Source: an uncultured Tolumonas sp. (GTDB lineage Bacteria > Pseudomonadota > Gammaproteobacteria > Enterobacterales > Aeromonadaceae). Taken from it: a stretch of DNA of 64,000 nt. Positions 1-64,000 of this stretch are shown here, in pieces. Every line of letters begins with the position of its first letter. Position 1 is the first letter of the stretch. Under the pieces are notes generated by a model. That model was given only the letters and a program-made list of their open reading frames with translations, made no database searches and was not told the DNA's origin. Location of the stretch: contig NZ_OY829944.1 of the NCBI RefSeq assembly GCF_963556105.2, forward strand, positions 502,501-566,500, given 5' to 3'. The translations under genes were made by a program, and so were the position numbers.

Positions 1-130
1 GAGATGAGTCATCCCTAGGACTATAAGTCCTCTGAAGGGCCGTTGAAGACTACGACGTTGATAGGTGGGGTGTGTAAGTGTAGTGATACATTGAGCTAAC
101 CCATACTAATGACCCGAGAGGCTTAACCAT
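1..130 (+). rRNA. rrl: 23S ribosomal RNA, 3' end (partial)
   Basis: The window opens inside the last part of 23S rRNA. The stretch with GATAGGTGGGGTGTGTAAG and the closing AACCCATACTAATGACCCG followed by GAGGCTTAACC is the conserved helix-101 region and 3' end. The mature end lies near 130, judged from the usual GGCTTAACC ending; the exact last base is uncertain by a few bases. It is followed by a roughly 100-bp spacer and the 5S gene, so this is the distal end of an rRNA operon read on the plus strand. Confidence 0.93.
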
Positions 131-229
131 ACAACACCCAAGTGGTTTTAAGCTAAGAGCTTGTTTGATTGATTGAACGAACTAGATAAAGAAACGAATT
201 TAGAGTCAGCTTTCTGATTTAACCGAATA

Positions 230-348
230 TGCCTGGCGGCAATAGCGCGATGGAACCACCTGTACCCATGCCGAACACAGAAGTGAAACGTTGTAGCGCC
301 GATGGTAGTGTGGCATTCGCCATGTGAGAGTAGGACACTGCCAGGCTC
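230..348 (+). rRNA. rrf: 5S ribosomal RNA
   Basis: TGCCTGGCGGC at the start pairs with the end ...CTGCCAGGC. Internal landmarks ATGGAACCACCTGTACCCAT, GCCGAACACAGAAGTGAAAC and GAGAGTAGG are those of gammaproteobacterial 5S rRNA. The length of about 118 to 119 nt is normal. It sits 100 bp after the 23S end and just before tRNA-Thr, the same distal arrangement as in E. coli rrnD. Confidence 0.96.
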
Positions 349-380
349 CTAAATTAGACGAAAGTCAGCCGGAAAAAAGT

Positions 381-456
381 GCTGATATGGCTCAGTTGGT
401 AGAGCGCACCCTTGGTAAGGGTGAGGTCCCCAGTTCGACTCTGGGTATCAGCACCA
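381..456 (+). tRNA. thrV: tRNA-Thr (anticodon GGT)
   Basis: A full 76-nt cloverleaf can be drawn. The acceptor GCTGATA pairs with TATCAGC. The D arm holds GCTCAGTTGGTAGAGC. The anticodon stem CACCC/GGGTG encloses loop TTGGTAA with anticodon GGT. The T arm contains GGTTCGA-like GTTCGACTC, and CCA is encoded. It is the distal tRNA of the rRNA operon and would be co-transcribed with 5S rRNA. Confidence 0.97.
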
Positions 457-466
457 TTAAATACGA

Positions 467-496
467 AGCCCTGCAGGTAACTGCAGGGCTTTTTAT
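467..496 (+). terminator. Rho-independent terminator of the rRNA operon
   Basis: AGCCCTGCAG, loop GTAA, CTGCAGGGCT, then TTTTATTT: a perfect 10-bp GC-rich stem with a U-tract, 10 nt after the tRNA. It ends the 23S-5S-tRNA-Thr transcript. Confidence 0.92.
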
Positions 497-527
497 TTAT
501 GCAAGAATTTCAATGTTGAACACAAAA

Positions 528-551
528 CAAAAAAGCGGGTTTCCCCGCTCT
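528..551 (-). terminator. Terminator of the minus-strand lipoprotein gene
   Basis: Read on the minus strand: GAGCGGG, loop GAAA, CCCGCTT then TTTTG. It lies 8 bp beyond the stop codon of the lipoprotein gene and faces the rRNA terminator. Confidence 0.8.
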
Positions 552-558
552 TGTTGCA

Positions 559-1092
559 TCATTTCTTCTTAAATAAGAATTTATTCAACGGTTCTGGATC
601 TGCTATCTGCAGTGTGCCTTTGATATCCAATAATTCCTGTTGTAATTGGTACTCTTCCCAATTCAAATCTTGCTGATTTTTGTTTTTTGCAGAACCCTTC
701 AGGGCTTGAATTTCTTTAAGCCGCGTTTCGATACGCTGTAGTTCCAGCTTTTGCTTCGCTTCTGCCGCACCCATGTTTAATGTTTTATTGAACTCCGCAT
801 CAGCTAGGCAAGGCCCGGTATAGGTTTTTTGATTAGCGACTAATTCAACTGCTTTCTCTTGGGTACATTGCTGATGTAATGCCGATAAATAACCTTTCCG
901 CCACTGCTTAAAATCAGGCTGGGTATCATATTCCGCACACTGTGCTGCATATTCATCGGCATAACTGAGGTATTTTCCTGACCACGCATCCGCTAAGCCA
1001 CGTGTGTGCCAATTGGTTTCGGCACATTGTTGTGCGGTCATTGTGCTACTACAGCCAGCTAATAACATGCTGGCACATATGAGGTATTTCAT
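559..1092 (-). CDS. DUF2799-type lipoprotein
   Basis: This 177-aa protein has a lipoprotein signal: a short charged start, a hydrophobic stretch and the lipobox LLAGC, so Cys14 should be lipidated in the outer or inner membrane. The next 80 residues contain spaced Cys, Trp and Gly residues (CAETNWHTRG, QWRKGYLSAL) typical of DUF2799 proteins as I know them. The C-terminal half is a charged, Gln/Glu/Lys-rich coiled coil (about 105 to 160). No enzymatic motif is visible, so a specific function cannot be given. It is a single gene with its own terminator. The Shine-Dalgarno sequence is weak. Confidence 0.75.
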   Translation of the reverse strand: MKYLICASMLLAGCSSTMTAQQCAETNWHTRGLADAWSGKYLSYADEYAAQCAEYDTQPDFKQWRKGYLSALHQQCTQEKAVELVANQKTYTGPCLADAEFNKTLNMGAAEAKQKLELQRIETRLKEIQALKGSAKNKNQQDLNWEEYQLQQELLDIKGTLQIADPEPLNKFLFKKK

Positions 1093-1173
1093 GAGGTTTA
1101 CTAGAGGTTGAGAATAATACGGAAATCTTAACAGCTTCTAATTGTCAGGTGGTAATGATTCAGTTGCAGATCT

Positions 1174-1203
1174 ACGCAGCAACGTATTTGACGGTTGCTG
1201 CGT
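1174..1203 (-). terminator. Perfect hairpin after the HDOD gene, possible terminator
   Basis: ACGCAGCAAC and GTTGCTGCGT form a 10-bp perfect inverted repeat around a 10-nt loop, 12 bp beyond the HDOD stop codon. There is no clear U-tract on the minus strand, so it may be a processing or stabilising hairpin instead. Confidence 0.4.
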
Positions 1204-1215
1204 AATTCGATGAGG

Positions 1216-2046
1216 TTAATGAGTCAGAATGTTAGCTAATGCATTTCCTTGATCATGTAGCTCTTCGAGGCGTTCGGCCAAGTTACCTGGCTCGATACCA
1301 AGATGAGCGGCCAGCGGTGAAGGGAAGCGGGTTACAATGACATGTGCGGGAACTCCCGCATTCCAAGCAAATGACACAAACATGGCAAGTCGGATCAAAA
1401 CTGCTTCAGGGCTAACCGGATGATAAGACAGTGGATCCAGTTGTTGCGATATCGCCGCGACAAAACGTTCAGATAGATTCCAACGGCGAGCCAGTTCGGC
1501 GCCAACGAGACTAAAATCATAACCGAGCATTTCCCGTTGCGCATCAATACGGCTGGTACCTTGGCTGATAGCTAGATTGATTAATGAAGCCTCATCAGGA
1601 AGTGCTGATTGGATCAGCAATTCGCCAATATTATGCAGCAGGGTACAGGTGAATGCTGTTTCCGGGTCTACGGCATGACACTCTTTTGCGAGTGCCTTCG
1701 CTATTGTTGCTGTTTGAAAGGTTTCAACCCAAAACTTTGCGGTATTAAAGTTTGCTGGTGTTTTGAAGCTGGTCATGATGCCGGATGCAACCACTAATGA
1801 ACGTAGTGCATTAAAGCCCAAGCGAATAACAGCTTGTTCAATTGAGGTGATTTCAGCGCCTCGCCGATAGGCGGCAGAGTTAGCGAGTTTTAATACTTTG
1901 GCACTGATCACCTGATCCATCGCGATCTTATGGGCAATATCCTGAATTTGTGCATTATCGTTAGAAAAATCCTGCATCAATTCATGCAACAATTTTGGAA
2001 TTACGGGTAACTGTTTGATCTTACTGAATAGTAGTTCCATTGACAT
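1216..2046 (-). CDS. HDOD domain signalling protein
   Basis: The 276-aa protein is almost entirely one HDOD domain (about residues 10 to 210). It starts with the characteristic KIKQLPVIPKLLHELMQ and continues with KVLKLANSAAYRR, EQAVIRLGFNALRSLVV and a later LLHNIGELL. HDOD proteins resemble HD hydrolases but usually lack the metal ligands and act as signal-output or scaffold modules in stress and c-di-GMP circuits. No partner domain is fused here. Translation starts at the first ATG, with GAGGG seven bases upstream; a second ATG two codons later is also possible. No nearby gene indicates the pathway. Confidence 0.85.
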   Translation of the reverse strand: MSMELLFSKIKQLPVIPKLLHELMQDFSNDNAQIQDIAHKIAMDQVISAKVLKLANSAAYRRGAEITSIEQAVIRLGFNALRSLVVASGIMTSFKTPANFNTAKFWVETFQTATIAKALAKECHAVDPETAFTCTLLHNIGELLIQSALPDEASLINLAISQGTSRIDAQREMLGYDFSLVGAELARRWNLSERFVAAISQQLDPLSYHPVSPEAVLIRLAMFVSFAWNAGVPAHVIVTRFPSPLAAHLGIEPGNLAERLEELHDQGNALANILTH

Positions 2047-2137
2047 CGGTGTGCCCTCAAGACCTGTATGATGTTTTTATTCGTTAATAATAGCACCGTA
2101 TGCTGTTAGTTGATCGTAATCGGTTGAGTATCTGTTA

Positions 2138-2623
2138 TTACGGTTTGGTATTGGCTGATGAGTCAGTGTTCAACGTGTCAATAGGAACAACCGAAATTCC
2201 GCTTTTGTAAGAACCATCAACAACTCGGGTGCTGTAGGTCAGGTAAATCAGCGTGTTATGTGTTTTATCATAGAAACGGACTACACGTTGTTCTTTAAAG
2301 ATCAGTGATGTTTTTACATCAAAGACGATTTCACCTGGGGCAAACTGTTGGTTAATTTTTACAGGTCCGACCCGCGTACAGGAAATAGAGGCATAAGCTC
2401 TATCTTCTGCCAGACCCAGCCCACCGGAGATACCTCCTGTTTTAGGGCGAGAAAGATAGCAAGTCACACCGCTGATTTTTGGATCTTCAAAGGCTTCGAT
2501 AATGATTTTATGGTTAGGCCCTAATAATTTAAATTCGGTACTTACTTCGCCTATTTGTTCAGAATCTTGCGCACATGACAGTAATGAGAAAAAAGTAAAA
2601 ATACAGGCTGTAAATAGACGCAT
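2138..2623 (-). CDS. creA: CreA family periplasmic protein
   Basis: This 161-aa protein closely follows E. coli CreA as I remember it: IGEVSTEFKLLGPNHKI, EAFEDPKISGVTCYLSR, KTGGISGGLGLAED, then VVRFYDKTHNTLIYL and a C-terminal ISVVPID. A signal peptide covers about residues 1 to 18; FFSLLSC could be a lipobox (Cys17) or simply the cleavage region. The CreA role is unknown despite its name. The C-terminal tail (TLNTDSSANTKP) is low-complexity and probably specific to this lineage. The Shine-Dalgarno AAGGAG stands seven bases before the ATG. Confidence 0.92.
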   Translation of the reverse strand: MRLFTACIFTFFSLLSCAQDSEQIGEVSTEFKLLGPNHKIIIEAFEDPKISGVTCYLSRPKTGGISGGLGLAEDRAYASISCTRVGPVKINQQFAPGEIVFDVKTSLIFKEQRVVRFYDKTHNTLIYLTYSTRVVDGSYKSGISVVPIDTLNTDSSANTKP

Positions 2624-2925
2624 GAAAGGCTCCTTGGTGGAAAGCAGATTTTTCTGACAGCGATATTATTACAATTGAAAACGATGATTTAGTGTAATCG
2701 CTATGCTCTTCATTACTGTCGATTTTTTGCTTAGGATCTTAAATAAGATCTCAGATTTTATGCATACAATCACATTTATTATAAATATAATGAATTTGTG
2801 TTTACCCTGAAGAAATGTCGTTGAATGACATATTCGAAGAATATCACACGTGAAACTGGTAAAGATGTGCGCGACTGCATCACTTTCGTGTACGGGTTCA
2901 TTACTTGAAATTCAGGAGACGCTTG
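2624..2925. promoter_or_regulatory. Intergenic region with the potFGHI promoter
   Basis: These 302 bp separate divergent creA and potF. They are AT-rich in the middle, with a perfect TATAAT at 2786-2791 that could be a -10 box reading toward potF. I see no convincing -35 at 17 bp. TCACACGTGA at 2845-2854 is a short palindrome of unknown use. The leader to potF would be about 130 nt. Confidence 0.35.
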
Positions 2926-4026
2926 ATGTCATACATTAAAGGATTAGTGGCTGCTTCTTTCGCTGCTGCCGTGACCATGGGCACTGCAGTAGCTCAGGAA
3001 GAAAAAGTTTTGCATGTGTATAACTGGAGCGATTATATCGCGGAAGATACCGTTGCTAATTTTGAGAAAGAGACCGGTATCAAGGTTGTATACGATGTGT
3101 TTGACAGTAACGAAGTCCTGGAAGCTAAATTATTAGCGGGTAATACCGGCTTCGATATTGTTGTTCCTAGTTCTGATTTTCTGGCTCGTCAGATCCAGGC
3201 GGGTGTGTTTCAACAGTTAGACAAAAAGCAGTTGCCTAATCTGAAGAACATGGATGCAGGCACTATGAAGTTGTTGGCAGATAAAGACCCCGATAACGCG
3301 CATTCTATGCCATACCTAGGTGGAACAACGGGTATCGGTTTTAATCCGAAAAAAGTTGCTGCTGTGATGGGGCCTGATTTCAAACTGGATAGTTGGGATG
3401 CAGTTTTGAAACCAGAAAATCTGTCTAAGCTGAAAAAATGCGGTGTTTCTTTCCTGAATGCACCGACAGAAATTATGGCAACAGTACTGCATTACATTGG
3501 TAAAGATCCAAACAGCACAAACCCTGATGATTACAAAGAAGCGGGTAAAGTACTGACCTCATTACGCCCATACATTTCATATTTCCATTCATCTCAATAC
3601 ATCAATGACTTAGCAAATGGCGATATCTGTGTGGCCATTGGTTGGTCAGGTGACGTGATGCAAGCCGCTAAACGAGCTAAAGAAGCTAAAAACGGCGTTG
3701 CGGTTGATTATGTGATCCCGAAAGAAGGTGCATTGGTATTCTATGACATGCTGGCTATTCCAGCTGATGCCAAACATCCGGAAAATGCGCATGCGTTTAT
3801 TAATTACCTGATGCGCCCAGAAGTGATCGCAAAGGTATCTAATTACGTGTCTTATGCCAGTGGTAATGCTGCATCGTTACCAATGGTTGATGAATCAATA
3901 CGCAATAACCCAAACATCTATCCGCCTGCAGAATTAAAGGCGAAGATGTTTACGCTAAAAGTTTTACCTGCCAAGATCAACCGCGAAATTACCCGCGAGT
4001 GGACCAAGGTTAAAACGGGCAAATAA
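2926..4026 (+). CDS. potF: Putrescine/spermidine ABC transporter, periplasmic binding protein
   Basis: The 366-aa protein has a Sec signal peptide ending near AVA-QEE. It continues with the PotD/PotF hallmark VLHVYNWSDYIAEDTVANFE, then YDVFDSNEVLEAKLL and FDIVVPSSDFLARQ, the polyamine-binding fold. I place the start at the ATG at 2926, where AGGAGA lies six bases upstream; an in-frame TTG at 2905 has no such site. It delivers polyamine to the PotGHI membrane complex encoded next. PotF (putrescine) rather than PotD is suggested by the potFGHI order and by the Y-N-W-S-D-Y-I opening. Specificity cannot be settled by eye. Confidence 0.93.
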   Translation: MSYIKGLVAASFAAAVTMGTAVAQEEKVLHVYNWSDYIAEDTVANFEKETGIKVVYDVFDSNEVLEAKLLAGNTGFDIVVPSSDFLARQIQAGVFQQLDKKQLPNLKNMDAGTMKLLADKDPDNAHSMPYLGGTTGIGFNPKKVAAVMGPDFKLDSWDAVLKPENLSKLKKCGVSFLNAPTEIMATVLHYIGKDPNSTNPDDYKEAGKVLTSLRPYISYFHSSQYINDLANGDICVAIGWSGDVMQAAKRAKEAKNGVAVDYVIPKEGALVFYDMLAIPADAKHPENAHAFINYLMRPEVIAKVSNYVSYASGNAASLPMVDESIRNNPNIYPPAELKAKMFTLKVLPAKINREITREWTKVKTGK

Positions 4027-4042
4027 TTATTTATATAACGAT

Positions 4043-4063
4043 AGGGGCGTCTTAGGCGCCCCT
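4043..4063 (+). terminator. Intra-operon hairpin between potF and potG
   Basis: AGGGGCGTC and GGCGCCCCT (one G-T pair) form a nine-pair stem around TTA, 17 bp after the potF stop. It is followed by a T-containing but not U-rich stretch. Such a hairpin after a binding-protein gene often stabilises the upstream mRNA or partly terminates transcription, which would give more PotF than PotGHI. Confidence 0.6.
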
Positions 4064-4096
4064 TGATTGTTTCTGGGAAAAATAAGGAACATCGCT

Positions 4097-5224
4097 GTGG
4101 TCGATCAACCAGCCTTAGCATCAACCGAGCCATCAGCTCAACCACTACTGGAAATCCGTAATGTCAGTAAGTTATTTGACGGCATCCCTGCGGTTGATAA
4201 CGTCAGTCTGACTATTAATAAAGGTGAAATTTTTGCCTTGTTGGGTGCATCGGGTTGCGGTAAATCGACATTGTTACGTTTGCTGGCTGGTTTTGAAACA
4301 CCAACCAAAGGGCAAATTATTCTGGATGGGCAGGATCTGGCGAACACGCCGCCGTATAAACGTCCTATCAATATGATGTTTCAATCTTATGCGCTCTTTC
4401 CTCATATGACGGTCGAGCAAAATATTGCATTTGGTTTGAAGCAAGACGGGTTACCAAAAGATGAAATTAACCAGCGTGTGCATGAAATGCTGGAATTGGT
4501 ACATATGCAGCAATTTGCCAAACGTAAACCACACCAATTATCCGGTGGTCAGCGTCAACGTGTAGCACTAGCCCGCTCTTTGGCAAAACGCCCGAAATTG
4601 TTACTGCTGGATGAGCCGATGGGAGCGCTGGATAAAAAGCTGCGTGAAAAAATGCAGCTGGAAGTGGTCGATATCATTGAACGCGTTGGTGTAACTTGCG
4701 TCATGGTGACCCACGACCAAGAAGAAGCGATGACAATGGCTGGTCGTATTGCCATTATGGATCGTGGTGAATTTGTGCAGATTGGTAGCCCGGAAGAGAT
4801 CTATGAGCACCCGAACTGTCGTCTGAGTGCTGAATTTATCGGTTCAGTGAATGTGTTTGAAGGCACGCTGATTGAAGATGGCCCAGACTATATGGTTATT
4901 CAGTCTGACTCGTTAATGCACCCAATCCAGATCAACCATGGTTCTTCGGTGGCGGAAGGTGTGCCATTGACCGTGGCATTACGTCCGGAAAAAATTCATT
5001 TCCGAGATGATATTCCATCCGACCATTCTAACTACGACCGCGGTATTGTTGAGAATATTGCCTATATGGGTGATATCTCTATTTACCATGTCCGCTTAAA
5101 AAGCGGCAAACTGGTCACAGTGACATTACCTAACGTTAACCGTTTCCGCACCGGTGTGCCGACTTGGGGTGATGAAGTCTATCTGTGTTGGGATCCTGAT
5201 TCCTGTGTGGTGCTGACAATATGA
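4097..5224 (+). CDS. potG: Polyamine ABC transporter, ATP-binding protein
   Basis: The 375-aa ATPase has Walker A GASGCGKST (about residues 50 to 58), Q-loop FQSYALFPHMT, signature LSGGQRQR, Walker B LLLLDEP and H-loop VTHDQEEAMT. A C-terminal TOBE regulatory domain (about 280 to 375) follows, as in PotG/PotA. I choose the GTG at 4097, which has AAGGA upstream; the longer TTG-initiated frame starts inside the downstream side of the hairpin. The stop codon overlaps the potH ATG by four bases (ATGA), indicating translational coupling. Confidence 0.93.
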   Translation: MVDQPALASTEPSAQPLLEIRNVSKLFDGIPAVDNVSLTINKGEIFALLGASGCGKSTLLRLLAGFETPTKGQIILDGQDLANTPPYKRPINMMFQSYALFPHMTVEQNIAFGLKQDGLPKDEINQRVHEMLELVHMQQFAKRKPHQLSGGQRQRVALARSLAKRPKLLLLDEPMGALDKKLREKMQLEVVDIIERVGVTCVMVTHDQEEAMTMAGRIAIMDRGEFVQIGSPEEIYEHPNCRLSAEFIGSVNVFEGTLIEDGPDYMVIQSDSLMHPIQINHGSSVAEGVPLTVALRPEKIHFRDDIPSDHSNYDRGIVENIAYMGDISIYHVRLKSGKLVTVTLPNVNRFRTGVPTWGDEVYLCWDPDSCVVLTI

Positions 5225-6147
5225 GTCTTGAAACGTTGCGACAGTTACCTTTCTTGGGCTGGTTGCCACGCGGCCGGCATTTAGTTATTGCCATCCCTTA
5301 TTTGTGGATGCTGCTGTTTTTCTTGATCCCCTTTGTCATTATTTTGAAAATCAGTTTTGCGGAGGTACAGGTCGCGATCCCTCCGTATACCGATCTGGTT
5401 TCTTATGCCGAGGAAAAACTGAACTTTGTTTTTAATCTGGGTAACTATCTCTATCTGTTAGATGATGAGATGTATCTGGATTCCTATCTGCAATCGATCC
5501 AGGTGGCTTGCATATCGACCTTGTTATGTTTGCTGATTGGTTATCCGATGGCGTGGGCGATTGTTCACTCATCACCGGCAGTACGTAATGCTTTATTGAT
5601 GCTGGTCGTTTTACCCAGCTGGACCTCATTTTTGATCCGTGTTTATGCCTGGATCGGCATTTTGAAAAACAATGGTTTAATCAATAACGTGCTGATGTGG
5701 CTGGGAATTATTGACGAACCATTGACGTTGTTGCACACCAATGCAGCCGTGTATATCGGTATCGTATATGCCTATCTGCCTTTTATGATTTTGCCGATTT
5801 ATACCGCATTGATGCGTATGGATTATTCACTGGTGGAAGCGGCTTCGGATCTCGGCGCCCGTCCATATCGGACGTTTTTGTCCATCACATTGCCACTGAC
5901 GAAAAGCGGTATTATCGCCGGTTCCATGTTGGTGTTTATTCCCGCAGTAGGTGAGTTTGTGATCCCTGAATTATTGGGTGGTCCAGACTCTTTGCTGATT
6001 GGCCGCGTGTTATGGCAGGAGTTCTTTAACAATCGTGACTGGCCTGTGGCATCAGCAGTGGCGGTTGTCATGCTGATGATATTGATGGTGCCGATCATCT
6101 GGTTTTATCGTTATCAACGTCGCGAAATGCAGGAGAGTGCATCATGA
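5221..6147 (+). CDS. potH: Polyamine ABC transporter, permease subunit 1
   Basis: The 308-aa inner-membrane permease has six hydrophobic segments and the binding-protein-dependent EAA loop (VEAASDLGARPYRTFLSITL) near residues 200 to 225, which docks on PotG. Its long N-terminus (GWLPRGRHLVIAIPYLWML) is typical of PotH. It overlaps potG and potI by four bases at each end, so the three are translated as a unit. Confidence 0.93.
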   Translation: MSLETLRQLPFLGWLPRGRHLVIAIPYLWMLLFFLIPFVIILKISFAEVQVAIPPYTDLVSYAEEKLNFVFNLGNYLYLLDDEMYLDSYLQSIQVACISTLLCLLIGYPMAWAIVHSSPAVRNALLMLVVLPSWTSFLIRVYAWIGILKNNGLINNVLMWLGIIDEPLTLLHTNAAVYIGIVYAYLPFMILPIYTALMRMDYSLVEAASDLGARPYRTFLSITLPLTKSGIIAGSMLVFIPAVGEFVIPELLGGPDSLLIGRVLWQEFFNNRDWPVASAVAVVMLMILMVPIIWFYRYQRREMQESAS

Positions 6148-6992
6148 CGCCGATCCCGCAAGTGAAGTCGAAATTCCGGACCTTTATCTTATTAACCGGA
6201 TTTGCCTTTTTGTATTTACCGATCGTGTTGCTGATCGTGTTTTCATTCAATGAATCTCGATTGGTTACGGTGTGGTCTGGTTTTTCCATTAAATGGTACG
6301 GCGAATTATTCGCTGACAAACTGATGATGAATGGGGTGACGCTGAGTTTATCGATCGGTTTCATGAGTGCCAGTATGGCGGTGGTTATTGGTACGTTGGC
6401 CGCGTTTGTGCTGACTCGTATTGGTAATTTCCGCGGTCAAACCAGTTTTGCGTTTTTGATGACCGCACCCATGGTGATGCCAGAAGTGATCACGGGTCTG
6501 GCTTTGCTGCTGATGTTTGTTGCTATGTCAAAAATGTTTGGCTGGCCGGCACAACGTGGCGCTATGACAATTTGGATCGCGCACGTAACCTTTACCGCAG
6601 CGTACGTGACGGTCATCGTGCGTTCTCGCTTACAAGAACTGGACCGATCAGTTGAGGAGGCAGCCCAGGACTTGGGGGCCACACCATTTAAAGTGTTCTT
6701 TTTGATCACGCTGCCCTCAATTGCTCCGGCGATTGCAGCAGGTTGGTTATTAGGTTTTACGCTGTCAGTTGATGATCTGGTGATCACCAGTTTTGTCTCA
6801 GGGCCGAATGCAACCACGTTGCCGATGGTGGTATTTTCCAGCGTGCGATTGGGGGTGAGCCCGAAAATTAATGCGTTAGCTAGCCTGATCATCTTGGTCG
6901 TTTCTATTGCGACATTTATCGGGTGGTGGATGATGGCGGCGGCGGAAAAACGCCGTAAGGCAGAGATTGCCGTGGCAATGCAAAACAGCTGA
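6144..6992 (+). CDS. potI: Polyamine ABC transporter, permease subunit 2
   Basis: This 282-aa permease begins with a cytoplasmic stretch and a first membrane helix (LTGFAFLYLPIVLLIVFSFN). The second half carries the EAA loop VEEAAQDLGATPFKVFFLIT. It pairs with PotH to form the membrane pore. The length and the STNES-type motif (FSFNESRLVTVWSGFS) match PotI/PotC. It is the last gene of the operon, which ends at the terminator at 7061. Confidence 0.92.
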   Translation: MTPIPQVKSKFRTFILLTGFAFLYLPIVLLIVFSFNESRLVTVWSGFSIKWYGELFADKLMMNGVTLSLSIGFMSASMAVVIGTLAAFVLTRIGNFRGQTSFAFLMTAPMVMPEVITGLALLLMFVAMSKMFGWPAQRGAMTIWIAHVTFTAAYVTVIVRSRLQELDRSVEEAAQDLGATPFKVFFLITLPSIAPAIAAGWLLGFTLSVDDLVITSFVSGPNATTLPMVVFSSVRLGVSPKINALASLIILVVSIATFIGWWMMAAAEKRRKAEIAVAMQNS

Positions 6993-7060
6993 TGGAATAA
7001 CACTGATACTCATTTGCCCATGTGAAAGTGGTCTGCGGTATTTGCTGATTCATATACATC

Positions 7061-7087
7061 AAAGGCTTAACTTCGGTTAGGCCTTTT
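7061..7087 (+). terminator. Terminator of potFGHI
   Basis: AAGGCTTAAC, loop TTCG, GTTAGGCCTT followed by TTT: a 10-pair stem with one G-T pair and a UUCG tetraloop. Confidence 0.85.
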
Positions 7088-7152
7088 TGCTTTTTGGCCT
7101 CCCGGCTGTCAGCTATACTATATTTCCTCATATTTAGATCGGTTATATAACG

Positions 7153-8061
7153 ATGACGACAGAGCAGGGACAGTATTATCGCTGGGTGACGTTGGCCGGT
7201 ATTGCGTCATCCACGACAGCCGGTTTATTGATCATCGGAAAACTGACGGCCTGGTTACTGACCGGATCGTCCAGTCTACTGGCCTCATTGACCGATTCGA
7301 TGATGGATATCAGCGCATCGTTGATCAGTTTGATGGCGGTGCGGTACGCCTTGATCCCGGCAGACAATAATCATCAATTTGGTCATGGCAAGGCGGAATC
7401 GCTGGCGAGTCTGGCGCAGGCAGCCTTTATCACCGGCTCAGCTGTTGTGCTGTTGATGCATGGTTTGGATGCATTGGTTGACCCCAAACCGTTACAGCAT
7501 ATTGGCATCGGGATCTGGATCAGTGTCGCGTCATTGGCGTTAACCATCGTGCTGGTTTCTTTTCAAAGTTATGTGATCAAACTGACCGGGAGTCAGGCAG
7601 TCAAAGCTGATTCGCTGCATTATCGTTCGGATGTGTTACTGAATTCCGCTGTGTTGCTGGCGTTAGTGTTGTCCTCACAAGGATTTTCTAATGCAGATGC
7701 GATCTTTGCTATTTTACTGGGTGGATATATCCTGTGGAGTGCCTTGCAAATTGGTTATGATGCAATCCAGACGTTATTAGATCGTCAATTGCCAGATGAA
7801 GAGTGTCAGCAGATCAGTGACATATGCTGTGCGGTTGAAGGTGTTCGAGGGATCCATGATCTTAAGACGCGAATTTCAGGCCCTATGCGTTTCATCCAGT
7901 TGCATCTGGAATTAGATGACGACTTACCGCTGGTAAAAGCGCATGAATTAGCCGATTTAGCTGAAATGCAGCTAAAAGAACATTTTCCAATTTCAGATAT
8001 TTTAATTCATATGGACCCCATTTCTGTGCTGCCCAAAGAGCATGTAAATCATAAGCCATGA
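7153..8061 (+). CDS. fieF: Cation diffusion facilitator metal exporter (FieF-like)
   Basis: The 302-aa protein has six membrane helices and the CDF metal-site motifs: SLTDSMMDI in TM2 and KADSLHYRSDV in TM5 (paired Asp/His-Asp sites). The loop NHQFGHGKAESLASL matches the HFGHGKAE of FieF/YiiP. The C-terminal cytoplasmic domain (about 205 to 300) has the ferredoxin-like fold residues RTRISG-like KTRISGPMRFIQLHLELD and ILIHMDP. It exports Zn2+ or Fe2+ against H+. It may be co-transcribed with cysE, which starts 22 bp later. Confidence 0.9.
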   Translation: MTTEQGQYYRWVTLAGIASSTTAGLLIIGKLTAWLLTGSSSLLASLTDSMMDISASLISLMAVRYALIPADNNHQFGHGKAESLASLAQAAFITGSAVVLLMHGLDALVDPKPLQHIGIGIWISVASLALTIVLVSFQSYVIKLTGSQAVKADSLHYRSDVLLNSAVLLALVLSSQGFSNADAIFAILLGGYILWSALQIGYDAIQTLLDRQLPDEECQQISDICCAVEGVRGIHDLKTRISGPMRFIQLHLELDDDLPLVKAHELADLAEMQLKEHFPISDILIHMDPISVLPKEHVNHKP

Positions 8062-8083
8062 AACGAGGCGGTTAGGGAGTAAT

Positions 8084-8875
8084 ATGGCCTGCAATAAATG
8101 CGTTAAGAGAGAAAAAGCCTGGCAGACGATTCGGGATGAAGCGGTGCAAATGGCAGCGGAAGAGCCCATGCTGGCTAGTTTCTTTCATTCCACCATTATT
8201 AATCATGACAGTCTGGGTGCGGCTATTAGTTTTCAGCTGGCCAATAAATTGGGCAGCCTGACTATGCCGCCCATTGTGCTGCGTGAAGTGATCGAACAAG
8301 CGGTGCGTATTGACCCAACCATTCTGGATGCCGTGGCCTGTGATATCTGTGCGGTGACTGAGCGTGATCCGGCGGTGAATTATTTGTCTACGCCGTTGCT
8401 GTATCTGAAAGGGTTTCAGGCCTTGCAGGCTTACCGTATTGCCCACTGGTTGTGGCTACAAGGCCGTAAATCACTGGCGTTATTTCTGCAGCATCAGATC
8501 TCGGTCGTGTATGGCGTCGATATTCACCCTGCGGCGCAAATTGGTTTCGGTATTATGCTCGATCATGCCACCGGTATTGTGATCGGTGAAACCGCGGTGG
8601 TGGGGAATGATGTTTCTATTCTGCAGAACGTGACATTGGGCGGAACCGGTAAAGAACACGGCGATCGTCATCCTAAGATCCGTGAAGGGGTGATGATTGG
8701 TGCTGGTGCCAAAATTCTGGGTAATATTGAAGTCGGTGAAGGCGCCAAAATTGGTGCCGGTAGTGTGGTGCTGTCTCCTGTTCCTCCGCATACCACGGTA
8801 GTGGGCGTACCAGCGAAAATAGTTGGACATCCATCTACGCTAAAACCATCTCTGAGTATGGAACAAGATATTTAA
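8084..8875 (+). CDS. cysE: Serine O-acetyltransferase
   Basis: The 263-aa enzyme acetylates serine with acetyl-CoA, the first step of cysteine synthesis. The N-terminal helical domain includes SFFHSTIINHDSLGAAISFQ. The C-terminal left-handed beta-helix (about 140 to 240) contains DIHPAAQIGFGIMLDHATG with the catalytic Asp-His pair, then the LGGTGKEHGDRHPKI loop and repeated hexapeptides. The C-terminal tail would bind CysK. Length is normal. It ends at the terminator at 8874. Confidence 0.96.
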   Translation: MACNKCVKREKAWQTIRDEAVQMAAEEPMLASFFHSTIINHDSLGAAISFQLANKLGSLTMPPIVLREVIEQAVRIDPTILDAVACDICAVTERDPAVNYLSTPLLYLKGFQALQAYRIAHWLWLQGRKSLALFLQHQISVVYGVDIHPAAQIGFGIMLDHATGIVIGETAVVGNDVSILQNVTLGGTGKEHGDRHPKIREGVMIGAGAKILGNIEVGEGAKIGAGSVVLSPVPPHTTVVGVPAKIVGHPSTLKPSLSMEQDI

Positions 8876-8897
8876 CGGGGCGAAAGCCCCGTTTTTA
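8874..8897 (+). terminator. Terminator of cysE
   Basis: AACGGGGC, loop GAAA, GCCCCGTT then TTT. The stem begins within the stop codon region. Confidence 0.88.
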
Positions 8898-8911
8898 TCA
8901 GCGGAGGAAAC

Positions 8912-10189
8912 ATGTCTAAACCGATTGCCGGTGTGCTGTTGTTCGGTATGTGGGGGCTTTACCTTTGTTATTTGTTCCTTGGTCTTTCTCCTTGGCCTAG
9001 TGCCATTCTGGCTTGGAGTGCAGCCTTATTATTGGGGCCCAGACTGGATAAAGCCGCGCGACGGCAGTGTAGTATTTTGTATGGTGCCGGACTGTTATTG
9101 TTGCTGTTTTGCTGGCTCAACGGGGTTCGTTTTACCGCTAAAGAGCTGTTCTTACCTAATCTGGATATGGTGGCGTTATTTACCGCCGTCAGCACGCTGA
9201 ATCTGGCCACCAGTGCACTATCTGACAATCAGCAGCCTAATTGGCGCGGCTGGCGCGGTTTAGCCAGCTCATTACTCGGTGTCAGTTTGCTGGGGGCAGT
9301 GATCAATATGTCGGTGTTATTTGTGGTGGGTGACCGACTGGCGGTTAACGGCACATTAGATCGCCGACAAGTGATCATTCTTAACCGGATCTATTGTGCT
9401 GCGGCGTTCTGGTCGCCCTTTTTTATCGCCATGGCAGTTGCGTTGACCTATGCTCCGGGCATGCAGTTCTCGCGTATTTTACCGTTTGGATTGTTAGCTG
9501 CCTTTGGTGCGATGGTCATTACTTCTTGGGATGTCTGGCGTCAGGGGATTGCTGATTTTGAGGGATACCCGTTACGCCTGCAGACATTACGCTTACCTCT
9601 CCTATTGTGTATTGCTGTATTAGCGGGGAAAGGGTGGTGGCCCACACTCACTATCACCGGCATTATTGCGCTGATGGCACCCCTCGTTTCGCTGTTACTG
9701 ATGCCTCGTCAAAACGTAACGGTTGCCTTGAAACAACAAGTGACGGAACGTTTTCCGGCGATGGGTAGTCAGGTGGTATTGTTTCTAGGCGCTGGTTTAC
9801 TGGCTGCCGGGATCCATGGTTTAACGCAGATCTGGTCTCCACAAGCCTTGTTTGCGCATATTTCCCATTATGGCGTGATTGAGGCTGCGTTGGTGACCTT
9901 GGTGATTTTACTCATCGCCTATTTAGGTGTGCACCCAATCATCATGACGTCGAGTCTGGCGCCGTTGCTGTGGCACTTGCATCCAGATCCATCTTTGCTG
10001 GGCATGACGTTTTTGTTTGCCTGGGGGCTGGCAACCGGAGCCACACCATTATCGGGGGCTAATCTGGCGTTGATCGCCTGTTTCCGGGTCAGGGCCTGGA
10101 ATATGCTGGTCTGGAATCTGAGTTATGCGGTGAAACAGTGGCTTTGGCTGATCGCGTTGTATGCACTGTATATCTGGTGTTATTTATAA
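8912..10189 (+). CDS. Polytopic inner-membrane protein, transporter-like
   Basis: This 425-aa protein has about ten hydrophobic helices spread over its whole length and no soluble domain. Features include LPNLDMVALFTAVSTLNLAT, a central NRIYCAAAFWSPFFIAMAVAL and a late AYLGVHPIIMTSSLAPLLWH followed by WGLATGATPLSGANLALI. Two similar halves with Gly/Pro-rich re-entrant-looking segments recall ion-transporter superfamily (ArsB/CitM-like) carriers. I do not recognise a named family, so no substrate is given. An AGGAG-like site (GCGGAGGA) precedes the ATG. It stands alone between cysE and zapB. Confidence 0.7.
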   Translation: MSKPIAGVLLFGMWGLYLCYLFLGLSPWPSAILAWSAALLLGPRLDKAARRQCSILYGAGLLLLLFCWLNGVRFTAKELFLPNLDMVALFTAVSTLNLATSALSDNQQPNWRGWRGLASSLLGVSLLGAVINMSVLFVVGDRLAVNGTLDRRQVIILNRIYCAAAFWSPFFIAMAVALTYAPGMQFSRILPFGLLAAFGAMVITSWDVWRQGIADFEGYPLRLQTLRLPLLLCIAVLAGKGWWPTLTITGIIALMAPLVSLLLMPRQNVTVALKQQVTERFPAMGSQVVLFLGAGLLAAGIHGLTQIWSPQALFAHISHYGVIEAALVTLVILLIAYLGVHPIIMTSSLAPLLWHLHPDPSLLGMTFLFAWGLATGATPLSGANLALIACFRVRAWNMLVWNLSYAVKQWLWLIALYALYIWCYL

Positions 10190-10302
10190 GCTTAAGATGA
10201 GGCTTTTTGCGTTGGTGAGTTGTGTCGCTGGCGTTGGCAGACTATGCTAGCCGCCTGAATGAACAAGCTTCTGCTAAAGGCAGAATTGAGTATAGGTGTA
10301 TT

Positions 10303-10512
10303 ATGTCTTTTGAAGTATTAGAACAGCTGGAAGCGAAAGTCCAATCCGCTGTGGATGGCATCAGTTTACTGAAAATGGAATTGGATGAACTGCGCGCGCA
10401 AAATCAGCAGTTGAAAGAAGAAAACCAGCATCTGCGCAATGAACATCAGGCATGGCACGAGCGTTTACGTTCATTGCTGGGCAAGATGGACCAAATGAGC
10501 AGCGAAGACTAA
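10303..10512 (+). CDS. zapB: Cell division protein ZapB
   Basis: The 69-aa protein is one continuous coiled coil with heptads (FEVLEQLEAKVQSAVDGISL, then LKMELDEL). It ends in WHERLRSLLGKMDQM, the conserved C-terminus of ZapB. ZapB binds ZapA and helps arrange FtsZ and the Ter macrodomain at mid-cell. I choose the ATG at 10303, which matches the ZapB start and has AGGTG upstream; a longer in-frame GTG start at 10222 would add 27 atypical residues. It is slightly shorter than the E. coli protein. Confidence 0.9.
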   Translation: MSFEVLEQLEAKVQSAVDGISLLKMELDELRAQNQQLKEENQHLRNEHQAWHERLRSLLGKMDQMSSED

Positions 10513-10515
10513 AAC

Positions 10516-10544
10516 AAAAAGCCGGCGATAAAGCCGGCTTTTTT
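10516..10544. terminator. Bidirectional terminator between zapB and rraA
   Basis: AAAAAGCCGGC and GCCGGCTTTTTT flank loop GATAAA. A-run and T-run on both sides let it serve both convergent genes. Confidence 0.9.
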
Positions 10545-10547
10545 CAA

Positions 10548-11033
10548 TCATTCGATATCGAGCGGTTCTGGCGAGAGAATGATACCCGTCGTATCAGCAT
10601 AAATATGATCTTCTGGCAGGAAGGTTACACCACCGAAATTCACCGGCAGCTCACTGTCACCAATCTCATCATCATCAGCACCCACCGGAATAGATGCCAG
10701 CGCCTGAATGCCAATCTCCAGATCAGCCAGCGCATCAACTTCACGCACGGAACCGTAACAGATAATGCCTTCCCAACCGTTATCCGCGGCAGTCGCTGCG
10801 ATATCGGCATCGATCAGCGCGCGTCGTAACGAACCACCACCGTCGATTAACAACACTCGTCCTACGCCATTTTCTTTGACGAGCTGACGAATAATGCCAT
10901 TGGCCTCAAAACATTTGATGGTGGCTACCAGCCCGCCGAAGGAAGGGCGTCCGCCGAAAGTACTGAACATCGGTTCCACAACATCGACTTGATCTTGGTA
11001 AATATCACAAAGCTGGGAGGTGTTGTATTCCAT
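10548..11033 (-). CDS. rraA: Regulator of RNase E activity A
   Basis: The 161-aa protein is RraA-like throughout: [20 protein letters not shown] at the start, then [55 protein letters not shown] and [20 protein letters not shown]. RraA is a trimeric protein that binds RNase E and inhibits mRNA decay. The ATG has a weak upstream site. It faces zapB across a shared terminator. Confidence 0.96.
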
Positions 11034-11173
11034 GGTGGTGATTCCAAGGTATTAAGTTATCAAGCAGTATAAGGACGCAACCGGGGAAAGCAAAGCTGAA
11101 CCCGTACAGAATTGGCTTTCATGACAGAAAATCGATCGATCAGGCGCTGTGAAGAGGCAAATTAGTCGGGATA

Positions 11174-11189
11174 TGTGATTGTCATCACT
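11174..11189. promoter_or_regulatory. Predicted cAMP-CRP binding site
   Basis: TGTGATTGTCATCACT matches TGTGA-N6-TCACA at nine of ten positions. It lies 124 bp before the MFS transporter start, with a possible TAATTAT -10 about 60 bp downstream. crp itself is in this window. Confidence 0.65.
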
Positions 11190-11312
11190 TTGCCATGGGT
11201 GTTTAATCAGGATGTACGGTTGCTGCGCTGTAAAAATGCAAGATTTTGCTAATTATTGCGAATTTGTAGCCTAAGTGAGAAGGATCCTGCTTATTTCCAT
11301 TGCGAGGAAGCT

Positions 11313-12638
11313 ATGCCACAAGATATATCATCGTTAACCACAGCGGTAAAACACCGTCCACTTAACCGAAGTGATTACAAAACGCTTTCATTAGCCGCAC
11401 TGGGTGGCGCGTTAGAATTTTATGATTTTATTATTTTTGTTTTTTTAGCTGCGGTAGTCAGCCAGCATTTTTTCCCGACGGATATTCCTGATTGGCTGCG
11501 TCAATTTCAAACCTACGGTATTTTTGCTGCCGGTTATCTGGCGCGCCCGCTGGGTGGCATCATCATGGCGCATTTTGGCGATCTGTTTGGCCGCAAGAAA
11601 ATGTTTAATCTGAGCATTTTGCTGATGGCTTTTCCAACGCTGCTGATGGGGTTATTACCCACCTATGAAACGGTCGGCATTATTGCGCCAGTTGGTCTAT
11701 TGATCTTGCGTATTTTGCAAGGTGCAGCAATTGGTGGCGAAGTGCCAGGGGCTTGGGTGTTTGTCTCTGAGCATGTACCGGCACATCGTACGGGTTATGC
11801 TTGTGGCACCTTAACCGCAGGTTTGACGGCGGGAATTCTGCTGGGTTCGTTAGTCGCGACCGCGTTGAATTCCGTTCTCACTCAAGCCGAGATCTTGGCA
11901 TGGGGTTGGCGGGTGCCGTTTTTGCTGGGTGGTGTATTTGGTTTGTGTGCGATGTTCTTGCGCCGTTGGTTGGAAGAAACACCAATCTTTGCGGAAATGA
12001 AGGAGAAAAAGCAGCTGGTGGAAGGTTTACCGCTCAAGCAGGTATTGGGTAACAGCAAAATAGAAGTGGCCGTGTCGATGCTGCTGACTTGGTTGTTGTC
12101 TGCCGCAATTGTGGTGGTGATCTTAATGACGCCAACCTATCTGCAAAAACAGCTGGCGATAGCTCCTGCCGTGGCATTACAGGCTAATTCTTTGGCCATT
12201 GTTGCGCTAACGGTGGGCTGTATATTCTTCGGTTGGCTGAACGATCGCTTCAGCAGTGGTGTGATTTTTATTGCCGGTAGCATTGGTCTTGGGGGTGCGG
12301 CATACGCGTTTTATCATGGTGTCGTCGCGGATCATGCGCTGTTGCCAATTCTTTACCCTGTGGTTGGCTTCTTTGTGGGAATCGTGGGGGCGGTGCCTTA
12401 TGTCATGGTGAATGCTTTTCCGCCGGAGATCCGTTTCTCCGGCCTCTCTTTTTCCTACAATCTATCGTATGCGATCTTTGGTGGATTAACCCCGATGGTG
12501 GTGGCGCTCTGGCTTAAAAATGAACCCATGGCACCTTGTTATTATGTCATGGCGTTATGTGGCGTCGGTGTGCTGGTCGGATGCTGGCTGTTATCGCAGG
12601 AGCGGCAGGAATTAACGGCAGTTCCGGAAGTCAATTAA
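11313..12638 (+). CDS. MFS transporter, metabolite:H+ symporter (MHS) type
   Basis: The 441-aa protein has 12 predicted helices. Its motifs are of the ProP/ShiA/KgtP group: GGALEFYDFIIFVFLAAVV at helix 1, RPLGGIIMAHFGDLFGRKKM in the loop 2-3 region, then RILQGAAIGGEVPGAWVFV and a central WRVPFLLGG. Substrates of this group are organic acids, osmolytes or shikimate; none can be named here. The start at 11313 is preceded by GAGGA; an upstream TTG at 11256 would add 19 unlikely residues. A CRP site upstream suggests catabolite control, consistent with carbon-source uptake. Confidence 0.85.
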   Translation: MPQDISSLTTAVKHRPLNRSDYKTLSLAALGGALEFYDFIIFVFLAAVVSQHFFPTDIPDWLRQFQTYGIFAAGYLARPLGGIIMAHFGDLFGRKKMFNLSILLMAFPTLLMGLLPTYETVGIIAPVGLLILRILQGAAIGGEVPGAWVFVSEHVPAHRTGYACGTLTAGLTAGILLGSLVATALNSVLTQAEILAWGWRVPFLLGGVFGLCAMFLRRWLEETPIFAEMKEKKQLVEGLPLKQVLGNSKIEVAVSMLLTWLLSAAIVVVILMTPTYLQKQLAIAPAVALQANSLAIVALTVGCIFFGWLNDRFSSGVIFIAGSIGLGGAAYAFYHGVVADHALLPILYPVVGFFVGIVGAVPYVMVNAFPPEIRFSGLSFSYNLSYAIFGGLTPMVVALWLKNEPMAPCYYVMALCGVGVLVGCWLLSQERQELTAVPEVN

Positions 12639-12646
12639 TGTGAATG

Positions 12647-12675
12647 TCAGGCCAGATTGTTACAGTCTGGCCTGA
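12647..12675. terminator. Hairpin between convergent MFS and phosphatase genes
   Basis: TCAGGCCAGA and TCTGGCCTGA form a perfect 10-bp stem around nine bases. It overlaps the 3' end of the phosphatase gene. It lacks a strong U-tract. Confidence 0.5.
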
Positions 12676-13400
12676 TGGCAATGCAACTCACGACCAATTT
12701 CGAGCACACTTAAATAACCATTAGGAAAAACGGCCCCGCTGTCGATCCAGATACAATTGCCTTTGCGAAATGGCGTCGGGCGGATAGGCGTATGCCCCAT
12801 GATGCACCAGTCCAAGCCATTAATTTGAAATGCGCCTGTTAAGAAGTTCGTTTTAGTGGCTAACGAAATTCGTTCCCGAGACCAGATCAATTTTTCGATT
12901 AAGGTTGCGCGTTCCTCTGCTTGGTAGGTATCTAATGCCGTTAACAGAGTTTGCCAATCATTAAATACTGGATCGGCATGGCAGATACCAATGTGAAGCT
13001 GTTCAGCGGTGAATAAATCGATGACGAGTGGCAGCCGTTCTATTTTGGGTAGCCAATATTCGCGTACCTGTTGCTGTGCTTCCATGGATAATTCATGAAA
13101 CCAGTTACCACCATTCCCAAGCCAGCAATACATGCCTAACGATTGGTTATGTAAGGCGGCACTGCACATCTGTTCATGGTTGCCTTGAATCGAGTAAATA
13201 CCCGGTTGATCGAGCAGTGCCAGACAGCCAAGACTATCAGGCCCGCGATCGGTTAAATCACCCAGCAGCACACAGACATCACCGTTTTCCGCAGAAAAAT
13301 GGACCTGCTTTAGGATCGATTGCAACGGTGACAGACAGCCATGTAAATCACCTGCAACGAAAGTTCTGCCCAGAACCTGTAGTGTTTGATAAGAAGGCAT
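12660..13400 (-). CDS. PrpA-like serine/threonine protein phosphatase
   Basis: The 246-aa metallophosphatase has the full metal-binding series: GDLHG (about 17 to 21), GDLTDRGPDS (about 47 to 56), GNHE (about 73 to 76), a later His in ICHADP and MGHTPI. This is the PPP family, bacterial PrpA/PrpB branch, two-metal dependent. These enzymes remove phosphate from Ser/Thr (and Tyr or His) residues of proteins and influence stress responses. The length is somewhat longer than E. coli PrpA. It is a lone gene, reading toward the MFS gene. Confidence 0.87.
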   Translation of the reverse strand: MPSYQTLQVLGRTFVAGDLHGCLSPLQSILKQVHFSAENGDVCVLLGDLTDRGPDSLGCLALLDQPGIYSIQGNHEQMCSAALHNQSLGMYCWLGNGGNWFHELSMEAQQQVREYWLPKIERLPLVIDLFTAEQLHIGICHADPVFNDWQTLLTALDTYQAEERATLIEKLIWSRERISLATKTNFLTGAFQINGLDWCIMGHTPIRPTPFRKGNCIWIDSGAVFPNGYLSVLEIGRELHCHQARL

Positions 13401-13424
13401 GATGGTACTCCAGAGACGATGCTC

Positions 13425-13551
13425 TATACCCTTCGTACTTGAAGTTACCGCGTCGTTGACGGCGTTCTCTCACCCCAATCACATAGCATTTCTATGCTCA
13501 TGGGGACTCGCTACTTGTCGCCTTGCTGCAACTCCAATTACTTTGGGTCTA
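13425..13551. repeat. ERIC (IRU) repetitive element
   Basis: This 127-bp imperfect palindrome begins TATACCCTTCGTACTTGAAG and ends AATTACTTTGGGTCTA, so the ends are inverted copies. The centre CTCACCCCAATCAC ... ATGGGGACTCGCT matches the conserved ERIC core used for ERIC-PCR primers. The length equals that of the classical element. It lies between the phosphatase promoter region and ychJ and is non-coding. Confidence 0.85.
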
Positions 13552-13680
13552 TTCCCCCCAAGCGTAGCTGATTTTTGCTGTTTTATCGTTCGTTAGGCAT
13601 AAAAATCCTGTTGTATCGGCGCGGCGTCTTTCTCTGGCGCTATGGTAAAATAGACTCTAGCCCGTATTTTGGAATCCCTT

Positions 13681-14160
13681 ATGTCCGCTAGTACAGAATT
13701 GTGTCCCTGTGGGAGTAAGAAGTTATTTACTCAGTGTTGTCTGCCATTACTGCTAGGCGAAAAAACAGCACAAACACCGGAACAACTCATGCGTTCGCGC
13801 TTTACTGCGTTTTATCGCGCTGATGCTTGGAGTTATGTGTTGCGGACCTGGCATCCGGCACATCGCCCGGCGGTGAGTGAAACTGAATTGGCAGCAGAAA
13901 GTCATTCCGTAAAATGGGAAAAGCTGGAAGTACGTGATGCGAAAATGGATGGTGATCAAGGCGAGGTGACCTTCTGTGCCTGGTATCGCGATCAGAGCGG
14001 ATTGCATCCCCACCTTGAACGCTCGCAGTTCGTTCGTTGGCAAGGCGAGTGGGTTTATACCGTCGGTGAGTTTTTGCCTTACTCCCGCGCAGCGAAAATC
14101 AAACCGAATGACACATGTCCTTGTGGTAGTGGCAAAAAATATAAACGCTGCTGCGGCTGA
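13681..14160 (+). CDS. ychJ: YchJ-like SEC-C motif protein
   Basis: The 159-aa protein has a zinc-binding SEC-C motif at each end: LCPCGSKKLFTQCC near the N-terminus and CPCGSGKKYKRCCG at the C-terminus. Between them is an NTF2-like middle with LMRSRFTAFYRADAWSYV and TWHPAHRP, as in the UPF0225/YchJ family. The role is unknown; SEC-C motifs bind zinc and sometimes SecB or ribosome-associated partners. I choose the ATG at 13681; a TTG four codons upstream is less likely. This is the last intact backbone gene before the island. Confidence 0.9.
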   Translation: MSASTELCPCGSKKLFTQCCLPLLLGEKTAQTPEQLMRSRFTAFYRADAWSYVLRTWHPAHRPAVSETELAAESHSVKWEKLEVRDAKMDGDQGEVTFCAWYRDQSGLHPHLERSQFVRWQGEWVYTVGEFLPYSRAAKIKPNDTCPCGSGKKYKRCCG

Positions 14161-14253
14161 AAGCTGAACACCGCGAATATTCGGGTTCCTTCAAAAGATT
14201 ACCGTTATGATGTGCGCCAACACAGGTCGCGATGTGGATAGTGTGGAGTAACA
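14161..14253 (+). promoter_or_regulatory. Displaced native leader of pabA
   Basis: These 93 bp follow ychJ and end in TGTGGAGTAACA-ATG, a good Shine-Dalgarno before the truncated pabA start. Because the island inserted just downstream, this is inferred to be the original pabA promoter and leader, now driving only a nine-codon remnant. No clear sigma-70 boxes were identified. Confidence 0.6.
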
Positions 14254-14283
14254 ATGATCCTGCTGATCGATAACTATCATTGA
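14254..14283 (+). pseudogene. pabA: Truncated 5' end of pabA left by island insertion
   Basis: The reading frame ATG-ATC-CTG-CTG-ATC-GAT-AAC-TAT-CAT-TGA encodes MILLIDNYH and stops. The first eight residues match the start of PabA/TrpG proteins and the intact pabA at 48903 ([11 protein letters not shown]). The sequence after TAT is island DNA. It keeps a good Shine-Dalgarno. Confidence 0.85.
14264..14277 (+). repeat. Left attachment core (attL)
   Basis: TGATCGATAACTAT, identical to 48916-48929. It encodes codons for L-I-D-N-Y of PabA. Imperfect matching extends upstream to the ATG (20 of 24 positions when aligned with ATGTTGCTTT at the right junction). Confidence 0.85.
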
Positions 14284-14388
14284 GATCCAATCCAATCAGA
14301 ATAAATATTGTTAATAGACTAACTTCATAATAAACAATCAATTGTATGTCTTATTCCATCCAGTTGCATGCATTGTAACCTGATTTTA

Positions 14389-14431
14389 TTGAGGGTATCA
14401 TTGAGGGTATCGAAACAGGGGTACCCTCAAT
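14389..14431. repeat. Arm-type repeat cluster at the left end
   Basis: Two tandem 12-bp units, TTGAGGGTATCA (14389-14400) and TTGAGGGTATCG (14401-14412), are followed by an inverted copy GGTACCCTCAAT (14420-14431) that abuts the integrase ATG. A matching pair occurs at 48832-48855. The position suggests integrase arm-binding sites and autoregulation of int. Confidence 0.7.
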
Positions 14432-14432
14432 C

Positions 14433-15650
14433 ATGCCATTATCAGACGCTAAAATTAGAAACACAAAACCTGGGGAAAAACCACAAAAGCTAACTGATAG
14501 TGGGGGGTTGTACCTTGAGGTTCGACCTTCAGGCGCAAAGCTTTGGCGTTACCGTTACCGGATTGCGGGTAAAGAGAACATATTTTCTATTGGTAAGTAT
14601 CCTGATATTGGGCTGTCTGAGGCTCGTGAACAACACCGTAAGGCTAGAAGCTTGGTTGTGCAAGGCACACATCCGGCTCATCATCGGCAAGCTGAACGAC
14701 TAGTTGCTTTTGCTGAAAATGAAAATACGTTTGAAGCTGTTGCTCGTGAATGGATTGCAAAGAAAGGAATAAATTGGAGTCCTTATTACAGAAGTCAGAT
14801 TGAAAACTTTCTTACGGCAGATATGTTTCCTGATTTGGGTAAACGTCCCATTCGTAGTGTAACGGCGGCTCATTTACTTAAAATTCTTCATCGTGTAGAA
14901 GATCGAGGCGCTAGTTCCGTGGCTTTGTTATTACGGCAGTGGTCTTCCGCAATTTTTAGATATGCTGTTGCGACTCTTCGAGCAGATAGTGATCCTGCCG
15001 CTGCATTAATTGGTGCAATTCATCGTCCAAAGGTTAAACATCACAAACCGCTATCTCGGCAAGATATTGCGGACTTAGCAAAGGCTATAGATGAGTTTGG
15101 CGGGTATCGAACGACGGTTATTGCAATACATTTAATGTTATTAACTTTTGTGCGAACAGGTGAACTCCGTAAAGCTGAATGGTCAGAATTCGATCTAGAA
15201 CGGGCTGAATGGGTAATCCCTGAGGGAAGAATGAAGATGGATGAACTACACATTGTTCCTTTATCCCGCCAAGCAGTCGAACTTATCCAAGAGTTACGAA
15301 GTTACACTGGTGGTAGAGTTCAGTTATTCCCTAATTACCGCAATCCTCAAGTGTGCATGTGTTCAACGACGATTAATAGGGCTCTTGAACGAATGGGGTT
15401 TAATGGCAAAAATAGTATTGGATTTTCAGCTCATGGGTTTCGTGCAACAGCTTCGACTTTCCTGAATGAGTTAGGCTATCGAGCTGATGTAATTGAACGT
15501 CAGTTAGCGCATGCTGAGCGTAACAAGGTTCGTGCTAGCTATAACCAAGCAGAATACATGGATGAACGTAGAAAAATGATGCAGGATTGGGCTGATATGA
15601 TTGATACAATGATGAAAAAATCAAAATCGAATATAACAGGGCCAAATTAA
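14433..15650 (+). CDS. int: P4-type tyrosine recombinase (island integrase)
   Basis: The 405-aa integrase has the N-terminal DUF4102 arm-binding domain (LSDAKIRNTKPGEKPQKLTD, GLYLEVRPSGAKLWRYRYR), a SAM-like core domain (about 98 to 180) and a C-terminal catalytic domain. The catalytic residues are visible: Arg241 (FVRTGELRKAEW), His334 and Arg337 (SAHGFRATA), His360 (QLAHAERN) and Tyr370 (VRASYNQ). It should catalyse integration at the pabA core and, with AlpA or another directionality factor, excision. The ATG lies two bases from the inverted arm repeat, so the integrase may repress itself. Confidence 0.95.
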   Translation: MPLSDAKIRNTKPGEKPQKLTDSGGLYLEVRPSGAKLWRYRYRIAGKENIFSIGKYPDIGLSEAREQHRKARSLVVQGTHPAHHRQAERLVAFAENENTFEAVAREWIAKKGINWSPYYRSQIENFLTADMFPDLGKRPIRSVTAAHLLKILHRVEDRGASSVALLLRQWSSAIFRYAVATLRADSDPAAALIGAIHRPKVKHHKPLSRQDIADLAKAIDEFGGYRTTVIAIHLMLLTFVRTGELRKAEWSEFDLERAEWVIPEGRMKMDELHIVPLSRQAVELIQELRSYTGGRVQLFPNYRNPQVCMCSTTINRALERMGFNGKNSIGFSAHGFRATASTFLNELGYRADVIERQLAHAERNKVRASYNQAEYMDERRKMMQDWADMIDTMMKKSKSNITGPN

Positions 15651-15677
15651 TTATATTCTACAAAACATGTAATAAAT

Positions 15678-15740
15678 GACACAAAAGACACAAAAGACAC
15701 AAAAGACACAAAAGACACAAAAGACACAAAAGACACAAAA
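15678..15740 (+). repeat. 9-bp minisatellite, seven perfect copies
   Basis: GACACAAAA is repeated seven times without a mismatch immediately after the integrase gene. The last copy merges into the stem of the hairpin that follows. Such arrays change length by slippage. Confidence 0.95.
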
Positions 15741-15776
15741 GACAGTGCCAGCACTCCCATGCTGGCACTGTCTTTT
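15737..15776. terminator. Strong hairpin terminator after int
   Basis: AAAAGACAGTGCCAGCA, loop CTCCCA, TGCTGGCACTGTCTTTT: a perfect 17-bp stem with a T-run on the plus strand and A-run on the other. It works for both int and minus-strand transcripts. Confidence 0.9.
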
Positions 15777-15981
15777 TATTTACAGTCAATAATCCCTTTG
15801 CTCTTTAACTCAAAGAAAAACTGAGCAATGCCGGTCTTTGTTAATTAATCCATTAGCCCTTATTTTGCGGGGCTTCTGACATTAAAGAAGATACATAAAT
15901 GTAATCATCAATTCTGTGCTTATTCGTTAGAAGTATTCTTATACAGACAGATATTTGGTTGTTATTAGATATATATTGAAG

Positions 15982-16332
15982 TTAATTTGCTTTGGCAAAA
16001 CGATCTGCTAATCGTTCAATGGTATCCATCAGCAATACTCTATCACTAGTTTCTAGTCTAGATAGAATATTAGCCAAAACAATAGCTTGGTCACTAGGGC
16101 GACAACTAGTTTCCTGCAGAAGGTCAACTAGTTCACAGTGAAACAGTTGTGCCAGTTGTACTAACCGTATCACGGTGGGAACAACTAATCCCCGCTCCAT
16201 GCGAGATACTGCTTCACTACCGATATTTAAGTGTTCAGCTACGTATTCCTGCGTCATACCTGATCTAATCCGTTGTCGGGCAATAGCCCGACCCACAGAC
16301 TGACCAAGTTCAATCATATTGATGTCTGTCAT
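15982..16332 (-). CDS. XRE-family helix-turn-helix repressor
   Basis: The 116-aa regulator has an HTH (about residues 12 to 66) with RIRSGMTQEYVAEHLNIGSE and AVSRMERGLVVPTVIRLVQL, the Cro/CI pattern. A C-terminal helical tail (about 70 to 116) with SRLETSDRVLLMDTIERLAD probably mediates dimerisation. I start at the ATG at 16332, which has GAGGA upstream; an upstream GTG/ATG-like extension would add 24 residues that overlap operator-like palindromes. It probably controls island genes, including itself. Confidence 0.85.
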   Translation of the reverse strand: MTDINMIELGQSVGRAIARQRIRSGMTQEYVAEHLNIGSEAVSRMERGLVVPTVIRLVQLAQLFHCELVDLLQETSCRPSDQAIVLANILSRLETSDRVLLMDTIERLADRFAKAN

Positions 16333-16392
16333 AAGTCCTCCAGTCAACTTAAATAATTGATTGGCAACCTGTTGACATGAAGGACTCAATAA

Positions 16393-16416
16393 GTTGATTA
16401 TCAACCTAATAGGTTG
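16393..16416. promoter_or_regulatory. Overlapping palindromes upstream of the XRE gene
   Basis: GTTGATTATCAAC (16393-16405) and CAACCTAATAGGTTG (16402-16416) are perfect palindromes sharing CAAC. They lie about 60 to 85 bp before the XRE start. Operators for the repressor are a reasonable inference. Confidence 0.5.
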
Positions 16417-16686
16417 TTGCTCTGAGCATCAGGTGGAAAATGAGCGTTCCAGTTAATTTTTTATTTGCACAACTGATCCTGAGATATGCATCAATTCATC
16501 TATCGGGGATATGCCTAGCGAGTGTTTGATAAGGATTTTTATCACTAAGGTAGTTTTGATTAACGTTAACGTGACAAATGATGATGCGTTATCCCGTTAT
16601 AGCGATCTTGTTTTATATGATTGGCTTAATGGCCTGTAGTGGGTTTATGAAGAGTTTCTTGGGTTAAACGTTATAAAGGGGTATTC
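16417..16686. other. Intergenic region between the XRE gene and secreted protein gene
   Basis: This is non-coding, with a GTTAAC-rich palindrome near 16558 to 16571 (TTAACGTTAACGTG). No clear sigma-70 promoter was identified. It ends with AAAGGGGT, the Shine-Dalgarno of the next gene. Confidence 0.5.
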
Positions 16687-17472
16687 ATGAAGAGTAAAAA
16701 ACTACTGGTAGCAACATTGGGTTTATTTACTTGTTTGCAAGTATTTGCATTTGATGAAGCTGGTCGTTGGAGCAGTGGCTGGGGCCAAGGCACCAGCGAA
16801 TATGAGACGAAAGTGAGTGAACAGAATAAGCTTTATATTGCCTGCAGTGACTCGAAAAAAGTTAGCATGATTGCAACCGTCAATGGCAAAGAATATGGTT
16901 CTTATTCCAATATTGCTTTTTCGCTCATTGTTGATGGAACCCAGTACGATGAGCCATACAACACAGAATCGCGTGTTGGTGGGAACAATTTCTACGATAT
17001 GTGGGAGAAATTACGAAAAGCTCATCAGATTGAATTGCTCACCTCTGATGGCCAAAAACTGACTCTACCAACTCAGGATGCGGAAAAAGTGCTTCCTTCT
17101 ACTAATTCTAAAGATTTTGCTTGCTTGATGAATAATACAGCCCCTGAACCGGCAGTGTCAGATAATACTTCCGTTCAAGCATTGCAACCCAACGAGTTGA
17201 GTGTTGGTACGCGAATAAATCGATACTGGGGGGTGCCAATTTTGCAAGTCACTAGTCGAACAGACAAACTAGTTGTGACCGATATTATTCTAAATAGAGG
17301 GAATTGTTTGATAAGGAACAAGAGTAAATTCAAAGTTAATGGAGATCTTAGACTCCCCGTTTCTATAGCGTTTGGAAATACAGCTGAGTTCTATATCGTT
17401 CCATCTAACTGCAATATGCTTGAGGTTAATGTTGTTACCGATCGTGGGAATGTGGTTTTCACATTTCATTAA
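16687..17472 (+). CDS. Secreted protein of unknown function
   Basis: The 261-aa protein has a Sec signal peptide (MKSKKLLVATLGLFTCLQVFA, cleavage after AFA-like residues 20 to 22). The mature part has two cysteine pairs: one in the N-terminal half (YIACSDSKK, FACLMNN) and one in the C-terminal half (NRGNCLIRN, VPSNCNML), so it likely folds as two disulfide-linked periplasmic domains joined by a Pro/Ser-rich linker near 148 to 165. The C-terminal part resembles a small beta-sandwich. I do not recognise the family. It has its own AAGGGG site and stands alone. Confidence 0.65.
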   Translation: MKSKKLLVATLGLFTCLQVFAFDEAGRWSSGWGQGTSEYETKVSEQNKLYIACSDSKKVSMIATVNGKEYGSYSNIAFSLIVDGTQYDEPYNTESRVGGNNFYDMWEKLRKAHQIELLTSDGQKLTLPTQDAEKVLPSTNSKDFACLMNNTAPEPAVSDNTSVQALQPNELSVGTRINRYWGVPILQVTSRTDKLVVTDIILNRGNCLIRNKSKFKVNGDLRLPVSIAFGNTAEFYIVPSNCNMLEVNVVTDRGNVVFTFH

Positions 17473-17643
17473 TAACGCATTGAATAGCAAGTTGACTAAG
17501 TCGGGGAGGGTGACCTCCTTGACCCATGGTCAAAAAGTAAAAATGAGATAAGAGCATCAGCTTTATAAATTAAATTAGGTATTTTAAATGTATAGATTTG
17601 AGCACATGCTCTGGGATCAATTATGTGTATTAGTCGCGACTTG

Positions 17644-18810
17644 ATCTGACACTTCTGTTTGAAAAGAAGAGAGTTACCGGTTTTGATATGGGTGTCGAAT
17701 CCTTAATCAAAACAACCTAGAGGTAACTCTCATGATCCATAGTAACAATCCCGTTATTAAACACAAAGCAGGTCTTCTCAATTTGGCAGAAGAGCTGAAT
17801 AACGTTTCCCGTGCCTGTAAAGTCATGGGCGTATCCAGAGACACCTTCTATCGCTATAAAGAACTGGTCGAAGAAGGTGGTATCGATGCTTTGCTTGATA
17901 AATCTCGACGCGCTCCCAACTTAAAAAATCGCACTGACGATACGACAGAACAAGCTGTCATCAATTATGCCATTGAGTATCCGGCACATGGACAACAGCG
18001 AACCAGTAATGAACTTCGTAAACAGGGCATCTTCATCTCGGGAAGTGGTGTGCGTTCAGTCTGGCTACGTCATGATTTAGAGAACTTTAAAAAACGACTT
18101 AAGGCGCTGGAACACAAGGTGGCTCAAGACGGTATATTGCTGTCTGACGCTCAAATTGCAGCGCTGGAACGCAAGCAGCAGGATGATGAAGTCTGTGGCG
18201 AAATTGAAACGATGCATCCAGGTTATCTGGGCTCACAGGACACGTTTTATGTTGGCAATCTAAAAGGTGTCGGAAGAATTTATCAACAAACGTTCGTCGA
18301 TACCTATTCCAAAGTTGCTTATTGCAAACTGTATACAACAAAAACGCCCATTACAGCCGCCGACTTGCTGAATGATCGCGTATTACCGTTTTTTGCAGCT
18401 CAGAATATTCCGATGCTGCGAATATTGACCGACCGAGGCACGGAATATTGCGGGAAAGTTGAGCAGCACGATTACCAGTTATATCTGGCCATTAACGATA
18501 TCGATCATACAAAAACAAAAGCAATGTCCCCGCAGACGAACGGCATTTGCGAACGATTCCATAAGACAATCCTTCAGGAGTTTTACCAAGTCACATTCAG
18601 GAAAAAGCTGTACAGCGATTTAGATAGTCTTCAGTCAGATCTGGACATCTGGTTGAGCTATTACAATAATCAGCGAACCCATCAAGGAAAAATGTGCTGT
18701 GGCCGAACACCAATGGAAACGTTTATTGATGGTAAAAAAGTCTGGGAAGAAAAGAATTTGAACCAGATTTAATCTGACAGACACCCATTAAAAATCGGTA
18801 ACTGTCAGAT
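17644..18810 (+). mobile_element. IS481-family insertion sequence
   Basis: The element is bounded by inverted ends ATCTGACA and TGTCAGAT and flanked by direct CTTG repeats (17640-17643 and 18811-18814), taken as a 4-bp target duplication. Inside each end the sequence GTTACCG(A/G)TTTT ... ATGGGTGTC is shared. The left end has about 21 extra bases (CTTCTGTTTGAAAAG...) between the terminal 8 bp and that shared block, so the ends are not symmetrical. Confidence 0.75.
17732..18772 (+). CDS. IS481-family transposase
   Basis: The 346-aa transposase has an N-terminal HTH (NNVSRACKVMGVSRDTFYRY) and a second winged helix (RTSNELRKQGIFISGSGVRS). The rve integrase core follows, with candidate catalytic Asp190 (TFVDTYSK), Asp234 (LTDRGTEYC) and Glu274 (NGICERFHK); the D-E spacing of 40 fits a DDE enzyme. 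The ending NNQRTHQGKMCCGRTPMETF is typical of the family. The frame is intact, so the IS is probably active. A GAGGTAACTC stretch precedes the ATG. Confidence 0.93.
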   Translation: MIHSNNPVIKHKAGLLNLAEELNNVSRACKVMGVSRDTFYRYKELVEEGGIDALLDKSRRAPNLKNRTDDTTEQAVINYAIEYPAHGQQRTSNELRKQGIFISGSGVRSVWLRHDLENFKKRLKALEHKVAQDGILLSDAQIAALERKQQDDEVCGEIETMHPGYLGSQDTFYVGNLKGVGRIYQQTFVDTYSKVAYCKLYTTKTPITAADLLNDRVLPFFAAQNIPMLRILTDRGTEYCGKVEQHDYQLYLAINDIDHTKTKAMSPQTNGICERFHKTILQEFYQVTFRKKLYSDLDSLQSDLDIWLSYYNNQRTHQGKMCCGRTPMETFIDGKKVWEEKNLNQI

Positions 18811-18953
18811 CTTGTCTGAACTAGTACAATTTAGCTTTCTGTAAAACGAGCTTTGTGCATAAGTTGTTCTCCTTTGAACAATGCGGAGATCTTTAAAAGT
18901 AACTGCTTCTATTATGTCAGGACTTGCATCCGCATCTATTTGAAATAATTAAA

Positions 18954-20132
18954 CTATTCCTCATCACTTCTCACTTGATTCCTTCCACTATTTTTAGCGA
19001 GATATAAGGCACTGTCTGCTCGACTAATTATCTGTGCCAGTTTCCAGCTATTTTTATTAGCAGTAGCAACACCCATACTGACAGTGATATGAAATGGTGC
19101 TTGTTTTACATCCGAGGTGAAATCACATTGAGCAATTCTATTCCGGAGTTTCTCTGCCCAATTAACCGCATCTTGTAATTTACAATCAGGTAAAATAATC
19201 ACGAATTCTTCACCACCATATCGAGCAACAATATCACAATACCGCGCTTGCCCCTTTATTTCTCTCGCAAGTGTCTGTAATACCTTATCACCCACAGGGT
19301 GACCGTATGAGTCATTTATTTTTTTGAAATGGTCTATATCGAGAATAATTAAACTCCAAATTTTAGAGGATATATGAGCAGTTAATTCCAGCGTCTCACT
19401 TAATTCGATAAGTGCATATCGATTATAAATACCGGTAAGGGCATCATAAGTCGCATGCACATAAAGACGGTTTTGCAACCATTGCGATGAGATCATTAAT
19501 ATACTAATGCCAATAAGCAATAATGTGAAACTTGCACCAAGCATGATTGTGATATTGCTTATGTTTGTGTCAAAGAGCCTGATTGGAAAGTTAAGAAAGG
19601 TTGTGCTAATCATTCGATAGCTCATCAATACGATCGTTATAATAAAAGAGAACGCACACAACAATCGTCCTGTTTCATTTGCTTTTCGGCCTTTTAATGA
19701 TTCGTACAATATTCGCCAAGCAATGATAATGATAACTAAAGAAATGATTGAAGTTCTTAAAGGGAAATATATATCACCGGCTTGTTGTGTTAGCGCGAAC
19801 AGGGTGGTAAAGAATGGGGGGATCACCCAAAATATCCGTCGATCTTTGACAGAATAAACCTTGGTATATTGCCTAATACCTAACCACATCCAGCAATAAC
19901 CGCACACGATGAAACTATTTCCGAAACAAACACTAGCCCATAAAGGTATGTACATTCGTAAAAATAAAGCCATGAGACCGAGCGTCCAGGCAGCAAAACT
20001 GGCACTCCAATATCGCATGCCTGGGCAGGTAATTTTATCGAGAGAGCTAAAACATAATAAAAGAGAGAAACAAAAACTAATCATGATATTCATGATAATA
20101 ATCGTCTTTACATCGAGGATCAGTTCGTTCAT
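18954..20132 (-). CDS. Membrane-bound diguanylate cyclase (GGEEF)
   Basis: This 392-aa protein has about seven hydrophobic segments in residues 10 to 225, forming an integral membrane sensor region without an obvious named domain. A C-terminal GGDEF domain (about 230 to 385) follows: DALTGIYNRYAL, LDIDHFKKINDSYGHPVGDK, the active-site YGGEEF and AQIISRADSALYLAKNSGRN. The inhibitory RxxD (RYCD) lies five residues before GGEEF, so product inhibition should be intact. It should make c-di-GMP in response to a membrane signal. A CRP-like site lies upstream at 20299. It is the first of several c-di-GMP genes in the island. Confidence 0.92.
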   Translation of the reverse strand: MNELILDVKTIIIMNIMISFCFSLLLCFSSLDKITCPGMRYWSASFAAWTLGLMALFLRMYIPLWASVCFGNSFIVCGYCWMWLGIRQYTKVYSVKDRRIFWVIPPFFTTLFALTQQAGDIYFPLRTSIISLVIIIIAWRILYESLKGRKANETGRLLCAFSFIITIVLMSYRMISTTFLNFPIRLFDTNISNITIMLGASFTLLLIGISILMISSQWLQNRLYVHATYDALTGIYNRYALIELSETLELTAHISSKIWSLIILDIDHFKKINDSYGHPVGDKVLQTLAREIKGQARYCDIVARYGGEEFVIILPDCKLQDAVNWAEKLRNRIAQCDFTSDVKQAPFHITVSMGVATANKNSWKLAQIISRADSALYLAKNSGRNQVRSDEE

Positions 20133-20298
20133 TACTCATGACGCCTTTTCATGCTTATTCAAACCATAGTCACTTTCGCCTATTTATTAATCAATTCTAA
20201 TCATTAGAACAATATCGCTGTATTTAGTGCGATAAAACTCCTGCAGTACTATTGTTTGGTAAGATATAATTGTAATATCAGTTTGGTGTCGCTTTAGA

Positions 20299-20314
20299 TG
20301 TGGCATAAGTCACA
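20299..20314. promoter_or_regulatory. Possible cAMP-CRP site upstream of the cyclase gene
   Basis: TGTGGCATAAGTCACA matches TGTGA-N6-TCACA at nine of ten positions. It lies 167 bp upstream of the start of the membrane cyclase gene on the minus strand. Confidence 0.5.
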
Positions 20315-20387
20315 TTTCAAATTTTTCTTAATAAATACAACCTCAAAATCTCGTCACCCTGATGAGGGTGATAGCCTAGACATTCCG

Positions 20388-21416
20388 TTAAAGCTGTTTG
20401 TTGACGATCCTTTTTGCTTCTTTTTCTTTATACATTCGTCGATCGGCTACTTCTATCAATTCTTCAATATTCTTTCCATCAACATCAAATATGGAATAGC
20501 CAATACTGACATGTAGGGGAATATTATTTTTTTCAAAGATAAATGCATGGTTTAGCGATGTCGTTATCCGCTGATAAAGTGTTTTCGCATCTTCTATACC
20601 ATGAATTTTATTCAGAATAATGCCAAATTCATCGCCACCCAATCGAGATAGTGTGTCATATTCACGTATCGATGTGTTGACTCTTAAGGCTACTTCTTTG
20701 ATTGCCGCATCACCAGCGCGATGGCCTAAATGATCATTGATCTGTTTTAAGCTATCCATATCAAAAATCACGATACCAAATATCTCTCCCGAGCGTTGCG
20801 ATTCTAATATGATCCGTCTTAATCGATCAAAAAATAAAGCTCTATTGGAAACACCAGTAAGTTGGTCTGTCGTGGCTTTAATATAAAGCTCATTAACACC
20901 ATATTCTGTTGCTGTATGCATGGAGGCTGCTATTAAATCAGACAGTAATTTGACAATTTCAATATCTTTATGAGCAAACGCATTGGGGCGTTTATATAAA
21001 ATTTTAAGAACCCCGATGTTTTCATCTCTAAATTTTAATGGATTCACAATCATGGAACGTAAACCGACTGCGTTACAAGCCTCACGATTTACACGTTCAT
21101 CCTGTTCCGAATCATAACAAACCAGTGTTTTTCCCACTTCAACAACATAGCCTGACAGGCTATTCGCCATTGGTAATCGGAGTCCGAGTTGATTTTCTGC
21201 TAATCCACTGACGGCTCGATAAACCATTTCACCGGCTTCTGATAATTCAATGACAGCGCCATCTGCGTGAGTCAGTCTTTGTGTTTCGCGGGTTACCATT
21301 TGCATGATTGACGCAAGATCCAGCCCTTGTTGCACCACGTTTGTTTGCAGAGCAATGATCTCAAGCAGTTGACCTTTGGTAACGTTACACCGGGTATTAA
21401 CATGTTCCATATGCAA
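20388..21416 (-). CDS. GAF-GGDEF diguanylate cyclase
   Basis: The 342-aa soluble protein has a GAF domain at about residues 20 to 165 (TQRLTHADGAVIELSEAGEM, RSMIVNPLKFRDENIGVLKI). A GGDEF domain follows at about 180 to 340 (DQLTGVSNRALFFDRLRRII, FDMDSLKQINDHLGHRAGD, LGGDEFGIIL). RxxD (REYD) stands five residues before GGDEF, so the inhibitory site is present. The GAF may bind a small ligand or a cyclic nucleotide. It is divergent from the chemoreceptor gene at 21690, with a 273-bp shared upstream region. Confidence 0.93.
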   Translation of the reverse strand: MHMEHVNTRCNVTKGQLLEIIALQTNVVQQGLDLASIMQMVTRETQRLTHADGAVIELSEAGEMVYRAVSGLAENQLGLRLPMANSLSGYVVEVGKTLVCYDSEQDERVNREACNAVGLRSMIVNPLKFRDENIGVLKILYKRPNAFAHKDIEIVKLLSDLIAASMHTATEYGVNELYIKATTDQLTGVSNRALFFDRLRRIILESQRSGEIFGIVIFDMDSLKQINDHLGHRAGDAAIKEVALRVNTSIREYDTLSRLGGDEFGIILNKIHGIEDAKTLYQRITTSLNHAFIFEKNNIPLHVSIGYSIFDVDGKNIEELIEVADRRMYKEKEAKRIVNKQL

Positions 21417-21689
21417 CCTTTAGGTGAGCGCAGATTATGGATAGAACCATAAATTGTGTGCATATTTTAATAGTAGTCAAAAACACCACCACTTCCGAAA
21501 ATTTAAAAGAACAACGGTTAACCCAAAACTGTATAAAAATTAAACACCAGCAACCGTAAATTGTTCGATTTTAATACGTTTCTTTGTTGAATTTGGGGGT
21601 GACTCTAGAAACCGGAAGTATATCAAAGTAATAGCACATGATGAGACTCTAATATATCGGCGATGGATCGCCATTAAAGGGAGATAACA
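21417..21689. other. Divergent intergenic region between cyclase and chemoreceptor genes
   Basis: These 273 bp carry the start regions of both genes. Only a Shine-Dalgarno (AAAGGGAG at about 21676) before the chemoreceptor is clear. No operator or promoter was identified with confidence. Confidence 0.4.
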
Positions 21690-23666
21690 ATGCAGAATAA
21701 TCAACCCGTTACTCAAAAAGAAATAAAACTCAACGCGGATATGCGCATTGTGTCGATGACTGACTTACAAGGTGATATTACGTTTGTTAACCGTGATTTT
21801 CTTGAGATCAGTGGATTTACTGAGGATGAATTGGTCGGGAAACATCACAACATGATCCGACATCCGGACATGCCATCTGCCGCGTTTGCGGACTTATGGC
21901 AGACGGTCAAATCAGGTCAAGTCTGGCGTGGAATAGTAAAGAACCGGTGTAAGAACGGCGACCACTATTGGGTTGACGCAACGGTCATGCCGATTGTTCA
22001 AAACGGCACTACGGTTGGGTATCAGTCTGTTCGTAATCAGCCAACACAAGAACAAATACAACAAGCCGAATCGCTTTACACTAAGTTGCGGCAAAATACC
22101 TCATTAAACATTCCCAAACCTCATGGCTGGCAAACTTGGTCGTTAAATAAAAAAGCATGGCTGCTTGGTGGTACAACATTACTGACATCGATCGTTTTGT
22201 TAATACAAGAACTGACTGATCGGTTTGCCCATCCTGAAACGGCAGATAGTTTGATCTATACCTTTTTACATCTGCTTAATTTCTTAGGATGTTTTGCATT
22301 TTTTATCTTTTTAAACCGCTGTGTCATTCGCCCACTTCGGCAGGCCACTCGAAATCTGGTTAACATGGCAAATGGTGATTTGACCGAATCGTTGCCTAAT
22401 CATACGCATGATGAAATTGGGCAGATGCGACTGTCGATCCGAATGTTGCAATCCCGCTTGCTGGCCATTTTTGGGCGGTTTGGCGAGTCCTGTCTGACCT
22501 TGACCAGTTCGGCGGGTCAGCTCGCGAGAACCAGTGATAGTACCTTGCAGTCCATGGATAACCAGCACAATGAAACCACGCAGGTTGCCACGGCGATGCA
22601 GGAAATGCATGCCACGGTACAGGAAGTAGCGCATAACACGGAATTTGCGGCCGCAGAGGCCAAAACAGCGTTAATGGCCACGAATAGTGGTCAGGACATT
22701 GTGTTGCAAGCCAGAAATTCCATCGAAAAACTGGTTCAGGAAGTAGAAACAACGGGCGAAGTAGTTACCAATGTCGCCACTCATAGTCAGCAAATTACCA
22801 AGATCACCGATGTGATCAGTGGTATTGCGGATCAAACCAACTTGTTAGCATTGAATGCGGCTATCGAGGCGGCACGAGCCGGTGAACAAGGTCGCGGGTT
22901 TGCGGTGGTTGCCGATGAAGTTCGTAGCCTTGCCAAAAGAACACAGCAAGCAACGAACGAAATCAGAACAATGATTGATCAATTGCACAGTGAAATTGAT
23001 CAGACAGTGACAGCAATGCAATCCAGTCGCGCGAGTGCGGATGATGCTGTTTCTGGCATAGATCAAACTACAACGGCATTAGTGGCCATCATGGAGTCAG
23101 TCAACAGACTGAATGACATGAATAACCAGATAGCAACTGCCGCAGAGGAACAATCAGCCGTCACGCAGGAAATGAGCCAGAATGTTGAAAATATTAGTGC
23201 GTTGGCTTATCGGGCAAAAGAAGATGCAAGTCTCATAGACCAACATAGCCGCCATCTAGCAACGCTCTCTGCACATCTGCAAACGGCGTCGAATCAGTTT
23301 AAGTTGAGCAACGCCAATTTGGATTTTACGGCGGCACGCAATGCACATCTGGATTGGGTCAAGAAATTAGAGCGTTATCTGGCCGGGGATAAGAATGCGA
23401 TCAATGTAAACACATTGTCCGACCATCGCTCTTGCTTACTGGGACATTGGTACTACGGCGTGGGTACTCAAAAGTACGGTTCGTTACCGGATATGAAAGA
23501 TCTCGAAGTGCCCCATGCTGAGTTACACAAAAAAGTAGGATTAGCCGTGAAATGGTACGATCAAGGCAATATGCAAGAAGCCAATAAACTGCTGAATGAT
23601 GTAAGACGGCTATCTGGGGTTGTGGTGAGCAAGCTTGAGTTGTTAAAACAACAAACTATAGGGTAG
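21690..23666 (+). CDS. PAS-containing methyl-accepting chemotaxis protein with CZB domain
   Basis: The 658-aa receptor has an Aer-like N-terminal PAS (about 15 to 125): [20 protein letters not shown] and [17 protein letters not shown]. Two close membrane helices follow (about 155 to 215), then HAMP (about 215 to 268). The methyl-accepting region ends in the hairpin tip [20 protein letters not shown]. At the C-terminus (about 548 to 650) is a CZB zinc-binding domain: [37 protein letters not shown]. The PAS may sense redox or energy state. CZB domains bind zinc and respond to hypochlorous acid or zinc, so this receptor could combine two inputs. It lacks a periplasmic domain. Confidence 0.92.
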
Positions 23667-23733
23667 AACAGGCTGATTACTATCAATTATCTATACTTGA
23701 ACTAGATATAGTAAATGTGAACAAGGTGCATGA

Positions 23734-26007
23734 ATGGCAACTATCAAACGTAATCTATGGGTGTTGTTCACATTTCTATTTCTTATTCATGTCATTGTAT
23801 TTTGTGTAATTACCTATGGTCGTTGGCACGGATTAATTACAGAACATCAGGTGAGACAAAGGCATTTGGTTGAACAGTTGTATAACTCAATTGATACTCG
23901 ATTGAATCAACAAGAAATGTTACTGAATATTCTCGGAAAAAAAATCGCCGCACTGAGTGTTAATGAGCTGGCATTAGGTAAAGCTGAACTGGATGAAATA
24001 TTAAATGCGAATGTCAATCTACTGGTCGGTTTGGGGTTCGCGACGCCAGATGGTCAGTTAAAAATTACAACATCCAATATTGATAGCTCTATACTGACCC
24101 ATCTTCTTGAAAAAACGAATAATGGTAATTCATTTCTGTATTCACTGACACAACCCAATCTCGTCTTGGGAAAAACCATTATCGATCCCAAAACTCAAAA
24201 TCCCATACTGACCCTGTTTAAATCAATTAGAGATAATAATCATAACTTACAAGGCGTTATGATCGCAGGTTTAATTGAGAATGGTGCTCATCAGATATTC
24301 AGCCCGATCACATTGATGGGCAATTATCATCAGATCATGATAATTAGAGGTCGAGATCTCCGACCTCAATTTGTGTCATCAGCGGATAATAGTGCGAACT
24401 ATGACAACAACATTAAATTGCCAAAAAATGAATACGGCAATTTTATTGAAGCCATTACATTGACATCAAAGAAACCGTTGATAGAGGCCATGAACAATAA
24501 TACGGATTATGTTTACAGCAGGAAAACACTTGATGGGCGTGACGAAGTCTTGGGCGTGGCAAGATATAATCAAAAATATGAGCTATGGGTTCGTTCAGAA
24601 ATACAATTTAAACATATTTTTGATGAAATAAAATTTACCTTTATTAAATATTTGATTTTTTCATTAGCAATACAAGTCATACTTTATTATTTATTCAGGG
24701 TGATCATAGAGTCAGAAAGCAAGCAACGAGAGGTGCTTGTTTATCAAGTAACGCATGATTTTTTGACGGGGCTTCCAAATTTACGTTATGTTTTAAATGA
24801 AGGCGAAGAATGGTTTTTGGATAAGAATCAGATTTTTTATTTAATTTTCATGAATGTTGAAAATTTAAAAAGCATCAATAACAACTTTGGACATAAAGTG
24901 GGTGATAGCATATTAATAGAACTTTCAAACCGGTTACAACAATTTATAGATCCTAGTGAACTAGTTATTCGGAGCAACGGGGATGAATTTTTACTGTTAG
25001 TAAGACAAAGTAATAGAGATATTTTATTGTTTGTTAGAGATATGATTTCTTATGCATCAAAAGAATATCACGTCAAAAATAATATTATTAAAGTGAAATT
25101 AAGTGCAGGGGTATCTAAATATCCTACTTATGGAGAAAGTCTTGATGATTTGTTAAGAACGGCCGACATTGCGATGTATAAAGCGCAGAAAAATAAAAAA
25201 ACATATTGTTTTTTTGAACCAAAAATGCAAAAGGCTTATTTTGAACAATTATTAATAGAAGAATATCTGCAAGATGCAATCAAGAACAATGAAGTGAGTT
25301 TGGTTTATCAGCCACAAGTTAATGTCAATGGGTCATTTCATGGTGTAGAAGCATTGGTAAGATGGAATAATCCTGTCTTGGGCCATGTCAGACCAGACAT
25401 TTTTATTAAAATTGCAGAAAATACCGGATTTATTGCGGAATTAGGGAAGTTTATTATTGAAACAGCATTGCGTGACATGAATCAGGTAAAACAAACATGT
25501 GGTACAGATTTTTATCTTTCTATTAATTTGTCTGTTAAGCAACTGTTGCAAGATAACTTTTTTTCTGAATTACTACAACAAATCAACGCTTCGAATGTAG
25601 CACCAGAAAGTTTGACCTTAGAGATAACAGAAAACCTATTTATTGAAGACATTAATTTTGTATTACCTTTATTAAAAGAAATCAGACAAGAAAGAATTAA
25701 TATTGCAATGGATGATTTTGGGACAGGGTATTCATCGTTAAATGTGTTACATCAACTCCCAATCAATGAGTTGAAGATTGATAAGAGCTTTGTTGATAAC
25801 ATATTGCATGATCCAATATCACACAACATGATCAAAAGTATTATTAGCATTGGTAAAACATGCGACATGGTGGTTGTGGCAGAAGGAATTGAAGAAGAAG
25901 ACCAGTTTGCAGAGTTGGTTGAGATTGGTTGTGATAGGTTTCAAGGGTATTTATTTTCAAAACCAATAACCAAAGAAGCGTTAATTAATTTTATTCAAAA
26001 AATGTGA
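23734..26007 (+). CDS. GGDEF-EAL c-di-GMP phosphodiesterase with periplasmic sensor
   Basis: The 757-aa protein starts with a membrane helix (about 8 to 27), a large periplasmic sensor (about 30 to 300, CACHE-like) and a second helix (about 302 to 325). The GGDEF domain (about 333 to 485) is degenerate: the active site reads NGDEF and the inhibitory RxxD is replaced by DPSE. The EAL domain (about 500 to 755) looks complete: GVEALVRWNN, NLSVKQLL, LEITENLF, MDDFGTGYSSLNVL, LKIDKSFVD and VVAEGIEEEDQ. So I infer it is a c-di-GMP phosphodiesterase, its GGDEF acting only as a regulatory module. It follows the chemoreceptor by 67 bp and may be in one operon. Confidence 0.92.
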   Translation: MATIKRNLWVLFTFLFLIHVIVFCVITYGRWHGLITEHQVRQRHLVEQLYNSIDTRLNQQEMLLNILGKKIAALSVNELALGKAELDEILNANVNLLVGLGFATPDGQLKITTSNIDSSILTHLLEKTNNGNSFLYSLTQPNLVLGKTIIDPKTQNPILTLFKSIRDNNHNLQGVMIAGLIENGAHQIFSPITLMGNYHQIMIIRGRDLRPQFVSSADNSANYDNNIKLPKNEYGNFIEAITLTSKKPLIEAMNNNTDYVYSRKTLDGRDEVLGVARYNQKYELWVRSEIQFKHIFDEIKFTFIKYLIFSLAIQVILYYLFRVIIESESKQREVLVYQVTHDFLTGLPNLRYVLNEGEEWFLDKNQIFYLIFMNVENLKSINNNFGHKVGDSILIELSNRLQQFIDPSELVIRSNGDEFLLLVRQSNRDILLFVRDMISYASKEYHVKNNIIKVKLSAGVSKYPTYGESLDDLLRTADIAMYKAQKNKKTYCFFEPKMQKAYFEQLLIEEYLQDAIKNNEVSLVYQPQVNVNGSFHGVEALVRWNNPVLGHVRPDIFIKIAENTGFIAELGKFIIETALRDMNQVKQTCGTDFYLSINLSVKQLLQDNFFSELLQQINASNVAPESLTLEITENLFIEDINFVLPLLKEIRQERINIAMDDFGTGYSSLNVLHQLPINELKIDKSFVDNILHDPISHNMIKSIISIGKTCDMVVVAEGIEEEDQFAELVEIGCDRFQGYLFSKPITKEALINFIQKM

Positions 26008-26049
26008 TGTTTATTTTTTTGTAATAATAGGAATGTGAGTTTATAAAAA

Positions 26050-26074
26050 TTAAGGCAGTTAAAAACTGCCTTAA
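26050..26074. terminator. Bidirectional hairpin between convergent signalling genes
   Basis: TTAAGGCAGTT, loop AAA, AACTGCCTTAA: a perfect 11-bp stem between the phosphodiesterase and the next chemoreceptor. Confidence 0.7.
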
Positions 26075-26095
26075 GTGATACCAAAGTATAAGAAT

Positions 26096-27706
26096 TTATA
26101 ATCGGTAAGTTGAAACTATACCTTTCATCTCATCCGAGATCCGAGCCAAATCACTGGCCAACGATGCGGTTTCATTTGCTGCCTGCGTGTTTTCATCAAC
26201 CATCGAGGCGACATTTTCTACTTGCTGGGCGATGGAGTCGGTGGCGGCACCTTGTTCTCTAATGGCGTGAGAGATATCGGCTACGAGCGATACGCTCTCT
26301 GTGGCAACCCGACATATCTCTTCCATTGTGCCATTGGCCAGTCCTGCACCACTGACACCGTGTTCTACTTTGGTGGTGGCTTCTTGCATTCGTTTAACCG
26401 CAGAACTGGATACATTTTGGATCGCTTTAATGATCTCACTGATTTCTGTTGTTGAGGTTGCTGTACGTGCTGCAAGGCTACGAACTTCATCTGCAACCAC
26501 GGCAAACCCACGCCCTTGTTCGCCCGCTCGTGCTGCTTCGATGGCGGCATTTAACGCCAACAAATTGGTTTGTTCTGCTACGGCTCTGATGATGTTGATC
26601 ACGGATTCAATTTCTCGACCTTTGTCTTCGAGCTGTTTAATATCTTGTGCCGCATTATCTACAGCAATCGCAATAGCATGAATGTTGTCAACGGTATGCG
26701 CGATAACCTCTTGACCATCTTCCGCTTTACGGCCCACTTCATTTGATTGGTCACTGGTAGTTTTGGCTTGGTCAGCAACATGATTAATACTGACTGTCAT
26801 TTCTTCAACGGATGCGGCCATATGCGATGTTGATGCATTTTGTGAACTGGAACCTTCTGATACGCGTTGAGCAGAGCGTTGTAATTGCGTTGCGTTATCC
26901 GCTACTTTTTCTACACTGTTTAATATTTCACGTAAGTTACTTTGCATCCGACTAATTAGTTGGTTGAACGTTTTCAACATTTGGCTTATTTCGTCGTTAC
27001 CATGGATCTCGGCCCGCAATGTAAAATCTGATGAATTTTCAATACGGGAAATAGTTGTTTGCGCTATTTGTAATCCATTGTGAAGTTGACGATAAATAAA
27101 CCAACCAATCAACGCTAAAAAGCCAGTAATGGCGATAGAGGATGTCATCAAGATCCATTTTGATGTTTGATAATTTTCATGATCTTTGGCATTCATATTT
27201 CGAGCTAATTTTTCATTATAGTTAACGCTATCATCTATAGATGATGAGGTTTGGTTTGCAATGGTAGATAATCGTTCTATATTGACAATAGCTTCATCAT
27301 TTTTATTGCTGTTTGACAGTGTCAGTGTTAGTTCAGAATCTTTACTATATTGTTCAATATCCGATTTAACTTTCTGGTAATTGGCTCTATCAGTTTCATC
27401 TGAAATTAATTTTTCATATTGCAATAATAAATCTTGAGCTTTACTCATATCGTTACGGAAACGTTCTTCTTGTTTCTGTTTTTTATCTGCTGATGTAGCC
27501 ATAACATGCGCTCGCATCGCAATTCTTGAATCTAAAAACATTTTATCTACATGATTCAATATGTTAAAGCTGGGCAGGGTATTATCCATGACCATCAACA
27601 TGTCAGTATTGATACTGGCAAGCTGCGAAAATCCGACAAAGCTGATCGCGGCATTTCCCAAAAAACCAACCAGTATTAATAAGATTAATTTATGAACTAT
27701 TTTCAT
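26096..27706 (-). CDS. Methyl-accepting chemotaxis protein
   Basis: The 536-aa receptor has a membrane helix at the start ([17 protein letters not shown]...), a periplasmic four-helix-bundle sensor (about 30 to 185), a second helix ([20 protein letters not shown]), a HAMP domain and the signalling coiled coil. The tip [20 protein letters not shown] is intact. It ends without a CheR-binding pentapeptide. I start at the ATG at 27706; an upstream TTG would add six codons. The sensor ligand cannot be seen. Confidence 0.92.
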
Positions 27707-27866
27707 GTTTTCACCATTAAACAAATTTTTATTAGTTTAGTAGTTTTTAATGTTAACGAGTAGTTTCATGTAACAAAAACCTCGCATCGAGCAGCTTTAT
27801 GAATTATCTGTAGTTCTACCTTATTGAAAGTAAATTTCTATCCAAAGTACCCAACAATATTTCAAG

Positions 27867-30800
27867 TCATACTAACGATGTATTTTTAGCGAATACGCAA
27901 TAGCGGTTTTTCCCTGATAGTTTAGCCTGATACATGGCACTATCAGCTTGCCGTAACAATTGGTCTGCCGCGATTGATTCATCTTGTGGGTAGAAGGTGA
28001 TACCCAAACTGGCTGAAACGTGTACCTCTAGTTCTCCCAAGTAAATGGGTTGCGCCACAACTTGAATTAGACGTTGGGCACTATCAAGAAATGATGTTTC
28101 ATCAACAACATCTAATAACACGGCAACAAATTCATCACCGCCAATTCGGGCTAATGTATCTGATTCTCGAAGCGTTTGTTTCATCATTCCAGCAAGCGTA
28201 ACTAACAACCGATCGCCAATTGCATGACCATAACTGTCATTGACCTGTTTAAAACCATCCAAGTCGAGGTAACAGACGGCAATGTGTCTTTTGCGGCGAA
28301 TGGTTTGTACCATCGCTTGTTGTAATCGATCTGACAGCAGTAATCGATTTGGTAGTCGGGTTAGCGGATCGTAGTTAACCATTTCCTCTAAACGACGTTT
28401 ATATTCTTTGGCTTCGGAAATATCAGCAAATAAAGCGACATATTGTTGCACATTACCTTTGAAGTCGTTGACTGCACTAATAGTTAACATGGCGGGGAAT
28501 AGCTCACCATTTTTTCGGCGGCTCCAAATTTCACCATTCCAATAACCATTTATTTTAATATCCCGCCAAATACGTGCATAAAACATCGGGGTATGTTTAG
28601 GGGTATTAAACATCCGCAAGTTTCCCCCGAGAACTTCTTCTCGGTTATAACCGGTGATCTCACTGAACATTCTGTTGACGTTTAGAATGGTTCTGTTTGC
28701 TTGGATGATTAAAATACCTTCTCGTGCATGAGAGAAGACTGTGGCTGCTAAGCGTTGTGACTCTTCTGCTTGTTTGCGTTCCGTTATATCGAAGAACGAA
28801 ATAACATGTAAATCATGGAATGAGTCTGTCAACGGTTCTGCTGCAACCAAGGCTGTACGAGTGTCGCCATTTTTGCAGTGGATTTCGGCTTCGACTGGTA
28901 TAAAGAGTTGTTTGGTTTGTTCCATCGTTACCATATGCTCTTGCCAGGCAGAGATGAGCTGTTGGCGGTATTCCGGATCTGGATAGGCTTTGGGCCACCA
29001 ATCTGCCAAGGTTGGAATGTCTTCAAGGGTGTAGCCGAAGGTTCTGATGAATGCACTATTGAGGTAAGTAATATTGAAATGATCATCATTCAATGCATAG
29101 GGGATTGGAGATGCATCAATCACCAAACGGAAGCGTTCTTCGCTTTGTTTCAGTGCTATTTCAGCTTGCTTTCTGTTTGATATATCTCGATGCAGACAGA
29201 ACAGGTAATATTGTCCGGCCCACTCAACACCACTAATGCTAACTTCAACATCGTAGCGTGTGCCATCCTTGCGCTGATGTCGAGTTTCAATGGTTAAATG
29301 ACCGAGCCCTAAACCCTGTGTGATTTGAGCAATTTCCTCTGATTTCAAGTTAATATCCCAGTCTCTGACATTGAGATATCTGATTTCTTCATTGGGATAT
29401 CCTAACATTTTGGTAAATGCTGGATTCCATTCCTCTAGATTTCCATCTTGGCGTAATACCGCCATCCCTTCTTGTGATTGCTCCAAGAAAATACGTCGTC
29501 GAGCTTCTTCTTTTTTCAATGCTTTTTGGATAGAAAGCCGTTCGCTCACATCTTGAATGACACCAAAAATCGTATTGTTTTCTCGGTCAACACTACCTAA
29601 TGAATGAATGTCTTTGAATTCGCCTGTGTCTATGGTTCGGATCCTGAATTCGACATTGTAGGGAATTCCATGTTCAATGAGAGCTCTCATTGCCGTATCA
29701 AGCAGTGTGCGATATTCCGGTAAGGCGGTTTTTTTTATTTCGGCAAAACTGATGTGTTCTTGGTTAAGGCCATAAATTTTCATCGCGCCAACGGAGGCAA
29801 AAATGGTCTGGGTATCTAAATTAAGCTCCCAATTTCCTGATTTAGAAGCCAATTCTGCCCGAGATAAGCGTTCTTCGCTTTGACGGAGTAACTTATCTGA
29901 GCGAGCTCGCCGTTCTGTTAAAGTATTAAAACTTTCGGCCAACTCTCTGACTTCCGCCGTGCCAATCACAGGTAAAGGCGACATAGTGCTCTCTTGAGTC
30001 GCCATTTGCCGTATTGTTGTCGAAAGCTTTTCTAAGGGGATCAGAGAGCGTTTTACTAAAAAACCAATCAATCCTACCGATAATAGAGTGAGTGAAAAAG
30101 CGATGCTGTAAGCGATGGTTTTAATATGTTGAATTGGCATAAATGCTTCTTCAACAGGCAGTATTACTTGTACAGCCCAACCGGCTGAAGGGATCATTTT
30201 AGTTGATACTAGTGCTTTTATACCATTTGATGTCGCTGATAGTTTAGAACCATCCATGCCTGCGAAGACGGGAGCAAAGCTTGCTATTGAACTGGTGATT
30301 GGCTGTAAAATATCAGCAGGTTTGCTTGATGAGACAATCAATCGATATCGAGGATCACTCACAATAATGGTACCCGTTTTACCAATAATGCTGCGTTCAA
30401 CCTGACCGAACAGGCTTTTGTCTGAGAATGGGACAAATCCAGCAAGTACACCGATTAACTCACCAGCGGTGTTTTTGATCGGTGTCGCGATACCAACTAA
30501 TGGTTGATGATTAAAACGACTTATACGTGGTTTCCCAATTACGGTTTGACCTGTTGATAGGGCTGCTTGAAAGTATTCACGGTCATCAAAAAACGCTTTC
30601 TCGCGACCCGATTGGGATGGGAATTCGGCAATGCCGACCCCTTGCTTATCAATAACCACCAGTCCAGAAGGGAAAAGAGTTAAGAGCCCCAAGCGTCCTT
30701 TAAGGAACTCCCGCATCTTTTCGGGGGAATCAAAATCTTGTGAAATCAGTTTGGCATTTTGAGAAAGCAGCTCGATCCGTTGAACCACTTTGGCATTGAT

Positions 30801-30977
30801 ATCTGCGGCTATATAGGAGGCGGTTGAAAATTGTTGAGATTCAAGTAGGGCACTTATGTCTTGTTCAAGAAATTTGGTAATGGATATTGTTAAGATCCAG
30901 AAGCTAAAAATGATAGCTAAAGTAGCAATACCGATAACGCGAAATTTTAGAGTCTTGGGATATAGGTTTGCCTTCAT
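27867..30977 (-). CDS. dCACHE-HAMP-PAS(x4)-GGDEF diguanylate cyclase
   Basis: This 1036-aa protein is a large multi-sensor cyclase. It has a first membrane helix (about 12 to 35), a periplasmic double-CACHE sensor (about 40 to 285, ending ALVSTKMIPSAGWAVQVILP), a second helix (about 290 to 312) and a HAMP-like linker. Four PAS domains run over about residues 370 to 860 (landmarks SEERLSRAELASKSGNWEL, GYPNEEIRYLNVRDW, TFGYTLEDIPTL, EITGYNREEVLGGNL). The GGDEF domain is at about 865 to 1030, with DPLTRLPNRLLLSDRL, LDLDGFKQVNDSYG and IGGDEF. RESD five residues before GGDEF keeps the inhibitory site. I start at the ATG at 30977; an in-frame TTG would add six codons. Confidence 0.93.
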   Translation of the reverse strand: MKANLYPKTLKFRVIGIATLAIIFSFWILTISITKFLEQDISALLESQQFSTASYIAADINAKVVQRIELLSQNAKLISQDFDSPEKMREFLKGRLGLLTLFPSGLVVIDKQGVGIAEFPSQSGREKAFFDDREYFQAALSTGQTVIGKPRISRFNHQPLVGIATPIKNTAGELIGVLAGFVPFSDKSLFGQVERSIIGKTGTIIVSDPRYRLIVSSSKPADILQPITSSIASFAPVFAGMDGSKLSATSNGIKALVSTKMIPSAGWAVQVILPVEEAFMPIQHIKTIAYSIAFSLTLLSVGLIGFLVKRSLIPLEKLSTTIRQMATQESTMSPLPVIGTAEVRELAESFNTLTERRARSDKLLRQSEERLSRAELASKSGNWELNLDTQTIFASVGAMKIYGLNQEHISFAEIKKTALPEYRTLLDTAMRALIEHGIPYNVEFRIRTIDTGEFKDIHSLGSVDRENNTIFGVIQDVSERLSIQKALKKEEARRRIFLEQSQEGMAVLRQDGNLEEWNPAFTKMLGYPNEEIRYLNVRDWDINLKSEEIAQITQGLGLGHLTIETRHQRKDGTRYDVEVSISGVEWAGQYYLFCLHRDISNRKQAEIALKQSEERFRLVIDASPIPYALNDDHFNITYLNSAFIRTFGYTLEDIPTLADWWPKAYPDPEYRQQLISAWQEHMVTMEQTKQLFIPVEAEIHCKNGDTRTALVAAEPLTDSFHDLHVISFFDITERKQAEESQRLAATVFSHAREGILIIQANRTILNVNRMFSEITGYNREEVLGGNLRMFNTPKHTPMFYARIWRDIKINGYWNGEIWSRRKNGELFPAMLTISAVNDFKGNVQQYVALFADISEAKEYKRRLEEMVNYDPLTRLPNRLLLSDRLQQAMVQTIRRKRHIAVCYLDLDGFKQVNDSYGHAIGDRLLVTLAGMMKQTLRESDTLARIGGDEFVAVLLDVVDETSFLDSAQRLIQVVAQPIYLGELEVHVSASLGITFYPQDESIAADQLLRQADSAMYQAKLSGKNRYCVFAKNTSLV

Positions 30978-31256
30978 CGCGTTCTTACCATACAACTAAT
31001 AATTATTATTTGAACTGCATTAGTTACAGTTCTTATTAGCATAGTTTGCAATGTACTCGTTATTCAAATTCCATAACAACTAAGTCTCACATTAATTTTT
31101 ATAGCTTGAGAAGTTGATGCCGTTGAGGTGGTTTTTTAAGCGATAATAATTGTAACCGATAACAGTCGATCCCTGTAACGGTGAACATTGCCTGATATGA
31201 GGATGCATGTTGGCATAGCTAAGCCATCAAGGATAAAAACCGCATATTGTAGTAAT
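30978..31256. other. Intergenic region upstream of the multi-PAS cyclase
   Basis: Non-coding by inspection. It has no repeats and no confident promoter elements. It ends at the hairpin at 31257. Confidence 0.4.
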
Positions 31257-31290
31257 AAAAATGCCCCTCTGAGTTAGGTTGGGGCATTTT
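31257..31290. terminator. Hairpin terminator in an intergenic region
   Basis: AAAATGCCCC and GGGGCATTTT form a 10-bp stem around a 14-nt loop, with an A-run and a T-run on either side. No annotated gene ends right next to it, so it may mark an unrecognised transcript or a displaced gene. Confidence 0.6.
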
Positions 31291-31385
31291 GAGAATGAGG
31301 CCGGAGTGTATTAATTTTCATTTGCTAGTGGTTATTTAAAGCTAGTTGATAGAGAGAGAAATGGCAAATTTATACAGAGGCAACG

Positions 31386-31484
31386 ATGAAAAAACTCACC
31401 AACTTTCTGAGCTGGCTTAAAGAAGCATATACAAAAATCGGAATTAGAGGTCTCGTTCACCAAAAAGAAAAGAGTTCCAAGTGA
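31386..31484 (+). CDS. Possible 32-aa small protein
   Basis: The frame starts at ATG with AGAGG five bases upstream. The peptide begins MKKLTNFLSWLKEAYTK and ends in basic residues. It would form a short amphipathic, positively charged helix. No family was recognised. It is in an otherwise empty stretch of about 580 bp, after the hairpin at 31257. It may be chance. Confidence 0.35.
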   Translation: MKKLTNFLSWLKEAYTKIGIRGLVHQKEKSSK

Positions 31485-31578
31485 TTTTACCCCGATTCAA
31501 CGAAGCTCAGTTAAGCGCAGTTTGAATATTTTGGTTTAGCTTTAGGTGAGCAATGGTAAATGAGGTTCGTTACCACAT

Positions 31579-32454
31579 TCAAAAACTACATTTTTGCATT
31601 TTGTTTTTATAGAGTTCTTCATCCGCTTTTTGATAAAGTTCTTTGGCATTTATGCCTGTTTGCCAATCGACATGACCAATGCTATAAGCGGTATTCCAAC
31701 TCTTAAGTTCTTCATGTTTTTCTAGATTTATCTCAAGACGGTTAATCACTGATCCAGCAGTATTATTGTCAGCAGGCTGAAGTAATAATGCAAATTCATC
31801 GCCACCCAATCGAAAAACTTTATCTGTTTTACGTACAACACTACTCAATAACGCAGCAAACATTTTCAGTACATTGTCCCCAGTTGGATGTCCATGATTG
31901 TCGTTGATTTGTTTAAATTTATCTAAATCAATTAACATCAAAGTTAACCCTTTGAACTGACGATTATTCTGAGCAATAGCCAGATGCAATTCTTCATCAA
32001 AATAGGCTCGGTTACCTATGGCCGTCAGGTGATCAAGACGAACCTGTTTGTCCAGTTCTTCCATTTTCAAGATCATTCGCAAAGGAATGCACAATAATTC
32101 ATTCGCTTGTAACAACAGACGATGTTGAGTTGGTCTCATTTTTTCCGACAAGGTGTAGGTCATTTTCCCTAGCAAAATAGCTTTCGTACACCGTAAGGAA
32201 TAATGTTGTTTATAGATCCCGTTCCCTCGACTGATGACAGAAATTTTTTGCTCTTGATACACATAATGCATACGACAAATAGGTAAATATTGTTCAATCC
32301 AGCTGGCAAATACATCCAATAAATCAACCAAAGTCTCTTGGCTAAGAAGGCGTTCAAATAATTCCAGCTTTTCTGCGCTATTGAATCTATCTGAGTACGT
32401 CCAGTTAATAGCAGAAACGTTATCAATTTTTGAACTGACAGCGAGACTCTTCAT
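31579..32454 (-). CDS. GGDEF diguanylate cyclase
   Basis: The 291-aa soluble cyclase has an N-terminal region (about 1 to 125) with no named domain, containing VDLLDVFASWIEQYLPICRM and KAILLGKMTYTLSEKMRP, perhaps a GAF-like sensor. A GGDEF domain follows (about 130 to 288): DHLTAIGNRAYFDEELHLAI, LMLIDLDKFKQINDNHGHP, LGGDEFALLLQP. RKTD lies five residues before GGDEF, so the inhibitory site is intact. It is the rightmost c-di-GMP gene of the cluster. Confidence 0.9.
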   Translation of the reverse strand: MKSLAVSSKIDNVSAINWTYSDRFNSAEKLELFERLLSQETLVDLLDVFASWIEQYLPICRMHYVYQEQKISVISRGNGIYKQHYSLRCTKAILLGKMTYTLSEKMRPTQHRLLLQANELLCIPLRMILKMEELDKQVRLDHLTAIGNRAYFDEELHLAIAQNNRQFKGLTLMLIDLDKFKQINDNHGHPTGDNVLKMFAALLSSVVRKTDKVFRLGGDEFALLLQPADNNTAGSVINRLEINLEKHEELKSWNTAYSIGHVDWQTGINAKELYQKADEELYKNKMQKCSF

Positions 32455-32719
32455 GTTGCTCTACCTATTTATAACTAAAGACACTTTTAATATGGCAAAA
32501 TACATGCCACTTTGTAATAAAAATTAAGTTCATGATATTTAATGATTTCATTGTTGTTGCTGCCTGTTCTAGTACTCGCTGTATGACAGAAACAATAAAG
32601 AAAAAATATTTCGTATTTAGAGAGGTCATTTTTTTGACAGGACTTGCCCGTGATGTCAGTTGCATTTCATTCAGCTATATTAGTAAAGATTAATTTTTGG
32701 TTTTAGCATAAGGATGACT

Positions 32720-32956
32720 ATGTCGCGACACATTAAAATTTTTAGCCGCGATAGCGATACAACGGCAGAAATTATTAAATTACTGAGCGCGGTTTCTACT
32801 GACTACGAAATTGAATTGGAAATAGAAATCATTGAAAATAAAGATGAAATTTATAGTTACTGCGTTAAACATACACCCAGCATCATGATTGGTAGCTTAG
32901 TTATCCATGAAGGAAGTGTGCCGACCCGGCAACAGATCATTGAGTGGTTTATATAG
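32720..32956 (+). CDS. Thioredoxin-fold-like small protein
   Basis: The 78-aa protein is predicted as alternating beta and alpha segments (HIKIFSRDSDTTAEIIKLLS, YEIELEIEIIENKDEIYSYC, TPSIMIGSLVIHEGSVPTRQ, IIEWFI). This resembles a thioredoxin/glutaredoxin fold with the cis-Pro loop (TPSIMIG), but it has no CxxC: the active-site position is Ser/Asp. So it probably is not a redox enzyme. I choose the second ATG at 32720, with AAGGA five bases before it. It stands alone. The function is unknown. Confidence 0.6.
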   Translation: MSRHIKIFSRDSDTTAEIIKLLSAVSTDYEIELEIEIIENKDEIYSYCVKHTPSIMIGSLVIHEGSVPTRQQIIEWFI

Positions 32957-33144
32957 GTAGCAGGGCTGTTGGCCTATCAAATTTTCTTTGTAAGTAAATT
33001 GATCTAAATATTATTTTTGTTTGAACCTGAAGAGGAAATGTGGAAATGATAAAGTAGTTCATTCACCTCAACTCAGTTCTGGACAAAAATGATTCAGAAA
33101 CATCTAGACTGCATTGATCCTTTACTGTCATCAAAATATCTTGG

Positions 33145-34605
33145 TCACTGACTTGTTAGGGCATCCTGTATAAGTTGGGCAAGAATATTTACGGCATCAG
33201 GGATATCTTCTGCATGTGTGTTTCCGTAGCCGATCACAAGTCCACACTCTTGCTCTGTTGGTGCAATAGAAAACGTAGATAAAGCACGAGCAGCAATGCC
33301 ATGTGTATGTGCATCTTCGACGATCTTGCGATCATTAATGTGTGGTGGCAGCTTCAATGTCAGATGCATCCCTGCGTTGCCTCCAAGAATTTGTGTCTCT
33401 GCGAAATGCTTCATCAACGCGTCACGCAGTACTCGTTGGCGTTCGCGGTAGAGACGCCGCATGCGGCCAAGATGTCGTCCGAATTCTCCGCTCTCAATGA
33501 AATGTGCTAATGCCAACTGTTCGAGGCGATGGCCGCCGCGCAGTAACTCATGCAATGCCCCCTGTGCCTGTCTAATTATTGTTCGTGGAAGGACTAAAAA
33601 GCCGATCCTCAGTGCCGGAAACATCGTTTTGCTGAATGAACCGATGTATAGAACTGGTGCATCAGGCACCAGTCCCTGCATACTTGTGATTGATTCGCCA
33701 TTGTGTCGAAATTCACTGTCGTAGTCGTCCTCGATTAACCATGCACCTGCCTGCATTGCCCGTGCGATCAAATCCAGCCGCCGCGCGACAGATAGCACTG
33801 CGCCGGTTGGATATTGATGCGCGGGAGATGTATAAATGAGCTTTGGTGGATGTGTACGCCACATATCTGGTGGTACAGTAAGGCCTTCCTGATCCACTCG
33901 AACTGGAATGGTTTGCAGATCGCCAGCATAAAAGGCTGCCTTTGCACCTCGATAGCCGGGGTCTTCGACCCATGCAATATCGTTCGGATTCGTTAGCAGA
34001 GTAACGCACAGATTAAGTGCGTCCTGAGTACCCTCGGTAATTATAACCTGCGAGCCATCACAATGTACTCCTCGCACAATGCTCAAATATGTAGCAATTG
34101 CATCACGTAATACTGGCTCACCTGTTGGTATCCCGTAACCAAGTGTATGGGGTAATGAACTATCTATCGCACGGATGAGTGAGCGTCGCCACGAAGATAC
34201 AGGGAAGCGATCAATAGCCGGAGTCCCTGGTAGCAACAGTGTCTTAGAAACTGGCTGGGATTGAATGCGAGAAAATGGCTCAAGCCGTCGCGCCAGAGAG
34301 ATTGGCTCTAATATGGTATTTTGTACATAACCAACCACATTAGATATTGAAATCACGCGCGTACCTTGACGATCAGCCAGTACATAGCCTTCTGCAACAA
34401 GATGTTCGTACGCAATAACCACTGTGTTACGTGATACACCAAGCTCCTCCGCGAGAACTCTAGACGACGGCAACAGTGAACCAGCGGGTAGACTCCCCAT
34501 CAGTATTTTCTGCTTCAAATGTCCAATCAGTTGTTTCTGCAACGAAATTGATTCTCCAGTGGAGGAGATTGCACCATGTACTAGGGGGCCTATAGCGTCA
34601 AACAC
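33145..34605 (-). CDS. MocR/PdxR-type GntR regulator with aminotransferase domain
   Basis: The 486-aa regulator joins an N-terminal GntR winged helix (about 20 to 90: LPAGSLLPSSRVLAEELGVS, RNTVVIAYEHLVAEGYV) to a class I aminotransferase-like domain (about 110 to 480). PLP site landmarks are EDDYDSEFR and SFSKTMFPALRIGFL, with the Lys as candidate PLP ligand. Such proteins regulate vitamin B6 or amino-acid derivative genes with PLP as effector. It starts at a GTG. It is divergent from the acetyltransferase gene at 34700, its likely target. Confidence 0.9.
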   Translation of the reverse strand: MFDAIGPLVHGAISSTGESISLQKQLIGHLKQKILMGSLPAGSLLPSSRVLAEELGVSRNTVVIAYEHLVAEGYVLADRQGTRVISISNVVGYVQNTILEPISLARRLEPFSRIQSQPVSKTLLLPGTPAIDRFPVSSWRRSLIRAIDSSLPHTLGYGIPTGEPVLRDAIATYLSIVRGVHCDGSQVIITEGTQDALNLCVTLLTNPNDIAWVEDPGYRGAKAAFYAGDLQTIPVRVDQEGLTVPPDMWRTHPPKLIYTSPAHQYPTGAVLSVARRLDLIARAMQAGAWLIEDDYDSEFRHNGESITSMQGLVPDAPVLYIGSFSKTMFPALRIGFLVLPRTIIRQAQGALHELLRGGHRLEQLALAHFIESGEFGRHLGRMRRLYRERQRVLRDALMKHFAETQILGGNAGMHLTLKLPPHINDRKIVEDAHTHGIAARALSTFSIAPTEQECGLVIGYGNTHAEDIPDAVNILAQLIQDALTSQ

Positions 34606-34699
34606 AACGTGGACCTAATAATATGTCAATTGGTGGATCTTTTTATAATACCACGATTAATCTATTTTAAGGCCCATCGACATCCACTTAAGGTGAAAC

Positions 34700-35434
34700 A
34701 TGACTGTTAGATTGAATGAATTCCAGCAACCAATCGGGGCTGCTCTGTCTGATTGGCAAGGTGCTACATTTCCCAGCGCTACAACACTTGCAGGACTCTA
34801 TTGTAAACTTGAACGTATTGATGCAGTGCGCCATGCAAAAGATCTTTACGAAGCATATCAATCTGCTCCAGATGCGAGAGACTGGACTTATCTATTTGCC
34901 GGACCGTTCGATACATTCGAGGCTTACCTTTCTTATTTAACCACAGCAGCTAAATTGACCGACCCAATGCATTACGCCGTAATAGACTTGGCAAGTGGTA
35001 AAGCTGTTGGCACTCTTGCACTCATGCGAATTGATGCGTCAAACGGTGTAATTGAAGTGGGTGCTGTCACTTATTCTCCACGACTAAAACGTACGCGTAT
35101 CTCAACGGAAGCCATATCATTACTTGTTAAGTATGTTTTTGAAGACCTTGGCTATCGCCGATTTGAATGGAAGTGTGATTCACTGAACGCACCTTCACGA
35201 GCCGCTGCGTTGCGCTACGGTTTCAAGTTCGAAGGTATTTTTCGTCAAGCAATAGTTACGCGTCAGCGTAACCGCGATACGGCTTGGCATTCGATAATTG
35301 ATAGTGAATATCCTGTCTTGCAAACGGCATACGACAAATGGCTTGATAAGTGCAACTTTGATGAAGCGGGAAAACAAATCGAGCGTCTCACTGATTTTAT
35401 TTTAAAAGAACAGATGACCCATAAGAGCAATTAA
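34700..35434 (+). CDS. GNAT-family N-acetyltransferase
   Basis: The 244-aa protein has a GNAT core (about 75 to 205): HYAVIDLASGKAVGTLALMR, GAVTYSPRLKRTRISTEAIS and FEWKCDSLNAPSRAAALRYG, ending GFKFEGIFRQAIV. This is the RimJ/RimL-like acetyltransferase_3 type. It would acetylate an amine on a small molecule or protein; the substrate cannot be seen. Gene order with the divergent MocR regulator suggests it is controlled by that regulator. AAGGTGAAAC precedes the ATG. Confidence 0.9.
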   Translation: MTVRLNEFQQPIGAALSDWQGATFPSATTLAGLYCKLERIDAVRHAKDLYEAYQSAPDARDWTYLFAGPFDTFEAYLSYLTTAAKLTDPMHYAVIDLASGKAVGTLALMRIDASNGVIEVGAVTYSPRLKRTRISTEAISLLVKYVFEDLGYRRFEWKCDSLNAPSRAAALRYGFKFEGIFRQAIVTRQRNRDTAWHSIIDSEYPVLQTAYDKWLDKCNFDEAGKQIERLTDFILKEQMTHKSN

Positions 35435-35530
35435 ACGATCGTAAATCTAAAAATAATTTATACGCTCTCTATGATGATTAAACTAACAATCATAGAGACT
35501 TCTCTTTGTATAAAACCACAGGACATTTTT

Positions 35531-35881
35531 ATGATTGCAGTTATTTTTGAAGTAATGCCAATTGCAGAAAAGGCCAACGAATATTTCGATATTGCTACTG
35601 AACTCAAACCACGGCTAGCGAAAATTGATGGTTTTATCTCTATCGAGCGATTTGAAAGCATTACAACAAAAGGGAAATTTCTATCTTTATCTTTCTGGCG
35701 TGATGAAGATGCTATTCGTGCTTGGCGCAATATTGAAGAGCATCGAGAAGCCCAGACTATCGGACGAAATAGTATTTTTACAGAATATCGGATACGTGTA
35801 GCATCTGTCGTAAGGGATTACGGATTAAATGAACGAACAGATGCACCTCAAGATAGTTGCATTGCTCATAGCGAAATGTAA
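35531..35881 (+). CDS. Antibiotic biosynthesis monooxygenase-like (ABM) protein
   Basis: The 116-aa protein has the ferredoxin-like ABM fold pattern: MIAVIFEVMPIAEKANEYFD, the helix following, then DGFISIERFESITTKGKFLS, LSFWRDEDAIRAWRNIEEHR and HREAQTIGRNSIFTEYRIRV. Members are small cofactor-free monooxygenases or heme-degrading proteins. I choose the ATG at 35531, which has AGGAC eight bases upstream; an earlier in-frame ATG would add 20 residues without a Shine-Dalgarno. It follows the GNAT gene by 96 bp and may be co-regulated with it. Confidence 0.87.
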   Translation: MIAVIFEVMPIAEKANEYFDIATELKPRLAKIDGFISIERFESITTKGKFLSLSFWRDEDAIRAWRNIEEHREAQTIGRNSIFTEYRIRVASVVRDYGLNERTDAPQDSCIAHSEM

Positions 35882-36050
35882 CCGCTCAAAGTTTGTTGTT
35901 CAGTTGTGTTGAACTAGCACACTTTGGGGCAGGAACGCGATAGTTCCGAACTGATTCGCCAATGGACAAAAGTGATTTAGATGTTGGCCATATGCGCGTC
36001 AAGTGATGATTATAAAATCTAATCTTTATAGTCTTAAATGATGCTACCAA

Positions 36051-36359
36051 TTACATATGACGAACCATACTCGCAACAAATATTCCAACAGAAATTGCAA
36101 ATAAAGGCTTTTTCATGATCAGTGTGCCCGCAATCGTTACTAGCAGAGCCAACTTTCCACCTAAATCTCCTGTAATAAACATAGGAGCAATAATTGCGAT
36201 AAGGACTGCGCCAGACATGCCTGCTATAAACTGTTGTACGCGATAGTTAATAGGAATAAAGGACATAACAAAGATACCTCCCCAGCGAGTCATGATTGTC
36301 ACAACCGTCATGATGATAATGAGCATCCATGTTCCAGCTTCTGTTGTATCAATGCTCAT
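36051..36359 (-). CDS. azlD: AzlD family transporter subunit
   Basis: The 102-aa protein has about four short hydrophobic segments: TWMLIIIMTVVTIMTRWGGI, SFIPINYRVQQFIAGMSGAV, LIAIIAPMFITGDLG and KLALLVTIAGTLIMKKPLFA. This is the AzlD pattern, the small partner of AzlC in an amino acid exporter (branched-chain amino acids or azaleucine). Its start overlaps the azlC end by four bases, so both are translated together. Confidence 0.9.
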   Translation of the reverse strand: MSIDTTEAGTWMLIIIMTVVTIMTRWGGIFVMSFIPINYRVQQFIAGMSGAVLIAIIAPMFITGDLGGKLALLVTIAGTLIMKKPLFAISVGIFVASMVRHM

Positions 36360-37060
36360 TTTTTATCTCCAAGAATAAGCCCCATCAAACCGCCAGCTAA
36401 TGCACCAGCAACGACATGGCTATGTTTAGGCAAATAGAGATAAGCCATCATCGAAGACAAGGCGGCAACCAGCCAAATCACAGGTGTCTTTTCGTCTTTC
36501 TTTCCCTCTAATACCATCGTCAATAAGAAACAGCCCATAACCATATCAACACCATAAGCAGAAGGGTTTTGGATGGTATTTCCAAGGTAGAATCCAGCCC
36601 ATGTACCAACAGCCCAAAAAGCCCAGAGCGCGAGTCCTCCACCGAAAAGCAGCCCTAAGCCTTCTTGCCTATTATTCTGGCTAAAAGAGCGCATCGACAT
36701 AGCCCAATTTGCATCAGATGCAACCAACATAATGCTATAGCGGGTTACTGGACGAAGTTCGCATAGATGAGGATATAGTGTTGCCCCTATGAGCAAGTGA
36801 CGGGCATTTATTGCAAATACTGTGATAGCAAGTGGTAACACCGGAACCGAAGTCCCCCAAAGATCTAATGCACCGAATTGTGATGCACCAGCAAACATCA
36901 ATGTACTCATCCATACAGATGCAGATTCACTTAATCCTTCCTGAGATGCGGCTAATCCAAAAGCTGCCCCAAACACAAAAACGAATACAGAAACAGGGAC
37001 TAACTTGATAAATCCTTGCTGTATGGCAGGTATTTCTAGTTTTAATTCAGAGGTATGCAT
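36356..37060 (-). CDS. azlC: AzlC family branched-chain amino acid exporter
   Basis: The 234-aa membrane protein has the AzlC landmarks: PVSVFVFVFGAAFGLAAS, MFAGASQFGALDLWGTSVPV and INARHLLIGATLYPHLCEL, then DANWAMSM and MGCFLLTMVL. It forms the larger part of the AzlCD exporter. I start at the ATG at 37060; a TTG three codons upstream lacks support. A divergent LysR gene shares the 105-bp upstream region. Confidence 0.92.
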   Translation of the reverse strand: MHTSELKLEIPAIQQGFIKLVPVSVFVFVFGAAFGLAASQEGLSESASVWMSTLMFAGASQFGALDLWGTSVPVLPLAITVFAINARHLLIGATLYPHLCELRPVTRYSIMLVASDANWAMSMRSFSQNNRQEGLGLLFGGGLALWAFWAVGTWAGFYLGNTIQNPSAYGVDMVMGCFLLTMVLEGKKDEKTPVIWLVAALSSMMAYLYLPKHSHVVAGALAGGLMGLILGDKK

Positions 37061-37148
37061 GACAAGCAATTTCTACATTCCAACAACAGTGAATGCAACG
37101 GTAGACTAGATTGAAATTAGTGAAAAGCGCATAATTCAAAACAAACCT

Positions 37149-37163
37149 ATTCGATAATCGAAT
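37149..37163. promoter_or_regulatory. LysR-type operator candidate
   Basis: ATTCGATAATCGAAT is a perfect 15-bp palindrome with the T-N11-A pattern of LysR binding boxes. It lies just before the LysR ATG (37166) and 89 bp from azlC, so it may serve auto-regulation and azlCD control. Confidence 0.65.
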
Positions 37164-37165
37164 GT

Positions 37166-38032
37166 ATGACTTATCAAGATTTGCAAATTGATTGGCTTAA
37201 AAGCTTTGTTGCAATCGTTGATGCAGGTTCTTTATCCTGTGCAACTAATTCGGTGCATCGATCACAATCTGCGGTCAGTATGCAGTTAAAAAAATTAGAA
37301 CATGTGGTTGGTCGAAAATTATTAATAAGAAGTAACCGACAGACAGAACTCACAGCGGACGGTCAGATGCTGCTGGGGTATGCAAGACGTATTTTAGATT
37401 TGCACTCGGAAGCTCAAGCTGCGTTTCATGGAGATGAATTAGTTGGTCAAGTTAAATTAGGTGTTCCCGATGACTATGCAGCAAAATATCTTACTCCCGT
37501 ATTAAGAAATTTTGCGCCTAGATTTGGTGGTGTAGAAATTGAATTGACGTGTGAGCAATCCACTTGCCTCATCCCCAAGATAGAAACTAATGATTTAGAT
37601 TTAGCCTTAATATCCAGAGATAATGATAAACGGGGAACGTTTCTCTTTCATGAATCAATGGTTTGGGTCGGTACTTCACAATTTGAACTGTGGCGTCGAG
37701 AAACAATTCCGATTGCAGTGTACGAAAGTGAGAGCTTAGCAAGAAGAAGTGCAATTAATTCCTTAGCGTTACAGGGAAGACCTTATAAGGTTGTCTATAA
37801 CAGTTCCAGTTTGGCTGGACAAATTGCAGCCGTAGAAAGTGGGCTTGCAATAGCTGTATTTACTCAGTGTAGTGTTCCACCACATCTTGAAATATTGGGC
37901 AAAGAGCACGGATTAGGCCCTTTAGAACCAATGGAAGTATCTGTTTATCGGAGTAAAAAATCGAAAGGCTCTCAGGCTGTAGATTACCTTCATGATTTAT
38001 TGGTTAGAACTCTGCGAATTTCCATAACTTAG
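37166..38032 (+). CDS. LysR-family transcriptional regulator
   Basis: The 288-aa regulator has an HTH (about 9 to 66: LKSFVAIVDAGSLSCATNSV, RSQSAVSMQLKKLEHVVGRK) and a periplasmic-binding-like effector domain (about 90 to 285: LVGQVKLGVPDDYAAKYLTP). It is divergent from azlCD, which it probably controls in response to an amino acid. The gene starts 3 bp after the palindrome at 37149. Confidence 0.9.
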   Translation: MTYQDLQIDWLKSFVAIVDAGSLSCATNSVHRSQSAVSMQLKKLEHVVGRKLLIRSNRQTELTADGQMLLGYARRILDLHSEAQAAFHGDELVGQVKLGVPDDYAAKYLTPVLRNFAPRFGGVEIELTCEQSTCLIPKIETNDLDLALISRDNDKRGTFLFHESMVWVGTSQFELWRRETIPIAVYESESLARRSAINSLALQGRPYKVVYNSSSLAGQIAAVESGLAIAVFTQCSVPPHLEILGKEHGLGPLEPMEVSVYRSKKSKGSQAVDYLHDLLVRTLRISIT

Positions 38033-38153
38033 CCGAACAAATTCCTCAATGACATCTACTGAATGAAACATCGGATGTACATCAGTTTTTGTATTGAAAA
38101 TTTACACATAAAATCGAATCAGGAAACAAAGCACAGCTCATAATGGGGCAATA

Positions 38154-38192
38154 AAAGTGAGTTTGACCCAAGCCCAGTCATGAACTCACTTT
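38154..38192. terminator. Long hairpin between convergent LysR and membrane protein genes
   Basis: AAAGTGAGTT and AACTCACTTT pair over 10 bp, with an inner TGAC/GTCA stem. It serves both directions. Confidence 0.65.
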
Positions 38193-38265
38193 GATTGAAT
38201 CTTGATACAAACTACTGTGCTCGTATGAGTGATTTATCCAACGGTATAAAGCTCATCAAGACTTG

Positions 38266-38964
38266 TTAGGCATTAAGACTAGGTAGATTGCCTGTTAAAG
38301 CAGCCCACACTAAACCGCTACAAATCGAAACTATTACGAAAGTCACTCTCATTTTGAAAATTCTAGTAGCTCTGTAAAGGCGAAACCAAAAACCTATGCC
38401 GTGAGGGCTGGCTAATGAATATGAAAACTGCCGCAGGGATGCTAAATGGGCGAAAAACGCTGACAGTGCAATAGCTAAAGCGGCGACAAAATTTGCTACA
38501 ACGAGATCCTTTCCATGAGCAGTTAATCTATGCCAAAACTCGGTGAACTTGGTGTGTTGCGATAATTGAACAACATCATCGGGAGCGTGTTCGCGAGACA
38601 GCATAGCCAAACCGAACAAGCAAATAGCAAAAAGAACACTACCAAAAAATCGAATAACATCTTTTTTATCAGTAACTCCACTCACAATAATTATTAGCAA
38701 GGCAGCCGCAGACAAAGCAACAGAAGATAAAGTGAGAATATTAAGATAGTAATAAACCTGATCGATATGACTGAAAAACCACCAAACAAGAGCTGCCAAT
38801 CCTGCTACTGTACCAACAATAAGAGGGATTGCCTCATCACCATTCGAACCTTGACCATTATTGTTGTGGGGATGGTAGTGATTATTGGTTACATTATTTT
38901 GAGTATTATTATCTCCAAACTGATTATTGCCGCCATGAATCGATATATTTTGAAATTTACTCAA
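38266..38964 (-). CDS. Membrane protein with Asn/Gly-rich amyloid-motif-like N-terminus
   Basis: The 232-aa protein has a striking N-terminus: ISIHGGNNQFGDNNTQNNV (about 7 to 25), followed by NNHYHPHNNNGQGSNGDEA. The rest has four hydrophobic stretches: IVGTVAGLAALVWWFFSHID, ILTLSSVALSAAALLIIIVS, a third near 88 to 105 and a fourth near 150 to 170, with a last helix near 205 to 222. The NNQFGDNN pattern resembles pseudo-palindromic amyloid signalling motifs that recruit effectors in fungal and bacterial NLR systems. Starts at TTG (38964) with GGAG eight bases upstream. I do not recognise the family. Confidence 0.7.
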   Translation of the reverse strand: MSKFQNISIHGGNNQFGDNNTQNNVTNNHYHPHNNNGQGSNGDEAIPLIVGTVAGLAALVWWFFSHIDQVYYYLNILTLSSVALSAAALLIIIVSGVTDKKDVIRFFGSVLFAICLFGLAMLSREHAPDDVVQLSQHTKFTEFWHRLTAHGKDLVVANFVAALAIALSAFFAHLASLRQFSYSLASPHGIGFWFRLYRATRIFKMRVTFVIVSICSGLVWAALTGNLPSLNA

Positions 38965-39320
38965 GTGATATCTCCAAACCTGATTTTGCGTATGCCTTAT
39001 TTGAATCTAATGCTGACGAGTGATCAAGGCAAATGAATTTGTGTGTAGAGGCTAACTTGACAAGCTGATAATAATTAAAAGTAATAATAGAACGACATTT
39101 TATGTTGTAAGAAATAACTTCTGGTGATAAATGATCTCTGTTCAATTTTTTGAAGGAATATCACTTCCGCAAATAGATGCCTAACTTTTATTCGTGGGGC
39201 GCGATAGCATCCCTGACCGAAAATTAGGATCAAAATCTAAAGATCTCCAAGTCTCTGGATTTTTTATGCTGTTTTCTGATGACCTTCCGATATCATTCGG
39301 ATAAAACCAGCGAGTTAACG
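38965..39320. other. AT-rich intergenic region
   Basis: No gene was found. On the minus strand, GTTAGGC at 39178-39184 fits the integron R' core (GTTRRRY), and the complementary GCCTAAC is at the stop codon of the membrane protein gene (38264-38270). Whether this is meaningful is discussed in the findings. Confidence 0.4.
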
Positions 39321-39527
39321 ATGTCAGATAATTGCTATTGGTTCCCAGCAATGCGCTACGGCTTTGGCTGAGGTGTACCTATAACATGACAAGGCTGGCT
39401 CTCAATGCTTGCTGTAATTGCACTGACTGCTTTTGGTGGGCTGACAATTCCTGAACGCTACAGCATTCTGGTATTTGTTTGTTATGACGTTGTGCGGGTA
39501 TCTCTGTTTCTGGCGCTTTGCTGGTGA
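39321..39527 (+). pseudogene. Decayed small membrane protein with TGA codons at tryptophan sites
   Basis: One frame reads MSDNCYWFPAMRYGFG, stop (39369), GVPIT, stop (39387), then QGWLSMLAVIALTAFGG and about 25 more hydrophobic residues ending LALCW, stop. It resembles a small proteobacterial inner-membrane protein with YWFPA..YGWGWG.P..WQGW at its start; both internal stops are TGA where Trp (TGG) is expected. I read it as a gene inactivated by G-to-A changes. The family is from memory only. Confidence 0.6.
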
Positions 39528-39665
39528 AACAGTGAGCTTATCAAGTAATACATCAGCGTCTTTGATCATCCACAGCCAGTTAAATTTTACACATTACCCC
39601 TATTAAACTTTCCTTCGTGGCCGATAAAAAAGCATCTACAGACAACAATCACCGGAAGGTGAACT

Positions 39666-39800
39666 ATGAAACAATTAATCCTAACACCTCATCGGTTGCC
39701 TGCTCATAACGAACAACAGATCCGTCACATATTACGCACCATTGGAAAGATGTTGAAACAGGGTGATTCAGAAGAAAGAACTGTAAAAATATTGCGATAA
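39666..39800 (+). CDS. Small basic protein of unknown function
   Basis: The 44-aa frame has AAGGTGA five bases before the ATG. The peptide starts MKQLILTPHRLPAHNEQQIR and ends in basic residues (EERTVKILR). It would be largely helical. It is well formed and lies in an otherwise empty region, reading toward the minus-strand gene at 39835. No family was recognised. Confidence 0.5.
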   Translation: MKQLILTPHRLPAHNEQQIRHILRTIGKMLKQGDSEERTVKILR

Positions 39801-39834
39801 TATGGACGCATTTCAGCGCCCCTATCTAAACTTG

Positions 39835-40089
39835 TTACGCGATTAAACAAGAAACAGCACCAACTAATACCCCTGAGCAACCTATTGAACCAAGTTTTAC
39901 CATGCTAATTTCTGAAGAAAATTTAAGCATTTCAATTTGCTGTATTATTGACCTGATAACAATCCCTGTACCATAGGCCATAACAGATTGACTGGTAAGA
40001 CCCTGAGTGAAATCAGCGAACAAAATGACAATGATAGATAGAAAAATAAGCATGTAGCCCACAAATATTTTTGGTAAATCTAATTTCAA
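39835..40089 (-). CDS. Small membrane protein, three hydrophobic segments
   Basis: The 84-aa protein has a first helix (about 8 to 27, IFVGYMLIFLSIIVILFADF), a second near 34 to 47 and a last one near 66 to 82 (KLGSIGCSGVLVGAVSCLIA). The start is uncertain: TTG at 40089 or ATG at 40053. It follows the methyltransferase gene on the same strand by about 36 bp. Its stop sits in GCGTAACAAG, like its two minus-strand neighbours (see findings). No family was recognised. Confidence 0.5.
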   Translation of the reverse strand: MKLDLPKIFVGYMLIFLSIIVILFADFTQGLTSQSVMAYGTGIVIRSIIQQIEMLKFSSEISMVKLGSIGCSGVLVGAVSCLIA

Positions 40090-40125
40090 ACTGTAGGGCC
40101 GCAGCGTGGTCCCACACCAAGTTTG

Positions 40126-40845
40126 TTAGGTCTTTTTACGCTTTGCCAGGATTGATATGAATACTGGGATGGTATGTTCTCCCTTATAGTTCTGGTTTGG
40201 TGAATTGACATACATGAAATTACTTCTATTTCGATCCCATTTTAATAGCTTAACTTCTTCAACCTCAAAGCCATTAGGGGAAAACACACGAGCATTATAT
40301 TCATCAACTGTTGCCTGAATAATCTGTTGTTCACTTGCGAGTGCTGATATTTCACCTCTATTTGCCAAATGGACCCATTCAACCGTATCAATAGCCCCAA
40401 TTTTACCAACAATAATGTCTTCTATACTTTCCCTATATAACTTAGGTTTTTTATATATTGCTAATGAGGGATCTGTGCGTTTATCAATGTCGTCTGCATG
40501 TGATCCTATAAACCACCCTGTAACCACTATAGGACTGAAATCTCTAATTGAACTTAAAATTTCACTAGTAAGTTCAAAAATATCTGCATGAATAATTGTT
40601 GGCGGTGATTCCATATCCTTCAATGTTTGTGAAGTTTTCTCGATCAAATGCTCATTATTATCAATAGAGAGAACTTTTCTATCAGATGCCAAATATCGAC
40701 TAGTGACACCAGTTCCACATCCAATTTCAATTGTATTTTTTTTAGGCGTAATTTTTGAAAGCGTTTGGTATATGCCTTGGTTATTTAGACTTTCAGTTTC
40801 TTTTTCCCAATGTTCAGAATATATCTTTTTACCCATTCGTTGCAT
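40126..40845 (-). CDS. SAM-dependent class I methyltransferase
   Basis: The 239-aa protein has motif I (TIEIGCGTGVTSRYLASD, about 37 to 54), motif II acidic residue VLSIDNNEHL and a later PPTIIHADIF (motif III region), all on a Rossmann fold. A C-terminal region with a Tyr/Trp-rich segment may bind substrate. Substrate unknown. It begins 20 bp after the gene at 40865, with AAGGAG upstream of the ATG, so both are in one operon. Confidence 0.8.
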   Translation of the reverse strand: MQRMGKKIYSEHWEKETESLNNQGIYQTLSKITPKKNTIEIGCGTGVTSRYLASDRKVLSIDNNEHLIEKTSQTLKDMESPPTIIHADIFELTSEILSSIRDFSPIVVTGWFIGSHADDIDKRTDPSLAIYKKPKLYRESIEDIIVGKIGAIDTVEWVHLANRGEISALASEQQIIQATVDEYNARVFSPNGFEVEEVKLLKWDRNRSNFMYVNSPNQNYKGEHTIPVFISILAKRKKT

Positions 40846-40864
40846 ATTGACTCCTTACTGCAAT

Positions 40865-41521
40865 TTATTGATGAGCTAAGTGGTATTGAGATGACCCGAA
40901 ATGACAAACATTAGACCAGTGAGTTGGTTCGTTCCGTTGGAGCATTGAGCAAACTCTATCAAACGCGCATTGTAATTGGCCAATGAAATTTTCTCTTTTA
41001 CTACTCAGCTTATAACGCTTTGAAAAGAAAACATATTCATAAGACTCTTTAGCCGATAGTCGTATAACGCTTGCCCAAGCGCGAATGATCATGGCAGATA
41101 GATCTGTTCCCTCGTAGTCACTTACTTTGTGATATTCATCTTTGTTGACCATGATAAATAAATCGTAATAAATATTTCCTGCCGCATTCCGATTTGTTCT
41201 CCAGAAATAGAAAACATCCGAACCATGTGTTCGACGCCGTTGTTCTCGTTTTATCCGCTGATCAGTTGCTAGTTCGTCTTTAAATTCATATATAAACTGA
41301 ATTAATAACTTTTCTTGAATCTGAAACGAGTTTTTTTTCCTGGTGTGAATATGTTCTTGCGGCACCGTCAATCTGCAACGAATAGCTAATACTCTTGGAT
41401 GAGCACTTAAAGCATCAAAAAAAACATCTTTGATACAACGTATATCCGAAGAGCCATAATCGCTTGGATTGATGGGGGATAGACTATCGATCAGAGCTTG
41501 TAAGTCATGGGTGTACGTCAT
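40865..41521 (-). CDS. Degenerate YagK/YfjJ-type (inovirus Gp2-like) protein
   Basis: The 218-aa protein shares the pattern of the Rep-like protein at 45545: VLAIRCRLTVPQ, a charged helix with KIREQRRR-like IKREQRRRTHG, then GNIYYDLFIMVNKDEYH. In that family the last part is normally HYHxxxxxNG, the HUH metal-binding site. Here it reads YYDLFIMVNK, so the His pair is lost, and a nicking role is unlikely. I infer a paralogue that kept the fold. It is followed in the operon by the methyltransferase. Residues 185 to 218 have no counterpart. Confidence 0.6.
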   Translation of the reverse strand: MTYTHDLQALIDSLSPINPSDYGSSDIRCIKDVFFDALSAHPRVLAIRCRLTVPQEHIHTRKKNSFQIQEKLLIQFIYEFKDELATDQRIKREQRRRTHGSDVFYFWRTNRNAAGNIYYDLFIMVNKDEYHKVSDYEGTDLSAMIIRAWASVIRLSAKESYEYVFFSKRYKLSSKRENFIGQLQCAFDRVCSMLQRNEPTHWSNVCHFGSSQYHLAHQ

Positions 41522-41637
41522 TTTAATTACCTCATGTTGTTTATGTCATAGATAATGAGAGGCATGTAATGAAATACTGGTTTGTTTAAAACGAATAACA
41601 ACACTAAAAAAAGAGTCCGCACCAGTTTTTTAGAGAA

Positions 41638-41675
41638 CTAAAGGGGCAATCAACGCTATCGCCTGATTGACCCTT
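41638..41675. terminator. Hairpin between the small protein and YfjJ-like operons
   Basis: AAAGGGGCAATCA and TGATTGACCCTTT pair over 12 positions with one mismatch and flank an 11-nt loop. It is a plausible terminator for the minus-strand module. Confidence 0.55.
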
Positions 41676-41738
41676 TAGTTTATTTATGTTTAAAAAAGCT
41701 AAATTGGGTACCGATTGCTATCATCAATATCTGTTGAT

Positions 41739-41879
41739 CTACTTGTCGGTTGGTTTCCCTTCTTGCTGCTCCCGCAATATATCGTTCTCCAGCTTCAGCT
41801 CATGATATTGACAGTAAAAATCATACCCTTGTTTCACAACAGCCAAGAAACCAATCGTGGCCAGAATGTTCTTCAACAT
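41739..41879 (-). CDS. Small protein of the island replication module
   Basis: The 46-aa protein starts MLKNILATIGFLAVVKQGYD and ends in a charged coiled coil (EDLKLENDILREQQEGKP-like). AGGGAG stands eight bases before the ATG. A short N-terminal hydrophobic helix plus a coiled coil is typical of small island or phage accessory proteins. It lies on the same strand as the upstream LRAT, RDF-like, YqaJ and DUF932 genes, at their distal end. Confidence 0.65.
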   Translation of the reverse strand: MLKNILATIGFLAVVKQGYDFYCQYHELKLENDILREQQEGKPTDK

Positions 41880-41998
41880 ATTTCTCTCCCTAAAATCGTT
41901 GGTTGTAAGAATGTCTACGCCAGTACCAGGTCTTTCGTCTCTATTTATGTCCGTGATAGTTCAGTGTATTGCGAATATCGGTGTGAAACGGATGGTCT

Positions 41999-42451
41999 CT
42001 ATTTCAGATAGCGGATCAGTTTTCCTATGCCTAGATAGGAAATGAGTTTGTTGGCTTTAGGCTCGGTGAATTTATCCCATGCCTTATTCACCAGACTTTC
42101 AACGATGATCCATGATACTGGCTGTAACACCTCTGTTTTCCAATTGATTGCTTTTTCCTGCACAACGGGAGCGCCTTTGATACACCACGCAACCAATTGT
42201 TCATCGGTATCGAATCGCGTCGGGTTAGCTGATTGCAACAGATCAAAGGCCCGTTGCAGACTGGCTTCGCGGGCATAAGGTCGGAATGGGTAGGGGCGAA
42301 TAAAATAGTGTTGATGCTGGCAAAACTCTTCCAAATTAGAAATCACGGCGTAGTGGTAATGATTTAAATGAATAACGTTTCCTTCTCCGGCGTATAAGCC
42401 GTGATGAGTGTGTCCTGAATAGGTGGTAATGAGGTGATCGGCGATATGCAT
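41999..42451 (-). CDS. LRAT-fold protein lacking the catalytic cysteine
   Basis: The 150-aa protein has the LRAT/NlpC-P60 core: HTHHGLYAGEGNVIHL (His box, about 14 to 29) and RFDTDEQLVAWCIKG (about 80 to 94). In active family members the second reads NCEHFATWC, where Cys is the nucleophile. Here the aligned position is Asp (TDEQLVAWC), although the WC and following KG are kept. So either the enzyme has lost activity or it uses another residue. Partner or substrate unknown. AGGAG precedes the ATG. It is downstream of the RDF-like gene by 54 bp. Confidence 0.75.
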   Translation of the reverse strand: MHIADHLITTYSGHTHHGLYAGEGNVIHLNHYHYAVISNLEEFCQHQHYFIRPYPFRPYAREASLQRAFDLLQSANPTRFDTDEQLVAWCIKGAPVVQEKAINWKTEVLQPVSWIIVESLVNKAWDKFTEPKANKLISYLGIGKLIRYLK

Positions 42452-42505
42452 CTTCGTTCTCCTGATTAAGAAATAAAGTCTCCGGTGGGCTGCAGGTCTA
42501 TTGGA

Positions 42506-43450
42506 TTAATTAGTCCGGCTACCCAGTTTCTCGGTGAGTTTGGTCGGGCGAGAGGCCGTTCGTTTCTGTACGACAACGTTATCGGTTACTGGCGAGACTG
42601 TTTGTGGCAAAGGTTGTTCTGTCGGTGTCACAGCGTGAGGTTCCACCGGATAGAACTCTTCCATGACCAGCGGTATTTCTTCCTCCGAATCTTCAAACTG
42701 CCCGTTTTGTAGTAACCATCGCGCGGTCTGCTCCAGTTCATCCATTACCATGCCAGCGTCACTATCTGACTCGGCAGCCTCTTTCGCCTGGGCAATAACG
42801 GTAGCGAGTTCAGCGCCCTCGCGGAGGGTCAAGTCAACATAGTAGACAGGTGTTTGATAGGAGAGCGTGGTGGTCTTAGCACGAAGCCGTAACATCAGCG
42901 GTAGATAGCGGGTAACCCCGCCACTGATGGCCTGAAAATACTGCAGACGGGCGGCCAGTGTCCGCACCGAGTTATACCCGGTGGTGCGGAAGATAAAACT
43001 CCCCAACTCATCACATTGCCCCTCTACCTGCACATTTAATCGACCATAGAGCTTGCAGCCATGTTGTCGGGCAAATGGGCAAAACTGTGGTCCCGCACAA
43101 GCCTGTTCTTCCATTCCACCCTGTTCACTAACACGTCTGGCTCGCTCACCATCACCAACGCACAACGGTCTGCCTGTATTGCGGTCAAACGCGCTGTATT
43201 CAGCCCGCAAATTCAAATCCGTGTCGTTGAACAACATCCGTACCGGAATAGCGCGGATTTTGTTATTTGAAGCGGCTTCTGCCAACTTCTGATGCAGTGG
43301 ATGTAACAGCCAGTCACCTTTGGTTTTCACCTGCGTAGTTAACGTAAAGCTGTCGTCTTTCTCGGGTAGCCATTTATCATTTTTACACACCAAACGGCCA
43401 ATCGAGATCCGTCCGATGATAGGCGGCGTTATTGCCAGTCCTTTGATCAT
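42506..43450 (-). CDS. RDF-like zinc-binding island protein
   Basis: The 314-aa protein begins MIKGLAITPPIIGRISIGRL and contains RAIPVRMLFNDTDLNLRAEY (about 66 to 85). It has four conserved cysteines, Cys97, Cys118, Cys124 and Cys132 (C..CPFARQHGCKLYGRL), a likely zinc site. The pattern resembles proteins from proteobacterial islands named hydrolase or metal-binding protein, related to phage recombination directionality factors. The C-terminus (about 245 to 314) is a charged, Pro/Thr-rich tail. It overlaps the yqaJ stop codon by four bases and shares its operon. The RDF role is an inference. Confidence 0.65.
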   Translation of the reverse strand: MIKGLAITPPIIGRISIGRLVCKNDKWLPEKDDSFTLTTQVKTKGDWLLHPLHQKLAEAASNNKIRAIPVRMLFNDTDLNLRAEYSAFDRNTGRPLCVGDGERARRVSEQGGMEEQACAGPQFCPFARQHGCKLYGRLNVQVEGQCDELGSFIFRTTGYNSVRTLAARLQYFQAISGGVTRYLPLMLRLRAKTTTLSYQTPVYYVDLTLREGAELATVIAQAKEAAESDSDAGMVMDELEQTARWLLQNGQFEDSEEEIPLVMEEFYPVEPHAVTPTEQPLPQTVSPVTDNVVVQKRTASRPTKLTEKLGSRTN

Positions 43451-44427
43451 GATGAACTCCTTGCGGGTTGAATGATGAAACGACGGGCACCAGGAACAGC
43501 TTTCGCGTATTGCTGCAGTAGCTCTGGATGCTCCAGTGAGAGTCGGTCAAGATCAGGAACTAGCCGGTCTTTCGCTTTGCGCCAAGTGACCTTACCCTGC
43601 TGAAAGATAGCGGCGGTGGCTGACCCCAAGGCAGCCTGAATACGGTGTTTCAGTGTCGACTCCTGTTCCTCAATCTCTTCTTTGCGGTGTCGGAGGATCA
43701 GTAACTCCGCAAACAGATCATTGAAAGGACCTGATTCTGAGAAATCCAGTGTTTGGCCATTATCTGTCGGAAAGAGCGATAACAGTGCTTGTTGCGCATC
43801 GTAAGAACCATCTGGATCAGGTTGCTGATTATTTGTCACCCATGACCAAAACTGTGCTTCACGCTGAATGAGATCGGCGATCTTATCGTCATCGCGTTCG
43901 ATCCGATAAATGCGAAACTCCTGTCCGGCAATTAATACCGCGACATCTGCCCAAGCATGGCCCGTTACTGCTAACTGGTGAAGAACCTGACATTGATACG
44001 CTACTGGCACACCGTCATCCCATAGCTGGGCACTGTAGAAACCCGCCGTCTTGATTTCCAATACACCGGTACCATGTTCGGTGATCACCTCCCGATCCAG
44101 ATTAGCCAACATAAACGGATGCTCGGGATGCTGGAGCACCGCATTGACCCTCCGTACTTTGCGACCGGTGCGCTCGGCATACATTTTGGCCAAAACTGGC
44201 TCCATGACGGTGCCCCACACCACGGCTTCTTTCTCAGATAAATCTTCCGGTAATTGCCGTCCTGTTTTTTCCAGCCAAAGCGAGAGGGAGCATTTGTACG
44301 ACGACAAGCCAATCGCTGCCGCCGCATCGGATGAACCAATGCCGGTTGAACGGATCTGTAACCATTCCTCACGGGATAACTGCGTGGTAGAGGCTAAACG
44401 GATCGCTTGGTTATAACGTGTTTTCAT
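43447..44427 (-). CDS. YqaJ-family recombinase/exonuclease
   Basis: The 326-aa protein carries the lambda-exonuclease-like core: STGIGSSDAAAAIGLSSYKC (about 26 to 45), VVWGTVMEPVLAKMYAER, LANLDREVI and VLEIKTAGF, with Asp/Glu/Lys metal-binding residues in LANLD and EIKT. The family performs 5'-3' DNA resection for phage-type recombination, usually with a single-strand annealing protein. It starts at ATG after AGGAG. Confidence 0.9.
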   Translation of the reverse strand: MKTRYNQAIRLASTTQLSREEWLQIRSTGIGSSDAAAAIGLSSYKCSLSLWLEKTGRQLPEDLSEKEAVVWGTVMEPVLAKMYAERTGRKVRRVNAVLQHPEHPFMLANLDREVITEHGTGVLEIKTAGFYSAQLWDDGVPVAYQCQVLHQLAVTGHAWADVAVLIAGQEFRIYRIERDDDKIADLIQREAQFWSWVTNNQQPDPDGSYDAQQALLSLFPTDNGQTLDFSESGPFNDLFAELLILRHRKEEIEEQESTLKHRIQAALGSATAAIFQQGKVTWRKAKDRLVPDLDRLSLEHPELLQQYAKAVPGARRFIIQPARSSS

Positions 44428-44447
44428 TCGTCATCTCCTGAACGAAC

Positions 44448-44482
44448 AAAGCCCCTGACCGGCAGAACCAGTCAGGGGCTTT
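44448..44482. terminator. Terminator between DUF932 and yqaJ genes
   Basis: AAAGCCCCTGAC and GTCAGGGGCTTT form a perfect 12-bp stem around 11 bases. It may reduce read-through from DUF932 into the yqaJ gene. Confidence 0.85.
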
Positions 44483-44512
44483 AGATAGGGATTAAAAGGG
44501 GGAAATGTCTAT

Positions 44513-45466
44513 TTAGTGCAGTAAGGTTAACGCGTGTGTTAATGCCTTTTGTTTCAGTTGCGCACCCTGACCAAACCACGCTGAATCGAGGCGGTTATCC
44601 TGAGTTCGAGCCCGACGATGGTGATCCACATATTCGGTCATTGCATTGACCAAACCCCATGCTGTTCCTGATGCTGCCAGCAGCTCTGAGCCCATCCCTG
44701 CGCCATTGTAGAGCGCGCCAAGCCGTTGTATTACCTTGGCGCTTGAAGATCCACTGGCGATCGATACAGGCTCTTCCAGCACGGTTCTGAAGTAGTTTTC
44801 TGCCTCATCCAGAGAGACAGTTCGCTGACTGAGTTGTTTCAGATCACGCATGAACAATTCCCAAGATGAAAAGCCAAGACCTAATGCTTCCTTGACTTGT
44901 TTTGGGTCAAACTTTGTCGAGTGAGGGACTTTAACTGCACCGGTACTTTGTTTAGTCGCCATCTGTAGCGTGTTATTACAAACCACCCGTACTGACGTAA
45001 ATTGTGCGGTGGTACATAACGTGCCATCACAACTGGTTGCCAGTAACAGATAAGCTTTGATACGGTCATTTCCCTTTAGCTTCGCTTCCTGACCGGTTTT
45101 GGCTAATGCCCAGAGTTTCTTACCGCCTTTTAACACACCGGCTGTTTCCAACTCAAAGCCACCTGCTGAGACCAAATCTTTATAGAAATGTAAAACCTCA
45201 TGCGGTTGTACGACTTTGTAGCGATTAGAAACAACAGAAAGTGGTGATAATGAATCAGAACGAAACAAGACTTTGGAATCAGTGAATGGACGAATGTGTA
45301 ATGCGCTGCTATTGACATTAAACAGCACATCACTTTGTTCTATTGTCCAGTCCATACCGGCTTCAATCAGCCATTTTTCAATTGGTTGCTGCGGTGAAAG
45401 GTGTTGGCCTAATCCATGCCACGGGGTAGCGCCTGTATAGGCCATTGACTCTACTAAATGAGACAT
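44513..45466 (-). CDS. DUF932 plasmid/phage-type protein
   Basis: The 317-aa protein has the DUF932 landmarks: TPWHGLGQHLS (about 14 to 24), LSVVSNRYKVVQPHEVLHFY, FTSVRVVCNNTLQMA and later AWGLVNAMTEYVDHHRRART. DUF932 proteins occur next to phage/plasmid recombination genes; some authors link them to DNA annealing, which fits the yqaJ neighbour. Start ATG after AAAGGAG. Confidence 0.88.
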   Translation of the reverse strand: MSHLVESMAYTGATPWHGLGQHLSPQQPIEKWLIEAGMDWTIEQSDVLFNVNSSALHIRPFTDSKVLFRSDSLSPLSVVSNRYKVVQPHEVLHFYKDLVSAGGFELETAGVLKGGKKLWALAKTGQEAKLKGNDRIKAYLLLATSCDGTLCTTAQFTSVRVVCNNTLQMATKQSTGAVKVPHSTKFDPKQVKEALGLGFSSWELFMRDLKQLSQRTVSLDEAENYFRTVLEEPVSIASGSSSAKVIQRLGALYNGAGMGSELLAASGTAWGLVNAMTEYVDHHRRARTQDNRLDSAWFGQGAQLKQKALTHALTLLH

Positions 45467-45544
45467 TGTTTTCTCCTTTAAACAGAATGGTCTACAGACA
45501 GACCAGAAGTGTATTCAAGGAGATGATATATATCTGAAATGAGA

Positions 45545-46513
45545 TTAAATCAGGGGGATCCGCAGTCTGGGACGTCCGGCTGCAGAGGCTCGCTTAGGTA
45601 ATGTCATTTTGCCAAAGATCCGAGCTTTGCCATTCAACTGAACCGCAATGATACTTTCATCCACTTTGGTCAGATAAGACGCATGAGTCAATGCCGCGCG
45701 TTTATTCGTATCGTCATAGTTTATCTGCCCAAGGTAGCATTCATCATATTTAGATTTATCAGCATTACAGTTGTAATAGGTTCCTGCTCCCTCAGTCACC
45801 TTTAACCACAACTCTCCCAATTGTTGCCCTAACGTAATATCCTGCCGAACTTTCGCACCGTTAAAGAAAAAAACCATATGATAGTGATAGGCTCTATCTT
45901 TGCCATACTCCAATTTCCAACACATCCCAACCAAATAGCGGTATTCACGCTTTATCTGTCTTATAAATACATCACGATCTTGGGTTGCCTGTTCTATCGA
46001 TAAATTATCATATTCCGACTTAAGATAATGAAAATCGACCCTAACAACTAATAATCGGCTATGAAACTCAAATAAATCGTTTACGTATCGTTGCAAGCTG
46101 ACTGTATTACGGGTAGTCATTCTAGATAGATTCGCCAACTGTTTTCGGAATTGCTTTGAGTTAGCAATGGTTCTGAACATTTCTAATGTTCTATTTAAAT
46201 CATAAATAAATAGCTGACTTGGTGAGTGTCGTAATTCACCGTTTGCAATCAATCCAGTTAGTAAGCTGTTTGACAACACGGTAGCCAATAAATTAATTGT
46301 TGGATGATTAGCATCTGATATAGCATTATCTTCAATTAAGCATGATATCTGCTCCAGAACATCAAACAACCTATACCGACCAGTGTGTGATATTAGTATG
46401 GAGTAATTCCTCGTAGAGGTTATATAAGGATAGGTTGAGTTTTCTAATATGGTGGGTAAATCTAATGCTTCTATAAGCGCAGTGTTTGTATCCACGTTCA
46501 ACTCCAATAGCAT
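45545..46513 (-). CDS. YfjJ/inovirus Gp2-type replication initiator
   Basis: The 322-aa protein has the YagK/YfjJ C-terminal region: LLVVRVDFHYLKSEYD (about 153 to 168), QIKREYRYLVGMCWKLEYGK and then HYHMVFFFNGAKVRQD, the HUH-like His pair. After this come LGELWLKVTEGAGTYYNCNA and DDTNKRAALTHASYLTKVDE. This is a probable rolling-circle-type initiator. It lies upstream of the DUF932-yqaJ operon and downstream of alpA, as in P4-like or inovirus-like islands. The N-terminal 100 residues are not recognised. Confidence 0.82.
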   Translation of the reverse strand: MLLELNVDTNTALIEALDLPTILENSTYPYITSTRNYSILISHTGRYRLFDVLEQISCLIEDNAISDANHPTINLLATVLSNSLLTGLIANGELRHSPSQLFIYDLNRTLEMFRTIANSKQFRKQLANLSRMTTRNTVSLQRYVNDLFEFHSRLLVVRVDFHYLKSEYDNLSIEQATQDRDVFIRQIKREYRYLVGMCWKLEYGKDRAYHYHMVFFFNGAKVRQDITLGQQLGELWLKVTEGAGTYYNCNADKSKYDECYLGQINYDDTNKRAALTHASYLTKVDESIIAVQLNGKARIFGKMTLPKRASAAGRPRLRIPLI

Positions 46514-46775
46514 GTAAAGGCAATAGCTGAGGCATGACTACTGCCATATACATTACAAATTAAGATGATTATTAATAGGGTCTTTTTGATACAGCTAGAT
46601 TAGACTGGTGTGTATATGGTTAGAACAAGAAATAATATAAAAACCAATATTCAATGGGGTGGGGTTTTTAGTTGGTGTATTTTTAGTGCTAGCCTAAATA
46701 AGCTTTACAAAAAAGGCATTTAGTACGCCTGATAGAAAATAGCGTTAGAGTTATGGAGATTTAATTTAAAAATGA

Positions 46776-46976
46776 TTAATGCTGTTTGCTCTTCAGCCAT
46801 TCAATTAATTCCGATTCAAACCACCGAATACTTGAACCATTTAACTTTATCGGTTTTGGAAAGGTTGCATCATAACGAGGTGAGTCTGGGTTCATCCAAT
46901 CGTAGATTGTAGAGCGTGAGATGCTAATCATTGCAGCGACGTCTTTAATGCCCAAAACTTTAGTGGTGGTAATCAT
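46776..46976 (-). CDS. alpA: AlpA-family excisionase/regulator
   Basis: The 66-aa protein is a MerR-like winged helix: VLGIKDVAAMISISRSTIYD, WMNPDSPRYDATFPKPIKLN, then SSIRWFESELIEWLKSKQ. This is the standard AlpA pattern. AlpA activates excision of P4-like islands, often through the integrase. GAGGATATAAATC precedes the ATG. Confidence 0.92.
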   Translation of the reverse strand: MITTTKVLGIKDVAAMISISRSTIYDWMNPDSPRYDATFPKPIKLNGSSIRWFESELIEWLKSKQH

Positions 46977-47344
46977 GATTTATATCCTCTGATGGTAAAA
47001 GAATGCATGTGCTCTGAGGTTCATGCATTTGTTCATCAGATGAACATGGGTGTTATAGAAAACAGAATATTCAGGTGTGTTGCTTTTTCTCATTATACTG
47101 ATAGCTTTTAAATTCATTTATTACAATCGGCCACTCTGGATAGAGCTGTATCTTCGCTTTTTAAGTAAGATAGGCTGTTCTTGTTTTGCAATGAAAATTT
47201 CATGTTGTTTTGTGGGTTGATTGAGGTTTTTTGCTTGTTTTACTTTGTTTTTTGATGTCTAATTTTGTTTTATTTTCTACCAAAAATCTACAAATAATAT
47301 ACTATTTTTGTTTTTTAAATTTACATATAATTTTGGTGGTAAGC
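46977..47344. other. Intergenic region between alpA and the AT-rich gene
   Basis: AT-rich, T-rich toward the gene at 47345. No convincing promoter or repeats. The leftward alpA leader starts here. Confidence 0.4.
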
Positions 47345-48208
47345 ATGGTTGGTAATTCTGTTAATTATAAAAATAAAAGTTTGTTAGCACCAAATGAACG
47401 TAAAATCCTTCATCATTATTTTTATTTATATAATCTATTTAATAGGATTGTGGATTTTGATTTGTTAAATAATTTATCTTTAGTAAAGAATGAATTGGAT
47501 GAAATAATAGAAGAAATTCTAAAGTCCCCTAGAAAAAAGCTCATATTTGCAAATGATTTTTCAAGGTGGAATATAGATGCTCGTCGAATGATTAATAATC
47601 GAAGGGTGATATTTGGTTTTTTGGATGATAAATTTAGTAATAGTTGTTTGTCGTATGATGAAATAGAATGGGTTTTTAATTTAAGCGATAGTTGTTGCAG
47701 TTATGTATGGGTTAAAATGATGCAAATCACTGAGCCAGAATTTGACTCTGCACCAGATGGAAGCCCTCTTTCTTGTATACGAATTCCGGTATATAAAAGA
47801 CTAAAACTTAGGCCATTCATTGGGGCGGGTAGTCAAAAAAAATTAGAAATTATAAAGCTTATTGATTTTTGGGATGAGAGTTTATGCAATAAAATTAATT
47901 ACATGAATCAGTTGGAAATAGATTGCGCTAGATTTAATATTTCATTAGAGATAAGAGGGTGGATAAAAAACAACAAGCAAATGATTGAATGGGCGAGTGA
48001 ATATGTTTTAAATAATTATTGTGACTCAACCCACCCTGATTGGCTATTTTCCCTTGATGGAGAAACTGAACAAATTAATTTTCTACTTATATTTTTTGGG
48101 TTGCAATCGACAGAGGATGAAAAAGAAATGATGGGCAAATTAAAAAAAGTGGTGCCCAGCAAAAATACAGGATTTCATCCAATAGAAAAAACAATAGCTA
48201 CTCAATAA
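47345..48208 (+). CDS. AT-rich orphan gene, unknown function
   Basis: The 287-aa frame is strongly AT-rich, with many AAA, AAT and TTT codons, unlike its neighbours, pointing to recent acquisition. No domain recognised; parts such as RKLIFANDFSRWNIDARRMI and KRLKLRPFIGAGSQKKLEII are charged and helical. I start at the ATG at 47345 with GGTGG upstream; a longer frame adds 38 hydrophobic residues without support. After the stop, another frame encodes GKAINKKLEKIAGAHGLSPE and a helical tail to 48309, which could be the true C-terminus if the A6 run at 48184 to 48190 hides a frameshift. Confidence 0.55.
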   Translation: MVGNSVNYKNKSLLAPNERKILHHYFYLYNLFNRIVDFDLLNNLSLVKNELDEIIEEILKSPRKKLIFANDFSRWNIDARRMINNRRVIFGFLDDKFSNSCLSYDEIEWVFNLSDSCCSYVWVKMMQITEPEFDSAPDGSPLSCIRIPVYKRLKLRPFIGAGSQKKLEIIKLIDFWDESLCNKINYMNQLEIDCARFNISLEIRGWIKNNKQMIEWASEYVLNNYCDSTHPDWLFSLDGETEQINFLLIFFGLQSTEDEKEMMGKLKKVVPSKNTGFHPIEKTIATQ

Positions 48209-48831
48209 AGGGAAAAGCAATTAATAAGAAATTGGAGAAAATAGCAGGTGCACATGGATTGTCACCAGAGAAGTTTTTAGAAAATTTAATAACCAAAATT
48301 GATTGTTAATATTTTCAATTTAAAATGTATAAAGATTTTGTTTTGCGTGTTCACATTATGCAATGTAAATAATCAATCTCTTCTTTTTAGGTGGATATGA
48401 AATTTATTTTTCTGAAAACTTACTAGCAATAAGATAAGTGGTTAATAGAGTAAAACGTTGTTTAGGAATAAGTTATTAATATTATCATCTTGCTATGAGT
48501 GTTGATTAGTAAATGATTCAGCATTTAATGCAGTAAATTTTATACAAATGTAATAATGCATTGCCTAACTAATATCGGCTAAATTATGAGATGTTATTAA
48601 TAATAGGTTTATTCTAAAAAGCAGCAATTAAAGAGGGGAAAGGATTATCTAGCTCTTATATCTTAATAGAAAATAGAGGTCATACAAGTGATGGTCTATA
48701 ATGTAATTAAGGATAATAAGCACATGGTTTTTTGTTACAATGTTCAGATTATTATTGATTAATGTGTCAGACTCGGTTATCTCAAGTACCATCATTCCTG
48801 ATCAGTACACAAGTGTAAGTATCCAGAAAAT
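48209..48831. other. AT-rich non-coding right end of the island
   Basis: No gene supported. From 48211 to 48309 the alternative frame described in the preceding entry runs to a TAA. Beyond it there are only short AT-rich runs, no hairpin with a U-tract and no promoter that can be named. Confidence 0.45.
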
Positions 48832-48855
48832 ATGAGGGTATCAATGAGGGTATTT
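48832..48855. repeat. Arm-type repeat pair at the right end
   Basis: ATGAGGGTATCA (48832-48843) and ATGAGGGTATTT (48844-48855) are tandem 12-bp units matching the left-end cluster at 14389. The 21-bp block TGAGGGTATCAATGAGGGTAT differs from the left copy at one position. Confidence 0.7.
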
Positions 48856-48869
48856 TTTTATTTTATTTT

Positions 48870-48887
48870 ATTTTATTTAAATAAAAT
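48870..48887. repeat. Perfect AT palindrome near attR
   Basis: ATTTTATTTAAATAAAAT is an 18-bp palindrome preceded by several TTTTA repeats. It lies 16 bp before the restored pabA start. Confidence 0.7.
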
Positions 48888-48902
48888 CAATAACTTGGTT
48901 CT

Positions 48903-49484
48903 ATGATGTTGCTTTTGATCGATAACTATGACTCTTTTACCTACAATCTGGTGCAATATTTTGGGCAACTGGGCGCACAAGTTGAAGTACGCCGCAATGA
49001 TGCGATCACACTGGCAGATATCGCCGCATTTTCACCGTCACATCTGGTGATTTCTCCGGGGCCATGTACACCCAATGAAGCGGGAATTTCATTAGATGCC
49101 ATTCGTACCTTTGCGGGCAGAGTGCCGATCCTTGGGGTGTGTTTGGGGCATCAGGCGATTGCGCAGGCCTTTGGTGGCAAAGTGATCCGCGCGCGGCAGG
49201 TGATGCATGGCAAGACCAGTGTGATTGGGCATGATGGGCGCGGTGTTTTTCATGCATTGAATAATCCACTGACTGTTACACGTTACCACTCTTTGCTGGT
49301 GGAAGAAGCCACCTTACCGGCTGAGTTTGAAATTTCAGCCTGGACGCTGCCGACGGATGGTTCATCCAGAGAGATCATGGGCCTTCGCCACCGCACGCTA
49401 CCACTGGAAGGGGTTCAGTTTCACCCGGAAAGTATTCTCAGCGAGCAGGGGCTTGAATTATTAGCTAATTTCTTACGGCAATAA
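48903..49484 (+). CDS. pabA: Aminodeoxychorismate synthase, glutamine amidotransferase subunit
   Basis: The 193-aa class I glutamine amidotransferase has the Cys nucleophile in [10 protein letters not shown], the oxyanion-loop region and the His-Glu pair in [10 protein letters not shown]. The start [20 protein letters not shown] is the PabA/TrpG family start. pabA-argD-crp order supports PabA (folate pathway) over TrpG. The first four codons and all upstream DNA are island-derived: the native leader and its Shine-Dalgarno stayed at 14161-14256. No good Shine-Dalgarno precedes the restored ATG (GGTTCT-ATG), so expression may be lower or use another signal. Confidence 0.93.
48916..48929 (+). 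repeat. Right attachment core (attR)
   Basis: TGATCGATAACTAT, identical to attL at 14264. It encodes L-I-D-N-Y of the restored PabA. Confidence 0.85.
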
Positions 49485-49570
49485 AGTTTCGCTATTGGGT
49501 GTTACCTATTGAGGTGATATATTATGCATTCTAATTGATTAAATTTTCATTTTTCGTTGTGCAGTACTAA

Positions 49571-50797
<1,227 letters not shown>

Positions 50798-50816
50798 TAG
50801 TCAGAAAATGAGAAAA

Positions 50817-50843
50817 CAAAAAAGGCTGCATGAGCAGCCTTTT
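50817..50843. terminator. Bidirectional terminator between argD and crp
   Basis: AAAAGGCTGC, loop ATGA, GCAGCCTTTT with T-run and A-run on the two sides. Confidence 0.9.
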
Positions 50844-50862
50844 TTATTGGAAGCAGAAAAAC

Positions 50863-51501
50863 TTAACGAGTACCGAACACCACGATAGTTTTACCGTGCG
50901 CGGTGATCAGTTCCTGATCTTCCAGCATTTTCAGAATACGACCGACCGTTTCACGGGAACAACCCACGATCTGACCGATTTCCTGACGAGTGATCTTGAT
51001 CTGCATGCCATCCGGATGTGTCATTGCATCCGGTTGTTTTGCCAGATTCAGCAAAGTCTGAGCGATACGACCAGTAACGTCCAGGAAAGCCAGGTTGCCA
51101 ACTTTCTGGCTGGTGCTCTGCAGACGACGAGCCATCTGAGAAGACAAACGCATCAGGATCTCAGGGTTAACCTGGATCAACTGACGGAATTTCTTATAAG
51201 AAATTTCTGCGACTTCACAGGAGCTTTTAGCTCGGATCCACGCTGAACGGGTTGGATTTTCGCTATCGTCGAACAGACCCAGTTCGCCGATAAAATCACC
51301 CTGATTCAGGTAAGACAAAATCATCTCTTTGCCTTCTTCATCTTTGATCAGCACAGCAACAGAACCTTTGATGATGTAATACAAAGTTTCTGCTTTCTCA
51401 CCCGCGTGGATCAAAGTGCTCTTTGCCGGATATTTATGAATATGGCAGTGAGATAAAAACCATTCCTGTGTTGGATCGCTTTGCGGTTTGCCGATTACCA
51501 T
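50863..51501 (-). CDS. crp: cAMP receptor protein
   Basis: The 212-aa regulator matches CRP: the cAMP-binding beta roll with [10 protein letters not shown] and [20 protein letters not shown], the long C-helix [20 protein letters not shown], and the C-terminal [23 protein letters not shown]. It ends VVFGTR. It is two residues longer than the E. coli protein. Targets in this window may include the MFS gene at 11313 and the cyclase gene at 18954. Confidence 0.97.
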
Positions 51502-51765
51502 TATTTGTCCTCTTGATCGTCATTGCATCGCAACCGGAGTGCGAGGCATGCTCTTCTATTCTTGCTATTTTTGAGTCAATCGAAACTTCACAACAGGATC
51601 TGTGGCGGAAATGACACAAATTCAGTAACGAGTTACGGATCTAGCTGGTAACAGCCGAAACACAAACGTAAGCTCGCAATAACGACCTAGCATAAGGTGC
51701 GGAAAAACTAATGACAAGAGATGCTTATGGAAATAAGCCGCTTGTTACAACAGGATTAATAAAAT
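51502..51765. other. Intergenic region upstream of crp
   Basis: 264 bp with the crp leader on the minus strand and the yheU end on the other side. No CRP site was found here that would indicate autoregulation. No other gene is supported. Confidence 0.4.
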
Positions 51766-52005
51766 TTAAAATTCTGTTGCATCCTGGGTTGCCGAAATGG
51801 TCTGTTTAGGTGCAATAGTGACCGATTCATGTAGTTCGCTGTATAAAATTACCACATCGCCACGTTCCAGCTGTTGACGTACTTGCGCTACTTTTTCCGC
51901 CAATGAGAAGCTTTCTTCGCCATAATCGGTGCCTTCGCGTAACACAAAAGACTCAATCAGATTATCTAGCGTGGCAGCCGGCAGATCTTTCCAAGGAATG
52001 ATCAT
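51766..52005 (-). CDS. yheU: YheU family protein
   Basis: The 79-aa protein starts [20 protein letters not shown] and continues [20 protein letters not shown], matching E. coli YheU (UPF0270), including the conserved YSELHESV. Function unknown. It lies 12 bp downstream of the MocR gene, so it may be read through from it. Confidence 0.93.
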
Positions 52006-52017
52006 GTTCTGTAAACC

Positions 52018-53403
52018 TCATATCACCCATTGTGGAGTGGGTTCGCTATCGAGCAATTGTCGCAAGATCCCCAGTGCTTTATCCAGTGAAATATTGTCGC
52101 CCGGATGGCTGATCGATAAGCGTACTGCTTGGGGGGAGGGGAAGTGTCCGGCGGTAAATAGTTCCGCGCCGGCGACGCCTATTCCTAAATTATCGGCGCT
52201 TTGCACAAAGGCCGGGCTGCGCCAGTGTGCGGGCAGCGGCAACCAGGCGTGCATACCGCCCTCTTGATATTGCACCTGATGTGCACCCAAATGGTGGCGT
52301 AATAACTCGCCACGTTGCCGTAGCACTTTGCGCTGATTGAGCAACATCTGATCGGCTTGCCCGGATTGCAACCACTGGCAGGTGAGCTCAATCATCAGTG
52401 GCGTGATCATCCAGCAACAACCTCTGACCGCAATCGACATGGCTGAATGCAGATGCGATGGCACGATCATATAACCGATCCGCAAACCGGCACTGGTGTT
52501 CTTGGCAAAACTACCCAAGTGGATCACGCGCTCCGGTGACAATTCAACCAGTGCCGGTGGCCGTACTTCCGGTAAGGTGCCATGTACGTCATCTTCGATA
52601 ATGATCAGCTGATAGCGTTCACACAGGACCAGAATTTCTTGCCGCCGCGCCAGTGACATGATGCTGGTGGTCGGGTTATGAATGGTCGGATTGAGATACA
52701 GCGTGCGATAGCCGCCACTCTGACAGGCTTTTTCCAATGCCTGCGGCAGAATGCCTTCGTCATCCATCGCCAACCCTTTGAGCTGAATGCGTAATGGATG
52801 ACATAAGGTGCTGAGGCCCGGATAGGTTAGCCCTTCACACAAAACAGTTTCACCCACGGCGCCACATGCCATCAGGCTCAGCAGCAGACCATTTTGCGAA
52901 CCAAAGCTGAAAAACAGCCGCTCCGGTGTAGCGGTGAACCCATATTTGTTCAGCCAGGCACAGACAATTTCCCGCTGCGATAATTCGCCATTGACCGAGC
53001 TGTATTCCATCAGCGCATTGATGCGGCCTGGGGTTGCCAGTAGTTGCTCCATGGCATTACGAAATGCCGGCTCACGATCTTGCAGGATCGGCAGGTTTTG
53101 CCACAGCTCGATCCGTGATGGATCGGGCTGGCGAATGTGCCAACTGACGGCGGGTTCCAGCGCTTCCTCACGCACATAGGTACCGGCACCAACGCGTGCG
53201 GTCAGCCAGCCCTGATGCTCCGCTTCCGCATAAGCCCGCGTAATAGTGCCAACGGTGACACCTAATTTATCGGCCAAAGCGCGATGGGTTGGCAAACGTT
53301 GCCCGGCTTGTAACTCGCCTTGTTCCACGGCCTGAGCGATGGCTTGCGCCAGCTGACGATAGACCGGACCTTGTCCGGAAAGTTGGGGCATCCAAATTGT
53401 CAT
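52018..53403 (-). CDS. MocR-type GntR regulator with aminotransferase domain
   Basis: The 461-aa protein joins a winged helix (about 10 to 75: RLPTHRALADKLGVTVGTIT) to an aminotransferase-like domain with EDDVHGTLPE and HLGSFAKNTSAGLRIGYMIV, the Lys being the PLP ligand. It is divergent from the LysE-type exporter and racemase genes and should regulate them. The 20-bp palindrome at 53491 is its likely operator. Confidence 0.9.
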   Translation of the reverse strand: MTIWMPQLSGQGPVYRQLAQAIAQAVEQGELQAGQRLPTHRALADKLGVTVGTITRAYAEAEHQGWLTARVGAGTYVREEALEPAVSWHIRQPDPSRIELWQNLPILQDREPAFRNAMEQLLATPGRINALMEYSSVNGELSQREIVCAWLNKYGFTATPERLFFSFGSQNGLLLSLMACGAVGETVLCEGLTYPGLSTLCHPLRIQLKGLAMDDEGILPQALEKACQSGGYRTLYLNPTIHNPTTSIMSLARRQEILVLCERYQLIIIEDDVHGTLPEVRPPALVELSPERVIHLGSFAKNTSAGLRIGYMIVPSHLHSAMSIAVRGCCWMITPLMIELTCQWLQSGQADQMLLNQRKVLRQRGELLRHHLGAHQVQYQEGGMHAWLPLPAHWRSPAFVQSADNLGIGVAGAELFTAGHFPSPQAVRLSISHPGDNISLDKALGILRQLLDSEPTPQWVI

Positions 53404-53490
53404 GGTAACAATAAACCTATTGATCCGCTGAAGAGCTTCAATATAACGTGAATTACACGATTGATGTAGTCATTAATCGGCATTTTTCAC

Positions 53491-53510
53491 TAATTGTATG
53501 GATACAATTA
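53491..53510. promoter_or_regulatory. MocR operator candidate
   Basis: TAATTGTATGGATACAATTA is a perfect inverted repeat around GG. It lies 18 bp before the exporter start and 87 bp from the MocR start. The ATACAA-type half-site resembles binding boxes of MocR regulators. Confidence 0.65.
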
Positions 53511-53528
53511 ATTCTAGGGAGCAAACAT

Positions 53529-54140
53529 ATGGAACAAGGCTTGTTATTGTCGCTGATTGCCTTTGCTTGGATCACCTGTGTCACACCGGGGCCGAACAAC
53601 ATCATGCTGACCAGCTCCGGTGCCCGCTTTGGTTTCTGGCGCTCAATCCAGCATATCGTTGGTATCAGCGGTGGTTTGATTTGCATGCTGATGATGATGG
53701 CGTTAGGCGTTGGTGCGTTGTTCCAGCAATGGCCCGTGTTGCAATGGATCTTAAAGATCGGTGGTTCCGGTTATTTGCTCTATTTGGCTTGGCTTATCAC
53801 TACCGCTGGCGCGCCTGATTTGAATGCCAAGTCAAAAGATCCGTCGGTGAAACCATGGCGTTTTCATCAAGCGGTACTGTTTCAGTTTATGAACCCGAAA
53901 GCCTGGCTGATGAGCCTGTCTGCCATTGGTAGTTTTACCTTGATAGGCGAGCACTATTGGTCGTCGGTGATTTGGGTGCTGGTAGTGTTTTTTCTGGTTG
54001 GGCTGAAAACCAGCTCAATGTGGGCGTTGTTTGGTGTCAAGGTTGGTCAATGGTTAACCACGCCGCGCGCTTGGCAATATTGGAATCGCGTCATGGGTAC
54101 GCTGACCGCGGCATGTGTGGTCTTGATTTGGTTTGAATAA
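53529..54140 (+). CDS. LysE-family amino acid exporter
   Basis: The 203-aa protein has six hydrophobic segments with the LysE/RhtB pattern: SLIAFAWITCVTPGPNNIML (the family signature near residue 15 to 25), then RSIQHIVGISGGLICMLMMM, VLQWILKIGGSGYLLYLAWL and LFQFMNPKAWLMSLSAIGSF. It exports an amino acid or derivative. I start at the ATG at 53529 (GGAG upstream); the longer frame adds an unsupported 27 residues. The racemase gene follows 40 bp later in the same operon. Confidence 0.9.
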   Translation: MEQGLLLSLIAFAWITCVTPGPNNIMLTSSGARFGFWRSIQHIVGISGGLICMLMMMALGVGALFQQWPVLQWILKIGGSGYLLYLAWLITTAGAPDLNAKSKDPSVKPWRFHQAVLFQFMNPKAWLMSLSAIGSFTLIGEHYWSSVIWVLVVFFLVGLKTSSMWALFGVKVGQWLTTPRAWQYWNRVMGTLTAACVVLIWFE

Positions 54141-54180
54141 CTATTTTTGAATTCTTTTGAATAATGAGGAAGGAAATACA

Positions 54181-54873
54181 ATGAAAACGATTGGTTTGAT
54201 CGGTGGCATGAGCTGGCAATCTACCGTGCCGTATTACCGGCTAATTAATGAAATCGTCAGCCAAAAATTAGGTGGCTTACATTCAGCTAAGTTGATTTTG
54301 TGGAATATGGATTTTGAAGCTATCGCCAGTTTGCAACGGCAAGATCGTTGGCAAGAGGCGGGTGAGGTGATGGCTGATGCTGCGCTACGGTTGCAACAAG
54401 CGGGTGCCGAATCCATTGTGATCTGTACCAACACCATGCATAAGCTGGTGCCTGCTATGCAACCGCATCTGCAGATCCCGATTTTGCATATTGCTGATGC
54501 GACGGCGCAGGTTATTCGCCAGGCGGGTTTACGGAAAGTCGGTTTGTTAGGAACACGCTTTACCATGGAAGACAGCTTTTATGTATCGCATTTGCGTGAG
54601 CATTACGGGCTTGAGGTTATTACGCCAGATGCTGCTGCTCGTCAGTTAGTGCATAACGTCATTTTTAATGAGTTATGTGTCGGTGAAGAAAAAGCGACAT
54701 CGCGGGCACAATATCGCGAAATTATGGCGGCCTTGGTACAGCAAGGTGCGGAAGGCATTATTTTTGGTTGTACGGAAATTGCCATGTTGGTTGATCAAGG
54801 TGATGCTACGGTGCCGGTGTTTGATACTACAACATTGCATGCCAGTTACGCTGCTGAATGGGCATTGGCATAA
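54181..54873 (+). CDS. Aspartate/glutamate racemase family protein
   Basis: The 230-aa protein has both catalytic cysteines of the Asp/Glu racemase superfamily: IVICTNTMHK (about 80 to 89) and IIFGCTEIAML (about 195 to 205). It opens MKTIGLIGGMSWQSTVPYYR like YgeA-type racemases. It should interconvert L- and D-amino acids (YgeA acts on several). The exporter upstream and the MocR regulator suggest a small D-amino-acid module. GGAAGG precedes the ATG at 54181. Confidence 0.92.
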   Translation: MKTIGLIGGMSWQSTVPYYRLINEIVSQKLGGLHSAKLILWNMDFEAIASLQRQDRWQEAGEVMADAALRLQQAGAESIVICTNTMHKLVPAMQPHLQIPILHIADATAQVIRQAGLRKVGLLGTRFTMEDSFYVSHLREHYGLEVITPDAAARQLVHNVIFNELCVGEEKATSRAQYREIMAALVQQGAEGIIFGCTEIAMLVDQGDATVPVFDTTTLHASYAAEWALA

Positions 54874-54967
54874 ATCTGCTGGGGTTATTTCCCGTCAATG
54901 AATAGTGTTTATGCCAAATCCGTGTAGAATTGCGCCGTTTTTAGTCGCAGTGTAGAAAGAAATTGGC

Positions 54968-56086
54968 ATGACAACATCGCTTGATGAACAGGATCGTTAT
55001 AAAGAGATCCGCCCTTACAATGATAATGAAGTTCCGGCTGCTATTGAGCGTCTGATCAGTGATGAAGAGCTGATCAGCGCTGTATTGCGTTTTCGTTTTC
55101 CAAAAGCAGTCAATTATTTTAGTTGGCTGCTGAAACCACTGGTTCGTCGTGCATTACGTAACCGGGTACAGAATGTCCGTACGGTCGATGACGTACAGCA
55201 ACAAGTTGCCCACTTCATGGAGCAGATGATTGCTAAGACCACGGATGCGGTGACGTATTCAGGTTTGGAAAATCTGCAGTCTGATAAGGGATATTTGTTT
55301 ATCTCTAACCACCGTGATATCGCGATGGACCCGGCTTTCGTGAATTGGGGTCTGTATCAATGCGGTCTGGATACCGTGCGTATTGCGATTGGTGATAACC
55401 TGCTGCGTAAACCTTGTGCCACAGAATTGATGCGGTTGAACAAAAGTTTCATCGTAAAACGTTCGGCAAAAGGCCCGCGTGAGATGGCGAAAACTTTCAG
55501 TGAGCTCTCATCTTATATTGCTGACTCACTGCAAGAAGGCCATTCCATCTGGATCGCACAAAAAGAAGGGCGGGCGAAAGACGGGGATGACCGTACTGAC
55601 CCAGCGATTCTGAAAATGTTCTATATGGCCGGTAAGCAGAAAAAACTGGGCTTTGTGGAATACATGCAACAGCTGAACATCGTACCGGTGGCGATCTCTT
55701 ATGAGTACGATCCGGGTGATGAAGCCAAAGCGCGTGAATTGTATGAAACCTCGACCAACGGTTCGTATCAAAAGAGCGAATTCGAAGATATCGAAAGTAT
55801 CGTGGCAGGTATTATTGGTTACAAAGGCCGGGTGCATGTGAACGTCGGTCAACCATTGACTGATGGTTTTACCACACCGGAAGAGTTAGCGGCGGCGATT
55901 GATCGTTCTATTCATGCGCAATATAGTTTGTTTGCCTCTAATTTACTGGCTGCAGGCGTTGATGCTTCAGATGTGACGCCAGAACAGCGGGCTCAGTTTG
56001 AACAGCGCATGGCGGCGATGGATCCGAAATGGCGTGAGATTGCGAAAGCAATGTATGCCAAACCGGTCGAAAACCAGCGAAGCTGA
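54968..56086 (+). CDS. PlsC-like 1-acylglycerol-3-phosphate acyltransferase
   Basis: The 372-aa protein has the HX4D acyltransferase motif (NHRDIAMDPAFVN, about 113 to 125), a region with KSFIVKRSAKGPREMAKTFS and the third block IAQKEGRAKDGDDR. These are motifs I to III of glycerolipid acyltransferases. Family members acylate lysophosphatidate in phospholipid synthesis, but this longer, soluble type is not E. coli PlsC. Specificity is unknown. It converges on barA. Confidence 0.83.
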   Translation: MTTSLDEQDRYKEIRPYNDNEVPAAIERLISDEELISAVLRFRFPKAVNYFSWLLKPLVRRALRNRVQNVRTVDDVQQQVAHFMEQMIAKTTDAVTYSGLENLQSDKGYLFISNHRDIAMDPAFVNWGLYQCGLDTVRIAIGDNLLRKPCATELMRLNKSFIVKRSAKGPREMAKTFSELSSYIADSLQEGHSIWIAQKEGRAKDGDDRTDPAILKMFYMAGKQKKLGFVEYMQQLNIVPVAISYEYDPGDEAKARELYETSTNGSYQKSEFEDIESIVAGIIGYKGRVHVNVGQPLTDGFTTPEELAAAIDRSIHAQYSLFASNLLAAGVDASDVTPEQRAQFEQRMAAMDPKWREIAKAMYAKPVENQRS

Positions 56087-56093
56087 GCCAAAT

Positions 56094-56127
56094 GTAAACA
56101 GGCAGGTTATCTCACTTGCCTGTTTAC
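56094..56127. terminator. Bidirectional hairpin between the acyltransferase and barA
   Basis: GTAAACAGGCA and TGCCTGTTTAC form a perfect 11-bp stem around 12 bases. U-tract is short. Confidence 0.6.
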
Positions 56128-56132
56128 TCGGC

Positions 56133-58847
56133 TTACGACAGCCATTGCCCCGATTCTTGCTTAACTGCCTTCATAATATCCAGCAACTCCAGCAATTCCG
56201 GTTCAAATGCCGTGCAAGTTAAACCGGAACGTAAACCTTGTTCCAACTCCGCACAACTGGCTTGCAACTGCGGTACGCCACAATAAGCCGCGCCACCGCG
56301 TAATTTGTGGATCGCATCCAGTAACTCGGCACATTCATGACCAGCCAATGCGCGTTCGATGAGCGGGATCAGCTCGTCAAAACTGGCGACCAGCATTTGC
56401 AGCATTTCTTTTGCCAGCGTGTCTTTGCCTTTGACTTTTTCCAATGCCATCGGCCAGTCAATAAAAGTGGCGGTGGTCACGGCGGTGGTGTCGCTAAATT
56501 GCAGCAACAGGCGCTTTAGCTGCACTTCATCAATTGGTTTGGATAGATATTCATCCATGCCATTGGCCATCAACCGTTCACGCTCACCCGGCGAAGCGTG
56601 TGCCGTGACGGCGATGATCGGCGTATGTTGGTTACAGGTATCCTGATGGATCAGTCGGCAGGCTTGAATACCGTCCATGATCGGCATCTGCACATCCATA
56701 AAAATCAGATCAAAGCGGGTTTTCTCTGCCTGAGCCACCGCCTGATGGCCATTTTGGCAGGAATGGACCTCTTGCACTAAGTCATGCAGCAACGCCACAA
56801 TCAGTTTCAGATTCGCTGGGTTATCATCAACCGCAAGCACCCGCAGCGGCAATTTTTCTTTTTGCTGTTCCACCGCCAGTGTCAGCGTTTGCGCTGGTGG
56901 CAGCGGCTGCAACAGTGCTTGCAGCAACTTGGTGTGGATCACCGGTTTGCTGATGGAGTAAACCTTGTGGTTTTGCATCAGTTGTTCATGCAACGTCGGG
57001 TCGCTGGAGTTGAGCAACACCACTAACTTATCTAATTGATAGTTTTGCAGGCAGAGATCGACGGTTTGCTGAATTTTGTCGGTTGGCGTATCCGGCGCAA
57101 AACCGAGCACCATGGCATAGAAAGTGGCACCCACGAAGGTTTGTTCATCACTGGCCAATACGGTTTGCATGTTCCACTCATTGAGCAGACTGAGGCAAGA
57201 CTCGCGGCTCCACGGGTCATTTTCCCACAGCAGGACATTTTTTCCGGCCAGCAACAGCTGTTCGCTGGAGACATTGCCTTCTTCTGACACCAGCTCCAGC
57301 GGAATATTGATGGTAAATTCCGAACCCTGATTCGGTTCAGAGTGGACGTGCATGGTACCGTCCATCTGTTCAATGAGTTTTTGGCTGATCACCAGACCTA
57401 AACCGGTGCCACCATAACGGCGGGAGATCGAGTTATCGCCCTGAATGAATGGCTGGAACAGGCGCATCAGCTGTTCACCACTCATGCCGATACCGGTGTC
57501 ACGAATGCGGATCCGTAACAATACGGTTTGTTGATCGGTGGCAAAGGTAGTGCTGATATGAATGTTGACCATTCCTTGTTCGGTAAATTTAATGGCATTA
57601 CCGACGATGTTGGTGACGATTTGCTGCAGACGCAGCGGATCTCCCGCTACCAGATCTGGGATCGGCTGGCTGACCAGCAGCGAGAGTTCCAGTTGTTTAT
57701 CGTGCGCCGACGGCGCTAACAGCGTCACCGTGTCGTTGATCATCTCGCGAATGTTGAACGGAATATTTTCCAGCGTCAGCTTACCGGCTTCCAGTTTCGA
57801 GAAGTCGAGAATGTCATTGATAATACTGAGCAGATTTTTGGCCGAATGCTCGATGGTGCTTAAATAGTCGCGCTGATGCAGGCTGAGTTGGGTTTTGAAG
57901 AGCTGACGAGTAAAGCCAATAACGCCATTGAGTGGTGTACGTAACTCATGCGACATGTTGGCCAGAAATTCGGATTTGATACGCGCTGCTTCTTGTGCGC
58001 GTTTCTTGGCCATATCCAGCTCCACGTTTTGGATCTCGATCTGCTCCAACGTTTCCCGCAGGTCGGAGGTGGCTTGATCAATACTTTGCTGCATTTCGTT
58101 ATGGTATTCGCTGATCGCTTTTGCCATCGCGTTGATACCATTTTTCAGCATATCAAGCTCACCATCCATCTTGCCGCGCACACGCGTATCGAGGCGGCCT
58201 TCGCGGATGTGATACACCGCGCGCACCATGCGGTTGATCGGTTCAATGACCACATGCACCAGATTTAGCCCAAAGATCACGCTCAACACCAAACCGATTA
58301 ACACGATAAAAATTGCCGTCGCGGTATCGCGGTATTGGGCGATCACCGAACTGTCGGTATTGAGCTGCAAGGCCATATAACCGATCACTTCCGGTGTACT
58401 GCTTGATTGCAGTGACGTTTCACTCAAGCTGTTTTCCGCCAAAATCGGCGTGCGCAGAATGATGTAATCATCCATATGTTCCACGCTAGTGAGCTCTGGA
58501 ATTGCTTTGCCATCCGGTAAGCGCATTTCCATAAAATCGCGGTGAAAGTTCGAGGTGACAAACAGGTTGTTGTCTTTGGTAAAAATGGCGATGGATTTTA
58601 TCAGCGGCGAGTTACGACGATGGCTGGTGCTGATCAGACGGCGCAGATCTTCACGGCTGGAGCGGGTAAGGCCATATTCACTGGCAATCGCCAGCGGCTC
58701 TATCACGCTGGTGCCTTGTTCGATCATGAAATTTTCGATTTGCTGGTGGCGGTGAAAAATAAAATAACCGGCTAAAAGCGTACCAATCAGCAGCGTAGGT
58801 ATAATAGTGAATGCGAGAACGCGGGCGCGCAGGCCATATTTCGTCAT
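56133..58847 (-). CDS. barA: Hybrid sensor histidine kinase BarA
   Basis: The 904-aa kinase follows the BarA plan: membrane helix at 9 to 30, periplasmic sensor, second helix near 170 to 190, HAMP, then HisKA with phosphorylated His in FLANMSHELRTPLNGVIGF. HATPase motifs NIVGNAIKFTE, DTGIGM and GTGLGL follow. A receiver with DLIFMDVQMPIMDG (Asp) and a C-terminal HPt (DAIHKLRGGAAYCG, His) complete it. BarA passes phosphate to UvrY, acting on CsrB/C RNAs. A second, degenerate receiver-like stretch lies before the true receiver (LLWENDPWSRESCLSLL), as in E. coli BarA. It is divergent from rlmD. Confidence 0.94.
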   Translation of the reverse strand: MTKYGLRARVLAFTIIPTLLIGTLLAGYFIFHRHQQIENFMIEQGTSVIEPLAIASEYGLTRSSREDLRRLISTSHRRNSPLIKSIAIFTKDNNLFVTSNFHRDFMEMRLPDGKAIPELTSVEHMDDYIILRTPILAENSLSETSLQSSSTPEVIGYMALQLNTDSSVIAQYRDTATAIFIVLIGLVLSVIFGLNLVHVVIEPINRMVRAVYHIREGRLDTRVRGKMDGELDMLKNGINAMAKAISEYHNEMQQSIDQATSDLRETLEQIEIQNVELDMAKKRAQEAARIKSEFLANMSHELRTPLNGVIGFTRQLFKTQLSLHQRDYLSTIEHSAKNLLSIINDILDFSKLEAGKLTLENIPFNIREMINDTVTLLAPSAHDKQLELSLLVSQPIPDLVAGDPLRLQQIVTNIVGNAIKFTEQGMVNIHISTTFATDQQTVLLRIRIRDTGIGMSGEQLMRLFQPFIQGDNSISRRYGGTGLGLVISQKLIEQMDGTMHVHSEPNQGSEFTINIPLELVSEEGNVSSEQLLLAGKNVLLWENDPWSRESCLSLLNEWNMQTVLASDEQTFVGATFYAMVLGFAPDTPTDKIQQTVDLCLQNYQLDKLVVLLNSSDPTLHEQLMQNHKVYSISKPVIHTKLLQALLQPLPPAQTLTLAVEQQKEKLPLRVLAVDDNPANLKLIVALLHDLVQEVHSCQNGHQAVAQAEKTRFDLIFMDVQMPIMDGIQACRLIHQDTCNQHTPIIAVTAHASPGERERLMANGMDEYLSKPIDEVQLKRLLLQFSDTTAVTTATFIDWPMALEKVKGKDTLAKEMLQMLVASFDELIPLIERALAGHECAELLDAIHKLRGGAAYCGVPQLQASCAELEQGLRSGLTCTAFEPELLELLDIMKAVKQESGQWLS

Positions 58848-58943
58848 AGTCTGTTTTTGTTGACCCGTACTTGTGGGACAATAAAGTATTCCGGTGCTTT
58901 TCCTTCAGCATCATACCTACCTAACGATAAGCCACCAAGAGAT

Positions 58944-60266
58944 ATGGTTCAGTTTTTCCAACCCAAGCCAAAAGCATTACCGACCCAGGCGGTAGAGATA
59001 ACAATCGATAACTTAGATCACCACTTAACCGGTGTGGGTCGTTATCAGGGGAAAGCCTGTTTTGTCGAAGGGGTGCTGCCTGGCGAGAAAGTCAGTGTGC
59101 AGATCACCGAACAGAAAAAACAGTATACGCATGCCCGTTTACGTAAAGTGATTGAGCCATCCGCCGATCGTTGCGAACCCTTCTGCCCGGCATTTAAGCT
59201 ATGCGGTGGTTGTAATGCGCAGATGATGCCGCAAGCGCTGCAATGTCAGGCCAAGCAAGAGGGTGTACAACGCTTATTCCGCCAGCTGGCCAAAATTGAC
59301 CTGCCTGCACCAGCATGGGTCGAAAGCAGCGAACAACAAGCGTATCGTCGTGTTTGCCGTCTGGCGGTGAAATACGATAAAAATAAACGCAGTGTGTTAG
59401 TCGGTTTTCGCCAAAAGCAAAGCCAGGCGCTGGTGGAAATCAGCGGTTGCCCCGTGCTGACGGCTGCCTTATCGGCGCTCATCGTGCCATTGCGCACGCT
59501 GATCAATGAGCTGAGTTCGGCACGTGATGTGGGTCATATCGAGCTGTATGACACTGAAAGCGGATTGGCGATGCTGCTGCGGCACAATGGTCGTCCGCCT
59601 GCGCGCGATAAAGAACTGCTGTTCGCGTTTGCTGCACAACACCAATGTGCGTTATATCTGCAAACCACGGGTTATCCGGAACCATTAAGTGAAGTGGCGC
59701 CGAGCTTTTATGAACTGGCTGCATTACGCCTTCATTTCCAGCCGGGCGACTTCTTGCAGGTCAACTCACAGGTTAACCAACGTTTGGTCAACCATGTGCG
59801 TGCGTGGTTAGCGCCGACAGCTACTGACCGGGTCTTGGATCTGTTCTGTGGTATTGGTAATTTCACCTTGCCATTGGCGCGTGATGCCGCATCGGTTACC
59901 GGCATCGAAGGTGTAGATGAAATGGTACAAAGAGCCACGCACAATGCTGAACAGAATCAGCTGGTTAATGCCGAATTTCATCGCGCCGATCTGACAAAAA
60001 TGGCGGAATATGCCAACGCAGGCTGGCAGCAACAATGTTATGATCTGGTGCTATTGGATCCGGGACGTGCTGGTGCCGAAGAGGTGATGCCTTGGCTGGC
60101 CAAAAGTGGCGCCCGCCGGATCGTGTATGTTTCTTGCAACCCGGTCACAGCGGCGCGTGATTGTGCACTGTTACAGCCGGGCTACAGCTTAAAGCAGTGG
60201 GGGTTATTGAACATGTTCCCGCATACCGGGCATGTCGAATCTCTCTTCTTGTTTGAACGAAAATAA
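58944..60266 (+). CDS. rlmD: 23S rRNA (uracil-1939-C5)-methyltransferase
   Basis: The 440-aa enzyme has an N-terminal TRAM domain (about 15 to 70), the 4Fe-4S cysteines (CEPFCPAFKLCGGC, about 75 to 90 plus a later one) and a C-terminal SAM domain with RVLDLFCGIGNFTLPLARDA. The catalytic Cys is in VYVSCNPVT. It methylates U1939 of 23S rRNA. I start at the ATG at 58944 (AAGAGA upstream); an upstream in-frame GTG/TTG would add 29 residues. The gene is followed 16 bp later by relA. Confidence 0.95.
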   Translation: MVQFFQPKPKALPTQAVEITIDNLDHHLTGVGRYQGKACFVEGVLPGEKVSVQITEQKKQYTHARLRKVIEPSADRCEPFCPAFKLCGGCNAQMMPQALQCQAKQEGVQRLFRQLAKIDLPAPAWVESSEQQAYRRVCRLAVKYDKNKRSVLVGFRQKQSQALVEISGCPVLTAALSALIVPLRTLINELSSARDVGHIELYDTESGLAMLLRHNGRPPARDKELLFAFAAQHQCALYLQTTGYPEPLSEVAPSFYELAALRLHFQPGDFLQVNSQVNQRLVNHVRAWLAPTATDRVLDLFCGIGNFTLPLARDAASVTGIEGVDEMVQRATHNAEQNQLVNAEFHRADLTKMAEYANAGWQQQCYDLVLLDPGRAGAEEVMPWLAKSGARRIVYVSCNPVTAARDCALLQPGYSLKQWGLLNMFPHTGHVESLFLFERK

Positions 60267-60282
60267 TAAGGACGAACGTCTC

Positions 60283-62520
60283 ATGGTTGCGGTTCGTGAT
60301 ACTCACCTGAAAACGGGTTTTGACTTAAACGAGTGGATGACAACGCTGGATCTGCCTGAGGCAGATAAGCAGGCGTTGTTCTCGGTGTTTGAGTATTGTC
60401 ATAACTTAATTCAGGACGAAAGCGAACAGCAGCGCTTATCCAAACGCAGTGCCGAGATGATCGGTATTTTGCTGATGTTACACATGGATATGGAGACGCT
60501 GAAAGCAGCGGTGTTATACCCGCTGCTGGAACCGGGCTATCTGACCGTTGTTAAAGCCGCGGCAGATTATGGTTCAGTGACCAGCAAATTGCTGCAGGGT
60601 GTCATCGATATTGATGCGATCCGCTTTTTGCAAAATCTCAATACCGCTAATGTCTCTGATTCGCAAGTCGATAACGTGCGTCGTATGTTGCTGGCGATGG
60701 TGGAAGATGTGCGTGCGGTGGTGATCAAACTGGCCGAACGTATTGCCTGCTTGCGCGAAGTCAAAAATGCCACCGAAGAGACCCGCGTGATGGTGGCAAA
60801 AGAGATCTCCAATATCTACGCACCACTGGCGAATCGACTCGGTATCGGTCAGCTGAAGTGGGAATTGGAAGATCTCTCGTTCCGTTATCTGCACCCAGAT
60901 ACCTATAAACAGATCGCCAAATTATTGGATGAAAAACGCCTCGACCGTGAACGGTATATCCAGCAATTTGTTTTAGATACCAAAAAAGCACTGCAAGATG
61001 CCGGCATCAATGCCGAAGTTTACGGCCGCCCGAAACACATCTACAGCATCTGGCGCAAGATGCAGAAAAAACATCTCGATTTTTCCGATCTTTACGATGT
61101 GCGCGCCGTGCGTGTGGTCACCAAACGCCTGCAAGATTGTTATGCCGCGCTGGGGATCATCCATACCCTCTGGCATCACATTCCGCGTGAATTTGACGAC
61201 TACGTCGCCAACCCGAAACCGAATGGTTATCAGTCGATTCATACTGTAGTGCTGGGGCCGGAAGGCAAAACAGTTGAGATCCAGATCCGAACTGAGCAAA
61301 TGCATCAGGAATCCGAGCTGGGTGTGGCGGCGCATTGGAAATATAAAGAAGGCATGCAAGGCGGAAAAGATTCCGCCTATGAAGAGCGTATTGCCTGGCT
61401 GCGTAAATTGCTGGCCTGGCAGGAGGATATGGTTGAATCCGGCTCGCTGGTCGATGAATTGCGCACGCAAGTATTCGAAGAACGCGTGTATGTCTTTACG
61501 CCGAAAGGTGATGTCGTCGACTTACCCGCCGGCGCCACGCCACTGGATTTTGCCTATCAGGTACACAGCATGATTGGTCATCGTTGTATCGGTGCCAAAA
61601 TTGATGGCCGCATTGTGCCATTTACCTATCAGCTGCAAACCGGCGATCAGATTGAAGTTATTACCCAGAAAGAGCCAAACCCCAGCCGTGACTGGATGAA
61701 TCCGAATCTGGCATTTTTACGCACCAGCCGCGCGCGCGCCAAAGTCGCATCATGGTTCCGTAAATTGGATCGCGATAAGAACATTCTGGCCGGTAAAGAG
61801 CTGCTGGATAAGGAAGTCGACCGTCATGGTTTCCATCTCTCTCGCGATGAACTGGCGGCGACCGTCAAAGAGTTTTATACCCGCCTGAGTTTGATGGAGT
61901 TTGACGACTTGCTGGCCGGTTTAGGTTCTGGCGAAGTGCGCATCAATCAGTTGATGAACTTCCTAGAGCAAAAACTGAATAAGCCAACGGCAGAAGAGGA
62001 AGATCGTCGTCTGCTGGAACAGTTGGAAAGTAAAACGCAAAACCGCATGAAAAACACCAAACCCAGCACTGGCAAAGGGCATATTGTCGTGCAGGGCGTG
62101 GGGAATTTGATGACGCATGTAGCGCGTTGCTGCCAGCCGATCCCCGGTGACAGCATCATTGGCTTTATCACCCAAGGTCGCGGCATCTCGATCCATCGTG
62201 AAGATTGCGAGCAATTTAAAGAGCTGAGTCGTCGTAACCCAGAGCGGATCATCGATGCGGTTTGGGGGGAGAATTACTCCGGTGGTTATGAGCTGACGGT
62301 GCGCATCACCGCGAATGATCGCTCGGGTTTATTGCGTGACATCACCACCATTATCGCTAATGAGAAAATCAACGTTTTGGGCATGCGCAGCCGTTCTAAT
62401 GTCAAACAGCAAACGGCGGATATCGATATTGATATGGAAATTTACAATATTGAAACGCTGAACCGGATGTTGGCGAAAATCAACCAGATGAACGATGTCG
62501 TCAACGCCAAACGTCTCTAA
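60283..62520 (+). CDS. relA: (p)ppGpp synthetase RelA
   Basis: The 745-aa protein has a degenerate hydrolase domain (about 30 to 180), without the metal-binding HD that SpoT uses. The synthetase domain (about 240 to 400: GRPKHIYSIWRKMQKKHLDF, NPKPNGYQSIHTVV) is intact. A TGS domain (about 405 to 470: FTPKGDVVDLPAGATPLDFA) and a C-terminal ACT domain (about 660 to 745) follow. It senses uncharged tRNA on ribosomes. The start MVAVRDTHLKTGFDLNEWM matches the RelA family. AAGGACG precedes the ATG at 60283. Confidence 0.97.
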   Translation: MVAVRDTHLKTGFDLNEWMTTLDLPEADKQALFSVFEYCHNLIQDESEQQRLSKRSAEMIGILLMLHMDMETLKAAVLYPLLEPGYLTVVKAAADYGSVTSKLLQGVIDIDAIRFLQNLNTANVSDSQVDNVRRMLLAMVEDVRAVVIKLAERIACLREVKNATEETRVMVAKEISNIYAPLANRLGIGQLKWELEDLSFRYLHPDTYKQIAKLLDEKRLDRERYIQQFVLDTKKALQDAGINAEVYGRPKHIYSIWRKMQKKHLDFSDLYDVRAVRVVTKRLQDCYAALGIIHTLWHHIPREFDDYVANPKPNGYQSIHTVVLGPEGKTVEIQIRTEQMHQESELGVAAHWKYKEGMQGGKDSAYEERIAWLRKLLAWQEDMVESGSLVDELRTQVFEERVYVFTPKGDVVDLPAGATPLDFAYQVHSMIGHRCIGAKIDGRIVPFTYQLQTGDQIEVITQKEPNPSRDWMNPNLAFLRTSRARAKVASWFRKLDRDKNILAGKELLDKEVDRHGFHLSRDELAATVKEFYTRLSLMEFDDLLAGLGSGEVRINQLMNFLEQKLNKPTAEEEDRRLLEQLESKTQNRMKNTKPSTGKGHIVVQGVGNLMTHVARCCQPIPGDSIIGFITQGRGISIHREDCEQFKELSRRNPERIIDAVWGENYSGGYELTVRITANDRSGLLRDITTIIANEKINVLGMRSRSNVKQQTADIDIDMEIYNIETLNRMLAKINQMNDVVNAKRL

Positions 62521-62535
62521 TCCACATTGACCCTC

Positions 62536-62563
62536 ACCGCCGCAATGTCATGCGGCGGTTTTT
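62536..62563 (+). terminator. Terminator between relA and mazG
   Basis: ACCGCCGCA, loop ATGTCA, TGCGGCGGT then TTTT. It ends the rlmD-relA transcript. Confidence 0.88.
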
Positions 62564-62582
62564 CTCTCAGCAGGAACACCTC

Positions 62583-63380
62583 ATGTCGCACACTTACTCA
62601 ATGCAAGATCTTCTGGCGTTAATGCAGCAATTACGCGATCCGGAAAATGGCTGCCCGTGGGATAAAAAACAAACCTTGCAGAGTTTGACCGCCTATACCA
62701 TCGAAGAAGCTTATGAAGTTGTCGATAGCATTGAACAAAACGATCTCACTGGGCTTAAATCTGAGCTGGGTGATCTGCTGTTTCAGGTGGTGTTTTACGC
62801 GCAACTGGCGCAGGAACAGGGTCTGTTCAATTTTCAGGATGTGGTGAGCACCATCAGTGAAAAGCTGGTACGTCGCCATCCGCATGTATTTGCAGGTAAA
62901 GAATTTGCCGATAGCGCTGCGGTCAGTGCAAATTGGGAAGCGGAAAAAGCCAAAGAGCGACAGGAAAAAGATGCACAAGCTACCAGTGTGCTCGACGATA
63001 TTCCACACAATCTGCCGGCCTTAATGCGTGCCAATAAGATCCAGAAACGCTGTGCGACGGTTGGTTTTGACTGGCATGAGCTGCCGCCGGTAATTGAAAA
63101 AATCCATGAAGAGTTAGATGAGGTCATGGCCGAGATCAACCGTGCTGACTATGATAAAGCGGCGCTCGGCGAAGAGCTGGGTGATTTGCTGTTTGCCAAT
63201 GTCAACTTGGTTCGTCACCTTGGTTTTGAGCCCGAAAAGATCCTGCGGGCCGGAAATCATAAATTTGAACGGCGTTTTCGTGCGGTGGAACACATTATTC
63301 AATCACAGGGCCGTTCAGTAAAAGAGAGTTCTTTGGATGAATTAGAGGCCGTTTGGCAACAAGTTAAACAATTGAAGTGA
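62583..63380 (+). CDS. mazG: Nucleoside triphosphate pyrophosphohydrolase
   Basis: The 265-aa protein contains two MazG repeats: CPWDKKQTLQSLTAYTIEEA with YEVVDSIEQ and LKSELGDLLFQVVF (about 20 to 100), and VIEKIHEELDEVMAEINRAD with LGEELGDLLFANVNLV (about 175 to 240). Each carries the EExxE-ED metal site. It hydrolyses all NTPs and helps limit (p)ppGpp-linked stress; it lies beside relA as usual. AGGAAC precedes the ATG at 62583. Confidence 0.95.
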   Translation: MSHTYSMQDLLALMQQLRDPENGCPWDKKQTLQSLTAYTIEEAYEVVDSIEQNDLTGLKSELGDLLFQVVFYAQLAQEQGLFNFQDVVSTISEKLVRRHPHVFAGKEFADSAAVSANWEAEKAKERQEKDAQATSVLDDIPHNLPALMRANKIQKRCATVGFDWHELPPVIEKIHEELDEVMAEINRADYDKAALGEELGDLLFANVNLVRHLGFEPEKILRAGNHKFERRFRAVEHIIQSQGRSVKESSLDELEAVWQQVKQLK

Positions 63381-63497
63381 AGTTGACGCAACGCAAGACT
63401 CCTCTCAATGCAAATGAGTATCCTGTTGCCGTTGTTAGGAGCGGGGGCTTGCGGTATAATTTCATCCCGTCTGTTTCTCCCGCACGCATCTGCGTGA

Positions 63498-64000
<503 letters not shown>

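Follow-up and report, generated by a model that had tools for sequence, protein, structure and literature searches.

The pabA gene in the window, the 64,000-nucleotide stretch of DNA that was analysed, is interrupted at its start and rebuilt by a 34,652 bp (~34.7 kb) integrative element flanked by two copies of the pabA start. We consider it very probable that an integrative island inserted, and repaired pabA, at a target that is used recurrently. The features of the two junctions are the following.

13669 to 14160, + strand: ychJ (YchJ middle domain and SEC-C by Pfam), the host gene left of the island.
14254 to 14283, + strand: remnant of the native pabA start (attL), nine codons followed by a stop.
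14264 to 14277, + strand: left copy of the core repeat TGATCGATAACTAT, exact.
48906 to 48922, + strand: start codon and first codons contributed by the island, up to and including the probable crossover stretch TGATCGA.
48916 to 48929, + strand: right copy of the core repeat TGATCGATAACTAT (attR), exact.
48906 to 49484, + strand: rebuilt pabA, an open reading frame.

Read from the ATG at 14254, the left junction is ATG-ATC-CTG-CTG-ATC-GAT-AAC-TAT-CAT-TGA (MILLIDNYH, stop), with GTGGAGTAACA 5′ of it. At the right junction the pabA frame is open from 48906 to 49484, and there is a further in-frame ATG at 48903. The ATG and about four codons of the rebuilt gene are island-derived and differ from the native codons; codon 2, read from 48906, changes from Ile to Leu. 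The crossover probably took place inside TGATCGA (14264-14270), a stretch whose bounds were drawn with the attL/attR pair of G033 and are valid only if each pair represents one element. A 14-bp core repeat alone is weak evidence because the + strand of the window contains 45 different 14-mers that occur more than once. The repeat is convincing because of its position: it falls in frame on the corresponding pabA codons at both junctions, the empty site is present in a relative, and an integrase gene adjoins, starting 179 bp from the left ATG. Further insertion sites within the window island were considered and rejected, as exact copies of TGATCGATAACTAT are found in the window only at 14264-14277 and 48916-48929; when up to 3 mismatches were allowed there were 9 matches, compared to 6.6 expected by chance.

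The empty site was identified in L003, a relative of the same genus. When the flanks of the island were joined, L003 aligned to them without gaps with 93.8% identity over 1,396 bp (positions 154 to 1549, with the junction at 878). The alignment of L006 to the joined flanks showed 91.7% identity and 34 gap positions, which in the printed stretch are upstream of the start. The initial annotation had proposed that an island inserted at the 5′ end of pabA, that it carries a substitute start, that the junctions share a repeat and that the empty site would read as a leader followed by an uninterrupted pabA start. These proposals were confirmed by the in-register starts at both junctions, the island codons that open pabA on the right, the exact in-frame repeats and the L003 alignment. 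The frequency of recurring 14-mers could be taken to suggest that the two gene starts are a local duplication or an assembly error, but the gapless empty site in L003 rules this out. It is also contradicted by the integrase adjoining the junction and by the island-type right ends present at the same pabA codons in 6 of the 29 relatives read and in other taxa, and we regard it as practically impossible.

The gene next to the left junction codes for the presumptive recombinase.

14433 to 15650, + strand: tyrosine integrase of 405 amino acids with arm-binding, central and catalytic domains (Pfam, PHROGs, tree).

Pfam identified Arm-DNA-bind_3, Phage_int_M and Phage_integrase domains, an organization typical of P4-type tyrosine integrases, and the protein is 40% identical to the phage P4 integrase; it is predicted to be active. 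Among the close integrases with a readable flank, the window included (62-100% identity), all 19 have a pabA or trpG start remnant 177-182 bp upstream of int. They form one group of 19 in the tree (SH-aLRT 96), and their hosts include Oceanisphaera, Acidithiobacillus, Rhodanobacter, Pseudoxanthomonas and betaproteobacteria. In G009, of the same genus, an island with an integrase 87% identical to that of the window occupies the same pabA codons. Across the tree, 26 of 143 rows, the window among them, have the remnant 177-188 bp upstream of int; 17 more rows were assigned through a trpG on the same contig, a readable flank being absent in most. More distant relatives of the integrase were found on viral contigs carrying trpG. 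From 124 trpG loci the best 80 were kept and 50 of these were checked for integrase, with a match in 17 records. No start remnant was found for L083 (56% identity), L086 and L170, which belong to the wider integrase group, and L286 (24% identity, on a trpG contig) was placed outside the group. L270, L272 and L275 (same records as L154, L166 and L169), the truncated L081 and the partial L038, L039 and L285 were left out of the tree.

The right end was seen in 9 of 12 genomes with TrpG and not seen in L181, L183 and L185, the contigs of which begin 39, 87 and 157 bases before trpG. By eye, L183 and L185 continue the attL flanks of L079 and L082, as if the same assembly held an empty site. The flanks of L033, L035 and L084 resemble the right end of another island; hence, tandem islands occur. 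L302, from the record that also contains L168, is an attP-like junction in a viral contig with no trpG match; it would support excision for a relative only, and it could instead reflect a tandem arrangement. Judged from the flanks compared, the target of the integrase clade is the start common to pabA and trpG, used again and again, presumably owing to the near invariance of the first codons (M-L-L-L/M-I-D-N-Y-D). Among the literature matches listed, no title or opening of an abstract described an integrase that targets pabA or trpG.

The island ends also carry repeats and a motif related to integration host factor (IHF).

14390 to 14429: int-side arm-type repeats TGAGGGTATC, two direct copies 12 bp apart and one inverted copy with one mismatch.
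48833 to 48854, + strand: right-end arm-type repeats, 12 bp apart.
48885 to 48897, + strand: IHF-consensus match AATCAATAACTTG, at -21 to -9 of the pabA ATG (48906).

The IHF consensus is WATCAANNNNTTR (PMC7581858), and AATCAATAACTTG matches it perfectly. The pabA right end consists of the arm repeats, about 30 bp, and an IHF-type motif ending 8 bp before the ATG, so that the DNA directly 5′ of the new ATG resembles an attP arm with a putative IHF site. When the anatomy was compared across 16 genome right ends, 12 had an IHF match positioned exactly at -21 with no more than one mismatch. The same was true for 16 of all 22 rows, compared to a mean of 1.5 and a maximum of 6 rows in 500 shuffles, a control that overstates independence because the right ends share ancestry. 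Of 32 non-redundant viral starts whose repeats are spaced by 12 bp, 24 had a match at -21 (hand count; 8 fail), or 28 of 37 by the looser rule of the script; none of the 23 native starts in relatives had one. Within the last 45 bases of L178, L179, L182 and L184 there was no IHF match with up to one mismatch. The 12-bp repeat rule was also met by 4 of the 23 native starts, with unrelated words.

Ten viral-contig leaders without arm repeats match the -21 motif perfectly, mostly as AATCAAAAGGTTG, and therefore the motif may represent a leader or ribosome-binding site passed on by descent instead of an IHF site. That it is only this, a conserved ribosome-binding region copied from the leader of an ancestral trpG and without a role in IHF binding, is a reading we take seriously while judging it the less probable one; in its favor, the free bases of the motif often spell a Shine-Dalgarno sequence. 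However, a Shine-Dalgarno would leave the WATCAA half unexplained, and a perfect WATCAA...TTR is kept in L004, L005 and the window in spite of a weak Shine-Dalgarno (-2.2 kcal/mol). Furthermore, the motif is located between the core and the arm repeats, as the IHF site is in lambda-type attP. We lean toward a stretch with double duty, as IHF site and ribosome-binding site, since the ribosome-binding site must lie at the IHF-type motif; IHF is predicted to bind at 48885-48897. A GAGG/TAGG-type word that would double as the Shine-Dalgarno is spelled by the four free motif bases in many relatives.

That word is lost in the window island. The anti-Shine-Dalgarno energy is -2.2 kcal/mol for the island start compared to -5.9 kcal/mol for the native one, in agreement with the earlier suggestion that the restored start lacks a clear Shine-Dalgarno. 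The value of -2.2 need not harm pabA because the median for the 23 native starts in relatives is -3.2. As the motif in the window lacks the Shine-Dalgarno word, pabA is probably less well translated than from the empty site. The initial annotation also placed folate synthesis under the control of the island, which goes beyond the findings. A scan of the 731 bases leading to the pabA start region gave 3 promoter-like sites on both strands, compared to 5.7 in shuffles, and the same genome carries a 46% identical pabA paralogue that might share the work of pabA. Of the 16 genome right ends, 9 contain a TGNNARAAT sequence with a hexamer that begins with TT placed 17 nt upstream of it (a count with no shuffle control); none of the window, L004 and L005 does.

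The rest of the island includes regulatory, cargo and mobile-element genes.

15982 to 16404, - strand: HTH repressor-like regulator (Pfam, PHROGs).
17732 to 18772, + strand: transposase with rve core (Pfam), an IS inserted in the island.
18954 to 32454: signalling cargo with five GGDEF proteins, one of them also containing EAL, plus two methyl-accepting chemotaxis proteins.
33145 to 38032: further cargo, a GntR-aminotransferase regulator, GNAT, ABM domain, AzlC/AzlD and LysR.
40865 to 46513, - strand: mobile-element module, two YfjJ-like proteins, Gp3-like, YqaJ exonuclease and DUF932.

A Pfam scan of 26 chosen island ORFs detected neither relaxase or type IV secretion genes nor capsid or tail genes, and the readings of the island as an integrative and conjugative element (ICE) or as a prophage were rejected. 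PHROGs assigned 10 of the 26 ORFs to integration, regulation, recombination or unknown families, or to none, and PADLOC gave only weak matches, to the two chemotaxis proteins, among nine island proteins. The Gp3-like, YqaJ exonuclease and DUF932 proteins (42506-45466) are 95-97% identical in the G009 island, which carries partly different cargo behind the same backbone. This difference argues against a dead relic, in which the starts would mark an old insertion by an integrase that no longer works, as do the open integrase with its three domains and the intact arm repeats and core copies. The inserted transposase, the abundance of chromosomal-type cargo and the fact that no excised form of the window island was seen point the other way, and we consider a relic unlikely.

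Insertions that restore a gene at its 5′ end are already known for dusA and prfC. Islands and prophages specific for dusA, such as IMEVchUSA3, insert by a tyrosine integrase at the 5′ end of this housekeeping gene and supply new N-terminal codons and, in IMEVchUSA3, a new promoter; dusA expression was measured as reduced after insertion (PMC4482086, PMC8409611). The window island shares the kind of integrase, the 5′-end location and the replacement codons, and it has an empty site in a relative, insertion at the first codons and an in-frame replacement N-terminus. It differs in the target gene and in the extent of replacement (about four codons, whereas the first 35 residues are altered in dusA elements), and an overlap of IHF and ribosome sites is absent from the dusA descriptions in the portions of these sources considered. 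SXT/R391 ICEs insert at the 5′ end of prfC, with a new promoter and N-terminus (PMC8409611); unlike the window island, with no conjugation genes among the 26 ORFs scanned, they are conjugative. P4-type integrases share protein family and domain order with the window integrase, but they target tRNA genes while the latter targets a protein-coding start; no tRNA was found within 500 bases upstream of int in any member of the 19-row integrase group. In Pseudomonas aeruginosa, the R/F-pyocin cluster lies between trpE and trpG (PMC11577772, PMC10598620, PMC5467263), the gene boundary occupied by the trpG-start elements. Five trpG contigs without arm repeats (L192, L194, L202, L206 and L207) had no integrase match.

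In the pathway we propose, the tyrosine integrase would recombine the island attP with the pabA start. The attP would hold an imitation of the gene start, the ATG and about four codons, and because of this imitation the native start would be stranded at attL and a chimeric full-length pabA formed at attR. Across many proteobacteria, integrases of this clade use the start of pabA or that of its homologue trpG. This gene start, common to folate and tryptophan synthesis, is a docking site for islands and phages from a broad group, and the price of docking at a start codon would be that att-site DNA must double as a translation signal. More speculatively, and with low expectation on our part, the attP arm could be an overlapping switch, an IHF site with the Shine-Dalgarno in its free bases, in which the state of the element (IHF/integrase complex bound or not, integrated or not) sets pabA/trpG expression. 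Were the switch real, the trp operon of trpE-trpG hosts would be split, with trpG and the genes after it passing to the element, and repeated use of the site would explain the trpE-trpG hotspot, tailocin clusters included.

The initial annotation had two partial pabA starts 34.7 kb apart, and both are present, at 14254 and 48906. At the left junction (attL), an ATG at 14254 opens nine codons followed by a stop; at the right junction, the pabA reading frame is open from 48906, with an additional ATG at 48903. A search of the window found exact copies of TGATCGATAACTAT at 14264-14277 and 48916-48929, and no others. On the + strand of the window 45 distinct 14-mers occur more than once, so the 14-bp repeat alone is little evidence. 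Measured in 2-kb windows, G+C content is 0.30-0.50 in the island, against 0.41-0.51 in the left flank and 0.47-0.53 in the right one, which makes composition alone only a modest sign of an island. The two window flanks were joined at the repeat, with the junction at position 878, and used as an empty-site query. L003, a locus of the same genus (G010), aligned with positions 154-1549 at 93.8% identity without gaps. It reads GTGGAGTAACA-ATG-ATC-CTG-CTG-ATC-GAT-AAC-TAT-GAC, as predicted for the empty site, and L006 (G003) has the same pabA start. The gapless empty site and the open pabA at the right junction confirmed the initial annotation's proposal that the island lies at the pabA start codon and rebuilds the gene.

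The pabA start is a recurrent insertion site. Inspection by eye of the pabA starts of relatives (L003-L031) identified an island-type right end in 6 of 29 (L004, L005, L025, L026, L030, which has a single arm repeat, and L031). Another species of the genus (G009) carries, on one contig, an island at the same pabA codons, with an integrase 87% identical to that of the window and backbone genes (Gp3-like, YqaJ, DUF932) 95-97% identical. Integrases 69-77% identical were found in distant hosts: four Rhodanobacter, one MAG each of Acidithiobacillus, Uliginosibacterium, a gammaproteobacterium and Hydrogenophilaceae, and also Pseudoxanthomonas spadix, Oceanisphaera and Azoarcus (without flank). All 19 close integrases with a readable flank, the window counted, have a pabA/trpG start remnant 177-182 bp before int. 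Of the loci examined, 6 of 13 from genomes (L072-L084) and 3 of 8 from viruses have a TrpE C-terminal motif upstream of int, at distances between about 0.3 kb and over 1 kb; at these loci the target is trpG, some distance after trpE. The DNA left of attL in L033, L035 and L084 resembles the right end of another island, which looks like tandem accretion at pabA.

In a tree of 143 integrases, built by a quick method and with several long branches, a group of 74 (SH-aLRT 100) takes in every trpG/pabA row but L286. The window integrase belongs to a group of 19 (SH-aLRT 96), all with the start remnant. The 74 also include 23 rows with other targets, eight without an assigned target and one tRNA call (L173); no start remnant was found beside int in L083, L086 and L170. 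Twenty of the 23 other-target rows form a single subgroup, whose flank ends in ...FNV and a stop in the 12 examined:
Upstream of int, flanks of the ...FNV subgroup: L129, L103, L046, L106, L114, L126, L131, L111, L089, L093, L090, L099
Judging by these 12 flanks, the subgroup appears to target a different protein-coding gene, at its 3′ end, presumably that of YchF. Outside the group of 74, a tRNA lies near int in 52 of 69 rows. The genome of the window has a second integrase, 44% identical (G000:C2:739695-740858).

Phages also use the pabA/trpG start site. Relatives of the window integrase are encoded by 22 viral contigs. Viral loci with TrpG numbered 124, of which the best 80 were retrieved and 50 of these records searched for an integrase; 17 had a match, and in 16 trpG and the integrase were at opposite record ends. 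Two viral records were scanned with PHROGs for four proteins each, and two of the four were tail proteins both in L191, which has integrase and trpG, and in L302, which has an integrase but no match to trpG. The latter record, also numbered L168, is among the 46 loci that show the core pattern. Its right end is joined straight to the int side, so that the junction would either be attP-like or come from a tandem pair of elements.

An alignment of 16 genome right ends and six further flanks, among them the plain flank L036t, showed in most right ends the order arm-type repeats, about 30 bp, AAATCAANNNNTTR-like block, start codon and core. The repeats are spaced 12 bp and read GGGTATC in close relatives and different words in phages; AAATCAANNNNTTR or a similar block ends 8 bp upstream of the ATG. 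TGNNARAAT occurs 107-136 bp before the ATG in 10 of 16 genome right ends (a count without shuffle control); in nine of these, a hexamer that begins with TT lies 17 nt upstream of it, a putative promoter-like pair. The element was not found in the right ends of the window, L004, L005, L025, L176 and L182.

The motif WATCAANNNNTTR is the IHF consensus (PMC7581858). Twelve of the 16 genome right ends carry it, with at most one mismatch, exactly at -21. Over all 22 rows tested, 16 match at -21, against a mean of 1.5 and a maximum of 6 in 500 shuffles. Among viral trpG starts (42 non-redundant), 28 of 37 with repeats by a loose scripted rule match, as do 24 of 32 with repeats 12 bp apart by hand count and 3 of 5 without repeat. 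None of 23 native pabA starts of relatives matches, although four of the 23 also satisfy the 12-bp repeat rule, with unrelated words. In one set, 11 of 14 junctions listed match perfectly, ten of them without arm repeats, which argues against the motif being exclusive to right ends:
Viral trpG leaders, perfect IHF-consensus match, no arm repeats: L290, L297, L298, L310, L313, L317, L319, L320, L322, L325
These ten look like native leaders of Pseudomonas; they are perhaps relics of old right ends, or native.

The island cargo comprises five GGDEF proteins, one of which also has EAL, as well as two chemotaxis receptors, and transport and regulatory genes, with a mobile-element module toward the right end. 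In 7 of 11 genus genomes nothing matches the large GGDEF protein at E <= 1e-100; its 64-65% relatives in G009 and G002 sit away from pabA. One gene is an insertion within the island:
17640-18820: rve-core transposase gene whose ends look inverted by eye (TCTGACA / TGTCAGA)
After int, at 15677-15779, an array of 9-base repeats (acacaaaag) and then a hairpin with a T run were seen by eye, which looks like a terminator preceded by a repeat array.

According to PMC8409611 and PMC4482086, elements at the dusA 5′ end bring a new N-terminus and promoter, and SXT does likewise at prfC. The trpE-trpG boundary is a known pyocin site (PMC11577772, PMC5467263, PMC10598620). Among the titles and abstract starts listed in a literature search that most subscription papers fall outside, none treated pabA or trpG as the target of an integrase. 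Deletion of a predicted P. aeruginosa prophage region removed trpG, as reported in PMC12456005; trpG there may be a border host gene rather than phage cargo. Xanthomonas arboricola too has variable DNA adjoining trpG: PMC4686621 describes the stretch between ltaE and trpG as occupied by the hrp cluster or, in a different strain, by a restriction system.

The initial annotation also held that the island controls folate synthesis, which was not borne out by the region 48200-48930, where promoter-like sites did not exceed chance (3 vs 5.7 in shuffles). Its remark on a weak Shine-Dalgarno at the restored start did hold: pairing with the 16S tail is -2.2 kcal/mol, vs -5.9 at the native pabA start. 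The L004 and L005 starts also pair at -2.2, and the other 13 genome right ends at -2.9 to -5.4; the median is -3.2 both for 19 window host ORF starts (mechanical ORF list) and for 23 native pabA starts in relatives. At the free positions of the IHF motif, four in number, many phage right ends have GAGG, TAGG or AAGG, and the window has TAAC. In our reading, the stretch has both a translation role and a recombination role, the latter of which would be the survivor in the window island. This would lower PabA. As to folate synthesis, a second glutamine amidotransferase gene in the genome, 46% identical, might help alongside the pabA product.
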